Shown: piece by piece, positions 1-64,000 of the stretch | Layout of the letters: the number at the start of each line of letters is the position of its first letter | Position numbering within the stretch: position 1 is the stretch's first letter | DNA from: Berberis thunbergii | Lineage: Eukaryota > Streptophyta > Magnoliopsida > Ranunculales > Berberidaceae | Direction: 5' to 3' | Length of the DNA stretch: 64,000 nt | Assembly: GCA_003290165.1 (NCBI GenBank) | Contig: QNQO01005859.1 | Span: 38,316 to 102,315, forward strand | Program-made: the position numbers and the translations under genes | Notes under the pieces: model-generated | What the model was told of the DNA's origin: nothing | Database searches by the model: none | The model's input: the letters and a program-made list of their open reading frames with translations, nothing else

Positions 1-552
1 TTTGTGTTTCCTAAAGTGTTTGATTATATGCCTCTACAAATTGATCTTTTGATTGGGTTGATTTTTTTTTTGTTTTGGTACTTATTCAAGTGTACTGAAT
101 TAAACAAATCTGACGAGTTAACTAAGTTTTTTTTTTTTTTTTTTAAAAATTGTCAGTAGGAGGATAAGGCAACTAAATGCAAGATCTGCCTGAATAAAAG
201 AAACTTGAATTCATGAATGGAGGTTCCACCCGATTCAAGCTCCTTTAGAGTTAATGGTGAGGTAATTTCTCAACTGGTGACAATTTCGAGTCTTTCATTT
301 TTGGTCCTGGTTGAAGATAAGATGTTTGATGTAATGTCACTTAATTCTGGATAGTTATGGATCTGTCTTTGCTATTGGTAAATGTTCACAGGTTAGAATT
401 AAGACCTTTAGGTGGGCTGTTTGTCCAGGGAAAAAAATAAATTTTTTTTATGAAGAAACTTGTAGCTATCTACCTAATAGTAAAGCAACCCTCCCTAACA
501 TGAATTCTTGGGTCTGCCTGGTCAGAGTCCCTGTAGAATAAACCATGGTTGA
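1..552. other. AT-rich stretch, no gene recognised
   Basis: AT-rich sequence with homopolymer T runs. I see no recognisable exon before the PP2C piece that starts at 553. It may be intron or the flank of a captured fragment. Confidence 0.5.
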
Positions 553-1456
553 ATGGATGAGATGGTGCACAGACAAAGAGGCTGGAGAGAGTTGGCTGGA
601 ATGGGTGATAAAATAGACAATTTAGATCATATCATGCACCATCTTCATCCAGGAATTGCTGTCATCAAAACATTTTTAGTGTATTTTCAGTATAGTGGTT
701 TATCTTTGATATGTGAAGTTTCTTTTTACAATTTAGATCATATCTTATTTCTCAACCATTGTAATCAGGGTCCCCATTATGATTTTCTTTAGACCAACTT
801 CTGGAAGCACGACCTGTGTTGCAGTCATTCAAAATAACCAACTTGTAGTTGCAAATGTTGGTGATTCTCGCTGCGTAATATCAAGGAAGGGTCAAGTAAA
901 GTTGTATTTATTTGTTTGTTTTTATTTCTTTTTGTTTTATATTAAATTAGCAAATACCGTAACAGAAACATTTTAAGTGCCTGTTCATACTTGTTACACA
1001 TACATGTCTGCCTGTGGATCATTATGAACCGTTCAATTGGCGGGCATGATGTCGTTTAACTGATTAAGTAACCTCCAAGCAGTCAATTTTTTTTAATTAT
1101 ATTTGGTGTGATGGATAGGATAGTATGGTCAAAATGAAAACTGAATTATCAAACGATGAAAAGATGAATGGTTGTATGAGTCTGTATTGATGCTTAGGTA
1201 GGTCTCGGACACAATATATGTTAGCAAATACGATACGATATATAGTTCATTGCTCAAAGCATTGTGGTTTTGCAGGCATACAATTTGTCAAGATATCACA
1301 AGCCTAAGCTTGAAGTCAATAAGGAAAGAATCCTTAAAGCTAGTGGATTCATCCACGTTGGGCGAGTCAGTGGTAGCTTAAACTTGGCGAGAGCTATTAG
1401 TACTGAACTAGACTACTTTAAAACAGATCAATACTTCTAATCCCGACATAAATACT
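553..1456 (+). pseudogene. Protein phosphatase 2C fragment (PP2C60/21-like), three exons
   Basis: Three pieces of a plant PP2C, a Mg/Mn-dependent Ser/Thr phosphatase. The first (553 to about 640) reads MDEMVHRQRGWRELAGMGDK. The second (793-895) holds the catalytic-core motif [17 protein letters not shown] and ends at a GT donor. The third (1276-1456) begins after a TGCAG acceptor with [14 protein letters not shown] and continues [18 protein letters not shown]. Introns are kept, so this is a DNA-level copy and not a retrogene. The frame is broken: the conserved GD after LARAI is lost, a stop lies at 1438-1440, and NPDINT resumes in another frame. The N-terminus, the linker between the first two pieces and the C-terminal third are missing. 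It is the first of eight same-strand gene pieces. Family certain; member uncertain. Confidence 0.85.
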
Positions 1457-2120
1457 GTAAGTAGCATGCATTCTTCTACGTTATATATAATGAAGAGTTC
1501 TGTTGTCTGGGCGAGTTAGTGGTAGCTTATATAATTTTTCATATAACTTAATCACGCTTTCCTTTCTAGGAAATTTGTAAAATTGTGTTATGATGCAAAT
1601 AAAGTAGTGTACCCATTTTCATCAGAAAATGTTTTCTTGTTTCAGTTTGGAGCTATCTAGGATTGGTTCACTTAATTTATGCTTGACATGGACCATCTTG
1701 GATCATAGAAAAAAGTGTTCAAGTGAACTAACATGTCCTCTAAATGGACTTATTTGGCAAGAGTTCCTTGGGAGCTCAAGTTGCTTGCTTTCAAGTCCTT
1801 TAGTGACTTGATATTATTCTATGAACATTGACATAGCTCTGTTTTTTCGTGTTTGGTTTATCATTGTCAAGTCATCTTAACTACCTCTATCGTGTTGTTT
1901 ATGTGCATATATTCCCTTTTATAGTTCTTATATATTGCTGACTAATTAAAAAAAATAAAAAAAAATATGAGGAAGAGACAACATTGTGATTATAGTGCTA
2001 GAAGTACAATAAATTGAATGAACCTGATACATATAGTGAATAATGCAGACTTGACGTTTCTCTTCTTAACATCAGAGATCCAAGCATTGTCCTTAGGAAC
2101 GCAAGACCTCCTGGAAGAAC

Positions 2121-2241
2121 ATGGGTTGTTTTCCATGCTTTGATTCAAAGGAAGAACATGGGTTGAATCCTGCAAAGGATAGAGATGATAGAAAGGAAGC
2201 TCTTCCAATAGTGAACTCTAATATCTCCAGACTGTCTTCAG
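2121..2241 (+). pseudogene. First exon of a receptor-like cytoplasmic kinase (RLCK-VII, PBL27-like)
   Basis: A single open exon starts at ATG 2121 with MGCFPCFDS, carrying the N-myristoylation glycine and palmitoylatable cysteines of PBS1-like kinases. It ends with NISRLSSG at a GT donor (2242). Family members use this N-terminus for plasma-membrane anchoring and have the kinase domain in later exons. None of those follows; the next recognisable exon belongs to a methyltransferase. It therefore looks like an isolated captured first exon. The start codon is the family's natural start. Confidence 0.75.
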
Positions 2242-2522
2242 GTTTCTTCTTCTGCTTAGCTTGTTGATTGCTTAATCTAAGATCTGGGTTTGTTTTGTTT
2301 TGTGATTTTAAATAATGGGTTAGTGTTACTTTGGAAATTTGACTCAATAATTTTGTTTGTTCCCCTCTTTGGGTTATTGGGATGTTGTTCTCTATGTCAA
2401 ATGATGTTCATTTGGCTTTGATCAGAAAAAATCAATTCTTATTCATGTTTCTTAAAGTTGTTACATCAAGACCACAATTCAGGGATTTAAGATCTTAAAT
2501 AAAGTTATGTTAAAGAATCAAA

Positions 2523-2895
2523 ATACTGGTATGACATAATAGAAAGTTATGTCCGCGCATACCACTGGAAAAAGTTGCAGCTGCGGAATGTACTAGACAT
2601 GAAGGCTGGGTTTGGAGGGTATAGTCTCCTATTTACCCTCATATTTGTTAGAGATAGCTGAAGTCTTTAGATGCACCTTTCACATGATCATTCCCTTTTT
2701 CCACTTAAAACGTATCTATGAATATAAAATATTTTGCTTGTAGTGACTTGCTGAACATTTTTGTGATTGTAGGTTTGCATCAGCTTTGATTGATATTGGG
2801 TTAGATTGCTGGGTGTTGAATGTTGTTCCTGTTAGTGGAACAAATACTTTGCCTGTCATATATGATCATGGACTTATAGGAGTCATGCATGACTG
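2523..2895 (+). pseudogene. Pectin methyltransferase-like (PMT11/12-type, DUF248) fragment, two exons
   Basis: Exon 1 (about 2523-2618) reads SKYWYDIIESYVRAYHW and then LRNVLDMKAGFGG, the SAM-binding motif I region. Exon 2 (2773-2895) reads [20 protein letters not shown] and [13 protein letters not shown]. The phase-2 junction (GG|G) and the GT/AG sites are intact, and both exons are open. Family members are Golgi type II membrane proteins that methylate pectin. Here the membrane anchor, most of the N-terminal half and the C-terminus are absent, so the piece cannot encode an enzyme. The acceptor of exon 1 is not clear. Confidence 0.85.
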
Positions 2896-3959
2896 GTAGG
2901 GGCTCTACAACTCTTTTTAATTTCCTTGCTTACAACATAATGTACTGCCAGTATCCCAATACTTCAATCATTAATTTATATCAGCCAGAGCTCCAGATAA
3001 GAAATGACCCATTCTCCTAATGGGGATGGTACCCTTCGAATTGGTTTCGGATTGCTCTGAAGGAATCAAGCAATCATGTCTATGATTGATCATACAAAAT
3101 CCATGTAATTGACTTCGACACTGTAGTCGATGAGATTTGACCAATGAAAGCTATTTACCTTACCTTTTTTGTACAGGTAATGCAGGGTCTTGCAAAATCC
3201 ATAGCATGGATGGTGAAGGAGCAGCGTGCTTGATTGAGGTTTTGTATTACCAAAACAGTTTATTAAACACAAAACATGTTTTTTCACACTCTTTGTTGTG
3301 TTGAATGTTTTTTGTATTTTGCCCCTTCAATGTTATATCTTGAGTTTTGCTATGCATTTGGCATGATGACTAGTCATTAGTTAACAAATAAATAGACATG
3401 CAACTTATTGTGAATTCTTTTCATCTATCTAGTCGCGCGAATTGATTCGGTTCTTTTCATCTATCTTGTGTTGGTTGAACCCGAAAAAGTATGAAGTATA
3501 ATGGGGGAATGCTTAGGCTCCATGTTTTGACATACTTTGGTAGTAAATGCTTAGAATATAATTCAAAAGATTAGGTAGTTATTAACATTGTGGAAATACA
3601 GAAGGTGAGTATAGGAAGAAGAATATTATAAGAAGAATTTTCAGTTGTTATAAGGGTCTGATTAATTTTCAGTTGCGAAGCACCAGATTATTATAGGAAG
3701 AAGAATATTATAGGGTGGATTTGGGATGCTTTTTCAGTATATGAAATAGAGATGTATACCCTATTCTTTGCTGCAACAAAAAACAGAGAATGCTCTGGTT
3801 TCGAGCTTTGTTTTGATGAGTGTTTGGAGTTTTCTTTGAGGCGTTTGGTGGTCTCTTGGCTGTGGTTTGTAATGACAGAGTTAGGATGCAGTAAGGACCT
3901 ATTTTCCTAATGAGATTTGTTGGAATATAATTCAGGGATTTACACAACACGTCACTTAT
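2896..3959. other. Spacer between captured pieces, no gene recognised
   Basis: About 1 kb of AT-rich sequence with only short open frames. I see no family motif on either strand. Confidence 0.45.
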
Positions 3960-5505
3960 GGGGCAGATACAAAACTTGGGTAGCTTGCAGGAACTGGAGA
4001 AATTGTAATATTTCCTATCTCATTCATGTTATAGTCTATTGCTACACTGTTTATTAGTAACTAAACTATCATTGCGGGAATGACAACATCTGCTAAATAT
4101 TGCAGGAACTTGAGTTTCAATCAATTAACGTCAGTTGGATATGATATCTCCACTTTGGCTAGCCTCCAATATCTGTAAGTTGCAAAGTAGGGATCACTCA
4201 CAATTATATTCTAAGCATCATAATAGTTAATACTTTGTGAATGGGCTGTGATAATAGGGCTCCTGAATATCAAGTCCATGCCCTCCTTTATTAGACCCTC
4301 CCACCTGGTGCCATTGCTATTGTGTCGTCTACTGCTCTACTCTTTTACACTGTCTCCCTTAGTCTGAGTTTAGCTTGGCTTAATTTATTAGTTGCTTTTC
4401 CTTTGAGTTAATACTGTACAATTATTAGAAAGTGCTACTGCATTGTCAGAATTGTATGAAATGCAATTTTAAAATTGATTAAAGGAAGCTGCTATTGAAT
4501 TGCTTCTTTAAGTTTGCAATTAAAACACGTCTAGGGCTTGGTACTAGAAAAATAGCTACTTCCATACATTATTGTAACATATACAAACCCCCGAAATATA
4601 TGTGAAGAAGTTGATGATCTGAACAGTGTGTCAAATGGAGTGTCCAAATGAGTCCGAGCATCCAATATGTTATGGAAGCATAATATCTTATATTTGAACA
4701 TGAAATGATGTTGTTAGATGGGTAATTTTTTTGGATCAATAGGACAAAAGATATGGTGCTAATGGAGTTTGCAAGGTATCATATTAATGGAGTTTGCAAT
4801 GTGAGGTTTTTAGGTTTCAAGAAAGAGAATTGACAGATTGAAAAAGGAAAGAAGAAAAGGAAGGAAGAAATGGTCTGTCATTAGGTTCGTTGGGACCTAA
4901 GGTTGAAAGATCAATGTTTGCTCTTACTAGAGCAAGCCAAAAAAAAATTTCTAGACTAGACAAGAGACTCAAAAAACTGAATGTCACTTGATGTTTAGCC
5001 CTTTTAACTTGTGACAAATTTGTTTTTGGAAGATTTTGGGAAGCAATAGCTTTTTCTAAAATTAAAACTGGTGTTATTTCAACAATCAGGATGCAGCTTA
5101 ACCAGCCCTAAACTGATGAAATTAGAACTTATACACTTCTATGGTTAAAGCATCGTGTAATAAACTGCAATTGGTAATGCTTTTATGTATTTGGAAATGC
5201 TTTATGACTAGGTAAGGATTTTCTTTATTCTTGTAGTAAAGTAAGGAAAACAAATTTTTTGAATGGGGCTTGACCTTCTCAAGTTTGTCACTTAATGAGA
5301 TTCCTGTTATTATGCTAACTGAGTAGCTTTTACAATTTCCCATTTTTCTTCATAATGTTAATGTGCAGGTGTATCTGTTGTCACAAATTAGCCATCAGAA
5401 TCTTGTATCCTTGGAAGGCTTTTGCTATGAATCCAAGCAACAGATACTAGTTTATGAGTTGTAACGTTAAGCTGGGGCCGCAGACTGAAAATCGTTGTAC
5501 ATGGC
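3960..5505 (+). pseudogene. LRR receptor-like kinase fragment (At5g48740-like)
   Basis: Three scattered pieces. Exon 4106-4174 is a 69-nt leucine-rich-repeat exon (NLSFNQLTS..LASLQYL) with AG and GTAAGT borders; a weaker LRR-like piece precedes it near 3962-4005. Exon 5369-5464 encodes the kinase N-lobe segment LLSQISHQNLVSLEGFCYES then QQILVYEL, followed by a stop. Slightly downstream LSWGRRLKIVV matches the next kinase segment. The ectodomain start, transmembrane helix, P-loop and catalytic loop are not found. The piece is fragmentary and interrupted. The assignment to one parental gene is inferred from order and strand. Confidence 0.65.
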
Positions 5506-5817
5506 TGACTTTTGTTGTTCCAATGGGATCAGGAACAACAGTTGCCAAGTTAGTTCCATTCTACTCCAGTAAACCACTCTTAAATTTATATTTCTGTTGA
5601 CACTCCATCTGATTTGATTTAAAGATGTTCATTATAGAGTTATTCTTATTGTCCATCCAACCTATATTTGCGCATTTGAAATTTTTTCTTTAAGGCGCCT
5701 GAGTCAAGTTTTGTATTTTTATGTTCTTTCCTCAGGGTTGTTATGATCATTTATCGCTTGTATTTGCATTTGTCGATGTACCATGGTTGGGTTATAATGA
5801 GTGTGTTTGGTTTTAAG

Positions 5818-6133
5818 GTGCGCACAGTTCCACTTGATGGTGATGACTTTGCAACCAAAGAGGTTTTGGATTCTGACTTTGGGGAGGCAGCGATTGGGCG
5901 TGTTGCACCAGATGATTCTGGTAAATAAATTGTCAACTAAATGTCTATTGGAAAATTTATTTGGTAGTGACTAACATGAATTTATGAATGTTCTATTGAA
6001 AATTCAGGATTGTGGTGGATTATACTGCTACGAGCATATGGAAAATGTTCTGGAGATCTTTCTGTTCAGGAAAGGATCGATGTCCAAACCGGGATTAAAA
6101 TGATTCTAAAGTTATGTCTTGCAGATGAAGAAG
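5818..6133 (+). pseudogene. Alkaline/neutral invertase fragment (GH100), two exons
   Basis: Exon 5818-5920 encodes [20 protein letters not shown] and [14 protein letters not shown]. Exon 6008-6133 encodes [20 protein letters not shown] and [19 protein letters not shown]. The exons join across a phase-1 intron. These are near-invariant central segments of plant cytosolic or organellar neutral invertases, which hydrolyse sucrose. Both exons are open, yet the rest of the enzyme (about 500 residues) is absent. The piece is followed within 80 bp by a PP2C exon on the same strand. Confidence 0.9.
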
Positions 6134-6212
6134 GTAGCATTTCTCTGTGAGTGGTTGTGGTGGTACATATTCAATCAGCTAAGTTCTGTCTGAAATCTCT
6201 CTGTGAGTGGTT

Positions 6213-7389
6213 GGCGAGTTCATTGTTCCTGTCCCTCATGTAAAGCAAGTGAAGGTGTGTTCTTACTTTGTCCAGCGTCATTTTTATTTATCTAGTTATT
6301 TTATTATTTATTTATTTATGTTTATTTGCAATACCTTTTACCATACAATATGATTTCGGGGGAGTGATTTCTTGTTTCTTCTTTGTTTCAACCTTTTACC
6401 AGCAAGTGAAGGTGTGCTCCTACTTTGTCCACCTTTTTTGTTTCTTCTTTATTCTTGGCATTAAGCACTGTAATATGATTGTTGCAGTCAGTGCTCTAAA
6501 AATCGGCCTAGGCGGCTAGCAGGTGGAAAACCGCCCAGATTAATGGCTGGGCGGGCAGTCCGGGCGGGATCTAGGCGGCCTAGGCGCACTCTAGGCGGTC
6601 TGGACGATTTTTATTTTTTTTATTTTTAATAAAGCAGATTGTGTTCTTATTTTATTTTTCTTTCCTATTTTTTAGAAATAAACTATTTAATTGTTTTTTA
6701 TTCAGTATATGTCTAAATGTAGCAAATGATGATTACTTAATGAAATTCTCAAATGATCTGCCGGTACCAATTTTACTAATGTAGATTTTATCAAGCATAA
6801 CTGAGGTTATTCATGCAATTTAAAGAAAAATAAAAGAGTACACAAATTCAAATTTATATAAAGTACCCATCATGACCAACTTCAGTCATTTGAGTTTTAA
6901 TAAATTTTGTTCACGATTGTTAATTTTTCATGTTTTTAAATTTTCAATATGTATATTAGCATTAAATTGGATGTAATTGATAAGGTATTATGCTTAACTT
7001 TTATAAATTATTAAAGTTATAATACAAAACCTAAAACCGCTTAGGCCCATGGGCGCTAGGCACCTACTAGCCGCCCGTCCAGCGCCTAGCGATTTTTAGA
7101 ACACTGGTTGCAGTTATCTACCGCTGGTGGTAGGCTTGTCATCTCAAGTGATGGTGTTTGGGATGTTTTGTCTTCAGAAGCAGTTCTTAACTGTTGCAGA
7201 GGGATGCCACCAGATGCTGCCGCTGTTCAAATTGTTAAAGTACATCAAACTCCTCGTATAATTTCTGTATCTTCTGATTTTCTTATAGCATTTTGAGTAT
7301 TCTTCTGTAGAGTCACACCTGTTTTTGCTTAACCTGAAGCTGTGGGATTCAAGGGACTTCGAGATGATACAACTTTAGATCCTTCATAA
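6213..7389 (+). pseudogene. PP2C C-terminal exons, copy 1 (PP2C5/12-like), split by a hAT MITE
   Basis: Exon 6213-6254 gives GEFIVPVPHVKQVK. Exon 7114-7239 gives LSTAGGRLVISSDGVWDVLS and ends QIVK. A last exon, 7336-7389, gives EAVGFKGLRDDTT and then a stop. This is the C-terminal part of a plant PP2C, including the SSDGVWD motif with a metal-binding aspartate. The intron before 7114 contains a hAT MITE whose 8-bp target duplication spans the splice acceptor. The acceptor before 7336 looks decayed. It belongs to a different PP2C subfamily from the piece at 553-1456. Confidence 0.85.
6489..7106. mobile_element. hAT MITE, 618 bp, with 8-bp TSD gttgcagt
   Basis: The terminal inverted repeats are CAGTGCTCTAAAAATCG at the left and CGATTTTTAGAACACTG at the right. 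Direct repeats gttgcagt flank it at 6481-6488 and 7107-7114. GC-rich subterminal tracts with repeated CTAGGCGG/CCGCCTAG flank an AT-rich core. There is no coding capacity. The 8-bp TSD and CAGTG ends are typical of hAT. It is the same family as the interrupted copy at 12440-33051. Confidence 0.92.
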
Positions 7390-8689
7390 TCTTATCTGAT
7401 CTCTCCTTATTTATATTTTTCAGATGCAAGAAACAGTAGTGATAGTGACTAGCCAAATTACCAGTGTAGCGTCACCATGATCGAGCAATGATCTTGCCAC
7501 TAACAGATGTTACAGTTGACCAGATTCTGATTTCTGGCAGCTAATCTGTCATCCGTTCCACAAGATTCTGTTTTCTGGCAGCTAGTTGCATATTGTGCTG
7601 GTACTGGTGGATTTCTTTTGGTACTTGCGAAAGGTAAATAGCAGATCACTGCCTTGACATGTAGTCCAAACTGAGTGAGTGGATAGTGAAGTGATTGTTG
7701 TTAATATCATGTAAAATGCAGGCAAAACAAGAGCTTCTATCTAGGATAAATGGCTTCTTGTCAACATGCAGCCCAGCAAGGAATTCAGTTCAACATGGTA
7801 AACATTTGCTTAGATATTGGTATTGACTTTAGTTGTTTTTTGGCTGGAGGATCCTTTTGAAACATTGATATGTTATTTTGTATAGCCGAATCACGATATA
7901 TGGGCAAATGAAGCTGTAGCACAGACTATCAGTACTTATTTCATCTTTTGGCAGGTATTCAGCTAATTTAATTATGAGCTGGAATATTCATTGATGTTTT
8001 GAACTCTTTGTTCAGATGCATAATTTCTGAAATTTGGAAATTCGATAGGACTTCCAATTAGTTGATGCTTTCTTATACTTTGTGTGTTCCAATACTTGTA
8101 ATTTAGGTTTATGACGATACTACTGAAGGCAGAAAGGTCTGCATAACATACCTGCCGTTCTTGTCATTGACCCCATCACTGGACGAAGATGCGCTCATGG
8201 AATGATCCAACCCGATAAGTTACTGGAGGTACTAACTAATTTCACATTATCTTTTCACATATCAAGTTATTGGGATTGTCACAACTGAATGAATAAGTTT
8301 CGATATTTCTTATGAATGAAGACATTCGTTGTTCTTAATGTCTTTTCACATATTCGAACGTATATTTCATAATCTGCTTTTGTAAATACTTTTATTTGCC
8401 ACTGCCTTGTTAAATATTTATAACTTTTCCATTGGTAAAATTTAATTTTGTGTTATATACGAGATTAAGTTGCAATTATTATAATGCACATTGGGTGTGT
8501 TTCACTTTTTTCTATAGGCGGTGAAGGGGTTGTTATTTACTTATTTTTCTAAGTATATGTAGAGGCTGTGTTAACCTACCACATCTTTAAGTTCTCACAT
8601 CTAAGTTCTACATAAATGATTTAAGCACTGTTATCTCTCTTTAGACAATGGTATTGTCTAATCTTGTATATGGAAGATATTTGCTACAT
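6791..8689. repeat. Tandem duplication unit, copy 1 (about 1.9 kb)
   Basis: Near-identical to 8700-10609 over its whole length, including introns. It starts inside the hAT MITE and ends inside an intron of the UBX/UAS fragment. The copies differ by scattered substitutions and small indels. Ten bases (8690-8699) with no match separate the copies, as end-joining filler would. Confidence 0.93.
7722..8228 (+). pseudogene. UBX/UAS-domain protein fragment (PUX7-like), copy 1
   Basis: Exon 1 (7722-7797) reads DKWLLVNMQ..KEFSST, with an in-frame TAG just before DKW. Exon 2 (7886-7954) reads PNHDIWANEAVAQTIST and FIFWQ. Exon 3 (8107-8228) reads VYDDTTEGRKVC, then shifts frame, apparently by a small deletion, to IPAVLVIDPITGRRCAHGMI and QPDKLLE. 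This is the thioredoxin-like UAS domain of plant UBX proteins, which are CDC48/p97 cofactors. The UBA and UBX domains are missing. The stop and the frameshift mark it as non-functional. Confidence 0.85.
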
Positions 8690-8699
8690 AATTAAGTTG

Positions 8700-9026
8700 T
8701 CAAACATAACTGAGGTTATTCATGCAATTTGAAGAAAAATAAAAGAGTACACAAATTCAAATTTATGTAAAGTACCCATCATGACCAACTTCAGTCATTT
8801 GAGTTTTAATAAATTTTTTTCACGATTGTTAATTTTTCATGTTTTTAAATTTTCAATATGTATATTGGCATTAAATTGGATGTAATTGATAAGGTATTAT
8901 GCTTAACTTTTGTAAATTATTAAAGTTATAATACAAAACCTAAAACCGCCTAGGCGCCACCTAGGCCCATGGGCACTAGGCACCTACTCGCCGCCCGTCC
9001 AGCGCCTAGCGATTTTTAGAACACTG
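8700..9026. mobile_element. 3' half of the hAT MITE, carried by the duplication
   Basis: Matches the right half of the MITE at 6489-7106, including the terminal GATTTTTAGAACACTG, but has no left terminus. It is a by-product of the tandem duplication and not a separate insertion. Confidence 0.9.
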
Positions 9027-9033
9027 GTTGCAG

Positions 9034-9310
9034 TTATCTACCGCTGGTGGTAGGCTTGTCATCTCAAGTGATGGTGTTTGGGATGCTTTGTCTTCAGAAG
9101 CAGTTCTTAACTGTTGCAGAGGGATGCCACAAGATGCTGCCGCTGTTCAAATTGTTAAAGTACATCAAACTCCTCGTATAATTTCTGTATCTTCTGATTT
9201 TCTTATAGCATTTTGAGTATTCTTCTGTAGAGTCAAACCTTTTTTTTTCTTAACCTGAAGCTGTGGGATTCAAGGGACTTTGAGATGATACAACTTCAGA
9301 TCCTTCATAA
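9034..9310 (+). pseudogene. PP2C C-terminal exons, copy 2
   Basis: Duplicate of the 7114-7389 exons. Exon 9034-9159 reads SSDGVWDALSSEAVLN; its DAL agrees with the family where copy 1 has DVL, and it has MPQ where copy 1 has MPP. The last exon (9257-9310) again ends DDTT and then a stop. It lacks the upstream GEFIVPVP exon, because the duplication breakpoint lies in the MITE. Confidence 0.85.
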
Positions 9311-9642
9311 TCTTATCTGATCTCTCCTTATTTATATTTTTCAGATGCAAGAAACAGTAGTGATAGTGACTAGCCAAATTACCAGTGTAGCGTCACCATG
9401 ATCGGGCAATGATCTTGCCACTAACAGATGTTACAGCTGACCAGATTCTGATTTCTGGCAGCTAATCTGTCATCCGCTCCACAAGATTCTGTTTTCTGGC
9501 AGCTAGTTGCATATTGTGCTGGTACTGGTGGATTTCTTTTGGTACTTGTTAAAGGTAAATAGCAGATCACTGCCTTGACATGTAGTCCAAACTGAGTGAG
9601 TGGATGGTGAAGTGATTGTTGTTAATATCATGTAAAATGCAG

Positions 9643-10149
9643 GCAAAACAAGAGCTTCTATCCAGGATAAAGTGCTTCTTGTCAACATGCAGTCTGGCAA
9701 GGAATTCAGTTCAACATGGTAAACATTTGCTTAGATATTGGTATTGACTTTAGTTGTTTTTTGGCTAGAGGATCCTTTTGAATCATTGATATGTTATTTT
9801 GTATAGCCGAATCACGATATATGGGCAAATGAAGCTGTAGCACAGACTATCAGTACTTATTTCATCTTTTGGCAGGTATTCAGCTAATTTAATTATGAGC
9901 TGGAATATTCATTGATGTTTTGAACTCTTTGTTCAGATGCATAATTTCTGAAATTTGGAAATTTGATAGGACTTCCAATTAGTTGATGCTTTCTTATACT
10001 ATGTGTGTTCCAATACTTGTAATTTAGGTTTATGACGATACTACTGAAGGCAGAAAGGTCTGCATAACATACCTGCCGTTCTTTTCATTGACCCCATCAC
10101 TGGACGAAGATGCGCTCATGGAATGATCCAACCTGATAAGTTACTGGAG
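9643..10149 (+). pseudogene. UBX/UAS-domain protein fragment, copy 2
   Basis: Same three exons as copy 1 (9643-9718, 9807-9875, 10028-10149). It keeps the glutamine codon where copy 1 has TAG, but has lost the conserved Trp (DKVLLVN against DKWLLVN). It shares the exon 3 deletion, so that lesion predates the duplication. The other differences arose after it. Confidence 0.85.
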
Positions 10150-10915
10150 GTACTATCTAATTTCACATTATCTTTTCACATATCAAGTTATTAGGATTGT
10201 CACAACTGAATGAATAAGTTTCGATATTTCTTATGAATGAAGACATTCGCTGTTCTTAATATCTTTTCACATATTCGAACGTATATTTCATAATCTGCTT
10301 ATGTAAATACTTTTATTTGCCACTGCCTTGTTAAATATTTACAACTTTTCCATTGGTAAAATTTAAATTTGTGTTATATAAGAGATTAAGTTGCAAATAT
10401 TATAATGCACAGTGGGTGTGTTTCATTTCTTGCTATAGGCGGTAAAGGGGTTGTTATTTATTTATTTTTCTAAGTATATGTATACACTGTGTTAACCTAC
10501 CACATCTGTAAGTTCTCACATCTAAGTTCTACATAAATGATTTAAGCACTGTTATCTCTCTTAGACAATGGTATTGTCTAATCGTTTATATGGAAGATAT
10601 TTGCTACATCATGATGTACAGGAGATTATGGATGTCCTATGATTTGTTTGTTTTCACGCCTTATTATGGTATTCTTATAATATTATGGTTTTAATTATTG
10701 AATCACAAAGGCTTTCACCACCTTTCTTCACTTAATGCTCAATGAACTTGGAATTGGTGAATTTTTGGGTCGTATCTGGGATCAAGATTTTGGATTTTAC
10801 CTTGTTTTGAAATACAATTATATTTGATTGTCGGCTCCTAGGTTAATTTGTTTTGCTGTCCATTGCTAAGTCAGTTATGACGTTATGGTTTCATGATTCA
10901 ATCTATTGCTGTCAG

Positions 10916-11279
10916 GCACAAAGAATAGCAAGAGTACACCAATTACGGTCAGAAAATGGTGCAAAGAAGGCTGTTGAGGAGCTTGAGAAATGTAAGTATT
11001 TCAAGTTTTTCCATGAAATTAGCTGAAGCATTTTTTTCTTTTTCTGACTCTACTATCTCGTTTCACAGACGATCCAGCGAATGATCCAAATGTATCAGGA
11101 GATCCATACAAGACATTGTTTGTGGCTTGGCTTGTGAGTAATCTCCAGAAACCTCTTTCATTTGTGTTGATACAATGTATCCTTATGGAAACTGACAAAA
11201 TTTGATGGTTTCTTGCAAAACTATGAGACAAGTGAGTAGACTTAAACGGGAGTTTGAGACATATGGACCAATTAAAAGG
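10916..11279 (+). pseudogene. U1 snRNP 70K fragment, three exons
   Basis: Exon 10916-10991 ends GAKKAVEELEK. Exon 11069-11133 reads YDPANDPNVSGDPYKTLFVA. The third piece (about 11219-11279) reads NYETSE, then after a frameshift LKREFETYGPIKR. This is the segment leading into the RRM of U1-70K, the U1 snRNA-binding spliceosome protein. In the family LFVARL is RNP2; here the R is W. The acceptor of the third exon is lost. RNP1 and the RS tail are absent. It is the last member of the + strand cluster. Confidence 0.88.
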
Positions 11280-11823
11280 GTAGGTACTTTAGAGCAGACT
11301 TAATCCCTTTTTATAGAAATGCTCCTCTTTACAGTATTATCGTAGTCGAAGCGTACTTTCTAAAGGTTATCTCGTCACATCTTTACTATGAGATGGAGAG
11401 TTATGTTGATAAGGTGTCTCACACACACACACACTTCGAGTTGAGAATGATTATGAAATTTATTTAACCTTTAGATACTATTAAATTATTGTTTGATTTA
11501 ATATTATGACATTTTTAGTTTGTTGTTTTTCTTGAATTTTAAGCAATTAGAAATTTACTCTAAAGAAAATAAAGGAGAATGCTCATATTTTTGCATTATG
11601 TTTTTAGAAAATAGATTTGTTGTATTGAGTCAGTAATGTTTGATTGTAACATTTCTGAAAACCCTCACGAGACTCTAACTCGTCCACTAAAAGTAATCTA
11701 GGGGTTTAAAACTTTGTTGCATGTTAAGGTAAGTGCAACCGTGATTCCTACGAAAGTGAGCTAGGATTTTATTCATAGTTTTGTTTTGCTCGAGGATTAG
11801 TAAAATATAGGTTTGGAGGTATT
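11280..11823. other. AT-rich spacer, possibly 3' internal part of a gypsy element
   Basis: No coding signal. A (CA)n tract lies near 11422-11434. The stretch around 11785-11823 (TGCTCGAGGATTAG then GGTTTGGAGGTATTTGATA) resembles the polypurine-tract region found just before the 3' LTR of some plant gypsy elements. Confidence 0.35.
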
Positions 11824-12998
11824 TGATATTCACATAATTATTACATCATATACCTCCTAATTTATATTTGTTAGTGTTTCAAATAGTGTATTTTAGTTTA
11901 ATTAATTATTTTTGTATTTTTGTAGGATTTGGAGTTTAAATGACACAAGTGCATTGGCGTGGCGAGTTTGGAAATTCATAGACAAATTGGCAAAGTGGAG
12001 CGGGAGACACTCAAGCCAAAGATTAATAAAGAGAACCAAAGAAAAAAATAAAGGAAATTAGTTTTGAATTTTGGTGGAACAAAGGAGTAATATGGATGAA
12101 CATAGCCAAACCCACCTTCCATGTTATTAGAACAAAATCTAAACAAGGCGGTGGGATCCCTTTTGTTTCCTTTTGTTTTCGGTTTCCAATTATATTTGAT
12201 TTCCAATTTGTATTTGGTTTTCAATTGGTTTTCCAATAAGGAGTTGTTTCTTTCTACCATAAATACAACGACACACCGAGAAGGGAGGACGGACAGACAA
12301 CGGAGGAACAACAGAGAGCGCATGAACAACAGAGACACACACAATGCATCAATAGCCGAGTATGCATCGCTAATCCACCACGCACTGCATGAAGCTCCAC
12401 ACCGCTATTGATGTCGTCACCTTCACCATGTGTCACTAACAGTGTTCTAAAAATCAGGCTAGGCGCTAAAAGGTAGAAAAACACTCAGATTAATGGCTGG
12501 GCGGGTTTTGGGTAGTCTAGGCTAGTCTGGACGACCTAAGCGGGGTCTGGGCGGCCTAGGTAGGGTCTAGACGGCCTGGTCGATTTTTTTTTTAAATAAG
12601 GCTGATTGTGTTCTTTATATTAATTTTTTCCTCTTTTTTAGAAATAAACAATTTAATTGTTTTTTATTCAGTATATATCTAAATTATCAAAGGATGATTA
12701 CTCGGAATTCTTAAAGGATTTGCCAGTACCAATTTAGTAATGTAGATTTTATCAAATATGATTGAGGTTATTCAAGCAATTTGAAGAAAAATAAAAGAGC
12801 AAGTTTGGATATTTGTCCACAAATTCAACTTTGTATAAAGTATCCATCATGACCAACTTCAGTCATTTGAGTTTTAATAAATTTTGTTCATGATTGTTAA
12901 TTTTCATGTTTTTAAATTTTGCATATGTATCTTGGCATTAAATTGGATGCAATTGATAGGATATTATGCTTAACTTTTGTAAATTATTAAAGTTCTAA

Positions 12999-13225
12999 CA
13001 CTACAACAAAAGGCCTGTTTAGCTACGGGGAGGTGGCCACGGTTTTAAGCCGTTGGTTTATTTGCCACGGTTTTTAGCCGTGGCTATAATGGCCCACGGT
13101 TTAGAACCGGGGCTAAAAAAATTACACCAAACTGTTGCCACGGTTTTAAACCGTGGCTATACCTGCCAACGGTTTATAACCGTGGCTAAAATTGCCAACG
13201 GTTTAAAACCGTAGCAATCAGATTT
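12999..13225. repeat. L-end subterminal repeat array of element A
   Basis: About ten units of the type GCCACGGTTTTAAACCGTGG in both orientations, interspersed with short spacers. Such arrays are the expected binding sites of a CACTA-encoded DNA-binding protein, as known for En/Spm TnpA. Each unit is a near-palindrome. Confidence 0.85.
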
Positions 13226-13315
13226 ACATTTTGGCGAATGTATTTTCGTGCTTTGGAGGGAGAAGTTTCCCGCTTTGGCCAAAAATTTGGGGAAAAATAG
13301 TCTCGCTCTCTCCAC

Positions 13316-13437
13316 GCTTCCTCTTCACAGTCACTGATTCTCGAAGTAGAGAAGAAGGACGAAAAAAGGAGAGGACGCTTCCTCTTCACAGTCACTGATT
13401 CTCGAAGTAGAGAAGAAGAAGGACAAAAAAGGAGAGG
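13316..13437 (+). repeat. Two tandem copies of a 61-bp unit
   Basis: The unit beginning CTTCCTCTTCACAGTCACTG and ending near GGAGAGGACG occurs twice in a row, with a 3-bp (aag) difference. It lies between the L-end array and the HHO start codon, in what would be leader sequence. Confidence 0.85.
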
Positions 13438-13583
13438 ACGATAGAAGAAGAAGAAGAAGAAAGTTTGAGAAGAAGAACATGAAATTGGAACTCCATTGTC
13501 AGTTTCTTCTTTCCAGTCGATTTCTTTCTCTCTCTGTCCAAATCACAAGTAGAAGAAGCATCTAACAATTGTTAGAGGAAGAG

Positions 13584-14490
13584 ATGAAGAAGATTAAAGT
13601 GTTCAAGCGAGAGCTTCCTTTCTCTATGCTCATGTTAAATGATGGTAAGTTGGGTTTTTTCGTCAAAATTTGGAATTGTTGATTGATTTGGGAGATTGGG
13701 TTTTTTTATTTTTATTTTGGTGGGTTTTTATTAATGGATTTGCTTTTGTTTTTGACTTGGATTGTAGCTATTGTGACATTGAAGGATGAGGCGAGGCAGT
13801 GTTCGATCTTGTCGAAAGCTAAGCCGATTACTGAAGAGTTTTTGCCATTAAAGAGGAATTTTGATGAAGGTGGAGGGGAGAAAGTTGATAAAGATTATAA
13901 AGATAAGAAGAGTTGGATGAGTTCTGCTCAGCTCTGGAGTTCAAATGGCTATTGTTCTGATTCTAATATAATTAATGGTGATAAAAAGCAGATAGAAGAG
14001 GTAAAGAAGTTTGATTTTTATATTTTTTTTGGGTAATTTTGATTTTTTAGAGATTGATTTGTAATGGTGTTTTGATTATTTTGATTATAGAGAGTTGAAG
14101 AAGATTGAGTTTCTGTGACTAAGAATCAAAACACTTCATGCAAGTACTGGAGTCGGGAAGGGGCATTTGCGCCGTTTAAGGGATACACTGAGGCCTCTAT
14201 AGTGAACAAGAAGAAGAAGGAAGATAAAGAGGAGAAATCATCAGTATCTGGTCTTTCTCTTCTTCTTCCTGGACTGAATACTCCAACTTCACTTACTGAT
14301 TCATCATCTTTGTTCCCGGAGAGTAAATCATCTATTTTCATGACAAAAGGGCAAGTAGATAGAGTGATAACTCCTGCACAACCACAACAACCACAATCGC
14401 AGCAATCCCAGAGGAAGCAAAGGAGATGTTGGTCTCCGGAATTGCATCGCCGTTTCATTAGTGCACTTCAGGAACTTGGTGGTTCACAAG
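13584..14490 (+). pseudogene. HHO/NIGT1-type GARP transcription factor, 5' exons captured
   Basis: Exon 1 (13584-13644) reads MKKIKVFKRELPFSMLMLND. Exon 2 (13768-14000) reads AIVTLKDEARQCSILSKAK and EEFLPLKRN, then DKKSWMSSAQLW. Exon 3 (about 14092-14490) ends with the start of the MYB/GARP DNA-binding domain, RRCWSPELHRRFISALQELG, at a GT donor. Parental proteins are nuclear repressors in nitrate and phosphate signalling. An in-frame TGA near 14106 breaks exon 3, and the rest of the DNA-binding domain (SHLQKYR) is absent. The start codon lies 585 bp inside the L end, so transcription from that end would enter it directly. Confidence 0.9.
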
Positions 14491-15258
14491 GTGAGATTTA
14501 GGACAAATAATTGGAAACAATCAAAGTGTTTTGTACTTACAGTTTGTTGATTGAATTGCATGTTTAAGTGTTTTGTCCAATGTCTTGGTGTTATGATAAT
14601 TTGATATCTTTGAAATCGTTTTCACTTTTTTGGGGGTTTAAGTATGCCTAATATCATGTTTGATGATGATTCGAGTTTGTTCAGATCCATTTTCACACCA
14701 ATTCAATCCTTGCCTCATTTGTTTGGTCTTCATGTGCTCTTGAGACTTGAATTCTTATTAGAGTTGTTAGTGATCTATATGTTGTATTCTTCATCAGAAT
14801 GTGGAATATATATTGACAGAACGTTTATGTTGAGATTGAGTTGTTGGTTGCGCAATTTTGCAAAATTGGAAGGACATTAAAGTAAAGTTGTTTAGCATGT
14901 GAAATCCGATTCTCTGCCCCTTTCTGTCTTAGGAATTGGATACTCTAAGAATTAGTTTCTTTTGATTCTGTTTTTTTTTCCAATTTTACTCGGTTACATC
15001 CGCTATGGTGTTGGATTGGTTTTTACAATTGTTCTCACTGTATTGATTCTATCTGCTGTTGGCTTAGCCTTCCTTTTGATGTCGTTCTGTCAACCCTACA
15101 TTTGGTTTTAATGGTAGCTAAATTTAAAGAATGGACAGAAAAACTGTGATGCTATTGCTAGCTACTTATATTTTTGTGTCCCAATTTGTAAAATGTCTGA
15201 AACATGAAATCAAAGGATGGCAAATGCTGATTTTGATATTAGTTGAGGGAGCACTTCC
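14491..15258. other. Intron-like AT-rich sequence in element A
   Basis: Follows the captured HHO donor. It has one 78-codon open frame (14644-14880) without a recognisable domain and with intron-like composition. No gene is called. Confidence 0.5.
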
Positions 15259-15372
15259 ATGGCTGATATTGGTTCAGAAGTTAAGAGAGAGGTAAATGCT
15301 GGCATTGCTAGCGTATCACGCTTAATGGAGCGTCTTGAAACCAGAGAAAATAGTGAAGCAACAGAAGCAAAT
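15259..15372 (+). pseudogene. Unrecognised open exon in element A, split by element B
   Basis: The frame from ATG 15259 reads MADIGSEVKREVNAGIASVS and RLMERLETRENSEATEAN. It resumes in the same frame after element B (26791 on) as GMQIFVDMVIELC before a stop. The helical, charged composition looks like real protein, but I do not recognise the parent. Continuity across B supports B having inserted into A. Confidence 0.45.
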
Positions 15373-15680
15373 CACTACACCAAAAACCCCCATTAGCAAC
15401 GGTTCTATACCGTGGGCGTAAGCCATTGCCACGGCTAAGAGCCGTGGACTACAGGGGCGTCGCGAAATCCTTTGTAACGGCTATAAACCGTTGCTAAAAT
15501 TGTAGCAACGGTTTTATATTCAGGACGGTTGATGCTTTAGCCACGGTTCTAAACCGTTGCTAAAAGTTTAGCAACGGTTTTAAGCCGTGGCAAGTTTAGC
15601 AACGACTTAAAACCGTGGCCAGACTTGCCACGGCTTAAAACCGTTGCTAATCTTTTAGCCACGGTTTTAAGCCGTGAATA
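15373..15680. repeat. R-end subterminal repeat array of element B
   Basis: Dense ACGG..CCGT units (for example GCAACGGTTTTAAGCCGTGG), followed by a poly-T run near 15686-15700 and ATCAAATGACTTTTGATTAC, which matches in reverse the R-end flank of elements A and C. Confidence 0.85.
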
Positions 15681-15879
15681 GTAATTTTTTTTTTTTTTTG
15701 CTATCAAATGACTTTTGATTACATCTTATGGGTAAGTATAATTCAGCACGTGAATCAAATAAATAAAATTTAATATGACTTTTTATTAAATTTAAAAATA
15801 GCATTTACAACCCTGATCAGCAAATTCCAACAATTGTTTTCAAGCAACATTTACAATTCATTACAGTAAGCAATTCATT

Positions 15880-16110
15880 GTTCTTATCTGTGGCATCAAT
15901 GTCCACTACATTGGAGATTTCCTTTGGCTTATTGTAGCTTAAACCACAAGCAACCTGAATTGGATCAAATAAAAAATGTATCAACACATATCAGGAAGAT
16001 TATTAATCTGAAAAAAATAAATAAAAATTCAAGTTACCTTGCTTCGAGCTGTTAGCACTGAAGTGAGGGAGTGAGCTTCTTCTTCCTCCTCAATGAAGTG
16101 GACACTTCCT
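15880..16110 (-). pseudogene. Two unrecognised open exon-like pieces
   Basis: On - the first piece (16038 to about 16110) reads VHFIEEEEEAHSLTSVLTAR and ends at a GT donor. The second (about 15880-15954) reads VACGLSYNKPKEISNVVDID after an AG. The borders suggest consecutive exons of one captured gene; the family is not recognised. Confidence 0.35.
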
Positions 16111-16889
16111 TGGATCTTGTATATTTTTCCTAAAACTAAACATGCATCATAAGCAATGGGATCTTAAAATTACCTTCTGCAGATTAGGAACTTGTTGCAT
16201 ACAAACAATATATCACAGGATGCATCAGCATGTTGATTTACAAAAGCTGCTTTCTTAGATTTTAGTCTGGTCATTCTCCTGCAGCATTAAAATTGGCATG
16301 TCAATATCCTTCCGACATGACATCAACATTTGTTTCACTAGCTTCCATAAAGCAATTGAGAAACCTCTTATACCATTCATAGCAATTCCAACAACCTCCT
16401 ACAGTTTGTTCAAGCAGGAATCATTTTATGATTGTCATGCCTTACTGTTACTTCTCAGTGGAAGCATTAAACTAAATGCACTATACTCTTTGGCAAGCCT
16501 TTTTTTTCCTTCCCTTTTTATCTTCTTTTTATTTATTTTATGTATATGGAGATAACGGTGTCCACAACTACTTTGAATGCTCCAATGGCCTCAAACCAGC
16601 TAAAAAATCATTTAACCAAATGATGCAATTACCTAATTAAACCATCGAGACATTATGCCTAGTATAATTCCTATAGATGTTAAATTACAATTCCAAAACC
16701 CCAAATCCAGTGGCACACAATGATAGGTCAACCAGAATATTATGTACCGCGAATAAAGGTTATCCTCGAGGAAGATCATTCTCAATGCTAACCAAGTCCA
16801 TCACATTATTATACAATTCCACAAGTGATGCATGAATGACAATGATACTGATAATATACTTAAGAATGAGGGGATTTTTTTGCACGGAT

Positions 16890-17017
16890 TTATACTTGTT
16901 ATAGTGCTTGTCAGCAGCTGCTCCCATGACGAGCTTCTTTATCCCACGTTCAGCAATAAGAGAAACGATTCCTTCCTCAATATCGTTCCTGTCAATTTCC
17001 AATTTTTCTGCCTGCAC
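16890..17017 (-). pseudogene. USP-like domain exon of a U-box kinase (PUB33/35-type)
   Basis: The minus-strand exon begins after TATAG at 17018 and reads VQAEKLEIDRNDIEEGIVSL and IAERGIKKLVMGAAADKHY. The GIKKLVMGAAADKHY block is the hallmark of the universal-stress-like N-terminal domain of plant U-box kinases, E3 ligases fused to kinases. No kinase or U-box segment is present. Confidence 0.8.
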
Positions 17018-17542
17018 CTATAAAATAAAGAGAGAAATCAGGTGAACTTCAATACAATAACTTGAATATCTACACAATTAGTTCCCTTCGCTGTGAAACG
17101 ACGGCACATGGACAGTCCATGTGACCTAGATGCAGGAAAGGCCAACAAAAGTCTTTCTGTGAGATAGATCGGTTCAACAATGATAGATACAGCATTCTAA
17201 TATTCGAATATATATCATAACTCACTAGGATTATAAACAGAATTCATATTAATCATTGACTATAATAGCAAAATAAATACAAAGGAAATTTGGAATTTAG
17301 AGGGAAAATGGTCTTAAAAGTGCGAAAATTTAATATGATGGCAGCAAGCCTTTGAAACAATCATTTATGTTGACCAAACTTCACAATCATAAACGCTACT
17401 TCGTGATTAATAGTAATGAAAGGCAAACTGGTAGAATGAAAAGAGTTTATCAGTTTTACGTGAATCAGTTTAAGCTAAAAAAAATAAAAATAAAAATTTA
17501 ACAGAAGAAGATATTACAGCAGCACAAAAGCAACCAGCGCAC

Positions 17543-17905
17543 CTTATATTTGTTTGTGTCAAAGATGACAACTCCATCTTGGCTTTTTCAGCAGTTTCAG
17601 TGAGTCGCTGAAGAGCCTGTTTGTCCTTCAAAAGATCAATACCTTCATCTCTTTTGAATTCAGCTGCAAGCCAATCTACGATTCTCTGATTCGAAGATGC
17701 ATAATTACCAAAAAATTGTCAGAGCCAATCAACTGTAGCATTCTAAGAAGTAATGGTTTTTGAAAAAATTAATTAATAAACAAATAACAAATAAAAGAAG
17801 AAGATTCAACTCTTGCAAACCTTGTCAAAATCATCACCACCCAAATGAGTATCTCCAGATGTGGACAAGACCTCAAATACTCCATCACCAACCTCAAGCA
17901 CAAGA
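17543..17905 (-). pseudogene. Chloroplast-type HSP70 fragment, two exons
   Basis: Exon 17821-17905 reads [20 protein letters not shown] and GGDDFDK. Exon 17543-17685 reads [20 protein letters not shown] and [20 protein letters not shown]. These are adjacent ATPase-domain segments of stromal HSP70, joined at a plausible intron with AG and GT borders on -. [19 protein letters not shown] favours the plastid over the cytosolic type. The substrate-binding domain is absent. Confidence 0.88.
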
Positions 17906-17944
17906 CATAAGCAACCTATGTTAACATAACAACAGTCAAGAATC

Positions 17945-18736
17945 AGGGAGAAAGAAGCAAAAGGACAAGAGATTGCAAAGCTGCAATCTGCTTTGACTGA
18001 CATGCAACAGAAATTAGATGAAGCTCACACAGAAATAATCAGGAAGAAAGAAGCAGCAAAGATAGCAATAGAGGAAGCACTTCTCGTCATCAAAGAGGTA
18101 CCTGTTGTGGATACTGCCAAGGTAGAGTCACTAGAGAAACTTAATGAGGAACTGGAGGTAAGATTGGCTATTACCCCGCACTTTATATATCAAACAAAAA
18201 TGAAGCTATTCGGTATTTAGAAAAGCATCAGCAACTGATAATAACAAACAAGATTTTGCACGTGCAGCATGAGTTAAACATGTTAAAAAAGACGATGGAA
18301 GATCTCGAGGGTACATATTCTGAGGTCCAAAAACAGAGTGAAGAAAGGGCTAAGCTGGTTGACGAATCACAGTCGAACTTGTCTCAACTTCAAGAAATTA
18401 TAGAAAGGTGGTCCTAAATACCAAATGTGGTTCCATACATGATAAATGAGAAGATCCTATTAATACAAAGGTGAAACCAGCCAGTCAAGTTCTTTTCTAA
18501 CATTCCTATTTTTTTTTCCCAGCCTTAAAATCAAGATTGCAAAGTTGGAGTCAGAGAATGAGTTACTCCAGAAGCAGGCCCCAGTAATAGTGCAACAAAT
18601 AGTTGCTACAGAAACAACGCCCCTACCAGTAACAAAGGTACTGTACATTACAGTTCAGATTAAGTTATTTTCACAGGAAGTGGAGCATGTTGTGACTCCC
18701 ATAACAAAACAGAAGTCCCTAAATGACAGGCAGCAA
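17945..18736 (+). pseudogene. Myosin XI coiled-coil fragment, four exons
   Basis: Exon 1 (about 17945-18157) has [20 protein letters not shown] and EEALLVIKEVPVVDTAKVES. Exon 2 (18268-18407) has HELNMLKKTMEDLEGTYSEV. Exon 3 (18533-18637) has LKIKIAKLESENELLQKQAP. Exon 4 (18677-18736) has VVTPITKQKSLNDRQQ, the linker before the myosin XI dilute domain. All four are open with GT/AG borders, which makes this one of the best preserved pieces. The motor, most of the neck and the cargo-binding tail are absent. It is the only fragment in B opposite to the L-to-R direction. Confidence 0.82.
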
Positions 18737-19362
18737 GTACGTAGATGAAAGAGATTGGAAGAATGTGAGTTTTCCAGGAAGATTTTGAAGTTAACTAGAT
18801 GCTCCCAAGTAGATTTTCCAATGTTTTATGAGTTTTCAAATAAGAACTATAAATAATGCAAAATGTCTCCAGTCTCTTCATAACTGTTATGTCAATTTCA
18901 TACGTAGATAAGTATCTAAACAAGCATGCTCATGACTGGCCCCAAAGGATGTTAGTAATTGTTTAGTTGAGCAATCTGTATCTCTCTTAGCTAGTGTTGT
19001 ACCACACTTTGATTTTTTTTTGCTACTAAATAACAATTACTGGAAACAAGGAAATGTTGCACCTTGCAAACTGTATTGATTGTACACTACAATATAAAAA
19101 AATACAAAGTGACATCAGTTGAAATACGAAGCTATTGGTAAAATTTCCTATGCTCACATGAAAATGGGAATGTTTAGTGCACTTCATAGAAAAGCATGAT
19201 ACTAAGTATTAAGGATTGGATTATATGATAAACAGAATGTGATAAATGGACCGTATAGACTCTTCGTTACAGCGAATCCATCTTACGTTATAATAAATTA
19301 ATAATAAATCAATAAATAAATAAATAATGAGAGCCTAGTAATACCACAAAAAGAGGGCATAC

Positions 19363-19544
19363 CGGAAAATGTTTCTCAACATCATCAATATCATTCACTA
19401 GTGATGCTCTTGGATCATCCAACGAAATGGCAACTATTTTCCAGTCGAGCTCCCCTTCATCAATCATAGCAAATGCTGCCAAAGGCTTAACCTTGAGAAC
19501 CTGACCAATTTTTCCCTGGGCATCTCCAATCTCAACAACATCAA
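19363..19544 (-). pseudogene. Soluble inorganic pyrophosphatase exon (plastid PPA6-like)
   Basis: The minus-strand exon reads VDVVEIGDAQGKIGQVLKVK, then AMIDEGELDWKIVAISLDDP and NDIDDVEKHFP, with an AG acceptor before and GT after. This family I pyrophosphatase segment hydrolyses PPi in plastids in the parent. The single exon is open; nothing else of the gene is seen. Confidence 0.9.
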
Positions 19545-20074
19545 CTGAAAGTTATTGATAACGTCAAAGAGAACAACTATCAGCATTTCATAAGAAAAAA
19601 ACAACACAGTGATATCTTCATTCCATCATTTTCTTTATAACCACAAGACAACAAAACTATCATCTCATGGTATAGACAAATATAAGACCTCAAAAATTTA
19701 ATGGCAATGAGCTATTCCTATGAAAAACATGAAAACTCTAATTTATCAAAAACTGATTTACAAGAAAAAAAATAAAATACAAGTCATGTATATTATTTTT
19801 ATATAGAAAATACGAACATTATCAACAGTGTTTTGGTAATTCTGACACAACAATTGAAAAATTCTGTTCGAAGACATGAACATGAACAATTCTAACCTCT
19901 CATCAGAAGTCTTTTAAGCTCAGCTGTTAAAGAAACCATTTTTTTTCGTACACACATCTCTCGTTCAACCAACACTATGAAGGCCATCGGATTCCACGTG
20001 CCATTTTTCGGTCGATGCATATACATTTGATTGATAGCAACATCTTGATATCCGAACAGTCACATGCAATGCAT

Positions 20075-20260
20075 TGCAGCATCAACGCCGCGCAGCAACA
20101 GCAGCATCAGCATCAGCAACATCAACAGCAACAGAGCGCAGCAACAGCAAGTACGCCAGTCCGCCCCCGCATGAAACAGCAGCAGAAAAAAAAAAAAAAA
20201 AAGATGCACTCTGTTTTGCAACAGAGTGCTCTGCCTACACAGCAGCAGCAGCATCCCCTG
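20075..20260. repeat. CAG/CAA-rich low-complexity tract in element B
   Basis: Runs of CAGCAGCAACAGCAGCATC over about 180 bp, with an A17 run near 20186-20202. It gives open frames on both strands purely from the repeat. A comparable module recurs at 22150-22400 and in elements A and C. Confidence 0.75.
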
Positions 20261-21102
20261 CATGATTGTAAATTTTTTTTAGAAGCAAAACTTTTGTCTT
20301 TTCTGGCATCCGAAACTACATTAGTAAAGGATATCGCTATCTACTACATTGATTGTTTTGTTTTATCCAACATTCGAACCTACCTTAGTTAAGAATATCA
20401 CTACTCTATACAATTTAGGGTTATCTTACATCAATTTATTTGTTTTTGTCTATCGATGTGAACTACCTTAGTCAAGGATATCGCTAGTTCATACAAGAGT
20501 TAGGTTAACTTATACCAATTTATTTGTTTTTGTTTCTCTGACGTTAAAAATTACCTTAGTCAATGCTAAGGCTATTCCATATGTGCAAAAGTCCAAAGGC
20601 CAGGTATCTTGTTCTTTATTGTTTTTTTTTTTCCTTAAAAAGCAATACTAACGACCAAAGGCTAGTGTACAACTACTGATTGTTGCTTCTAATATGATCC
20701 CTCAGTGTTTAATCATAGTTCTATGCAATAATAATAACATTCTATCCCAATACTTTGTGATTTATGGTCAGGCGAATCTCGAATTTAGGCTTATAGGATA
20801 ACGAACAGGCTAGTGCGATAACTCGAGACAAGCACAGAAACTCGGTCTGTTGTGAAGGTAAGAACTATACCTAATACAGAATTACATTCTTAATTAATGA
20901 TATGGATACAGGTATGAAAGTTATAAACATAAGCATTTATCATTGTTTGAAATAGCCAATGTCAAAGCTTTAGACTAAGATATATTCATTGGACTAATGA
21001 AAAAAGTGCTAGAAATGAAGGTCAAGTCATCCATAGTCCATCATGTATTAATGAAAATATCGACACAAAAAAGATGAGTGTTCAAAATGTTTAATTATTC
21101 AC

Positions 21103-21295
21103 CTTTCCATTAAGTGTAAGCTTTGCACAAGTTGGGTTCTCAGGATCTGTCTTGCCACAAGTTCCAAGAGGGAACTCACTGAGTGTAAATGAAGCCCTTG
21201 AATCATTCAATGCATTACTTGCAGTAGGGTCAAGAGTGGTCAAGTAGAAGTATGGGATGCCCCAGCCTTTACCAGGTTTCCCATCCAGATTGTTC
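21103..21295 (-). pseudogene. CREG1-like protein exon
   Basis: The minus-strand exon reads [20 protein letters not shown], then ASFTLSEFPLGTCGKTDPEN and PTCAKLTLNGKV, ending at a GT donor. This is the FMN-binding-split-barrel-like secreted glycoprotein CREG of plants. N- and C-terminal parts are absent. Confidence 0.87.
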
Positions 21296-22054
21296 TGCCT
21301 GGTAAGCATGGATTGTTCTGCCTTTAAACGCAGCAATAGTGTGTTCAACACATCCAGATTCATTTAAGGTGTCAGCGTGAAGGTTAACCTGTAGAAAGAT
21401 ATCATTAAGGCTTGATAGTATAGAGCATTAATATTTTATGAAAAGCATCATTCTCACTCAACATGTTTGTTTAATGAATTATGGATCACAGGTTTTGTTT
21501 TGAACTATTGATGACTCAATTTGAGAATTTTCACTAAATATTTGGAAATCAGCAATGTTGGGCAGTGGAATCAATGTTTGATTGTGAACCCAAGGGCAGT
21601 ATCTCTCACTGTATTTAATTCCATCCACTACATAATTTATCAAGTTTTCTTTGCTCAAAACATTCATACATGAAAGGCTTACTCCTTACACCCTCATGTC
21701 GTGACTCATGAGACATTGCATGATTGTAACACTCACAATCCGCCTTCATGTTTATAAACCTTGTTTTTGGGAAAATAAACAGATAAATAAAATTACAAAA
21801 TATATACACCCATACAGATATAAGATATGCATATCCAAAGCAAAAATGTCCTAGGAAATATAGCTGTGTCTGCGCCAAATATACAAATTAACCATAGTAT
21901 AACATCAGGCATGGTGAACACATACCACAAAGAAAAGGAAAGGTATCCAGCACACCAAACTTTTCCTCTTGACCTGTCAGACAACATAAACTTCACATCT
22001 GAACAATATTGTGTGTGTATCATTGAAAAAACAGGAATGAATGAAAAAATCTAA

Positions 22055-22400
22055 CCTGTATTTCTGGCAACAAACCGGAGGTATTGCAAACAAGAATGGC
22101 AGCAATGGCACCAGCAACTGAAATCAGCTCACTGTCAATTCCCAGCAATCCGGACAGCACCAGCAATCTCTCAGCCATAGAACACGCAGCACACGCGCGT
22201 TTCTGCGACAAATCCCGAATGTACACCGGACTGCCCAAATCAGCCAGCATACACACGCTCCAACCAAACGCTGCTACATACAGCAGCAAACGCGTCTCAG
22301 CAGCAGCAAACACAGCAGCAACAGCAATGCAGCACAGCAGCAACAGCAGCAACGCAGCGCCTCAGCAGCAGCAGCAACGCAGCGCAGCAACAGCAGCATA
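22055..22400. repeat. CAG-rich module with a unique core shared with element A
   Basis: Unique sequence at about 22150-22240, including GAACACGCAGCACACGCGCG, is followed by CAG/CAA repeats to 22400. A reverse-complement match of the core is in element A at about 31070-31140. On - an exon-like frame ends GAIAAILVCNTSGLLPEIQ at a GT donor (near 22055); its family is not recognised. Confidence 0.6.
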
Positions 22401-22769
22401 ACCGTGTCGCAGTCGCGCTTTCGCTGCATTTGTCAACCCAGATGATCTTCCCACATTTTCAATACGATCAAGCTTCCTCTAAAGACACCATTAAATCACA
22501 AGCATTGAATATCACACAAGTTTGGAAGGCACCAAACCATAACACAGTATCAATTATCAAATATGAAAAACATCACAATGCAATTGTAGTGTGACATGTA
22601 CAAGTGGCATGAACCAAAAAGGAAATGTTTTAAGGCTGAACATGAAGAGCTGTGTTGATCCATGGAAAGAGTTCTCTTTACTACTAACTTTCTGTGTAAT
22701 TCATATATCCAATACGAGCCATGAGCTTACAATATCACTATATGGACTAAAAAAAAAATGAATACCTGA

Positions 22770-22925
22770 AATTCTTGTTGCACCAAGCAATTGCCTCCAC
22801 GTACATTCAAGGGACATTTCAACGCCAAGTCTTCTGAAATAAAACCCGTGCCATCAGTATGTATCAAGGCTTCCCCATCATCAACATAGTAAACTGAGCA
22901 TCCTTCCAGTTCTTGATCAAAACAT
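22770..22925 (-). pseudogene. RNA-dependent RNA polymerase exon (RDR3/4/5-type)
   Basis: On - the frame reads LEGCSVYYVDDGEALIHTDG and TGFISEDLALKCPLNV, then NCLVQQEFQ. HTDGTGFISEDLALKCP is characteristic of the plant RDR-gamma clade, upstream of the catalytic motif. Only this segment is present. It is of interest because RDR proteins make the dsRNA that silences transposons. Confidence 0.82.
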
Positions 22926-24004
22926 CACTGCAAATCCAAACTAATCAAATACAAAAGTCTGAAAACCCAATAATGCATATTGTTACAATGTGCTAAAGAT
23001 CAATGGATCAGTTTCATTTGTAATTAGAGCATTATTTTAAGGACTTCCACAAAACTCAGATTGGAAAGACTCGATTAAATATAAGCACACCTTCTTTGAC
23101 AGTATGGAGTTTGCAGAACAAAAACTGAACTCTCGTTGACAGACATTGGCAACTTGATACACTGAACTCTGTTGCATAAACAGAAAAGTCTTTAGCATAA
23201 GGTTCTTAGAATCTAGCATCTGGTTCTTGAAGTGTACATGCCTACAATAAAATTTCATGCATCTTCGTGGCACTTCTCCCAGCCTTGCAAAATTTTCTAT
23301 GGTCAAAACACCAGATTATAATAAAAATAATTGTACATGTTGATGATATTAGAGCGGGGTATTATAAGTTATCCTAGCTAAGCAATTCAATCACTTCAGG
23401 TCATCTTATGAGTGACCCATTCCTGGCACGACACTTCTTATAATAAGCTTTCCGAGTTCATAATCAGTCACAGATAATCATGTGTTAGAAATGAAAGGAA
23501 GGTGATTAAAGGAATTCGTATCCACTCTGTACACAGATTTCCATCCTATTCCTTAAGGTAACATGAACTTGGTATTTTTGTTCATATTTCATACTGAATC
23601 TAACTGTGCAATGCATGAAATATGAGACCAACACAACGTAAGTGGTAAATGTGATTATGCATGAATCGGGCAGATTATAATAAACTTCTTGTGTGCTAAG
23701 GACTTATGTGTTCAAAATACTTTTCAGTGATTCAAAGTTATCGCGGAGCACAGCAAGCAGTCAGTACTAAGCACAGTATCAGTACTAGTAGTGAGCAAAT
23801 TCCACACTACGATACATTAAAAGTGGGTGTGCTTATATGAGTCTTCTCATTCTCCAATCAAGTCTAATTTGGTTTACTAGAAAATCCAAAAAAGGAATGG
23901 GACCTTTGAAAAAAATATGATTGCATGCATACTTAAAATGACTAAGTATTTGATCAAAAATCTCAGCAAATGTGTGTTGAACACAAACACATTAATTGCA
24001 ACTA

Positions 24005-24140
24005 AGTCTCTAAAATCCTTTGGGACAAGAATTCCAGATGCAAAAGTCTTTATAAATGTGAGGTTCTTCAGAAGGGAACCATATGTCTGCTTGGTTGAAG
24101 GCTCAATCCTGTCTGGCTCTAGAAAGCGGAAAACGAGTTT
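24005..24140 (-). pseudogene. Glycerophosphodiester phosphodiesterase-like (GDPDL/SHV3) fragment
   Basis: On - the frame reads [20 protein letters not shown] and [10 protein letters not shown], then departs from the family. In GDPDL proteins, GPI-anchored cell-wall organisers, this segment precedes the final part of a GDPD domain. Only one exon's worth is visible. Confidence 0.75.
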
Positions 24141-24577
24141 GGTCTTGATTGGTTTGAAAGCAAAAATACTTCTTAGGAAGCACACCTCGGGTGAGGAGAT
24201 GTAATTGACAATAACTCATCTTGATATAGAGAGCACATAACTTATCATACTCAGATTATGTTGTGCAAAGAATGTGTCGTACTGAAATTAAAAGAGCGAA
24301 AAAGACATGATGCATGAGTAAGGCATATTCTGTGCATTTCAACATATATGTATGTGTGTGTGTATTTCTGAAGTAAAGAGTTATTCATTACCCAAATGGC
24401 ATAATAATGGTAATCAGATAGAAGAAAGAAGTTACCAATGTTTGGAAATCTTTCGCCATCAAATCAATATTGGACTTCTAGTCTTACTCATTAGCTCTAA
24501 GTTTAGACAATATGAAACTTACCACTATAGCGACCCATTAACTTCACGACACCAATACAGTTTTAAGAACTTTCAGC

Positions 24578-24854
24578 TTTGACATGTGCTTCATTAATTG
24601 CACGTTGAGCCTCTTCAACAGCAGTATCAAAACCGAATGATTTGTCAATAACCTAAGCCAACAGGAAATCATGACAAAAATATGAGACAGATAATATTTG
24701 GATTAACTCACAGTTTTAGAACTAATTAGAAAATCAATAAAAATTGGTTGAATATCAAATTTGCAGCTACAGTCCTAACAAGTACCGGTGTGTCATTATC
24801 AATAGTCTTGGGAACTCCTGCAACTGCAACTTTGAGACTGCGTCTTTTGATTTC
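24578..24854 (-). pseudogene. ATP-dependent 6-phosphofructokinase fragment, two exons
   Basis: Exon 24786-24854 (on -) reads EIKRRSLKVAVAGVPKTIDN and DTP. Exon 24578-24652 reads VIDKSFGFDTAVEEAQRAIN and EAHVK. The GVPKTIDND..GFDTAVEEA block is the fructose-6-phosphate/catalytic region of plant PFK (glycolysis). Both exons are open with AG/GT borders. It is the captured piece nearest to the L end of B. Confidence 0.9.
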
Positions 24855-26389
24855 CTGCATAAATAAGATAACTACAAGATCAGAAACTATAGCTAAAGAT
24901 AACTGACTGTAGAGTCGGATCTTGATAACATCTTAACCAATGTTATACTGTTAGGAACTTAGGACTTTGGATAAAGGACTCAATTTAGCAAAAGATCATT
25001 GAGTGGCTCACTCTCCCAGAGGCTAAGAACTTATCACATCGGTTAGGAAAGGGCGAGGGATTGGGCGAGGCGAAGAAGGTGCACCCTTGATGTGATTGAA
25101 GAGCCTGTAGTTGATTCAGGACCAAGGTCAGATGATATCATCTGCCTACAGGTATCAGGGAGCGCAGGAAGGACTGAATTCGTAAGGCTGCGCAGGATAA
25201 AAAAAAATATCAAAATGAAAACAGCCAGCTATAGCAAAATTATTACATGTTGTATCATTCTTATGCCGATAGTGATTGTTATAAACTTGAAACTGATGGA
25301 GAAGTTATAAAAACAGATCATCCACACAGCCTTGAACCCACAAATCAAACTAAAAACACCTTAAAATGAAAGCATAAGAAATCCATAACATCTAAAAAGC
25401 AATTACTTCATCTCATACTTCTATCATTAGCATTGAAAAGTGTCCATGCCAATTTTAGCATCTCATTGATAGTTGATATATGGACTCTGTATTATGCCAA
25501 ATTGTATATTTTCAAAATACGATAGTACCAATACTTCATAAATACTTATACTTTCCCATTTCCACATCCTAAACAAGGAGAAGGAATCTGCTTACTATGG
25601 CTTTACCAATGGTTTAACCTGCATACTTAGTCATATAAATTGTGTAATGATCTTAGGATTTTCAGGAGTATATTCTGCACAGAGAAATACAAACAGATAA
25701 AAGATAAGATAAATGCAATATTCCTTAACAGTGGCCAATCCAAATAAATCCTATAAAAGTTTTGACTGCAAGTGAGCATCTAAACCCCCTTCCTCTATTT
25801 GCGAATGTTAAAAGACTGCTGGCATATGAATTGAATACTTACCCAGGCAGTCATCTTGATTCTTCAGCAGAACTCAATGTCACTCCACGAGGTTTCCCAC
25901 AATGTCGACATACAAACTCAATTGTTTCCCACAATGTCGACATCACCGAATCAAAACCTCTTCTTCAAAAGCAAACCGGTTCAAAATCATGAAAAAAAGG
26001 AGAACAACATTAGCAATTTCTCAAATAGAAACCCAATCAAGAAAAGAAATCAAAGCAATTCCATATACCCACTCACGACAATCTCTTTCCTTGCGAACTC
26101 ACACACGATAATCTCTCTATCTCTATCTCCTTCTTCTTCGTGCAGCAAAAACAGTGTTCAACATTCTTCTTCTTCGACGAACTCTCCTTCAAGAACATGT
26201 GGAGATGGAACAAATTTTTGGAACAAATTTAGGGTTTCGGGAGATCTGTGGGGAGATGGAACAAATTTTTGGATTATAAACAAAAGTGGGAAAGCACAAT
26301 TTTTGGAGCGGGAACGCAAAATTTGGAGCGGGAATCGCCCGCGAGAAATCTGACTCCATTTCTTCCACACTTCCATGTGCATTGCACGT
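24855..26389. other. L-end leader region of element B
   Basis: Between the PFK piece and the L-end array. Around 26290-26350 (reverse complement) it has CGCTCCAAA/TTTGG motifs like the GCGCTTTGG..TTTGGGG motifs after the L ends of A and C, so it is probably the element's promoter and leader. A segment at 24950-25215 ending in an A-run is unexplained. Confidence 0.45.
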
Positions 26390-26787
26390 GCCGTTTAGCA
26401 ACGGTTTTAAGCCGTTGGTAACTTTAGCTACGGTTCTGAGCCGTGGCTAACACACCAACGGTTTAGAACCGTTGCTAAATTTTATTTTTGCAACGGTTTT
26501 GAGCCGTTGCTATCCCTAGCCACGGTTTAAAACCGTTGCTAAAGTTTTTTGTTGCAACGGTTTGTGGCCGTTGCTAATGATGCCCACAGTCAGCAGCCGT
26601 TGCTAATATTAGCCACGGTTTTTAGCCGTGCCCAATATACCAACGGTTTTAAGCCGTGGCCAGGTTTTTTTTACCCACGGTTTTAAGCCGTTGGTACATA
26701 TAGCTACGGTTTTAGGCCGTGGCAAATAAACCAACGGTTTAAAACCGTGGCCAGCTCGGCGTAGCTAAAAGGGGTTTTGGTGTAGTG
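26390..26787. repeat. L-end subterminal repeat array of element B
   Basis: About fourteen ACGG..CCGT units in both orientations, ending in GTAGCTAAAAGGGG and the terminus. In reverse complement it starts CACTACACCAAAACCCC followed by TTTTAGCTACG, like the left ends of A and C. Confidence 0.87.
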
Positions 26788-27697
26788 AATGGAATGCAGA
26801 TATTTGTTGATATGGTAATAGAGCTATGTTGATATGGCTGATATGGAGTAAATCTACTATGTTGAAAGTCCATAAAGACCTTCCTAATGCAAATCTTTGA
26901 GGTATTCTTCCAAATCCTTTAAGTGAGCACAAAATTACGCTTTTTGTGATTCAAATTAAATGCATATTGGAATTCTACTATGGCTCTATAACCAAATTGG
27001 TACTCGTGGACATTAATACTTAAAGTGAACCCAAGGTTTTCTTGCACATGTAGGCTGAACTTAGATATCAATTCTCAGCTACTCATGTCAGACATGGGTA
27101 GGAGGACTTGGATTCAGTTAGCTGTTACAAATTTTGAAGGACTCTGTGCCTAAATTCTTTATAGCTGGCACGAAATGCAACCAATGGGCTGCTTCTATAT
27201 TGCAGCAGTCTTAACAATCATCAGTCTGATTTTGTCAGCTGCGGCATTCTTTACTTATCTCTATCAGACTGCTGTCAGAATTCTCTGCTAATTTAGGTAT
27301 GGATCAATAGCTTCTGGATGAGTAACTTGGGGACTAAATCTAATCCAGTGCCATGTTCACGTTATTTTAATGATTAAGTGGCTGGTTTTTCAGATTTTTT
27401 TTCTAAACCCATCTCAGAGATATGAGAAGCCCTGATCTCAGAGAAAGGAGTAGCAGCTCCTAAAAATTTGCCCGACTTATCATCCCATTCCCAAACACTT
27501 TTTCTTGGGGTCAAGCTCCTTTAAATTATTCAGTTAAAAAGATAATACTTTGAAAGGCAGCCTTACCAAACTCCTTAAACCATCTTATGTCTCAGAATTT
27601 TTACAAAACTTTGTTAAAAGTCCCCTTTATAATTATTTACTTCAACAAATTAGTCATTTCAAAGGAACTGACATCGTCTATCATTCCACAATCACAG

Positions 27698-29498
27698 GAG
27701 GCAATCAAGTGCATGCGACACTCAAAGCGAACTATTTTGACAACAGATGATGTGGATAGTGCACTTAAATTACGCAATGTGGAGGTATATAACTGCTAAA
27801 ATGATAAAATACTTAAAGAATTGAGTGTTTTTACCTGCCTGTTTGCTATTCTTAGGTCTGTTTTTGTTTGTTTGTTATCTGGAGAACGTACACGTTCGCA
27901 TCCAGAAACTGCAAATGTTTAATTTTGCCTTTCCCACTGAAGTTCTAATGGTTTTCGTTTATTTGCATTTCTGCCTTGGGGAAAGGTATTTGTTGATGTT
28001 TAAGGGTTCCAATGTACTTCATTTCAATGGTTCTGCATGTGTATGGTGTTTTTTATTTGGGAAGTATTTGTTTTCTTTTCTCAAAGTAAATTTATATAAA
28101 TTTATTATAGGATTTCCATTTGCTTATGTATGTCAACTCTTGTTACTTCAGCCAATTTATGGCTTTGCTACTGGAGATCCTTTGCGCTTCAAAAGAGCTA
28201 TATATAGGTCACAAGGATTTATTCTACATTGACAACAAGGATGTCGAATTTAAAGATGTAAGAATCAATCGTCTTGTTAACTCCAGATTATTATTTGTAA
28301 CTATTTTCAGATTCGTTCTATCCCACACAGTATTCGATTGTGTAGGTGATCGAAGCTCCCCTGCCGAAAGCCCCTCTAGATACATCAGTTGTAGCTCATT
28401 GGCTTGCTATTGAAGGTGTACAACCAGCCATTCCAGAAAATGCTCCAGTTGAAGGTCTGTCTCTTAGCTCCAGTTTCACCTTATGCAGAAATTACTCGTA
28501 TAAAGAGTTTGAGACAACCTTTTACATTGTCATTTTTTTAACATTGACATTTCAACATCACATGCATGTATTTCAAATTAATCCAAGAACCCCATCATAG
28601 TTAGAAACTAAACATTACAGAGAAAATTGGTTAAGGCATTGCTTGAATATATAAATCTTATTAGGTGAGTGTGAAATTAGTGTCAAACTGTCAATACTCA
28701 TCTCAGTCATGCCATATTGGAGCCACTTGGTCTGAAAGTATTCTAGTGGTGTTCTATCTTTTGATTCCTTGTTTTAGTTGCAACTGCTAAATGAATGAAC
28801 AAAAAAAGTTAGAATCAAAGAATTGCATATATTAGAGTTGTTTTGTTCCCTTTTGTTTTATGAGAAGTAGCCTGAGAACGAAGAAGCAAGTAATAGCATC
28901 TTGTTTCCTTTCTCTATATTGCTCCGATCATGTGGATGTCACTCCTTTCCAAAAATATATTTAGAAGTTTAATTTCTTTTTATAAAGAGGGGAAATTAAC
29001 TGCCATGCTTCATTTGTAGCGCTGGTAGCTCCGACTGAGAACAGAAAGTCGGAACACAAAGAGGATGCGCTACCTGTTGAAATTAAATTACCTGTTAAGC
29101 ACGTATTATCTAGGGAACTTCAGGTATACAGTGTTATATATGTATTGCAATTTTGGAGCTGACTGTCACTAAATCTGACACGGTTCTATTCAAACAAGCA
29201 TTAGCAAGTTTGGCTACAGATTCAGGACTTCATCCCTTAGTTCCTTACTTCACATCATTTCTGATGAGGTATAGTTCATTTTTATCCCTAAAACTCCACT
29301 CTTCTTTTTTGGTGGTAAAGATGATATTTTTAATTAAATTTTCCACAATACATAACCCTAGGTTAGCTCATTCCAAATTTGTGTTTTTTCTGATAACCCT
29401 AGGTTACTCGGAGTTTGAATGATTTTCGTCTCTTGTTTGCTTTGATGCGCGTTGTCCGGAGCCTTCTCCAGAATCCACATATACATATCAAACCTTAT
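27698..29498 (+). pseudogene. TAF6: TAF6 fragment, six exons, in element A
   Basis: Exons at 27698-27784 (EAIKCMRHSKRTILTTDDVD, the histone-fold end), 28152-28257 (PIYGFATGDPLRFKRAIY, then a small insertion, then HKDLFYIDNKDVEFKD), 28346-28454 ([20 protein letters not shown]), 29020-29123 (LPVKHVLSREL), about 29152-29268 (SDTVLFKQALASLATDSGLH) and 29403-29498 (LNDFRLLFALMRVVRSLLQN). TAF6 is a TFIID/SAGA subunit. Intron positions and order are kept. A short insertion shifts the frame in the second exon, and the N-terminus and much of the HEAT domain are missing. It is the longest collinear captured piece in the window. Confidence 0.93.
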
Positions 29499-31853
29499 GT
29501 AAGTTCATAATTTAATTCGTAAAATAGTAATTATCTCAATTCAAGATTTTTGGCAGAATAGTCCCACTGCGTGTGAGTCATGTCACCACTTGATGGTTCC
29601 CCATGTCTACGTCGAATGATAGATACCATCTTGCATGTTTACTGAATTAACCATTTGCATGGCAGGAAGGATATGTACAATTGTCTAATGATATTTTCTT
29701 TTGATTTATAATATCATGAGAAACAATTTCCAACTAGCTCAAAGTTTTAAACTAGAAAGTTCATCTTGACTTTCTAGGTAAAAAAAATGCAATTGATCTT
29801 ATATTTTGGAGTTCCTGGTCATAGTTGATTTTGAAGACACGGTCTTGGAGTTTGGTGGAGAGGTAAGTTATTGAATGGATGTATCTTAAGGTTTAAATCA
29901 TTGCTTCAAGTTAATTTTGTTTGATTGTGGGTCTGCATATGTTTTCCTATTTGTCTATTGATTAAAATGCTCAGAAACAAACAGTTACGTAATTTAAAAC
30001 ATATTATGAGTTGGTAAAGTGTCGGATCAGCTTATCTCTTTATCTGAGCGCCCCACATTGAGCTTGGTGGCACGGTTTTAGGTGGAAAATCTAGTTCAAC
30101 TTATTCTAATATGTATTCTATTGTTAATTGTGTATTTCTGGTTTGTTTGATCACATTTAAATACTGTTTTAACTTGCACATACACATTTATTAGCTTGTT
30201 GGTTTTCCAAGCTAAGGTTATACAACACAAACTTATTCAAGTTAGTCATTGCCTTTTTATTTCAGTCAACTCATTTCTATTATAAAAAAAATTTTCAAGT
30301 CAATTTTTTATCCCATGTTGTCTGCACCATCTAGTAAAGTGAATGAAATGATCAATGAATAATAACTGTGATAATGAAATGACTGATGGAGGCAAGATTT
30401 TGCACATGCCTGCCACAAATCAGCTCTTGTGGGATCTGAACATTTAGATTTTAGCAAATGCATGAACATCAAGGTTAAAGTTAAACTCCTGAAAATTGTT
30501 CATATTCAAATTTCCTAGTCAGTAATTATAAATTCCCCAGATAAGCCTATTGAGCTGAATTCAAATGTGTTTTAAGGTATAATGCTGTGATCGTGGATTA
30601 ATTTGCTCTATTTACACTATACTCTCAGGAGAACAAAAAAATGATAGGCACAAAGATTTTTTTTTTTTTTGGAATGGCATTCTTCTCCGAAGTATCCACC
30701 AGAAGAAGACATTGTTGCTTTGGTTCCAGTTGTTTAAAGATCGTATTTCTGATCATTTCAGCTTTTAGCACAACTATTTTTCTCTTGTTGTTCAACTTAT
30801 ACCGAAAACTCAAAGTGGCATTACATTTCATTCTCTTCAATTTAATAGGCTTATCGATATCATTTGCCTTCAGGTTCTGGCAGCAGAGAAGGCAAAAGCA
30901 CAGGTGGTTTGCACGAAAGACTTACCATGTCAGTAGCAGTGCCTCTACTGTGGGTGTCCACGAAAGGCTTATCGATATCATTTGTACGCTGAGTTGCTGC
31001 TGATGCTGGTTTTGCTGCTGCTGGGACGCCTGCTGTCTGTCGCAGCATTGGTTGGAGCATTTGTTTTGGGCAATCCGGGGTACACTCGGGTCGCAGAAAC
31101 GCGCGTGTGCTGCGTGTTCTATGGCTGAGAGCACTGCATGGAGCCATTTTTTGTGTTTCAGGTTTGTTATTAATCAAATTAGGCAGTTATAACATGTTGT
31201 TTGTTGTCTTTGGTCATTTTCTTCGGATTTTCATAATATTTATGGTGATGCTTCGTGCTTTTAGGTATTTTGTGTCAGTTCTTGCAATAATTTAACTCAA
31301 TTATCTGTCTATATCTCTTGAAATCTATACTTGTCATTCTGGAAAAACATGGATGCTTCATTTCAAGCTTTTTAGTCTCATCACAGCTCAGACTGTTGCA
31401 GTCATCAAACATCCCAAATCTGGAAAAAAATGCATGTGAGCTTGTGTATGGAAATTGCTTTATAAATTTGTTTCTTCATATTTTTGGCTGTCTTACATTG
31501 TTTAATTGCTTCATTTCAGGACATACTGGAGAACATACTGAAATTCTCTTTTCTTGTTCATCACGGTATTCAATGTAAATTCTCTTTTCTTGTTCATTTT
31601 ATACTGGAGAACATACTGAAATTCAAACTTCTCTTCCAAAACTAAAAACCAAGAAAATCATCGATATCTGAAACCAATCATTTCTCCACAGTTGCTGCCA
31701 AAGTTTATACAAACAGAAACAATAAATGAACTGCAGTTGTTTTCTAGAGTACTAGGTTCAAGGTTGAACTTCATTTCATTCCATAATTGACAACTCTACT
31801 ACAAATATATTTCTTTCATAAATGCTTTTATCAACCCGAAGTAGCGTTTATGA
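29499..31853. other. Element A interior with CTG-rich module
   Basis: Mostly AT-rich with no recognised exon. At about 30960-31150 lies a CTG-rich stretch plus a unique core (CGCGCGTGTGCTGCGTGTTC) that matches, reversed, the module at 22150-22240 in B. Short exon-like frames (VDFEDTVLEFGGE near 29825; VLAAEKAKAQ near 30875) are too short to assign. Confidence 0.5.
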
Positions 31854-32198
31854 TTGACCTCGTCATTGACTATTGGCTATGAACAGGTACAGGACATTAG
31901 CCAACAGCAAAAATATGGATTTGGTGGAACCTGGGAAAATCTGACCAAAATTTCAGGATGTAAGATTTTTGCAAATTTGATGACTGCATTGAGTTTACCT
32001 AAACGAGAACACTTTCTCATATTCAGAAGATCTTATGAATTTTTCTTTAAACTGGTGCAGGGTGAAAAGGATCATCCACTTGATATCCAAGATAGGAAAT
32101 GTTTTCTCGAAAAATTGGATGAGGTTGTTGATGATAGGGACGCTAAGGAGGATTTAAATATGAAATGCCTCCTAGATATGCTTAAAGACTCTCATTGA
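31854..32198 (+). CDS. Open frame of unknown family near the R end of element A
   Basis: An open frame of about 114 codons ends at TGA 32196-32198. It contains YGFGGTWENLTKISGCKIFA and a charged tail LEKLDEVVDDRDAKEDLNMK. Upstream sequence (CTATGAACAG at 31879-31888) could be a splice acceptor, so it may be a terminal exon. Composition looks coding (acidic, few rare residues), but I recognise no domain. It could be a captured last exon or an element-specific protein. Confidence 0.35.
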   Translation: MTSSLTIGYEQVQDISQQQKYGFGGTWENLTKISGCKIFANLMTALSLPKREHFLIFRRSYEFFFKLVQGEKDHPLDIQDRKCFLEKLDEVVDDRDAKEDLNMKCLLDMLKDSH

Positions 32199-32511
32199 CC
32201 ATATGAAGAACTATAGTGGTACTCACATGAACAATCAACAAAGTTTAACAAGGAAAAGTCAAGATTCAAACAGTAGAAGAAATTTGGATGAAACAAGCTT
32301 AGATATGCTCTTAGATATGCCTCCTAGAAATTTGTATTTGAGATATTATTTGATAGATTTTGACTCAATGTAATACATTTTTTTATTAATTACATTACTT
32401 TGCCTCCATTAATTACATTACTTTGCCTCCATTATTTGATAGATTTTGACTCAATGACTCAAAGTCATTTGATAGCAAAAAAAAATTTTAAAAAAATAAA
32501 AAATAAAAAAA

Positions 32512-32964
32512 TTTGCCACGGTTTTAAACCGTGGCTAACTATTGCAACGGCTCAGAACCGTTGCTATCACGTTTGCCACGGTTTAAAACCGTTGCTAATA
32601 GCTACATCTTGTCACGGCTTAAAACCGTGGCCAAGGTTAGCCACGGCTAAAAACCGTTGCTACCTTGTTAGCCACGGTTTAAAACCGTTGCTAATATCTA
32701 CACCTTGTCACGGCTTAAAACCGTGGCTATTTTTGCCACGGCTAAAAACCGTTGCTATTCTCCTTGCAACGGTTTAAAACCGTGGCTAAATGTTGAAAAT
32801 CACCACCCCTACTCAAACATAAAACCGTTGCTAAACATTTTAGCAACGGTTTATAGCCGTTGCAACAAATTTCGCGACGCCTCTGTAGCCAACGGCTCTT
32901 AGCCGTGGCAATGGGTTACGCCCACGGTACAGAACCGTTGCTAAAGGGGGTTTTTGGTGTAGTG
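32512..32964. repeat. R-end subterminal repeat array of element A
   Basis: About fifteen ACGG..CCGT units (for example GCCACGGTTTAAAACCGTTG) running to the terminus. It is preceded by AATTACATTACTTTGCCTCC and GTCATTTGATAGCAAAA, which recur before the R-end array of element C. Confidence 0.88.
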
Positions 32965-33779
32965 TAATACAAAATCTAAGACCGCTTAGGCCCCTGGGCG
33001 CTAGGCACCTGCTCGCCGTCCGCCCACTGCCTAGCATTTTTTAGAACACTTGTCACTAAACTCCACGCAAGGCAAAGAGATGAACTCCTAGAAGTAATGC
33101 ACTTAATTGGTATTTGATTCGTTTTATGCTTTCACGATGAATAATGATATTTATGATTTTAACTTTTATTTAATATAGGAGTTTATGTTATTTTAGTGAC
33201 AAAGATTTCATCAACTTCTTCTAGATTATTATTTCTGTGGTTGTCTTTTTCTTGTCCATGTAAGTCTAGTCATGTTTTTCTTATGTGTCGAATTTTAAAT
33301 ATCAATTAATTCCGGTAGGTTTCGTTATATGTGATTGTCTTTTATTATGTTATTGTTTCTGGATATATCGTAAATTTAGGATATCATATGTGACCAATCG
33401 TTGTGCTTTCTAGAAAAAGTGAAATAAAAAATCCGATTATGTTGTTTGTGATATTGGTGCATTAAAGACTATTTTTCCGATTATGTTGTTTGTGATGTAA
33501 AACACGTAATTGAGTTATCATAGCGAATCAATACTAGTTGGCGCGTGAAATCTATGAGAGATTCTTGGAAACTTGTGATTTTTCTAAACTTGATTTTTAT
33601 TAAACTAAATTCAATTTCATATTTTTAAATTGCTAGAATTTCTTAGATTTAGTTTCGCGTAGTTCTTCTTCCTTGATCGTTTTTTGTAGTTCGCTTTTCC
33701 CTGTGGGGTCGACACCCCAATATTTACTGTAATTGACTGCGTGTACTGTTTGGGGGTAATCAAGTGATAACCTGCATTT

Positions 33780-36700
33780 TATCTAACATCTGCAAATATT
33801 GCAACAAGCATTAACATCCCAAATGGCGTTAACATTCAAACCATTATTGCTTACATCATCCCATCCCGATAAAGAATAGCTTCCCATTGTTTCATCCTCT
33901 AGTGATCTAATTATGCTGCAAATATTACCAAAAACCTCTTTATTCTAGTTATGAGGGCTATGCCGAGTGCTTTTAATTTAATGTCAATCTTATCTAATGG
34001 CCTCATATTAAAACTATTAGTATTCCAAATCGATTCAACCAAGGCATCAAAAGATGGATGTGTCAACCACATATTAAAAATCTGAAAGGTGTCGTACCTG
34101 CAGTGGTAATGAAGCCAACATGGGAGTATGATTTAAAAATGCGCGATGAAAATGCTCCACCTTCGTATTCGACATCTATGACAGCCAATCATTATTCACC
34201 ATAATCCTGTTAAGTCTGGCTCAATACGATTTCCACCTCGTCTATTGTTGCACCTGGTGAATCACGAGCCTATACCACCACAACCACGAAGCCCACAGTT
34301 TTCAATACAGTTCAAAAAGTCTTTCATACTAGTAAACGAAGGGGCATCTCCCCCTATTTTTTCCTGATCACCGATTACTGTATTAAAGTCCTCACCTACC
34401 ATCCAAGGGGAGTCACGTCACAAAACAAAATTTTCCATGTTCATCCACAGTTCACTTCTGTCCTCAATTGAGCATTTGGCATACACAAATGAAACCATTA
34501 AAGACCTAAAATTTGAATCTGGAACCTTGTAGTTAATAATCTAGTCCGACAATTCCAACACAGAGACCACCGTATCAGATGCCCAAAATAACCAAACTTT
34601 ACCTCCTATATATTCATTAGACCCAAATTCATACAATAATTTTATTCCTACTTCCGAAAACCTACTCGCCTCAATCATCGGTTCTACAATCACAAGGATT
34701 TTAATATTGTGTTCAACAACCATCAATTTTAATTTGCATCGAGTAGCCCTGTTCCCAACTCTCCGAGCATTTCAGAACATTATGTTTTCAATCATTTTTA
34801 ACTATGGATGAAGCAACCGCCTGCCTCGTTAGTCTACGTTCACCTAGCGGGAGGGTCACATTAACTTTTTTTTCAATTGTGCTTCCTTGTTCTCCCTCTG
34901 ATTGATGCCCAATTCTGAACCCGTTTAGGTTTGTGATCCCAACTCCGTTTCTGAACCTACATCTTGATTGTCCACACTAACACATTGGAAGGTGTTGAAG
35001 TTCAAAACCCTTCTTTTTATTTCTACGCACTTCCAAACTTATATCTTTACCTTTCACCAAAGTTTCCTCCCTGTCTGATCTGTACCCAGCTTCTTACAGA
35101 GGAACTCTGTCCAACCCAAATGTCTCCTCTAGCCCATCGTCTCCTCCTTCCCTACTGATACATGCTCATTATCTGGTAACTCAGCTTGCGCCTGATTCAA
35201 ACGGCCTATCGCACCACCTGTTACAACCACAAGAGCAAAATTTTCATCTCTCTCTGACTAGTGTAAGCCTGTTAAGGTTGTTCTCCATGCATTCTGTGCT
35301 ATCCCCATGTTGTTTAGCCTGACCCTCTTCCAATAAATGGTCATTTTCTGCATTCACACCTTCTTGAATCTCATCATTCACTGTTGAAATAGCCTATAGA
35401 ATATCCAAGTTCCAAGCAATTTTCCATATATTTGTAAAAGATTTTGTTTTCTGAACCATCCCTTGAGCCTCCTTTTTTCTCTACACTCACCACACTTCCA
35501 AACCCCTTTGGACTTGGCCCTTCTTCACCTTCCTCCTTGTTTAAATTTTTAGATAGACTTGATTGATTATTTGCCAACACCTCGCCAGTTTCATTCCCTT
35601 CAACAACCAAAACGCTAAACAAGTTTGAAATATTTAACACCAATCTTTGTCTGCATCACCTTTCACTACACCAAATTGATATTTTTGTAACAACCCCAAA
35701 AACAGTATCACTTTTGAAGTGTAACAATTCATCTAACAATTTTAAAAATATTCACAAACAAAATGATACAATAATTGTATCACCATGAAGAGTATGGTTA
35801 TAAAAGTGATACTATTCATGGTGATCCAACTTATTGTATCATTTTTTTTGTGTTACTGTTTTTCATTTTTAGACTAAATTTAGTTTTGATTTAAAATTGT
35901 TTGGTGGATGGTAACATCTCAAAAGTGATACTGTTTTTAGAGTTGTTACAAAAGTGCCAATTTGGTGTAGTGTTTGCGGCCCAATTTGCTCCTCAATTCC
36001 CATTGGTTGGGTAATGATTTATTCACCCTTTTCATTTTCTTTATCACTAACTCCCACATCTTCTAAGCTTTTCTTATTCTCCTTGTTCACCTGTTTATAA
36101 ATCTTTTTTAACTTCCCCATTCTATTATTTTTAACTTTCTCTTCTGTGACTGAAATAACCTCCTTCTTGCACCCTAATCTCCTTCTACACACTGAGTCAT
36201 GGTGTCGTATCATTGCAAAATATTCACAGTACTTGAAACCAGGGAATACAAGCTTTTGCCATAAAAGTTTGTGCCTAAGAAATCAATCCAAATCCTATTT
36301 GGAAGTGCCGCTGACAGATCCATATCTACGCAGATGTGTACAACTTTGGGTATAATGAAATCATGTGTAGTCAACCCTCAGAAAAAACCTATGGAATCAC
36401 CTACCTCCTTCAAGAACACGGGACAAAAAAATTGCAATGGCTAGTCAGGTAAATCCACCCACAATGGCGCACAGATCGGTTCTTCTTTAAGGCTAAAACC
36501 CTAGTGCTAACGGAAAGCTTAAAATCTAACCCCTAGAATCATATAAGAATCCCTCGATAAACCTCTCTTGGCTTCTTCTTCTGTCTGAAATTGTACAAGA
36601 ACTTGTCTAAGCAATAACAATCCCACTGTAACATCACCCATCACTCTCCAAGATTTGTGTATTGTCTCCTGAATAGATTCCAGAGAAAGGCAATAACTAA

Positions 36701-36970
36701 AAAACTTTAGAACTATCAAAAATCGTTCAACACACCTTTCACATCTCTTTACATCCGAAATATTCATGGACGTGGCTGGACTTCCTTCCTTACGAAAAAA
36801 AGTCCCTTTCATCGGTTCCTCATTGACATAAACGAATTTGACTACCCCTAACGCTTGTAGAAAAGTTCGAAAAGGCTTGTTGACTTCGAGTGGGGCGCCT
36901 CCAAGCCCAGCTAGTTGGCCTCCACCCTCGGCGGCTAGAACAGTTGCCATGGCAAAGCTGGAGTCAACCT
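33780..36970 (-). mobile_element. L1-type LINE remnant (ORF1 and endonuclease part of ORF2)
   Basis: On -, 36950-36519 encodes an open ORF1 N-terminus (gag-like, DUF4283 type). It continues with breaks to about 35000 (VDLP, VFPGFKYCEYFAMIRHHDSV). From about 34780 down, the ORF2 endonuclease appears: ILVIVEPMIEASRF, VWLFWASDTVV, SLMVSFVYAK, PWMVGEDFNTVIGDQEKIGG, then FTRCNNRRGGNRIEPDL. Reverse transcriptase is absent; the piece stops near 33780 at the border of the LTR remnant. Frames are broken at several points. A CACTA MITE interrupts it. Confidence 0.8.
35664..35972. mobile_element. CACTA MITE, 309 bp, TSD ttt
   Basis: Begins CACTACACCAAATTG and ends CAATTTGGTGTAGTG, with extended inverted similarity (TTTTTGTAACAACCCC against GTTGTTACAAAAG). 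Target duplication ttt at 35661-35663 and 35973-35975. No coding capacity. It lacks the ACGG..CCGT arrays of A, B and C, so it is another CACTA family. Confidence 0.92.
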
Positions 36971-37119
36971 AATCTCAATGACCCAGATTGGGTTGTGAGT
37001 TTAATCGACATTCAAGATTTCCTTGCTTAAGAAAAAACCATATACTGCCTTGATCGCCCAGATTGCCCATATCTCCCAAGCAGCAAAGCTTTTTTTTTTT
37101 TTCAGAAATTCTAAATGTC

Positions 37120-37277
37120 GAGGAAGTGGGCAAGGAAACGAGCGAGGGGAGGGAGGTGGCGGGGTGGGGACTGTTCACCTCCCTTAGGATGTGTGCCAAC
37201 TTTTTTTGGCAGGTGCATCTCGAGGGAGGTGAACGGTCCCCACTCTGCCACCTCCCTCCCCTCGCTCATTTCCTCGC
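37120..37277. repeat. Long imperfect palindrome, arms about 60 bp
   Basis: The left arm (GCGAGGGGAGGGAGGTGGCG, then GGGGACTGTTCACCTCCCTT) pairs with the right arm (GAGGGAGGTGAACGGTCCCC, then CACCTCCCTCCCCTCGCTCA) across a loop of about 30 bp. Transcribed, it would fold into a near-perfect hairpin. It sits directly upstream of a terpene synthase exon and may be a foldback insertion. Confidence 0.85.
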
Positions 37278-37488
37278 CATGTGTTGCTTACCACTTTGAG
37301 AAAGAAACTAAAAGGCTTGGTGTTGCTTACCACTTTGAGAAAGAAACTAAAGGGGTGGTAGACATTATTTGGTTCAAGAAATGTGCATCTTTTAGAGATT
37401 ATGATTTGCATTATGTTGCTATTTACTTTATGCTTCTAAAGAAACATGGTTATCAAGTTTCATCCAGTAAAACTGACGAAGCATCAAA
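37278..37488 (+). pseudogene. Terpene synthase (TPS-b-like) pseudogene, 5' part
   Basis: Reads VAYHFEKETKRLGVAYHFEK, in which a 41-bp direct repeat doubles the conserved LGVxYHFEKE motif, then CASFRDYDLHYVAIYFMLLK and KHGYQVSSS. This is the N-terminal alpha-domain of class I terpene synthases. Similarity stops near 37485, where LTR sequence begins, and resumes at 56230. The N-terminal RRx8W region is not found. The 41-bp duplication alone would insert a partial motif and shift frame. Confidence 0.75.
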
Positions 37489-37496
37489 CAGTCATC

Positions 37497-38082
37497 TGGT
37501 CACAGCCACACATGTGGCATATGCCAAACCTAATACGAAAAGGCCTCAATCCTGTCCAAAATAGGCCCAAACTAGATCTAGCTTAAATTCAGTCTAATCA
37601 CTGTTCAGCTTGTAAGTCAGACACCCAAGCCTAGATTATGTGAGCCCAACACATTGCAAATCTTGGAGCTCGACACAGGACAATAAGGCCCAATCACAGA
37701 TCTCTGGGCTGTAATAAGCCCAAGATACATTTGAGCAACTCTTGGTCCAATCAAGTATTGGGTCCCAAACAGAGCCAAGTGCAAAGGAAACTCAACATGG
37801 ACGGGAAAGATCTAGAGCGAGATCTCCTCCCTCCATCATGTCCTCGATGATAGAGTCAATAACAGAGTGAAATACTCGCTATATAAAGTGAACAAAATGG
37901 ATGAGAAATATTTGCGCACATGCGACCCCTGTTTTAATCAGTTTACATCCATTCTTTCTCAATTACCTGAATTTATCATCGGACCACTTTCAGCCGCCAC
38001 AATGACGGTCCTTAGCTTACCATTATTCACATTGCAAGTCAAAAATTGACAGGGACGGATTTGGACACATCAAAAGAAATAA
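37497..38082 (+). mobile_element. Diverged gypsy LTR (solo or truncated)
   Basis: Related over its length to the LTRs at 38604 and 54397: CACATGTGGCATA near the start, ATTGGGTCCCAAACAGAGCC in the middle, GCCACAATGACGGTCC and GGACACATCA at the end. It is more diverged than those two are from each other. No internal region or clear TSD is seen. Confidence 0.7.
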
Positions 38083-38603
38083 ATACCCACCTTTCCATAT
38101 GCTAGCTTTCAACACACATGTCGATAACCATGTTAATTGTCTTAGCTTAGCCACTCATGCAACGTTCACGTCTATGCGGATATTGTCAATCAATCTATTT
38201 CTTTGATTTCTCTCTATTTTGTTTTCTTGGGCGAGAAGCAGATCTTCAATTTAGATTCATTACTCGAGGTTTTAGAAGAGTTGTAGTTGTGACCTCAAGA
38301 TACACATTCCTTGAGATACAATTATTGGATGGAATTATATACCTTCCCTTATAAACCTTCATTCAAAATAAATAATAATCAAATATTAAATTCGAGCAGG
38401 TAATGCTCTTCTATATTCCACCAACCTTACCTTCAAAATAAAATATTATATTCAAGTAGGTAATGTTTTTTAATAGATCCACCAACCTTACCTTCCAAAA
38501 TAATAATGTTGCAACTATCATAGATTGAACTTTGTATTTACCTCCGTCATCATGCATCTGCGTGTAACAAATAGATAGAAACTATCAATCATAGGATCGC
38601 AGT
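38083..38603. other. Spacer between two gypsy LTRs
   Basis: No gene recognised. A unit of about 70 bp containing TCCACCAACCTTACCTTC and GAGCAGGTAATG-like sequence is repeated near 38385-38510. Confidence 0.45.
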
Positions 38604-39040
38604 CATACATGTGGCATAGGTCAACCCTAACATGTGGAAGGCATCAACACAATACCAAGCAAACCCATAGTTAAACCATTGTTCAACTCATAAGTTAAGC
38701 ACCCAAGCCCAATTGATGCCAACCCAGGCGGCACAGACCTTAGAGCTTGGCCTATGGCAATAACGCATGAACGAAAATCTTTGTACTGTTGCAAGCCTGA
38801 AATTCATTTGCACCAATTGATTCTTAAATCAATCAAGCATTGGGTCCTAAACAGAGGCAAGTGCCAAAGAGAATCCGTCATGCACATGAAATATCTTGGG
38901 TGAGATCTCCTCCCTTCATTATGCCCTCAATAGTAGGGACAGTTGAGGAGGGAACACTTGCTTCAAAAGGTGAATGAAGGTAAGAAGAAAGGTGTTCTAC
39001 ACATTGCTAATTACTTCTAGTTTTCATTAATCCTAGCATT

Positions 39041-39440
39041 CACTACACCAAAAGGCCCATTTAGCTACACGGAGGTGGCCACGGCCCTAAACCGTTGGCT
39101 TATTTGCCACGGCCAGAAACCATGGCTATAGTGGCTAACGGCCTAAAAAAGGCTTGGCCACGGTTCTAAATCGTTGGTGTGTTTGCCACGGCTAAAAACT
39201 GTGGCTATAGTGCCCAACGGCCTAAAACCGTTGCTAAAATGCACGTGTGTTGCACGTGAAAGTGTGGAGAAGTGGCCACGGTTCTAAACCGTTGGTTTAA
39301 TTGCCACGGCTAAAAACCGTGGCTATATTGGCAAACGGTTTAAAACTGTAGCTAAAAACAATACACCAAAAAGTTGCAACGGTTTAAAACTGTGGCTATA
39401 TCTGCCCACGGTTTAAAACCATAGCTAAAGAGAATAGTTT
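39041..39440. repeat. L-end subterminal repeat array of element C
   Basis: About fifteen ACGG..CCGT-type units, beginning TTTAGCTACACGGAGGTGGC as in element A's L end. It is followed at 39450-39600 by GCGCTTTGG and TTTGGGGAAAAA motifs shared with the leader of A. Confidence 0.88.
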
Positions 39441-39655
39441 CACGCTTTAAAATTGGAGGGAGCAGTTTCGCGCTTTGGCAAAAAAATTTGGGGAAAAACA
39501 GACATGGTGGCTGCGCTTTGGCGAAAGAAATTGGGGGAAAAACACAGTGGAGAAGAGAGCATACTTGGCGAAAAAAATTGGGGAAAAACTAGGGTTTTCG
39601 CCTTGCAGCTCCCTTTCTCTATTTTCGTTTCGATCGTCTTCCCTTCTCTTCCGAG

Positions 39656-40978
39656 ATGGGCAAATCTAGCAAGAAGTCTTAGGTAACACTTCTTCCCCCT
39701 TCTCTTGTATTTCTAATTCAATCGATCGATGTTCTTGTGTAGGTCACTGCAGCCACCCCTGTTTCAGCAAAATCTTCAAAGAAAGGTTTGATTAGAATCT
39801 TCAAAATCGATCGATGTTCGGTCCGGACTGATTCTTCTTCTGATGATGTAAGTGGTTTTTGTTAAAACATTGTTAATGGCGGCTTGTTTTATTAGTCTGA
39901 AGATTTTTTGAAAAAAATTAAATCATACCTTTTTCTATATGGGGTTTTGTTAATTCGGTGTAGGAGCCTGTTGTTCCTTCAAATAAAAAACATGTTTTAG
40001 TTTCTAAGAACACTTCTGTTAAAGGAAAGCCTGAAACCAGCAGTTCTAATTCTGATTATGATGTGAGTGCTTACTCATTCTTGATCTAACAATCATAGAA
40101 AAAAAAGTGTTTTTAAATTATTTTTTTCATTATTTAGGATGTTTTAGTGTAGATTTACAAATGAAAATTAGAGTGTTTTCTATGGGAGTTGTTTCTTGTG
40201 TGTGTTGTAGGAGCCTGTTGTTAAGAAACAACAACCAGTTTCTACGAAACCTGTAAAGGGAAAGGCGAATACTAGCAGTTCTGATTCTTCGGATTTGGAC
40301 AGTTACGATGAATCTGATGACGTGAGTGCTTGGCTATACTTAATATAGCTTTTGCACGTACCATTATTCTCTAATGTGACTTTATTCTATTTGGTTAGAT
40401 AGCGATGATTCTAATTCTGATGATGTTAGTGCGGATACTCTGGTTAATCACTGTTGATACTTGATTGATTTGATATAATTGCTATATCCATTTTATATCT
40501 GCAAATTTGTTAGTTTCTTACTTTAATTTAGTACATGACCATTTGTCATGCCGTTTTAATTTAACAACTTCCTTGGATATCCAAACAGTATTGACATACC
40601 TTCAAAAGCATTGAATCTAATACCTACCCCATACCTTTATTCCCTTTTCTTTGGATGTTGAACATAATCATTGATACTCTTGTGGACCATGTCAGAGTAA
40701 ATTTCGTCTGCATTTTAAAACCTATTTTATGTGAATGTGTGTTACAAGACTTACTTCAGTGCTAGATCCTTGTAGTAATTTTCCTTTTGCTCTTTCGATG
40801 CCAATAATCATTTTGGAAATTTGATCTTATGATGTGTTGGCTTATTCTTAGGAACCCAAAGCCAAAGTGCCAGCCAAAAAGTTACCTGTGGCTGCAGCAA
40901 GGAATGGTTCTGTGGCAGCTCCCAAAAAGAAAGAAGAATCAAGTGATGATTCTGATTCTGATTCTGATGAAGAGGAGG
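39656..40978 (+). pseudogene. Nucleolin N-terminal exons captured in element C
   Basis: Exon 1 (39656-39682) reads MGKSSKKS then TAG at the splice donor. Exon 2 (39742-39784) reads VTAATPVSAKSSKK. Later exons end near 40061 (EPVVPSNKKHVLVS..SSNSDYD), 40321 (EPVVKKQQPVSTKPVKG..SSDLDSYDESDD) and 40978 (EPKAKVPAKKLPVAAARNGS..SDDSDSDSDEEE). Alternating lysine-rich and acidic serine tracts with MGKSSKK are the plant nucleolin N-terminus (rRNA processing). Each exon break falls before an acidic EP-type repeat. The start codon and probable 5' UTR are included, 616 bp from the L end. Confidence 0.88.
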
Positions 40979-41206
40979 TAAGTTCTAGCCGTGTCAAATT
41001 ATTCTTTTGTGTTTATCAAATTATTCAAGTGAGCTTTGAACTGGGTAAGGGTAACATTGTTTTCATAGTTAATTCCAAAGATGAATTCCTAAACATTAAA
41101 CGTATGTAAAATCCTATGAAAATATACTGATATGTTAATAAAATTTTTGGCTTGTTATTTAAAGATTTCTGATAAACAAAAAGTTTAATGATATTGTTTC
41201 TTCTAG

Positions 41207-43294
41207 ATTGATGTTGCAGATCACGGGAAGGAGGATTTTTATGACCCTTTGAGACATTCTACTGCAGATGTAGAAAGCTCTAATGCAGATGTGCAAGATA
41301 TTCCAGGGTTTTCAACCAGAGGGAGGTTTCCTGCTGATGACGAGCTTCAATTGTCAGCAAAAGAATGGGCTTCTTTTAAGCGGTCATTGATGCAGAAGTT
41401 TTCTTCCTCAAAGCTGGTCTCCCTTTCTGCAGTAAGCTTTAGCTGATGCCTGAAATGTACTTTTTCAGTTTTTTGGTACTCTTTAAGCTATGTACAATAA
41501 AATGAAAACACTTGTTTAATATGACCTAACCTGCATGGCACTTGTGCATTTTTAAGAGGTGTCTAGCTTAGCCTCCTAACCTAGTTAGTTGTCCAAAATT
41601 TTTGAAGATAGAGGTTACTGCCTGTGGTTAGAGTCAAGGGCACATGAGCCATTGAACTTCCCTTGAGTTAAACAAAGTTCTAGAAGCGTCCTTGGCTTCT
41701 ACCAAAATTACACTTATTAACCCTAGTTATCAATATTTTATGATATGCATGATACTATACATGATACATACACCATATCTTATGATAAATTGATATAGGA
41801 TGATGCACCATTCTTGTACAAGTGACGTGAATGAATGGATGGATGATAGTGATAGTAAATAACTTGAATAAGTGTTTTTAGGACCTGCTTGCTCGAATAA
41901 GTTTTATTTTATGTTTTATTATATGCTTATATATATTATACCTATTATTTATTTTTTCATGCTTAAATAAGAACACGATACAGTATGATATATCTTAAAT
42001 TTGGTTTTCTGCTACACAGTATGTTTAACATTTTGATTACTAAGCCAGTAAGCCATTAATATATGAATGAAGCAAGTAAGGTTAAAACAGTCAAAGTTCT
42101 TCTAAGAGCTTCTAGTTAAATATCATTTTTATTTAGGGGTTTAATTTTTGGAGAGAGAAAAAAATGAAAAGCAAGAAAGTTCTTAATCATATGGGAGTAG
42201 TTAATTTAAATGGTGTGCCTGATTGTTGATTAGTTAAATTGGTTCTTTCAGATGCATCCAATGTGAATTTGTGACAAATGATGATTTGGGCACTTTGTAA
42301 TTCGTAAAATAAAATGTTTCTTTCGACAATCATTATCCATACCAAATAATAACACACACATACATCAAATGTACTAAATGTCTAAATCATTTAGTCAGTT
42401 CTACAATGAAAATAGAAAAACGTGAAGTGGTTGATTAGACACGCAAAATGTTCTCACCCTTTGACAACTTTAATCATGGAAGTAGCTTGTCATTGATCAG
42501 ATTATTATGTTACCATTTCTAGACATATCTCGTGTATTGGCAGTGATACTGGCAAAACTATTAGAAAAGTATCTGTTATTGCTTCTATGACTGACACAAT
42601 GCATTACTTATGATAATAAATATTAAAAGAGTCAGTTAAACTTCAATTATATGTGTTTGACACACGAAGGCAAGATTAGCCATAAAAATTAGTGACAGAA
42701 GAGAGTATTTCTGAGAGGTATGAGATATGGGTACAGTTGTTGATTTAATTTCTGAAGGACATCTAATGATTTTTCTGAGTGTATTGCTCTACTCCTGGAA
42801 TCATTTGTAAAAACTTAAAGGTATGGGAAATGAAAAGTTAATTTGTAAAATCATGGTTATATCTAATTGGTCTAGTGTTTTTTATTCCCTTTCTTTCGTC
42901 TATGATGTTGGGTCCTTGTTACTCTTGCAGATATCTGATGTAAAAGTCAAAGGTGGCAAGGGTATGACTTCATTAATTATGTGCAAGTTGTTCTGCATGG
43001 TGGAAATTATTTAGTTCATTTGGCTCTGACTTCTGATTCAGAAAGATGCTGACAAGAATAGCTATAACGATTGTATCTTACTTTAGTTATTTGGTGTGGA
43101 ACTTTGCAGCCAAAGAGAAACCATCTACTAGCTTGCATTCAGAAGAGCTAAGTGAACCGCAGAGTGTTTCTGAATCGGATGTCAGACTTATTACAAGACA
43201 GGAGTATGTTTCACGATTACGTGAGCTAAAAGAGGAAATCAGCCGTGCATGGTAGGCTGATGATCATGTAACATCTTTAAAATTATCCGTCAAG
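41207..43294 (+). pseudogene. VPS35L-like (retriever subunit, former UPF0505) N-terminal exons
   Basis: Exon 41207-41431 reads IDVADHGKEDFYDPLR and later SAKEWASFKRSLMQKFSSSK. Exon 42931-42961 reads ISDVKVKGGK. Exon 43110-43294 reads AKEKPSTSLHSEELSEPQSV and ITRQEYVSRLRELKEEISRA, then W, a TAG stop, and DDHVTSLKLSVK in the same frame. VPS35L homologues act in endosomal recycling. Introns are kept. The nonsense codon at about 43253 breaks an otherwise open exon. The parental protein runs on for several hundred residues that are absent. Confidence 0.78.
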
Positions 43295-43632
43295 GCAAGT
43301 ACTCCAATGTCACTACATGTTTCAATTGCAGGTTTTCATGTTAACCTTATGAATATATGGACTTCCATTTAGCCTTTACAACTACATACGTGTATTTGAT
43401 ATATGAATTCTTGAAGAAGTTTTGTTTTTAATCATTCTCTACTTGACTACTCATCATACACGTGTGCCTGCACATTTATAATGTCTTTACATATATTCTT
43501 TATTTGATAATTCTTTATTTGTTGGTAAATGACGGTACCGGATTTTCATCCTATTGGAGTATGTTCTACAATCCTTTCCTGATCTACTATGGACATAGTA
43601 TGATACTGTTTCTTGTCAAGTTATGATTTCAG

Positions 43633-44868
43633 GTGGATTATGAGGAAGCTATTTTCTTATGGCGAGTAGAGAAGAAAGATTTTCTGCTATGGACTGTCAC
43701 TTTCGTTACTACATTATTTCTTGGTATTGAGATTGGTGTTCTAGCTGGAGTGAGTATTTAACTCAGTTGAGGTTATTTGAATCGTCCTATCATCGAAATG
43801 ACTTATGCTTAGGAACTGCAGTTACTGCTTAATGAACATGGAGATAGTCAGAGTCAGGTCATAGGCCAAAAAACTTTTATAGTTCTCATGGAGAATGCCT
43901 TGACGATGTCCCTGTACAAATTATTGTCATAGCTTAGAGTATCTCTAATGGGAGACCTTAAATCCTCCCTCAAAATTGAAATGAGATAGCTACTTTTTGT
44001 TGGGCTCCTTTCATCTGATTGCTCGGAAAACACCTAGTAACTTCTTTCCAGTTTGTAATGACTAATGACAACTCCATCTCTCTTGGATGCTAGAAAAGCA
44101 TATTTAATTCAGCAGACTTTAATATAATTAAATTTTTTTACAAGCATGATGTATTCGATGGATGAAACTAATGTTTCTATAAGCTTCAGAGAAATTTGTT
44201 CTTCATATACATTTATTTATTACTGCTGTGTTATTAATATGATCTAGGAAATTCGACACTGTAGGTGGGGCTTTCACTCGCGTTTGTCATCCATGAATCA
44301 GCAAATCCACATATTGGTGAGTTTTTTTCCCTAGTTTGGGTTGATCTGGATATTTGTACCATATTAATTCCCATGGAGCAACTATTTTCTTATTGTTTGT
44401 CATTTGCACTATGAACATTCTCTCTGTGGCATATCTGAACATCTGAACACGTATTAGAACAATCATGTACTATCTAGAATTGATTCTGTGAAAATATTTT
44501 GAAGTATGCTTTCTGGTTTTCAATGCAGCTATATTGGGACGTCTTCCTGGAACCACTATATATAGAAATATTGAACAGTACCCAGAAGCATACACTTACA
44601 ATGGCATTGTGATTGTTCGGATTGATGCACCAGTTTATTTTGCAAACATAAGTCATATAAAAGATAGGTGAGGCTTAAATCCCTGAATTAGATCAACTAA
44701 CAATTCTGAAACTCCTCAAGATAAACTGTCAACATGTTCAGTTAAAGTGTACTTACCTAATATTACATTATGCTATTAGGCTGCGGGAATATGAAATCAA
44801 TACTGATGGAGCCTCAAAACGTGGACCAGAAGTTGAAAGAATATATTTTGTGATTATCGAGATGGCAC
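43633..44868 (+). pseudogene. SULTR4-type sulfate transporter fragment, four exons
   Basis: Exons 43633-43749 (VDYEEAIFLWRVEKKDFLLW, then GIEIGVLAG), 44265-44316 (VGLSLAFVIHESANPHI), 44529-44667 ([20 protein letters not shown], then [18 protein letters not shown]) and 44780-44868 (LREYEINTDGASKRGPEVER, then YFVIIEMA). They cover the last membrane segments and the start of the STAS domain of tonoplast sulfate exporters. All four exons are open with GT/AG borders. The first nine or so membrane spans and the STAS end are missing. It is the best preserved captured piece in C. Confidence 0.93.
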
Positions 44869-45640
44869 GTAAGTCTTCCATCTTGGTTATTGCAGATTGC
44901 AGATTGCAGATGCATAAGAAAACACCCAACAGACAAAAAGAAGTTACTCATTCCATATAGTATATCTTTTCTTCACTTAAATGCAATCTATGTAATCTAC
45001 TATGAATATCTATCTTACTGATACTTCTAAGGAGCGTAAGCTCATGAAACCTTTTCTTTTGAAAAATGTTAGTGACTACTACATGTTGATCAAAGAAGAG
45101 ATGAAGAGACTTTCATCACTAATTATGGGTTACACTGAAAAACCCTTTCTGAGTATCATCCATCCATCATTTTTTAGTGAATAATGATAGGATGCATTGT
45201 TCTTTATGTAGGCCAAGGTATATGGACATCTAGGTAGCGCACATGTGGCTAAGTAATCATCACCGATATCAGATTCTCTTTACGTTCTTTGTATTACTCT
45301 TCAATTTTCTCAGTCTTTGGATGTGATCAAAGCTTGCTCGACGACAAACCAAAAAAGGCCAGCTTGGGCCTCCTTCAAAATGTCTATTTTGGATTTGCCC
45401 CCTCAAAAGGCATTTAAATAAATTTCTATTCTTTTGTAGTTGGTCCTCTTAAAGTGCAAAATACACTAAAGGCTTTTAAAACAAAAGTATATGTCAAACA
45501 TGCATCATCAAGTTAATTATAGTATTAGTCCATATAGTGCACAATCGTGGAAACATTTTAAGAAATATCTGTCGGAAAAATAGTGCAATGCGTAATCTTT
45601 GAAGAAGTTGATTAATTGCTTTATTTATATCCTTCTACAG
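44869..45640. other. Spacer in element C, no gene recognised
   Basis: AT-rich, without family motifs. It includes intron sequence following the SULTR4 donor, and separates two captures. Confidence 0.45.
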
Positions 45641-45719
45641 GTGATCAATGAGACATTGCGAATAGCTAACACCGAAAGTGGCGTGTTTAGGCGAGCAACA
45701 ACCGATGTAAACATCAAAG
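45641..45719 (+). pseudogene. CYP90A-like cytochrome P450, single exon
   Basis: A 79-nt exon after CTACAG reads [20 protein letters not shown] and TDVNIKG, then a GT donor. It contains the P450 ExxR motif (ETLR) in the form found in CYP90A brassinosteroid C-23 hydroxylases. It is bordered exactly by splice sites, and no other P450 exon lies near it. Confidence 0.82.
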
Positions 45720-46125
45720 GTCAGCCAGACTGCAAATAGTATGGTAGATTACATTACTGATAAATGTTATTCATAAGCTCGTCGAGTAAACTGATGCAAA
45801 TCTCAGATTTCTTATTGACTTGATTGATCAGTGGGAAAGCAGGAAAAACAAACAAAATTTTTTAACATTTTTTTCATCCAAATGATTTAAAAATGTAGTG
45901 AGATCTATGATTTTAGTAATTAACTGGACTTTTCTGACTATTTGAACTTGATATTTAAAGTCATTTCCAAAGTCGATTATATGGTGTATTCTATTAATTT
46001 GTTTTGGTATTGGGGGTGTCTATACTAGCATTACTGACTTGATATAAATGTGCAGGGATCACTATTATCTAACCTCGCTAGTCTAATGTTGATTTACATT
46101 TCCAGATGACTTTTACTAAAGGTAA

Positions 46126-46969
46126 AACGACTTTTGTACCTGATGCCACCAAAGCTGTAACGACCCGGTCCACATGACACCATATTGTCCGCTTTGGGCT
46201 ACCAACCGGCCCGCACGGCTTTAAAATGCGTGTTGTCATGTAGAGCGACCTCGCACACTTAAAGCACATCCCCCTCCCACACCCAGGCGATATGGGACTA
46301 TGATTCCCCTTGTAGCTCGTCCAACCCTTCTTGGCCTATTGGGCCTGTTGGGCCCTCTACCCTCACCCTCACCCTCACCTCAGGTCCGCCCACTTAGGGT
46401 CTCACAATCCACCCCCCTTAAGGCCCAACGTCCTCGTTGGCCACACAGGCACAACGTCCACGTCGCCAGAGGGCCCACTAACACTGTGGCATACTTCCGG
46501 TTGGGTCAGGCTCTGATACCAAGTGTAACGACCCGGTCCACATGACACCATATTGTCCGCTTTGGGCTACCAACCGGCCCGCACGGCTTTAAAACGCGTG
46601 TTGTCATGTAGAGCGACCTCGCACACTTAAAGCACATCCCCCTCCCGCACCCAGGCGATATGGGACTATGATTCCCCTTGTAGCTCGTCCAACCCTTCTT
46701 GGCCTATTGGGCCTGTTGGGCCCTCTACCCTCACCCTCACCCTCACCTCAGGTCCGCCCACTTAGGGTCTCACAAAAGCCAAGGCTTCAACTACTTCTGT
46801 GTTTGCAATTTTGGATTGGAAGTCAGAAATATATGCAAGCGATAGCTGTGGCATGATATTGGAAAATGTGAATGGGGACATTGAGTTCCAGCATGTCAGC
46901 TTCACATACCCAACAAGGCCAGATGTGAAGATCTTCCAGGACTTGTGTTTAACTGTTCAATCCGGCAAG
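46126..46969 (+). pseudogene. ABCB transporter exon, interrupted by a TRIM
   Basis: Before the TRIM: FVPDATKA (to 46155). After it (from 46775): KASTTSVFAILDWKSEIYAS, then NGDIEFQHVSFTYPTRPDVK and FQDLCLTVQSGK, with a donor at 46970. This is the linker between the second membrane domain and the second nucleotide-binding domain of plant ABCB (P-glycoprotein-like) transporters. It ends just before the Walker A exon. The frame is otherwise open, so the TRIM is the main lesion. Confidence 0.88.
46156..46774 (-). mobile_element. TRIM retroelement, 619 bp, complete, TSD aaagc
   Basis: Two 251-bp LTRs (46156-46406 and 46524-46774) differ at about two positions. They run TGTAACGACC to GGGTCTCACA on +. 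The internal 117 bp holds, read on -, the initiator-Met tRNA primer site TGGTATCAGAGC next to the right-hand LTR and a purine tract CTTAAGGGGGGTGGATTG next to the left-hand LTR. The element is therefore in reverse orientation. TSD aaagc at 46151-46155 and 46775-46779. No coding capacity. Near-identical LTRs mark it as one of the youngest insertions here. Confidence 0.95.
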
Positions 46970-47261
46970 GTAAAATCTCGAAACCAGATACCAGTAGATT
47001 AGTAGTAACGTGAAGTTTTTCCTAAAAAAAGTATCCTGAAATATTTTTAGCTGGAATACATTCCGACATGAAATTTGTCCGTAGTATATCTAAAGGCATT
47101 ATTTGATCTATTTTAAAAGTCAGTAATTAAATAGTCACTGCATCAAACTTGTAAAACCCCTTGGTTGCAAAATCCAACTTGGCCACGCACGTTTACTCTT
47201 GCCCACTATTCTTTGCCATGATGTAGATTATGCATATGTTTGACAATATTTGCTTACTCCT

Positions 47262-47527
47262 CTGTATGCACTTGAGTTGAATGGTGAAGATCTTGCAGGA
47301 CGTCCAGTGAGGCTTGATTTTGCACGTGAAAGGGGTGCATATACTCCTAATACAGGGTATTGTTTTGATAACATAAATTATTCAAATATTTGTTTCAAAC
47401 CAGTCATTAGAACTGATTTAAAGTTTATGTTGTCTTTTGCAGCAAAGAGTTTTATCAGAAAGGTGGTAAAAGCCAGGGACAGACTATATTTGTTAAAGGT
47501 TTTGATACCTCCCTTGGCCATGATGAG
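47262..47527 (+). pseudogene. Nucleolin RRM-region exons, second nucleolin piece in element C
   Basis: The first exon (about 47262-47356) reads LELNGEDLAGRPVRLDFARE and RGAYTPNTG. The second (47443-47527) reads KEFYQKGGKSQGQTIFVKGF and DTSLGHDE. These are the end of RRM1 and the beginning of RRM2 of plant nucleolin. They lie 6.3 kb downstream of the nucleolin N-terminus with pieces of four other genes between. Confidence 0.85.
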
Positions 47528-48812
47528 GTAAAAATCCATACAGAGTTGATTTTATATTAAAAATCCATACAGAGTTGACTCATGAAACTCTTTTCTTGAT
47601 TTTGAATCATTTACAACTGATATTTTATATAAATAACAGTTAATAAAAGCTTAAAGAATAGTGATATGTTTATTGCAAACAAAGTCAATGTGGCCTTTTT
47701 TCCTGAGCTCATGAACTTCAGCATTAGATGTTTACCTGCTCATCCCTGTCCCATTTGGAACGCTTCTGTTCCGATCCTGAAGGAAAAAAACTGGATAGGG
47801 ATGAGGTCCATTCGTCCCGTGTCCACCCCTATCTTCAATACATGAGGACTACCATAATCAGATAGCATTTCTTTATTCAATTAATCTGTTCCAGCAATTA
47901 ATCTGTCCTTGGTGATAGCATTTCTTTATTCAATACATGAGGTTCACCTAAATCAGACATCATACAATTTAGATTTTCAGGAGAAACCTCTGCATTGAAT
48001 AATAAGCAACATAGACATCACTAAGCCATATCTGAAAGACAATGAGGATGACTGCACCTGTTGCCATCAGCTTACTGGCCATATTCATAAGAAATGAAAT
48101 AATTGGCAGAGGGGATAACTATTGTTCTCCTTAAGGTAGAAAGGATAGAAAAGGTGGGTTTAACTTTTGTCTGATATTGTTTGGTTACATTATATGAATC
48201 ATCTCTAGTCATTCCTCTGGATTCTCAAGTGTTCTAAGAGTAAAATTCCCTTCTTACTACCCTCTGAATGTTGCATCTTCTACATTATGGGATTTTAAAA
48301 GTGCACTCTTCTTGGACTATTCTCATATATGATGCATCTACTTCTATATGATCCTTAATGCATGCTCTAGGAGTGAATCAAACAAGCAAGGCATTAATGA
48401 ATAAAGTAATAAATATATTTGCTTGTAGGGCGTTCAGGGTTCAAATATGCTACCATTGAAGTATATTATTATTCATGTCTACTTGGGAAAACAAAAATTC
48501 CATAACAACATGACATAAATCAAAATGAAAAGGAACTACCCCTGGTGTACAATAGCATCCTGTTCCAAGTTCAAATAATCTCACAATATTTATAATAATC
48601 CAAGTTAAAAGGTTGACACAAAATGTGTATGATGTTGTTGAAACTCTTATAATATGCTTCACATTAATTATAACATCTTATGCTCTATGTTTGGATCTTT
48701 ATTATGCCTTCCATTTGTTTTGATTTTAATGGTTTGAATGGTAGTGATGTGCATCGGTATCAAATATAATATGCAGAAGGTTTGGATCCATTTTTATGCA
48801 AGTATTGATCAT
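47528..48812. other. Element C interior, no gene recognised
   Basis: AT-rich. Part of it (about 47730-47830) has an inverted similarity to the GGGATGGG-type MITE termini (CCTGTCCCATTTGG, GGGATGAGGTCCATTCG) and may be a small MITE remnant. Confidence 0.4.
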
Positions 48813-48939
48813 AAACCCTGGTTCACTAGGTGTCGTTGCAAGGAGAAATCTGGGGTTGTTTGGTGACGTTGGATGGTACTATGGTCGAGGTTTATGTTGC
48901 TGCATCAGCACTCCTAGAAGCAATTTTCATAGGTGATTT

Positions 48940-49060
48940 GTCTAGCAGCAGTGATTCCCTCGCAGCAGCAGCAGAAGTGCGTACCTCGCATCATCAGCAG
49001 ATCGTCCCTTGCAGCAGCAGCATTGCGTCTCTCGCAGCAGCAGCAGCAGCATTGTTCCAC
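48940..49060. repeat. CAG-rich module near the R end of element C
   Basis: Three CAGCAGCAGC clusters with related spacers (TCCCTCGCAGCAGCAG, GTCCCTTGCAGCAGCAG, GTCTCTCGCAGCAGCAG). It looks like a decayed tandem unit of about 40-60 bp. Comparable CAG-rich tracts occur in A and B. Confidence 0.7.
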
Positions 49061-49309
49061 TTTCTTTGTATTTGAGATATTTAAGTTTGTGTGTGTGTCA
49101 TTGTATTTGAGATATTATTTGATAGATTTTGTGACTCAATGTAATACATTATGTTATTAATTACATTACTTTGTCTCCATTCATGGAAATGTTTAAGTTT
49201 GGCACATTAAAATTTTTATTTTCTAGAAATAAAACTTATAAGATGTAATAAAAAGTCATTTGACAGCAAAAAATAATAATAATAAATTAATTAAAATTAA
49301 AAAAAAGGC

Positions 49310-49680
49310 TAATTATTGCAACGGCTAAAAATCGTGGCTACCTTGCCATGGCTTATAACCATGGCTAGTACTGGCCACGGCTTAAAACCGTTGCTAAAGA
49401 TATGGCAACGGCTTAAAACCGTGGCCAAACTTGCAACGGTTTTAAGCCGTGGCTACTCCTGCCCACGGCTTAGAACCGTGGCTAAGATTTTGGCAACGGT
49501 TTATAACCGTGGCTAAATCATCAACCGTCCTCGAGATAAAACCGTTGCTAATATTTTAGCCACGGTTTTTAGCCGTTACTAGGGATTTAGCAATGCCTCT
49601 ACAGCCCATAGTTCTATGTCGTGCCAATGGGTTACCCCCACGGTTTAAAATCGTTGCTAATGGCCATTTTTGGCGTAGTG
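49310..49680. repeat. R-end subterminal repeat array of element C
   Basis: About thirteen ACGG..CCGT units. It is preceded (49080-49270) by ATTACATTACTTTGTCTCC and GTCATTTGACAGCAAAA, shared with the R end of element A. Confidence 0.88.
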
Positions 49681-50240
49681 ATTGTTACCTGATTTAAGCA
49701 TTGGAGTGCCTTCGGCCACCACAACGGTGGTCCCTGGCTCATCGTTGTTCGTTTTGCAAGCTCAAGATCAGCAAGGATGAATTTTGACACATCAGTTTGG
49801 AGCCGTCTGTGGAGAGAACAACAAGTTCTCCTTGAGGCAAATGTATAATCTTTTTCTAAGTAACAGAGCATTAAACATGTTACTAACACCAGATCTCCAG
49901 CACTCAACAACAACGCCGAACCAGACAACCCTCCAGCCAAAGAAGCCAAGCCACAGGGCCACATTGATCCAATCGAGGGAGCAGAACAGTTGCACGACCC
50001 AGCCACTGAGGTAGCCAAGACAAACCCTCGCATAGACCAGATCCTGCTCCACATGGATTTTCTAGAGCGGGTGGTCTAAAGACTCACCCAGGATCGAAGC
50101 AACCACCCTAAAATGATGGAGATTTGGGAAGGTTCCACACTCGAGAGGACACCCAAGAGTGCATTCAGGAAAGTGAAAACCTCCCCGGGGAAGAACAAAG
50201 AGTTGGCCAAGCATGAGAGCTTAAGGGATGACGAAGGTCA

Positions 50241-51108
50241 TTGAGACCATGCCCCAAAGACAGACGGGACCACGATCAGAAACCTACTTTGACTAGGGGC
50301 AACCAATCTGGATATCCTGTACGACCTCAATATCCCTCCATTCTCGGAGAAGATCACAAATGCCCCCTGCCAAAGAAATTCATCTCTAAAATACTCGAAT
50401 TCTACCAGCAGAACAACAAATCCATTAGATCATCTGCGTCATTACCATCACGTAATGGTGCTAAAAAAAGTTTGAAAGCAATCCTGTGTAGAACTTTTCT
50501 CACCAGCCTGAAGAAGGTTGCGCTGACTTGGTTCCATAGATTCCAGCCAAGATCTGCACAGGATTCTTATAGGTGAAGAAGGTTCCATAGATTGCGCTGA
50601 AGAAGGTTCTTGGCGAAGGCACCAACTGCCTCCCTTAAGGATTCTTATATGTGTCGAGGTGCTTATGGGATTTAGCCAAGCTTGGAAATATCCCGCCCTT
50701 TAGTCGACTCATGTTTAGTTTGCCCACGCCCACCATTACCAATCCATTGACAATTCTTGGGAACAAAATGGAAGAAGGTGGATCTCGGTACCAACTAGTT
50801 CTTTGGAAGACGAACGAACATATCACCAGATTCATAGGGAGCTAATGGATAAGGAATGAGCATCACTACCTATTAAGCCTCAAGTATAAGCAGTGCGTGA
50901 CACTCAGAGAGTATGTCACTACTACGGGTGGGCATCCCATCCTATGATCCCGATCATGATCCCGTCCCGATGTTTTTGGATTCTTTTGGGATTGATCAAA
51001 CTCATCCCAATCCCATCCTGTCTTGATTTAGAATGGGATGGTATCGAGATGAAGATTTTCAATCCCACCCATCTCGTCTCGTCGCGAACTTATTTATTTA
51101 ATATATTA

Positions 51109-51206
<98 letters not shown>

Positions 51207-52330
51207 GTTATTATTATTATTACTTTTAATCAAACTACTCTTCTAAAGGATAGTTAATGATGCGTTTAAATTGAATAAAAACATCTACTATTTGAAAAAT
51301 TGCTAGATTTGGTACTCTTTGTTTAGATAAAACTTAAGTTTGGATATTTTAGGTCAAATAAAACCCATGAAAATTTATACTTTTTCACATTTTATATTGT
51401 TTATAGGACAATTATTTGTGAAGACGTTAAAGCCAAATGATGGTTTGTTTTAGTTTTGTTCAATGAGTTATATGTACAACTATTGGTTTGTATATCCATG
51501 CTTAACATAAAAATTTGTAAGTTCAATGGACCATAAAATTTACATGACATTAATATTGTTATAATGATAGTTATATGTATATAAATTTGACATTATTGGT
51601 GTTAGAGCAATGTGTGATGAAATTTTTTTGTATTCTTCGTTAGAAAACTATTTAGTACCCGCCCCTCCGGTCCCAAACCCGTTTGGAATGGGATGAGATC
51701 TATCTCATCCTGTCCCATCCCGATCCCAAACGAATGGGATGGATGGGATAGGGATGAGGTTTGTCCTATCCTGTGCCCACCCCTAGTCATGCTTTAATGA
51801 CGAGTTGATTTTGATCGACGGTTGCAACGATGACACATCGATCACCAATTTCATTTCTGGCCTCTAAAGAGGTCAATTCTTCAACTTTCTCACCCTGGAT
51901 CATCTGAGAGATATGGCAGACTTACTGAAAAGTGCCCAGAAGTATATAACTCTCAAAAAAATTTGGCAACCAAGAAAGGAGACAAAAATGAAGCTAAGCA
52001 TGCCACTAAAACTCGAGATAGGGGAGAAGAAAAGATGTGCAAAGAGGAGGATAGGTCAAAAAGGAGGAAAAATGACAACAAAGCCGGGTCTGACAAGGCA
52101 AAACCTGAAAGGGTTACCAACTATGTCGGTTCAAGGTACACTAAGTTTGCCTTTTTCATTTCTGGCTTGCCCAAAAGGGATTCTCTCCGCCATGAAGAAT
52201 TGGGAAGACATCAAGTGGACCCTGAAGCATAAGACCAATCATTTGAGGTGTGATAAGAGCAATTATTGTTCCTACCACACGGACCACGGTCACATCACTC
52301 AGGACTGTTAGAGTCTCAAGAATGAGATAT
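50241..52330 (+). pseudogene. Gypsy gag pseudogene, split by a MITE
   Basis: The N-terminal part (near 50330-50575) carries gag-like APLPKKF-type and FLTSLKKVALTWFHR sequence in shifting frames. The C-terminal part (51900-52310) ends with YCSYHTDHGHITQDC, the Cys/His motif of this gypsy group, followed by a stop. Several frameshifts and stops are present, and the MITE at 50923-51785 separates the halves. Gag would form the virus-like particle of the retrotransposon. Confidence 0.75.
50923..51785. mobile_element. hAT-like MITE with long (TTA)n core
   Basis: Ends TACGGGTGGGCATCCCATCC and, inverted, TAGGGGTGGGCACAGGATAG. Subterminal GGGATGGGAT-type repeats flank a (TTA)n microsatellite of about 115 bp (about 51105-51220). 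The flanks gtcactac and gtcatgct agree only in part, so the TSD has decayed or the border is off by a base. Related to 62046-62983. Confidence 0.7.
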
Positions 52331-52649
52331 AGTATCGGGTTCGGAGGAAGAGACTCAAAGAATTGTGAATTTTGATGAGAAATAGCCCCAAAGAAAATGA
52401 GAAGGAAGAAACGACACCTGAGGCCAAAGAAAAGATTGCAGACACCGTTTATGTCCTGCACAATGCACATGATGGACTAGAGAAATCCAACCGATCAAGA
52501 AATAGGGCAATCTAAGAACTGCGGATAGGTTCTCATCGTGGAGACAACCTTATCCAACATGCCCGATTAGAGCACCCGACCTTGGACCTAATGTTCACTT
52601 AGCAAGATATGCAAGGGGTTTGTTCCCCACAAAATGATGCCCTAGCTAT

Positions 52650-53010
52650 CTCGCAATATCAAAATGGGGCATCAAAAGATCGCTAGTGGACATAGGGAGC
52701 TCGACCAACATCTTATTCCTGGAAGCATTCAACAGGATGCGGCTAAGGAAGGAAGGCTTGAAACCGCACAATCAGGTTATGGTTGGCTTTAGCGGTGCTC
52801 AAAGTTTACTCAGTAGGAAGCATCAGGGTACTCGTAGTAGCAGGCGAACTAGTAAAGCTTCTAATGACGGAGTTCATTGTGGTGGATGCCCATTCCGCAT
52901 ACAATGCCATCCTAGGAAGGCATTGGCTTCACCAAATGGAAGCAGTGGTCGCCATGCGGAACTAGTGCCTCAAATACCCTGTCGATGGTGAAACAAACAG
53001 TGTTAAGGGG
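52650..53010 (+). pseudogene. Gypsy aspartic protease pseudogene
   Basis: Frames around 52686-52965 read DIGSSTNILFLEAFNRMRLR and VGFSGA, then after a frameshift VVDAHSAYNAILGRHWLHQM. In intact elements the active site is DTG or DSG followed by SSADILF; here DIGSS shows loss of the usual middle residue. No reverse transcriptase follows. Confidence 0.8.
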
Positions 53011-53229
53011 AAACCGACCATTCACAAGAGAATGCCACTATGTGGCAATGAAGCCATTGAGTAAATAGCCACGAATTGAGCCCCTAAAAAGAACCAACAG
53101 GCCAAGGGCTTACTGGTGAGAGAGTATGAGTGAGGAGAGTACCATGTAGAATTTTTGAAGAAGAACTATCAATAAAGGTAATCTCTTTAAAAACGACTCC
53201 ATTCCACACTCAACTTCTTTTACAGCGAA

Positions 53230-54330
53230 AACACGGTCCTGCCTCGGGGACCAAAATGGCACATAGTGGCCAAGTCTAGTCCTATTAAGGGCAATGACAG
53301 CTTGCCACATAAGTGACCTAGTTTGCAAAAAAAACAAGGTACACGGTTGAATCAAGCTCATTCCTTAGACAGCTCGCCACAACGGAAAAAAAGGGCCTCG
53401 TTTAATCACGAAGACCAAAATGGCGCACAACAGCCAAACCTAGTCCTGATAAGGGCAACGATAGCTTGTCGCATAAGTGACCTAGTCCGCCTAAAGGAAC
53501 TACGACAACACACGACGGATCAAGGCTAGTCCACCGAGTGCTTACTGTTGCTGAAAATCATGGTCCAATCACAGGGACCAATATGGTGCAAACCAGCCGA
53601 GCCTATTCCTATTAAGGGCAATGATAGCTTGCCTCATAAAAGACCTAATTCATGTAAGAAACCAATGTCCTGCACAGATCAAACCCAACCCACGAACAAC
53701 TCACCGCTAAAAAAGGTTTGGTTTGATCATGGGGACCAAAATATAACACAACGGTCGAACTTAGTCCTATTCAGGATACCGACAACATGCCGCACAAGTG
53801 ACGTAGTCCGCCCCAGGAACCACAAAAAGATGCATAAAAAACTCAGTCCACGGGCCGTTCATCGCAAGCGAGCCGAGCCCAATCTATGGACAACTCACTG
53901 CACTAAAAAACCTAGCCCTGTCACCGGGACCAAAATGGCACATAGCAGTCGGGCCTAGTCCTAGTAAGGGCAGTGACAACTCCCACATAAGTGATCAAAT
54001 TCTCCTAAGGAACCAAGGTACGATACAGTGGGGCGAGTCCAGCCCACGAACATCTCACCACTTAAAAAAAGCTTGATCCATTCATGAGAACCAAAATGGT
54101 GCACAACAACCAAGCCTAGTCCCGATAAGGACGACGACAGCTTGTTAAGTTGCCTAGTCTGCCAAAGGAACCACGACACTTGCAATGCAGACCAAATCCA
54201 ATCTGCTGACAACTCACCGCACTGAGATGAGCTAATCTAAGGGACCAAGACGGCGCATAGTGGTCGTGTCTAATCCTCTTCAGGATACTGACAACTCGCC
54301 CAATAATTGACCTTGTCCACTTAACAGGAA
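53230..54330 (+). repeat. Seven degenerate tandem repeats (about 150-190 bp) before the 3' LTR
   Basis: The core CCTAGTCCTGATAAGGGCAA, followed by ACAGCTTGCCGCATAAGTGA-like sequence, recurs near 53277, 53438, 53601, 53761, 53953, 54112 and 54266. Each is accompanied by GGGACCAAAATGGCGCACA. It fills the space where pol should be. Such non-coding repeats occur in large derivative gypsy elements. Confidence 0.85.
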
Positions 54331-54396
54331 TCTTGCCCGTTAGAGAAAAAATGGTTACTTAACAACTCAAGTCCTATGCAGTCATACTATTGCATC

Positions 54397-54945
54397 TGTA
54401 CACGTGGCATAGGTCAACCTTAACACGAGAATGGCTTCAACACAGTCCCAAGCAGACCCATATTTAAACCATTGTTCAGGACGTAAGTTAGGCCCCCAAA
54501 GCCAAGTCACGCCAGCCGACGCGGCACGGGCCTTGGGGCTTGGCCCAAGACAATCAGTCCCGAACGAAAATTTCTGAGTTGTTGCATGCTCGAAATTCAT
54601 TCGCGCCAATCAACTCTTAACCCAATCATACATTGGGTCCTAAATAGAGCCAAGTGCCAAAGAGACTCATTCATGCACAGGTACGATCCTGGGCGAGATC
54701 TACTCCCTTCATCACACCCTCGGTAACATGGACAATTGAGAAGGGTACACTCGCTATAAAAGGTGAACAAAGGAAAGAAGAATGTACGCATACACATTGC
54801 TAATACTTCTAGTTTTCATTCTTCCTTTCAACGTATCGTTACTTGACTTATGCATCGGAGTGCCTTCGGCCACCACAATGACAGTCCCTGGCCCATCGAT
54901 GTTCGTTTTGCAGGCTCGATATCAACAAAGACGGATTTGAACATA
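54397..54945 (+). repeat. 3' LTR of the gypsy element
   Basis: Starts TGTACACGTGGCATAGG. A TATA-like CTATAAAAGG lies near 54754, and it ends near GGATTTGAACATA. It aligns with 38604-39040 plus 49681-49794. Differences are frequent. Confidence 0.8.
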
Positions 54946-55404
54946 ACTGATATATTACAACAATCAAAGAATATTACAGAGAAATATCTCACTTATACCT
55001 TTTCTTATAACAACTTAATTTGCTACTTTCTAAAACTGTTATGATCGGGAACTCCCCCACACATTTTTAGTTACAAAACTTGTTGCCTCTAGTTACATAT
55101 TATGTAAGTCAATAACATAAGCTTGTATAAAACAAAGTGTGCAAAACTTCTCCCATCTCATTTAACCAGTTTCCATGTTTCGCAATCATATACAATTTTT
55201 CTCAGTTAAATTGAAGAGTGTTATGATACGGTGGAAAACAATGGATTTGACCTAAGGTCGTCGTATAAATATGCACCTTCAAACGATCATGTTCTGCCAC
55301 ATGATAATAGTTCCACTTCTCTAATTTTTGCTCTATTGTAGTTATTTGAAAACAAAAAGAAGACTGATTATGAGAAAAGAAATTGGGTTTAAAGTAGGCC
55401 GTCA
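54946..55404. other. AT-rich stretch, no gene recognised
   Basis: No family motif on either strand. It may be intron of the interrupted terpene synthase or another insertion. Confidence 0.4.
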
Positions 55405-55757
55405 CTTTTTGACATCACTAGATCTATTGAAGCACACCACCGCTCCTTTTTATTGAATGTGTTGAAACACACCACCACCCCTCGTCTTTCTTTTTCCACC
55501 TTCTCTTCTCTCTCACATGAACATCACTAGATAGTTAGCACTTCCTTGCCCACTCTGCCACCACCTCTCCCTGCCAACGTTGGTTGCACCACCGGTTGGT
55601 AGTGCGGTGGTGGCAGGTGAGACGGTGTGACTAACGAGGTGCGGTGAGGTGGTGATGTTGTTCTTTAGAGATAAAAGACGAGAAGAGAGAATTAGAGGAG
55701 GGAGAAAAATGTTTATATTAGTGGTGTTCTTCAGCAGAAATGATAGTGTCAAAAAGT
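55405..55757. mobile_element. Possible foldback MITE, about 350 bp
   Basis: CTTTTTGACATCAC at the left and, inverted, CTTTTTGACACTATC at the right. The inverted similarity extends inward (GAAGCACACCAC against GAAGAACACCAC, then CCTCTCTTC-rich tracts). No clear TSD. It contains TGGTGG-rich sequence open on - but without a recognisable domain. Confidence 0.4.
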
Positions 55758-56229
55758 CAGAACCTTAATGTATGATGTCTTTCTCTGAATAAAATCACAT
55801 GCCTTTTCTCTAAATAAAATCACATGAAAACAGGTGCACTCTCTGCAACCAGAAAATTGAGAAAGGGTAAAAGAAAGACGTGAAATGGAGGTAAATTAAA
55901 GAAGAACTTGCGTGCATATATATGGGTACGCACATTAAAGTGGAGATAACTATGCCTGAGTCTCGCTTACATAAGATTGGAGATGTGAGGGACACATGTT
56001 TTCGAAATGGTATGTGAATGGCACTGTGTTTTGGAAATAAATAAATGAAATGAAGCAACTCTTTAGAGGGGTTCATCAAGGTATGTACACTTAATGCACC
56101 CCTCAGCTCCTTAACAACACTTTTCCTTTATATATTATAGATAGAAAGCTTTTTATATTATATATAGATAGAAAGCTAGATGTTATTTGGTAAATCACTT
56201 TATTTTGCAACAATATTAATAGTGTTTCC

Positions 56230-57850
56230 GAATGACAGCTGTATTTTAATGTCTTTTAAGGAAAACAATGGAACTTCCGAAGAGGACTCTGAAGATGTTA
56301 AGGGAATATTGAGCTTGTATGAAGCTTCTCACCTTGTTTAGAAGGTGAAAACGTCATGGATGAAGCCAAATCCTTCACAAGAAGTGATTCATGCCTTGGA
56401 ACTTCCCTTGTATTGGGGGATGCTTAGGCTAGAGACTAGATGGTTAATTGATGCAGCAGAAAGGCCGGAGAAAAATTAATGATTCCTTTCATTGCTTGAA
56501 CTTGCTAATTGGATTTTACTTCTGTTCAAGACATACACCAAAAGGAGCTAAGAAATATGTCGAGGTAATTAATTGAATGCATATTTATGTATATATGATG
56601 TGGATATTTGTAAATTGAGTTGATGATTCTTTTTATTTTTTTGGTTCAATTAGGTTGGAGGTATCTTAATTCACTAAGACTACGAGCTTTGCAAGAGATC
56701 TGTTAGTGGAAAGCTTTATATGCTCTGTGGGACTTACCTATGAGCCTCAACATTGAACTGTGTAGCGAATGGACAACACCAGTTGTTAGCTACATATTGA
56801 CAATCGATGAAATTTTTGACATTTAAGGTTCCTTGGATGAACTAGAACATTTCACAGATGCAGTTGAAAGGTTAGTATCCATTAAACTGCCATTGATCAA
56901 CAGGAAGCAGTCTAGAATTTAATTATATATGAATCAGTCTCATATAATCTACTTAATTATAGGAAACTTGAGTTACCTACGAATGGCGAAAATCTCTTTC
57001 AGGTGGGACGATAATGAGGCAGTTGGAACAACTTCCAGAGTGCATGAAGACAAGTTATGTAGCCCTCTACAACACAACCAATGAAATGGCCATACTGCAT
57101 ATGAGATCAACAAAATTGAACATCATACCGTACTTGAGAAAAGCTGTATGGTATCATCATTTCTTGCCATATTATTTAATCAGCATATATTGTATCACAA
57201 AATAACCATACTTGTGCAGTGGGCAGATATGTGTAAATCAATGTATTGGAGGCGAAATGGAGTAAGAATGGATACACACCATCACTAAAGGAATATTTAG
57301 ACAATCATGGATTTCATCTTCAGCACCTGTACTTCTTCTCCATGCATTTTTCGCGACCAGTCAAAAAGTAATGGATGAGGTATTAGAATTTTTTTATAAC
57401 AGCAATGAAGCCATCTATTCTTCATCCCTAATCTTACGTTTGCGTAATGATCTAGCAACTTCATCTGTAAATATCTTGCAGCATGCATATACTTCCAGTT
57501 CTATCTAGATTTTGAACTATAACCTTCATCCTATAGATTAACTATTGTTTTACATGTCAACTTCCCCTGTTCTTAACATGAAACAATGGTTTGTTCGGTA
57601 TAGGCAGAGACTTGAGAGGAGATGTTCCATCTACAATCCAGTGATATATGAGAGAAAACTAATACTTCGGAGGGAAATGTTCGTATAAAAATTCAAGGTC
57701 TAGTGACAGAGGCATGGAAGAAATTGAAACAATGTGTTTATGAATCAGCTTTTGAGACTTCTTTCCTGAAATTTGTTTTACCAATCTTGCAAGGACTGCA
57801 CATAGCATTTATCAGCATGGAGATGGGATGAGTGTGCATGACCATGAAGT
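56230..57850 (+). pseudogene. Terpene synthase (TPS-b-like) pseudogene, 3' part
   Basis: Successive exons in shifting frames: FKENNGTSEED..DVKGILSL and YEASHL (56245); [20 protein letters not shown] (56390); LDFTSVQDIHQKELRNMSR (56515); FARDLLVES and CSVGLTYEPQ (56690); YILTIDEIFDI and GSLDELEHFTDAVER (56795); MEQLPECMKTSYVALYN-like (57015); LEAKW, GYTPSLKEYLDN, LILRLRNDLATSS (57250-57470); EAWKKLK and YQHGDGMSVHDHE-like (57710-57850). The metal-binding DDxxD is replaced by a sequence reading IDEIFDI, and the NSE-like RLxNDLATS is partly kept. Stops and frameshifts are numerous. It continues the fragment at 37278-37488. Confidence 0.85.
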
Positions 57851-59390
57851 CATGGAGATGGTTCAATTTCGAACCATCTGCCAGAGGCTGTAACAATCCG
57901 AACGATCCCACTACATCATGCCCTTCCAACGTGCGAGTGCAATTGTGGGAAACACAAATAACAAGCTAGAATTTATTATCAACGAAATCTAGATAGGGGG
58001 CTAGGGCCACACTTGGCACCTAGTATTGGGGCCCCGAAAATCTCAGGCCGGCCTTGTGGGAGTCTGAACCTTCTTTGGTACTAGCCTCCTAGGCATCTCG
58101 AGACTTGTGGGGGAATTTCTGATATGAGGAAATAACTTTTAATGTGACTTCTTATAATGGTTGATACTGAATTCAATGATGAAATTCAAGCATTGTGATT
58201 TTGTCGAACTTACCAAGTGAACATGAAGGTCCCATTCCAAAAAAAAAGTTTTCATTACATAACAGGCTTAAAAACATAGGCAAAGATCAAAACAAAAAGT
58301 CAAGGATGAAGGATATTGCAAAATATAATTGAAATAATGTACAAAATGAATCTGAATTATGACAATGACTAACTAAAAATTCCCGTTATTTCTATATGAT
58401 TGAATTAAAATAACTTTTGACACATTGTGTTTTTTTTTATTTAAGTTTTTGGAGGAATGGAGTATGAAAAGGTATTTTGATTTTTAAGGCCGTAAGGTTA
58501 CCAACAAAGAAATTAAATAATATTACACTATCAGACTGGTGCCAAAAGATTCCCAAGAGGTTCCTCGAGAAGAAAATCAGCCTTGCTAGGGAGCAAGGGC
58601 CTCCTCCGCCCATTTTCCTTAGATGCATATCAGCGCTCATCTTGAAGAAAGATGGGCGGAGGGAGGCTCTCCTTCGCGCTCTCGCTCCGTTTTTTTCCCT
58701 CGCCCCCGGAGAATTACAGGAAGAAAAGTAAGAAAAAAAATATGGTGCATGTCAAAGATGAGTCACTCCTGATCGACTATTTATATCAACACCGTTCTCT
58801 AAAAAGTGGTACTATAGATTTTTCCAGGTCCAGTTTGTTATAAGACTGAAGAAAGTAGACCTATGTATTGGGAGGTGTCAAGATTTTATGGATCGATGGA
58901 ATCAATTAATCTTTTTTTCCAAGACAAAGAAGAGTAGGACGTAGTGGGGGTGCCAAAAATATAAGGATGCCCCTACTAGGTAAGGCTGTCTTTTTTTTTT
59001 TTTTTTTTTTTCAAACTTCTTCATATTAGAACCGCAACCAAACCAAAGACTAAAACAAAGGAAGTCAAAACGTACCACAACTAAGAGCTAAAACATGATA
59101 GTGCATTGTCTACTTAGGAAATGGAAAAGCTAGACATTCATATCAGAAACAAAAATGAAAATGTAACTGATCATTAAAAAAAAAAAAAAAAACGTTATGC
59201 ATTAAACTGAGGTATTGCTATCTGTAGTAATTTAATTCACTTGTCCAGGAAGCTTACTAATTTGTGGAATCTTTGAGTACGAGTATTAGTACGAATACGA
59301 GTATGAAGAAGTATATTGTAAAGGTATGAGTCGAAGACGAAATCACATTCTCGGAAGTCGTCCTATGTTCAACAGCTAAAATCTGTCGAA
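57851..59390. other. Intergenic, no gene recognised
   Basis: Homopolymer tracts (T near 58991-59010, A near 59175-59190). An open frame at 58477-58731 has an unusually GC-rich, Arg/Pro-rich second half (58590-58730) of unknown origin. Confidence 0.4.
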
Positions 59391-60424
59391 GCAGTGGTTT
59401 TTTATTTGTTCAAAAGAGGTGACTAACCAAGAGTTTCATCAGTTTCAATTTTCTTCTTGAAAATCCATATACTATTGATGTATTACAGTTTCAATAACTG
59501 CTCTCGGCGGTTAACAAAACCGCCAAGCAGTTTCATATCATGTGCACAATGTGTGAAAAACTAACATCTCCCACTTGCACATGATTAACCAATTTATAAG
59601 AGAAGGAATCTCTTCACTGCAACGTTCATACAGATAAATAGGTTGTACGACCAGCATATCTTACAAATCGCGAGAGTTCACCACTATATAATTGTTAGGT
59701 ATACATAGCAGTACCCCAGACCCATTTCGTCACATTTAAAAAACATCTCTTGATTTCTCAATGAATATATCACTGTAATGAGTTTTTGTATTCACAATTA
59801 TGTAAACACATAGTAAATATAATTGGTCAACATGTGAATACTACAAAATGTGACATTCAATGTGGTCTTCATTTCATCTTTGAATCCATTGACCCCAGTT
59901 TGAATGCTTTTCTAGAGATGCCCATTTAGGCCGAATCAATCATGACCTTAGTGGCATTCTAAGATAGCATACATCAAACTCAAACCTCAAGAAACCAGTG
60001 GAAGTCATAAGGGTACAAAAATGGGTCATCTTAGCCTCAAGAGTCTCACATAATTAGGAAGAAAGATCAATAATACTTTGCTACTCTTATGGTCATTATT
60101 TTGCACATGTGGTATGAAACACATGCTATGGTATTTTCTTCTTTTCATAGAGCGTATATCTTATAAATACCATATAGGTGATAGTTTAGATGCACTCAAT
60201 ATCCAACTTAAGTCCACCATTCTACTCTTTATTTTATCACAAACAAGACTTTCACCTAGTATTAAGACGGATAAGATGAATCGTGGAGTTGTTCATCTTC
60301 GGTCACAAAGATTTTGAATATAGTAACCTCATCTTCATCCTTAATCAAGGCGACATTCATTTAAGCTTGAACTCTTATATTGCTTAAACTGTCTCATCTT
60401 TTTAAATCATGCATTTATAGAGGC

Positions 60425-61403
60425 CATGGGCGGACCTATTAAGGGGCGAGGGGGGGGCAGCTGCCCCCTCTCAACTTTTAAAATATTTTTAGTATATATA
60501 CTTTAGTCTAAAAAAATCAATTATATAATATAAAATACAATATGAAAATTGTTTATGCAAACATTCAAACATTTTTGTTGGTGTAGTGGTTGGAGGTTTA
60601 TCATTTTTAAAAAAAGACCGGAGTTCGATACTCTTCATGTGCATTTTTATTTTATTTTCAATGCAATTTTATTAGTAATTGCAAACATTAAAAAATGTTT
60701 AGTTTAATAAAAATTTATTAACATTAAAGAAATGAATTGTTTTTCACAAGTGATATAAAACCTCTAAAAAAATATTTAAAATTAATATCTAAAATAATAA
60801 CGATAGATTCAATGAAAATATATACCATTAGCCAACTCGTATAAAATTTGAACCTCATATAAACAATTTTTTTTTTTAAATTGTATTATGATCATATTAG
60901 GTTCACAAATTTCAATTTTTTTTAGCTTCACCTAGAACTTATCCTAATTATTTTGTGATTCTCAATTCTAGACAGTCAGGCTTTATAGCCACTTTTTGGT
61001 CAGGTTTTGAGTTTTTTACACGTCTATCCTTTCTATAGATAATGTTTGTGGTTGTATTTTAAAGAAATGGGTAAAGGTGTAAAAATGCTCTAGTTTGGCC
61101 AAAAAATGGCTTTAAAGCATGGTTGCCTAGACAAACTCTTTTATGATATTAGTTATATATTCCTTTTATTATGCTTGTTTGCTCTTTGCTAAGATTATCA
61201 ATAGTGACCTTAATTTGGCTTAAAATGGACTACACTTGGATCCAATTTGATATATAAATTGTATTTTTTATAGTTGAATTTTTTTTATTAGTTACTAGCT
61301 TCGGTAGAAAAAAATTTGGCTTTACCATTGATAACTACTATTATTAACTAATAAGTATTTTCCATTTCGCCCCACATCGACCAAAATCCTGGGTCCGCCC
61401 CTG
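60425..61403. mobile_element. hAT-like element, 979 bp, TSD atagaggc
   Basis: Ends CATGGGCGGACC and GGTCCGCCCCTG are inverted copies. The 8-bp duplication atagaggc is perfect at 60417-60424 and 61404-61411. The interior is AT-rich with no coding capacity. It lies inside the copia remnant. Confidence 0.92.
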
Positions 61404-62045
61404 ATAGAGGCGATTACCTATGTGCGAGGGCCAATCAATCTGTCTGACATACATTTTATATCATGTATCACGTATGTATGCTTTCAATAAAAATGGTAAT
61501 ATTAGGCATCAACTGGATAACAAACTTACTATTATTTCTTTGTGAATGTTACAAAAAAAAGTTGTATTGATTGTTCATATTTGAAAATCAATCATCAATA
61601 TCTACACAACCCTAGAAATCCTATATGACCTTCAAATACATATCTGGGAATCAATTTTGTAAATGGATTTGCTACCATTCTATGTGCAGATATTTACTTT
61701 ACATTCACTTCTTTCTGTGCAACCAAGTACCTAACAAAATTGTATTTGGTATCTATATGTTTGGTTAAAGAATGATACTTGGGATCTTTTGTGAAAGCTA
61801 TAGCAACCTGGTTATCACAGTTCACCAAGATTGTGTCTGCAGCATCTTTCTTAACCCCTAAGTGATTGAAAAATCTCTTATGCCAAACCGGCTCTTGTAC
61901 TGCAACTGATAATGCCACATACTCAGCTTCCATTGTGGATAAGGCTACACATGATTGTTTCTTACTTCTCCAAGAAATGACACCATTATTCAGTAAGAAA
62001 GCATAACTAGAGGTAGATTTTCTTTCATCTAAAACGACTCCCCAA

Positions 62046-62983
62046 TTGGGTGGGCACGGGACGGGATGGGATGAGATATAATCATTCCTATCCCATCCCG
62101 TTCATATGGGATCGGGGCGGGACGAGATTAGCTTGCTGCCTGTGACTGCCGCAAAAGATTATCATCATATAAGAGCGTGAAAAATAACTTTTTTATAATT
62201 AGATGTAGATGTGGCATGCAAATATAAGGGTAGCCACTAAATCCCCTAACAATGAAGTCGAGTGGGCTTGACTTTTAGAAAATGACATGATAAATGGGAC
62301 CCACTAAGAGTATTGTGCCGTGCGCTGTGATGGCCTCCCAACTGATTTTACAATTTCATTACTGTGGGAAACAAAATTCATGGTTCCTTGACAAAATGAC
62401 ATTTCATCTTTTTTAGGGAAGAAATATTGACCTATTGATGATGCTCTAACATATTCATAATGGTTTACCATCAATACATATATTGTAATTAAAAAAATTT
62501 ATTTTTACAGCCCGGGGCATCTCAAATTCTTGGTTCCGCCCCTGAATGTTCTCTTCTGAATATGTATTACTAATTTAATTGTCATTTTCTGGTATTATCA
62601 ATATTAGGAAGTTAAATAATTGAAACCACTTTTATTGGAAATCCAAGCAACAGTCTGCTATCTTTTTCTTGCTTAATGAATATTAATTTCTTGAAGTAAC
62701 ATTTTTGTTACCATTGCAAACACCATGAGTTTATGTCAGTCATCTGTAAGTTTATATGAATAAAAATAAATAAATAAATAAATACAAATAAAAGTATTAA
62801 TAATAAATATTAAAAAATAGCTCGGGACGGGACGGGATTGGCGGGATTGAAAATCTTCATCTCATCCCATTCTAGATCAGGATGGACGGGATCGGGATGA
62901 AATTACTCAATCCCATTAAGACCCAGATAAATCAGGACGGGGCGGGATGGGATCAGGATCGCGAGATGGGATGCCCATCCCTA
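62046..62983. mobile_element. hAT-like MITE of the GGGTGGGCA family, inside copia
   Basis: Left end TTGGGTGGGCACGGGACGGG and, inverted, right end TAGGGATGGGCATCCCATCT. The subterminal GGGACGGGATGGGAT tracts match the MITE at 50923-51785. It separates the copia RT end from the RNase H segment. Inside, near 62510-62553, a piece ending GGTTCCGCCCCTG resembles the end of the 60425-61403 family and may be a nested remnant. No perfect TSD is seen. Confidence 0.7.
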
Positions 62984-63799
62984 CTATAGCCTTCAAGATG
63001 CAGATTCTTCCTTCAAGATGCAGATTCTTTCTGTCATAACACAATGTGTAATTCGCAGTACCTTTTAGATACCTCAAAATCCTCTTGACCATTTTCCAAT
63101 GAACTTGACCTGAATTTTCTTGATATCTACTTACCAATCCAACCGCAAAACAGATATCTAGCCTTGTACACATCATAACGTACATAAGGCTTCCAACTGC
63201 ACTGGAATAGTGAACATTTTTCATTTGTTCCTTTTCAAATGGAGTTTTAGGACAGAGCCTCCTGCTCAGACATTCGCCCTTTGTGATAGGAGTGTCAATG
63301 GGTTTACAATTCTACATATTAAATCGCTCAAGAATCCTTTTTATGTAAGGTTTTTATGAAAAAGTTAACAATCTCTTTGAACAATCTCGCTCAATTTTAA
63401 TACCAAGTATATATGCAGCTTTACCCATGTCCTTCATTTCAAATGTTGATGAAAACCAACTCTTAATGGCTCACAAACTCCTTATCATTTCCAGCTAGCA
63501 GTATGTCATCTACGTATAGTGACAAGATTACAAACTTGTCACTGGATCTCTTAACATATACACAGTGGTCCTCATCAATCATGTTAAAATAAAAATTCTT
63601 TAAGGATTAATGAAAATGAATTTACCATTGTCTGGAAGACTACTTTAGACCATACATTTTGTGTTATTCGCCTTCCTTTACGAAACCTACAAGTTATTCC
63701 ATATAGATTTCTTATAGCAATTTTCCATTGAAAAAAACAATTTTTACATCCATTTGATGTAATTCAAGATCCATACTTTCCATTATAGCCAGAATAAGG

Positions 63800-64000
63800 C
63801 GAATAGAGGTTGATGCAGTCGTTTTTCGTTCCCTGCTTTGACCTAGTCTTGCTGACTTGCACAAGTAACACACGTGAGCCACAGACCACCGTTGTGGTGG
63901 CCGATAGTGCTCCGATGCTAAAATTAGACAAGGATTTGAGGAAAGCGTAATGATGTAAACAAGGAATTTGTAGCATACCTTAGGTTACCAACCTCATGTC
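63800..64000 (-). mobile_element. Gypsy LTR 3'-end remnant, reverse orientation
   Basis: On - it reads GGCCACCACAACGGTGGTC, then TTGTGCAAGTCAGCAAGAC, matching the end of the LTRs at 49681-49794 and 54850-54945 (GGCCACCACAACGGTGGTCC). It runs to the window edge, so the element continues outside. Confidence 0.6.

Follow-up and report, generated by a model that had tools for sequence, protein, structure and literature searches.

The window analyzed here, a 64-kb stretch of plant DNA, contains three Pack-CACTA elements (A, B, and C), which represent three related subfamilies of non-autonomous CACTA (En/Spm) transposons. All three were non-autonomous and carried host DNA from several genes, which supported the Pack-CACTA interpretation of an earlier sequence-only reading. 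We consider it highly probable that the interiors are mosaics of captured DNA, that a transposase acting in trans moves the elements, and that gap repair with template switching rewrites them.

Boundaries and ends of the three elements

The sequence check reproduced exactly the coordinates, unequal ends, and 3-bp target site duplications (TSDs) of the sequence-only reading. The elements and the two ends of A were as follows:

12999..32964, plus strand: element A, with CACTA ends and TSD TAA/TAA; it hosts B and has empty-site paralogs and same-type copies elsewhere
12999..13218, plus strand: left (L-type) terminal and subterminal array of A (motif hits, L-end search)
32480..32964, plus strand: right (R-type) end and subterminal array of A (motif hits)
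15373..26787, minus strand: element B, with CACTA ends and TSD AAT/AAT, inverted within A; B-free copies of A occur elsewhere
39041..49680, plus strand: element C, with CACTA ends and TSD ATT/ATT; it has an empty-site paralog and relatives elsewhere

The length of A was 8548 bp after subtracting B and one TSD copy, and the three elements together made up about 48% of the window. CACTA..TAGTG terminal inverted repeats and exact 3-bp TSDs were present in 3 of 3 elements. Paralogs of the empty sites, from which the whole element was absent, were found in the window for A (two, at ~7020 and ~8929) and for C (one, diverged, at ~54827).

The subterminal motif ACGG(N5-8)CC[GA]T / A[CT]GG(N5-8)CCGT occurred 47 times in the 64-kb window, compared with a mean of 3.15 and a maximum of 6 in 20 first-order Markov copies of it. 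All 47 occurrences fell in the six end regions (5 in A-L, 12 in A-R, 7 in B-R, 11 in B-L, 6 in C-L, and 6 in C-R); the motif had been derived from the ends beforehand, and the informative part is the count of zero elsewhere in the window. These results confirmed the ACGG..CCGT arrays.

The claim that the elements form one family held only in part. The L-type ends could be aligned with one another, as could the R-type ends, but local identities were 70–83% for L ends (A-B 76%; A-C 70%, 82% in part; B-C 78%, 83% in part) and 68–82% for R ends (A-B 79%, B-C 82%, A-C 68%). Members of one family are expected to share at least about 80% identity across the ends, a level that A, B, and C did not hold over theirs. 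Because end identities were 68–83% and each element had close relatives outside the trio, we assigned them to three subfamilies rather than one family. The Rfam scan of the window gave nothing reaching the gathering score, and the terminal strings had no match in the literature search.

Gene fragments inside the elements

Forty ORF pieces were picked from A, B, and C and scanned against Pfam with a cut-off. Four of the 40 passed, representing three genes (PPase, CREG, and TAF6), and no transposase appeared among the 40, in agreement with the sequence-only reading. The captured pieces were as follows:

A 14109..14498, plus strand: exon that we take, by eye, to be of an HHO/NIGT1-like GARP transcription factor (Pfam Myb 16.8 bits, below the cut-off)
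A 15247..15372, plus strand: RHF-type E3 ubiquitin ligase exon, interrupted by B (protein matches of the uncut copy L031)
A 27698..29263, plus strand: TAF6 exons, introns retained, with a probable frameshift (Pfam PF02969, 4.9e-10; PF07571, 9.3e-8)
B 16182..17017, minus strand: presumably U-box/USP kinase exons, by eye only (no relevant Pfam match)
B 17963..18637, plus strand: presumably myosin XI coiled-coil exons, by eye only (weak unrelated Pfam matches only)
B 19363..19515, minus strand: inorganic pyrophosphatase exon, AG/GT-bounded (Pfam PF00719, 5.9e-16)
B 21100..21279, minus strand: CREG-like exon (Pfam PF13883, 1.8e-15; match in 63 of 64 candidates, identity up to 85%)
B 22784..22909, minus strand: exon resembling an RNA-dependent RNA polymerase (RDR), by eye only (neither PDB nor Pfam gave a match)
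B 24780..24854, minus strand: phosphofructokinase (PFK) exon, AG/GT-bounded; weak (Pfam PFK 0.0097, below the cut-off; PDB PFKs 1.5e-3)
C 40852..40989, plus strand: nucleolin-like acidic exon, by eye only, with a second piece at 47268-47357 (no PDB match for region 47244-47528)
C 43633..44867, plus strand: chloroplast sulfate transporter 4-like exons (first piece by eye; piece 44679-44957 had PDB 7lhv as its sole match, 5e-4)
C 45479..46155, plus strand: C-specific piece with a P450 exon (DNA match to a donor cluster in the same genome)
C 46775..46969, plus strand: ABCB transporter exon (PDB plant ABCB1, 7.8e-26)

The parent counts of the sequence-only reading were partly sustained. For A, where two had been recognized, two were supported and one more was seen by eye; for B, against eight in that reading, two were supported, one was weak, and three were by eye; for C, against five, three were supported and two were by eye. 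Overall, six parents had protein-level support, the P450 was firm by DNA, PFK was weak, and six were by eye. The uncut RHF piece of L031 matched 4 of 4 candidates with 76–90% identity, one of which is labelled RHF by its source. Introns were kept in the captured stretches of TAF6 and P450.

The P450 piece was 92% identical to a P450 gene cluster in the host genome, the one donor traced elsewhere in that genome. Its two parts lay in the opposite order to the donor, with five bases common at the joint. Protein matches were weak (Pfam E 0.011; best E 0.024 in a second search), so it is on DNA similarity to the donor that the P450 identity is based.

Two candidates in C were set aside. A VPS35L-like label given by eye to 41207-41443 was unsupported, with three candidates and none at E 0.001. 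A 99% repeat considered as captured DNA proved to be an insertion:

46156..46775, minus strand: TRIM-like retroelement with 252-bp LTRs and the 5-bp TSD AAAGC, inserted in the ABCB exon of C

Related copies and exchanged interiors

The host plant genome assembly (2.24 Gb) was searched with the ends and for relatives of the elements; the first-look figures from these searches (4065, 5743, 9112, and 7513) do not represent copy counts. In a partial run of the proposed search for two-ended copies with TSDs, 18 further A-type left ends were fetched, and a right end lay within 10 kb in 13. All 13 had matching TSDs, and they represented 10 distinct sites. Other copies of A lacked B, and the RHF ORF was uninterrupted in L031, L032, L035, and L038. 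A, B, and C each had relatives sharing 94–100% identical interior blocks, and the comparison of interiors that had been proposed showed relatives alike in their ends and different inside.

The copies of A fell into three types with a common left part. Types 1 and 2 differed by an internal swap of about 1.28 kb, with 5.3 kb of common sequence on one side and 2.0 kb on the other, and the breakpoints were identical in all nine copies compared. The swapped stretch in the window was as follows:

29707..30985, plus strand: type-1-specific stretch of A; type-2 copies carry here an unrelated segment of ~1.28 kb that includes a starch synthase 4 exon

Type 3 shared 2909 bp at the left with types 1 and 2 and differed over the whole right part, with right ends 88% alike. 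In the TAF6-module tree (without L021, L026, and type 3), type 1 formed one clade (0.976). The trees of the left module and the right module (the latter without L026 and type 3) did not separate types 1 and 2, so recombination between A copies is also likely. The left modules were 98.1–99.8% identical among copies (with the L019 row set aside), indicating that the spread of A copies was recent. The long branch of L019 in the left-module tree was an artefact of a row, kept in the tree, that runs from A into B.

C differed from its scored relatives between 45479 and 46812. The interior of B differed from its relatives in a modular fashion, as in A and C, among a sample of 14 scored rows that did not include the B of the window.

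Search for a transposase source

A bounded search, in which 150 of 7809 first-look PF02992 candidates were scored and listed, revealed no full-length Transposase_21 relative with the same ends of the kind that the sequence-only reading had suggested looking for. None of the A, B, or C ends was present at 10 PF02992 loci with ~1.5-kb flanks (one shorter), and none of the best-scored 80 L-end rows (40 per search) lay near a listed transposase row when compared by eye. Since no partner was found in this search, action of the transposase in trans is a step that we infer.

Origin of the mosaic interiors

According to the explanation we prefer, the transposon proper would comprise only ~0.2–0.6 kb per end, with the interior a mosaic of host genomic stretches from several genes, introns included. 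A CACTA transposase acting in trans would move the elements by cut-and-paste, leaving 3-bp TSDs, and B would have inserted into an exon that A had captured earlier. Between amplification rounds the interiors would be rewritten by sharp replacements that leave both outer parts unchanged, probably for the most part during the repair of internal breaks or excision gaps, with the repair synthesis switching to templates at other loci or in other elements.

In the Pack-CACTA model of Catoni 2019, as described in the cited passages (PMC8903248, PMC13317346), two neighbouring elements are mobilized as one unit, together with the intervening host DNA, once the internal ends are lost. As the main route here, such fusion is possible but the less probable choice. 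The arrangement of B within A shows that such proximity occurs, and the differing right part of type 3 fits fusion better than gap repair. However, the difference between types 1 and 2 is an internal swap between shared flanks, no ACGG..CCGT units are left inside the interiors, and the P450 piece unites two segments of a single gene in inverted order. The P450 matches are arranged as a tandem cluster, and a deletion between neighbours could also yield this order. The gene pieces are decayed, with adjoining TAF6 pieces in different frames, as might be expected of ordinary pseudogenes or segmental duplications unrelated to the CACTA ends; this is very improbable, as copies at 10 distinct sites share interiors and have precise boundaries at the ends, flanked by TSDs, and at the empty sites the entire element is absent. 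Helitrons and Mutator-like elements (Pack-MULEs) are both carriers of host gene fragments according to the cited account (PMC1947982), but their involvement here merits still less credence. By definition, Helitrons have neither TSDs nor terminal inverted repeats, and MULEs generate 9-bp TSDs, whereas A, B, and C end in CACTA/TAGTG, have 3-bp TSDs, and carry subterminal arrays.

Relation to known systems

The closest known system in the sources consulted is Tpn1 of Ipomoea nil, for which the cited passages give 339 identified copies, a mean length of 7.1 kb, and few copies with transposase genes (PMC5105172). As described there, Tpn1 likewise comprises non-autonomous CACTA elements that have 3-bp TSDs, in which the ends and subterminal repeats are conserved and the interiors replaced by captured genic regions; copies here may also number in the hundreds. 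In contrast, Tpn1 resides in another genome and its subterminal tandem repeats measure 122 and 104 bp, whereas we found ~30-bp units and three subfamilies with traced module swaps. The gene load, described as striking in the sequence-only reading, did comprise several genes per element, but it is less unusual than implied because Tpn1 and Tgm-Express1 of soybean, as the cited accounts describe them, do the same. For Tgm-Express1, that account concerns one mutant allele (PMC1947982), whereas each subfamily here has many relatives. Maize Pack-CACTAs, according to the cited text, also often contain DNA from more than one locus and gain new DNA internally; the Pack-TYPE examples detailed there belong to PIF and Mariner and carry pieces of 58–280 bp, whereas stretches of 0.7–2.6 kb differ among the copies here (PMC8903248). 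Chenopodium CACTA elements likewise contain host gene fragments, but those in the cited passages have transposase domains, and each holds fragments of just one gene (an 80-bp AP2 piece; two Neprosin pieces) (PMC8978399).

The phenomenon is known; what is new is a rich and unusually informative example in this genome. Neighbour fusion and gap repair with template switching are competing accounts of multi-gene capture by CACTA elements. A single genome here combines a nested pair and at least one low-copy donor with near-identical copies that have alternative interiors and fixed breakpoints. The copies make it possible to read in what order captures took place, and the two models differ in the donor order and internal end remnants they predict, which can be tested in this genome.

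CAG-rich spacers

We also considered the subfamilies as cassette shufflers, in which modules would be exchanged between CACTA elements, beyond fresh capture, through a CAG/CTG-rich spacer, found between captured pieces in several of the elements and serving as a template-switch hotspot. This is unlikely; if true, new combinations of gene fragments would arise from element-to-element recombination, and fresh capture would not be their sole source. All three CAG-rich peaks of the window lay inside the elements, which is not significant alone given that the elements cover about half of it:

C 48926..49090, no strand: CAG-rich stretch (composition peak; no match to the other CAG-rich spacers)
B 20061..20200, no strand: CAG-rich spacer (composition peak)
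B 22231..22465, no strand: CAG-rich spacer, 78% alike over 240 bp to a spacer in a type-2 A copy

Termini and Insertion of the Elements

Three CACTA elements carrying gene fragments (Pack-CACTA) were delimited, all with CACTA..TAGTG ends:

12999-32964, element A, TSD TAA
15373-26787, element B, within A and inverted, TSD AAT
39041-49680, element C, TSD ATT

Without B, element A measures 8548 bp. Each element possessed one L-type and one R-type end (the left and right termini with their subterminal arrays). Like ends could be aligned across all three elements, whereas unlike ends had about 13 terminal bases in common. It was observed that all 47 window matches to the ACGG..CCGT motif lay inside the six end regions; by comparison, 20 Markov copies of the full window averaged 3.15 matches.

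The insertion of A, B and C was directly shown by empty sites. The flanks of A recur in the window at about 6900-7110 and at 8810-9030, each with a single TAA and without the element, and those of C recur, more diverged, at 54715-54940. For B, other copies of A provide the empty site: copies such as L024, L028 and L036 aligned without a break across the insertion site, and the ORF that B interrupts was intact in L031, L032, L035 and L038. The window also contains a head-to-tail duplication (6788-8692 and 8697-10612, 96.3% identity), parts of which also flank A.

Tpn1 of Ipomoea nil was the closest anatomical match. The three terminal strings were found in no paper of the open literature, and among the open CACTA and Pack-CACTA papers listed none was recognised as describing the family. 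A, B and C fit a known kind of element; their record of module exchange is unusually clear.

Captured Gene Fragments

Four of 40 ORF pieces passed a Pfam cut-off. Protein statistics supported a TAF6 piece in A, pyrophosphatase (PPase) and CREG pieces in B, and ABCB and sulfate transporter 4 (E 5e-4) pieces in C; an RHF-type ligase piece in A had protein-level support (4/4 candidates). A putative PFK piece in B was weakly indicated, and the P450 piece in C was weak by protein and firm by DNA match. By eye only, we assigned an HHO-like GARP factor piece to A, U-box kinase, myosin XI and RDR pieces to B, and a nucleolin piece and possibly a VPS35L piece to C. The TAF6 pieces at 28152-28202 and 28204-28260 are in different reading frames, indicating that TAF6 in A is not a working gene. 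AG/GT borders bounded exons of TAF6 (27698-27784), PPase and PFK, and the P450 match to its donor continued through intron sequence. These results show that the copied template was DNA rather than RNA.

Copies of A and Exchange of Their Interiors

In the 2.24 Gb plant assembly, where the window occupies C5843:38316-102315, a twin of the A/B locus, with B inside A, was found on contig C95 (L019, L020; C95:1199437-1219436) at 99.8% identity, and C was also present a second time on this contig. The twin is probably the second haplotype. The left end of A, used as a query, gave 4065 first-look candidates, which are not copy counts; the 40 that were scored all matched this end over its full length at 95-100%. 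We fetched 18 of the 38 scored sites besides the window and twin, and the R end lay within the fetched stretch at 13 of them. The sequence-only reading had suggested, as a check, listing copies bounded by both ends plus a 3-bp TSD; TSDs matched in 13 of 13 two-ended A copies. Three pairs shared flanks (L023/L025, L028/L036, L034/L038), leaving 10 distinct sites. Left-module identity between copies was 98.1-99.8% (L019 left out), suggesting a recent spread.

The copies fell into three types by interior. Type 1, collinear with A, comprised the window's own A together with L024, L028/L036, L033 and L021, the last with a deletion. L026, which carries an insertion and whose stretch stops short of the R end, probably belongs here too. 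Type 2 (L022, L023, L025, L027, L034, L037, L038) differed from type 1 only at positions 5291-6569 of A without B, which are replaced by some 1.28 kb of unrelated sequence (0.82 kb for L027 and L037) containing a starch synthase 4 exon (PDB 6gne, 4.7e-20). Nine copies were compared, four of type 1 and five of type 2, and all had the same breakpoints. In the TAF6-module tree, type 1 formed one clade (0.976; L021 and L026 left out), and the left- and right-module trees did not separate types 1 and 2. Type 3 (L029, L030, L031, L032, L035) had only the first 2909 bp in common with the other types, followed by different pieces that include a V-ATPase B-like exon (PF00006, 8.8e-9; subunit assigned by eye). 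The single type 3 R end seen (L032) was 88% alike.

Modular Interiors of B and C

The interiors of C and B were modular like that of A. For C, 25 of 9112 first-look candidates (not copy counts) were scored. Among these, block 39700-44016 was nearly whole at 15 further sites; blocks 44012-45479 and 46812-49100 recurred at several, all at 94-98%. Segment 45479-46812 had no match among the 25 other than the window and its twin. In the C relative L039, the corresponding interval extends over about 2.6 kb, with additional sulfate-transporter and ABCB exons recognised by eye. Within this segment of C lies a TRIM-like retroelement (46156-46775; 252-bp LTRs, 99.2% alike; 5-bp TSD AAAGC), whose 116-bp middle ends in what we take to be a tRNA-Met-like primer site; it is common elsewhere, with many genome copies, apparently tandem in contigs C524 and C8236.

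For B, 14 of 7513 first-look candidates (not copy counts) were scored. These relatives had parts of 18007-19833 and/or 20703-26390 in common at 98-100%, with intervening stretches often absent, and none of the 14 had a counterpart of 15720-18007. In the relative on contig C720, the middle of the myosin-like exon is joined to a CAG-rich spacer and to further pieces that are ERD2-like and sugar-transporter-like by eye. Such spacers separate captured pieces in B and in this relative, as well as in A copies of types 2 and 3:

B 20061-20200 and 22231-22465, CAG/CTG-rich spacers; also in L022, L027, L029, L035 and L042
C 48926-49090, CAG-rich stretch

In short stretches, the spacers from B, L042 and the type 2 and type 3 copies were 70-83% alike; the stretch in C gave no match to the others.

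P450 Donor and Proposed Mechanisms of Capture

When the genome was searched with the P450 piece carried by C (45470-46150), 23 candidates were obtained and every one was scored. Matches were the piece itself, its twin, and contigs C2621, C1559, C817, C2085, C10199, C1323 and C11357, with several along each of C2621 and C1559, a tandem cluster. The best donor was 92% identical over 45576-45916. At this locus, L040, the one scanned with Pfam, P450 exons lay on both sides of the matched part, indicating that a middle part of a gene was copied. Window 45485-45591 resembled 1816-1941 of donor L041, and 45587-46066 resembled its 399-889; the order of the parts was thus inverted, with 5 bases in common at the joint, and was also inverted relative to C817 and C2085. 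Template switching explains this order; a deletion within a tandem P450 cluster could also give it.

Capture may have proceeded by gap repair with template switching, which is favoured by internal swaps that left the outer parts intact and is discussed for animal elements in PMC8277862. Fusion of neighbouring elements, a capture route described in PMC8903248, suits the altered right part of type 3. We think that both gap repair with template switching and neighbour fusion act. From the TSDs and copies, we infer that A, B and C would have moved in trans, by cut-and-paste, through a CACTA transposase. A Transposase_21 (PF02992) search gave 7809 first-look candidates, with 150 matches listed; short flanks of 10 PF02992 loci contained no A/B/C-type ends (0/10), and by eye none of the 150 lay near a listed L end.

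Sequences Outside the Elements

Three further features were noted:

36519-36968, minus strand, DUF4283-like ORF (below the Pfam cut-off), probably a retroelement remnant
61694-63984, minus strand, decayed Ty1-copia-like ORFs by eye, with no Pfam match at E 0.01
37115-37564, plus strand, ORF in the interval that separates A from C; its Pfam match to a terpene synthase N-terminus scored 46.7 bits, exceeding the cut-off
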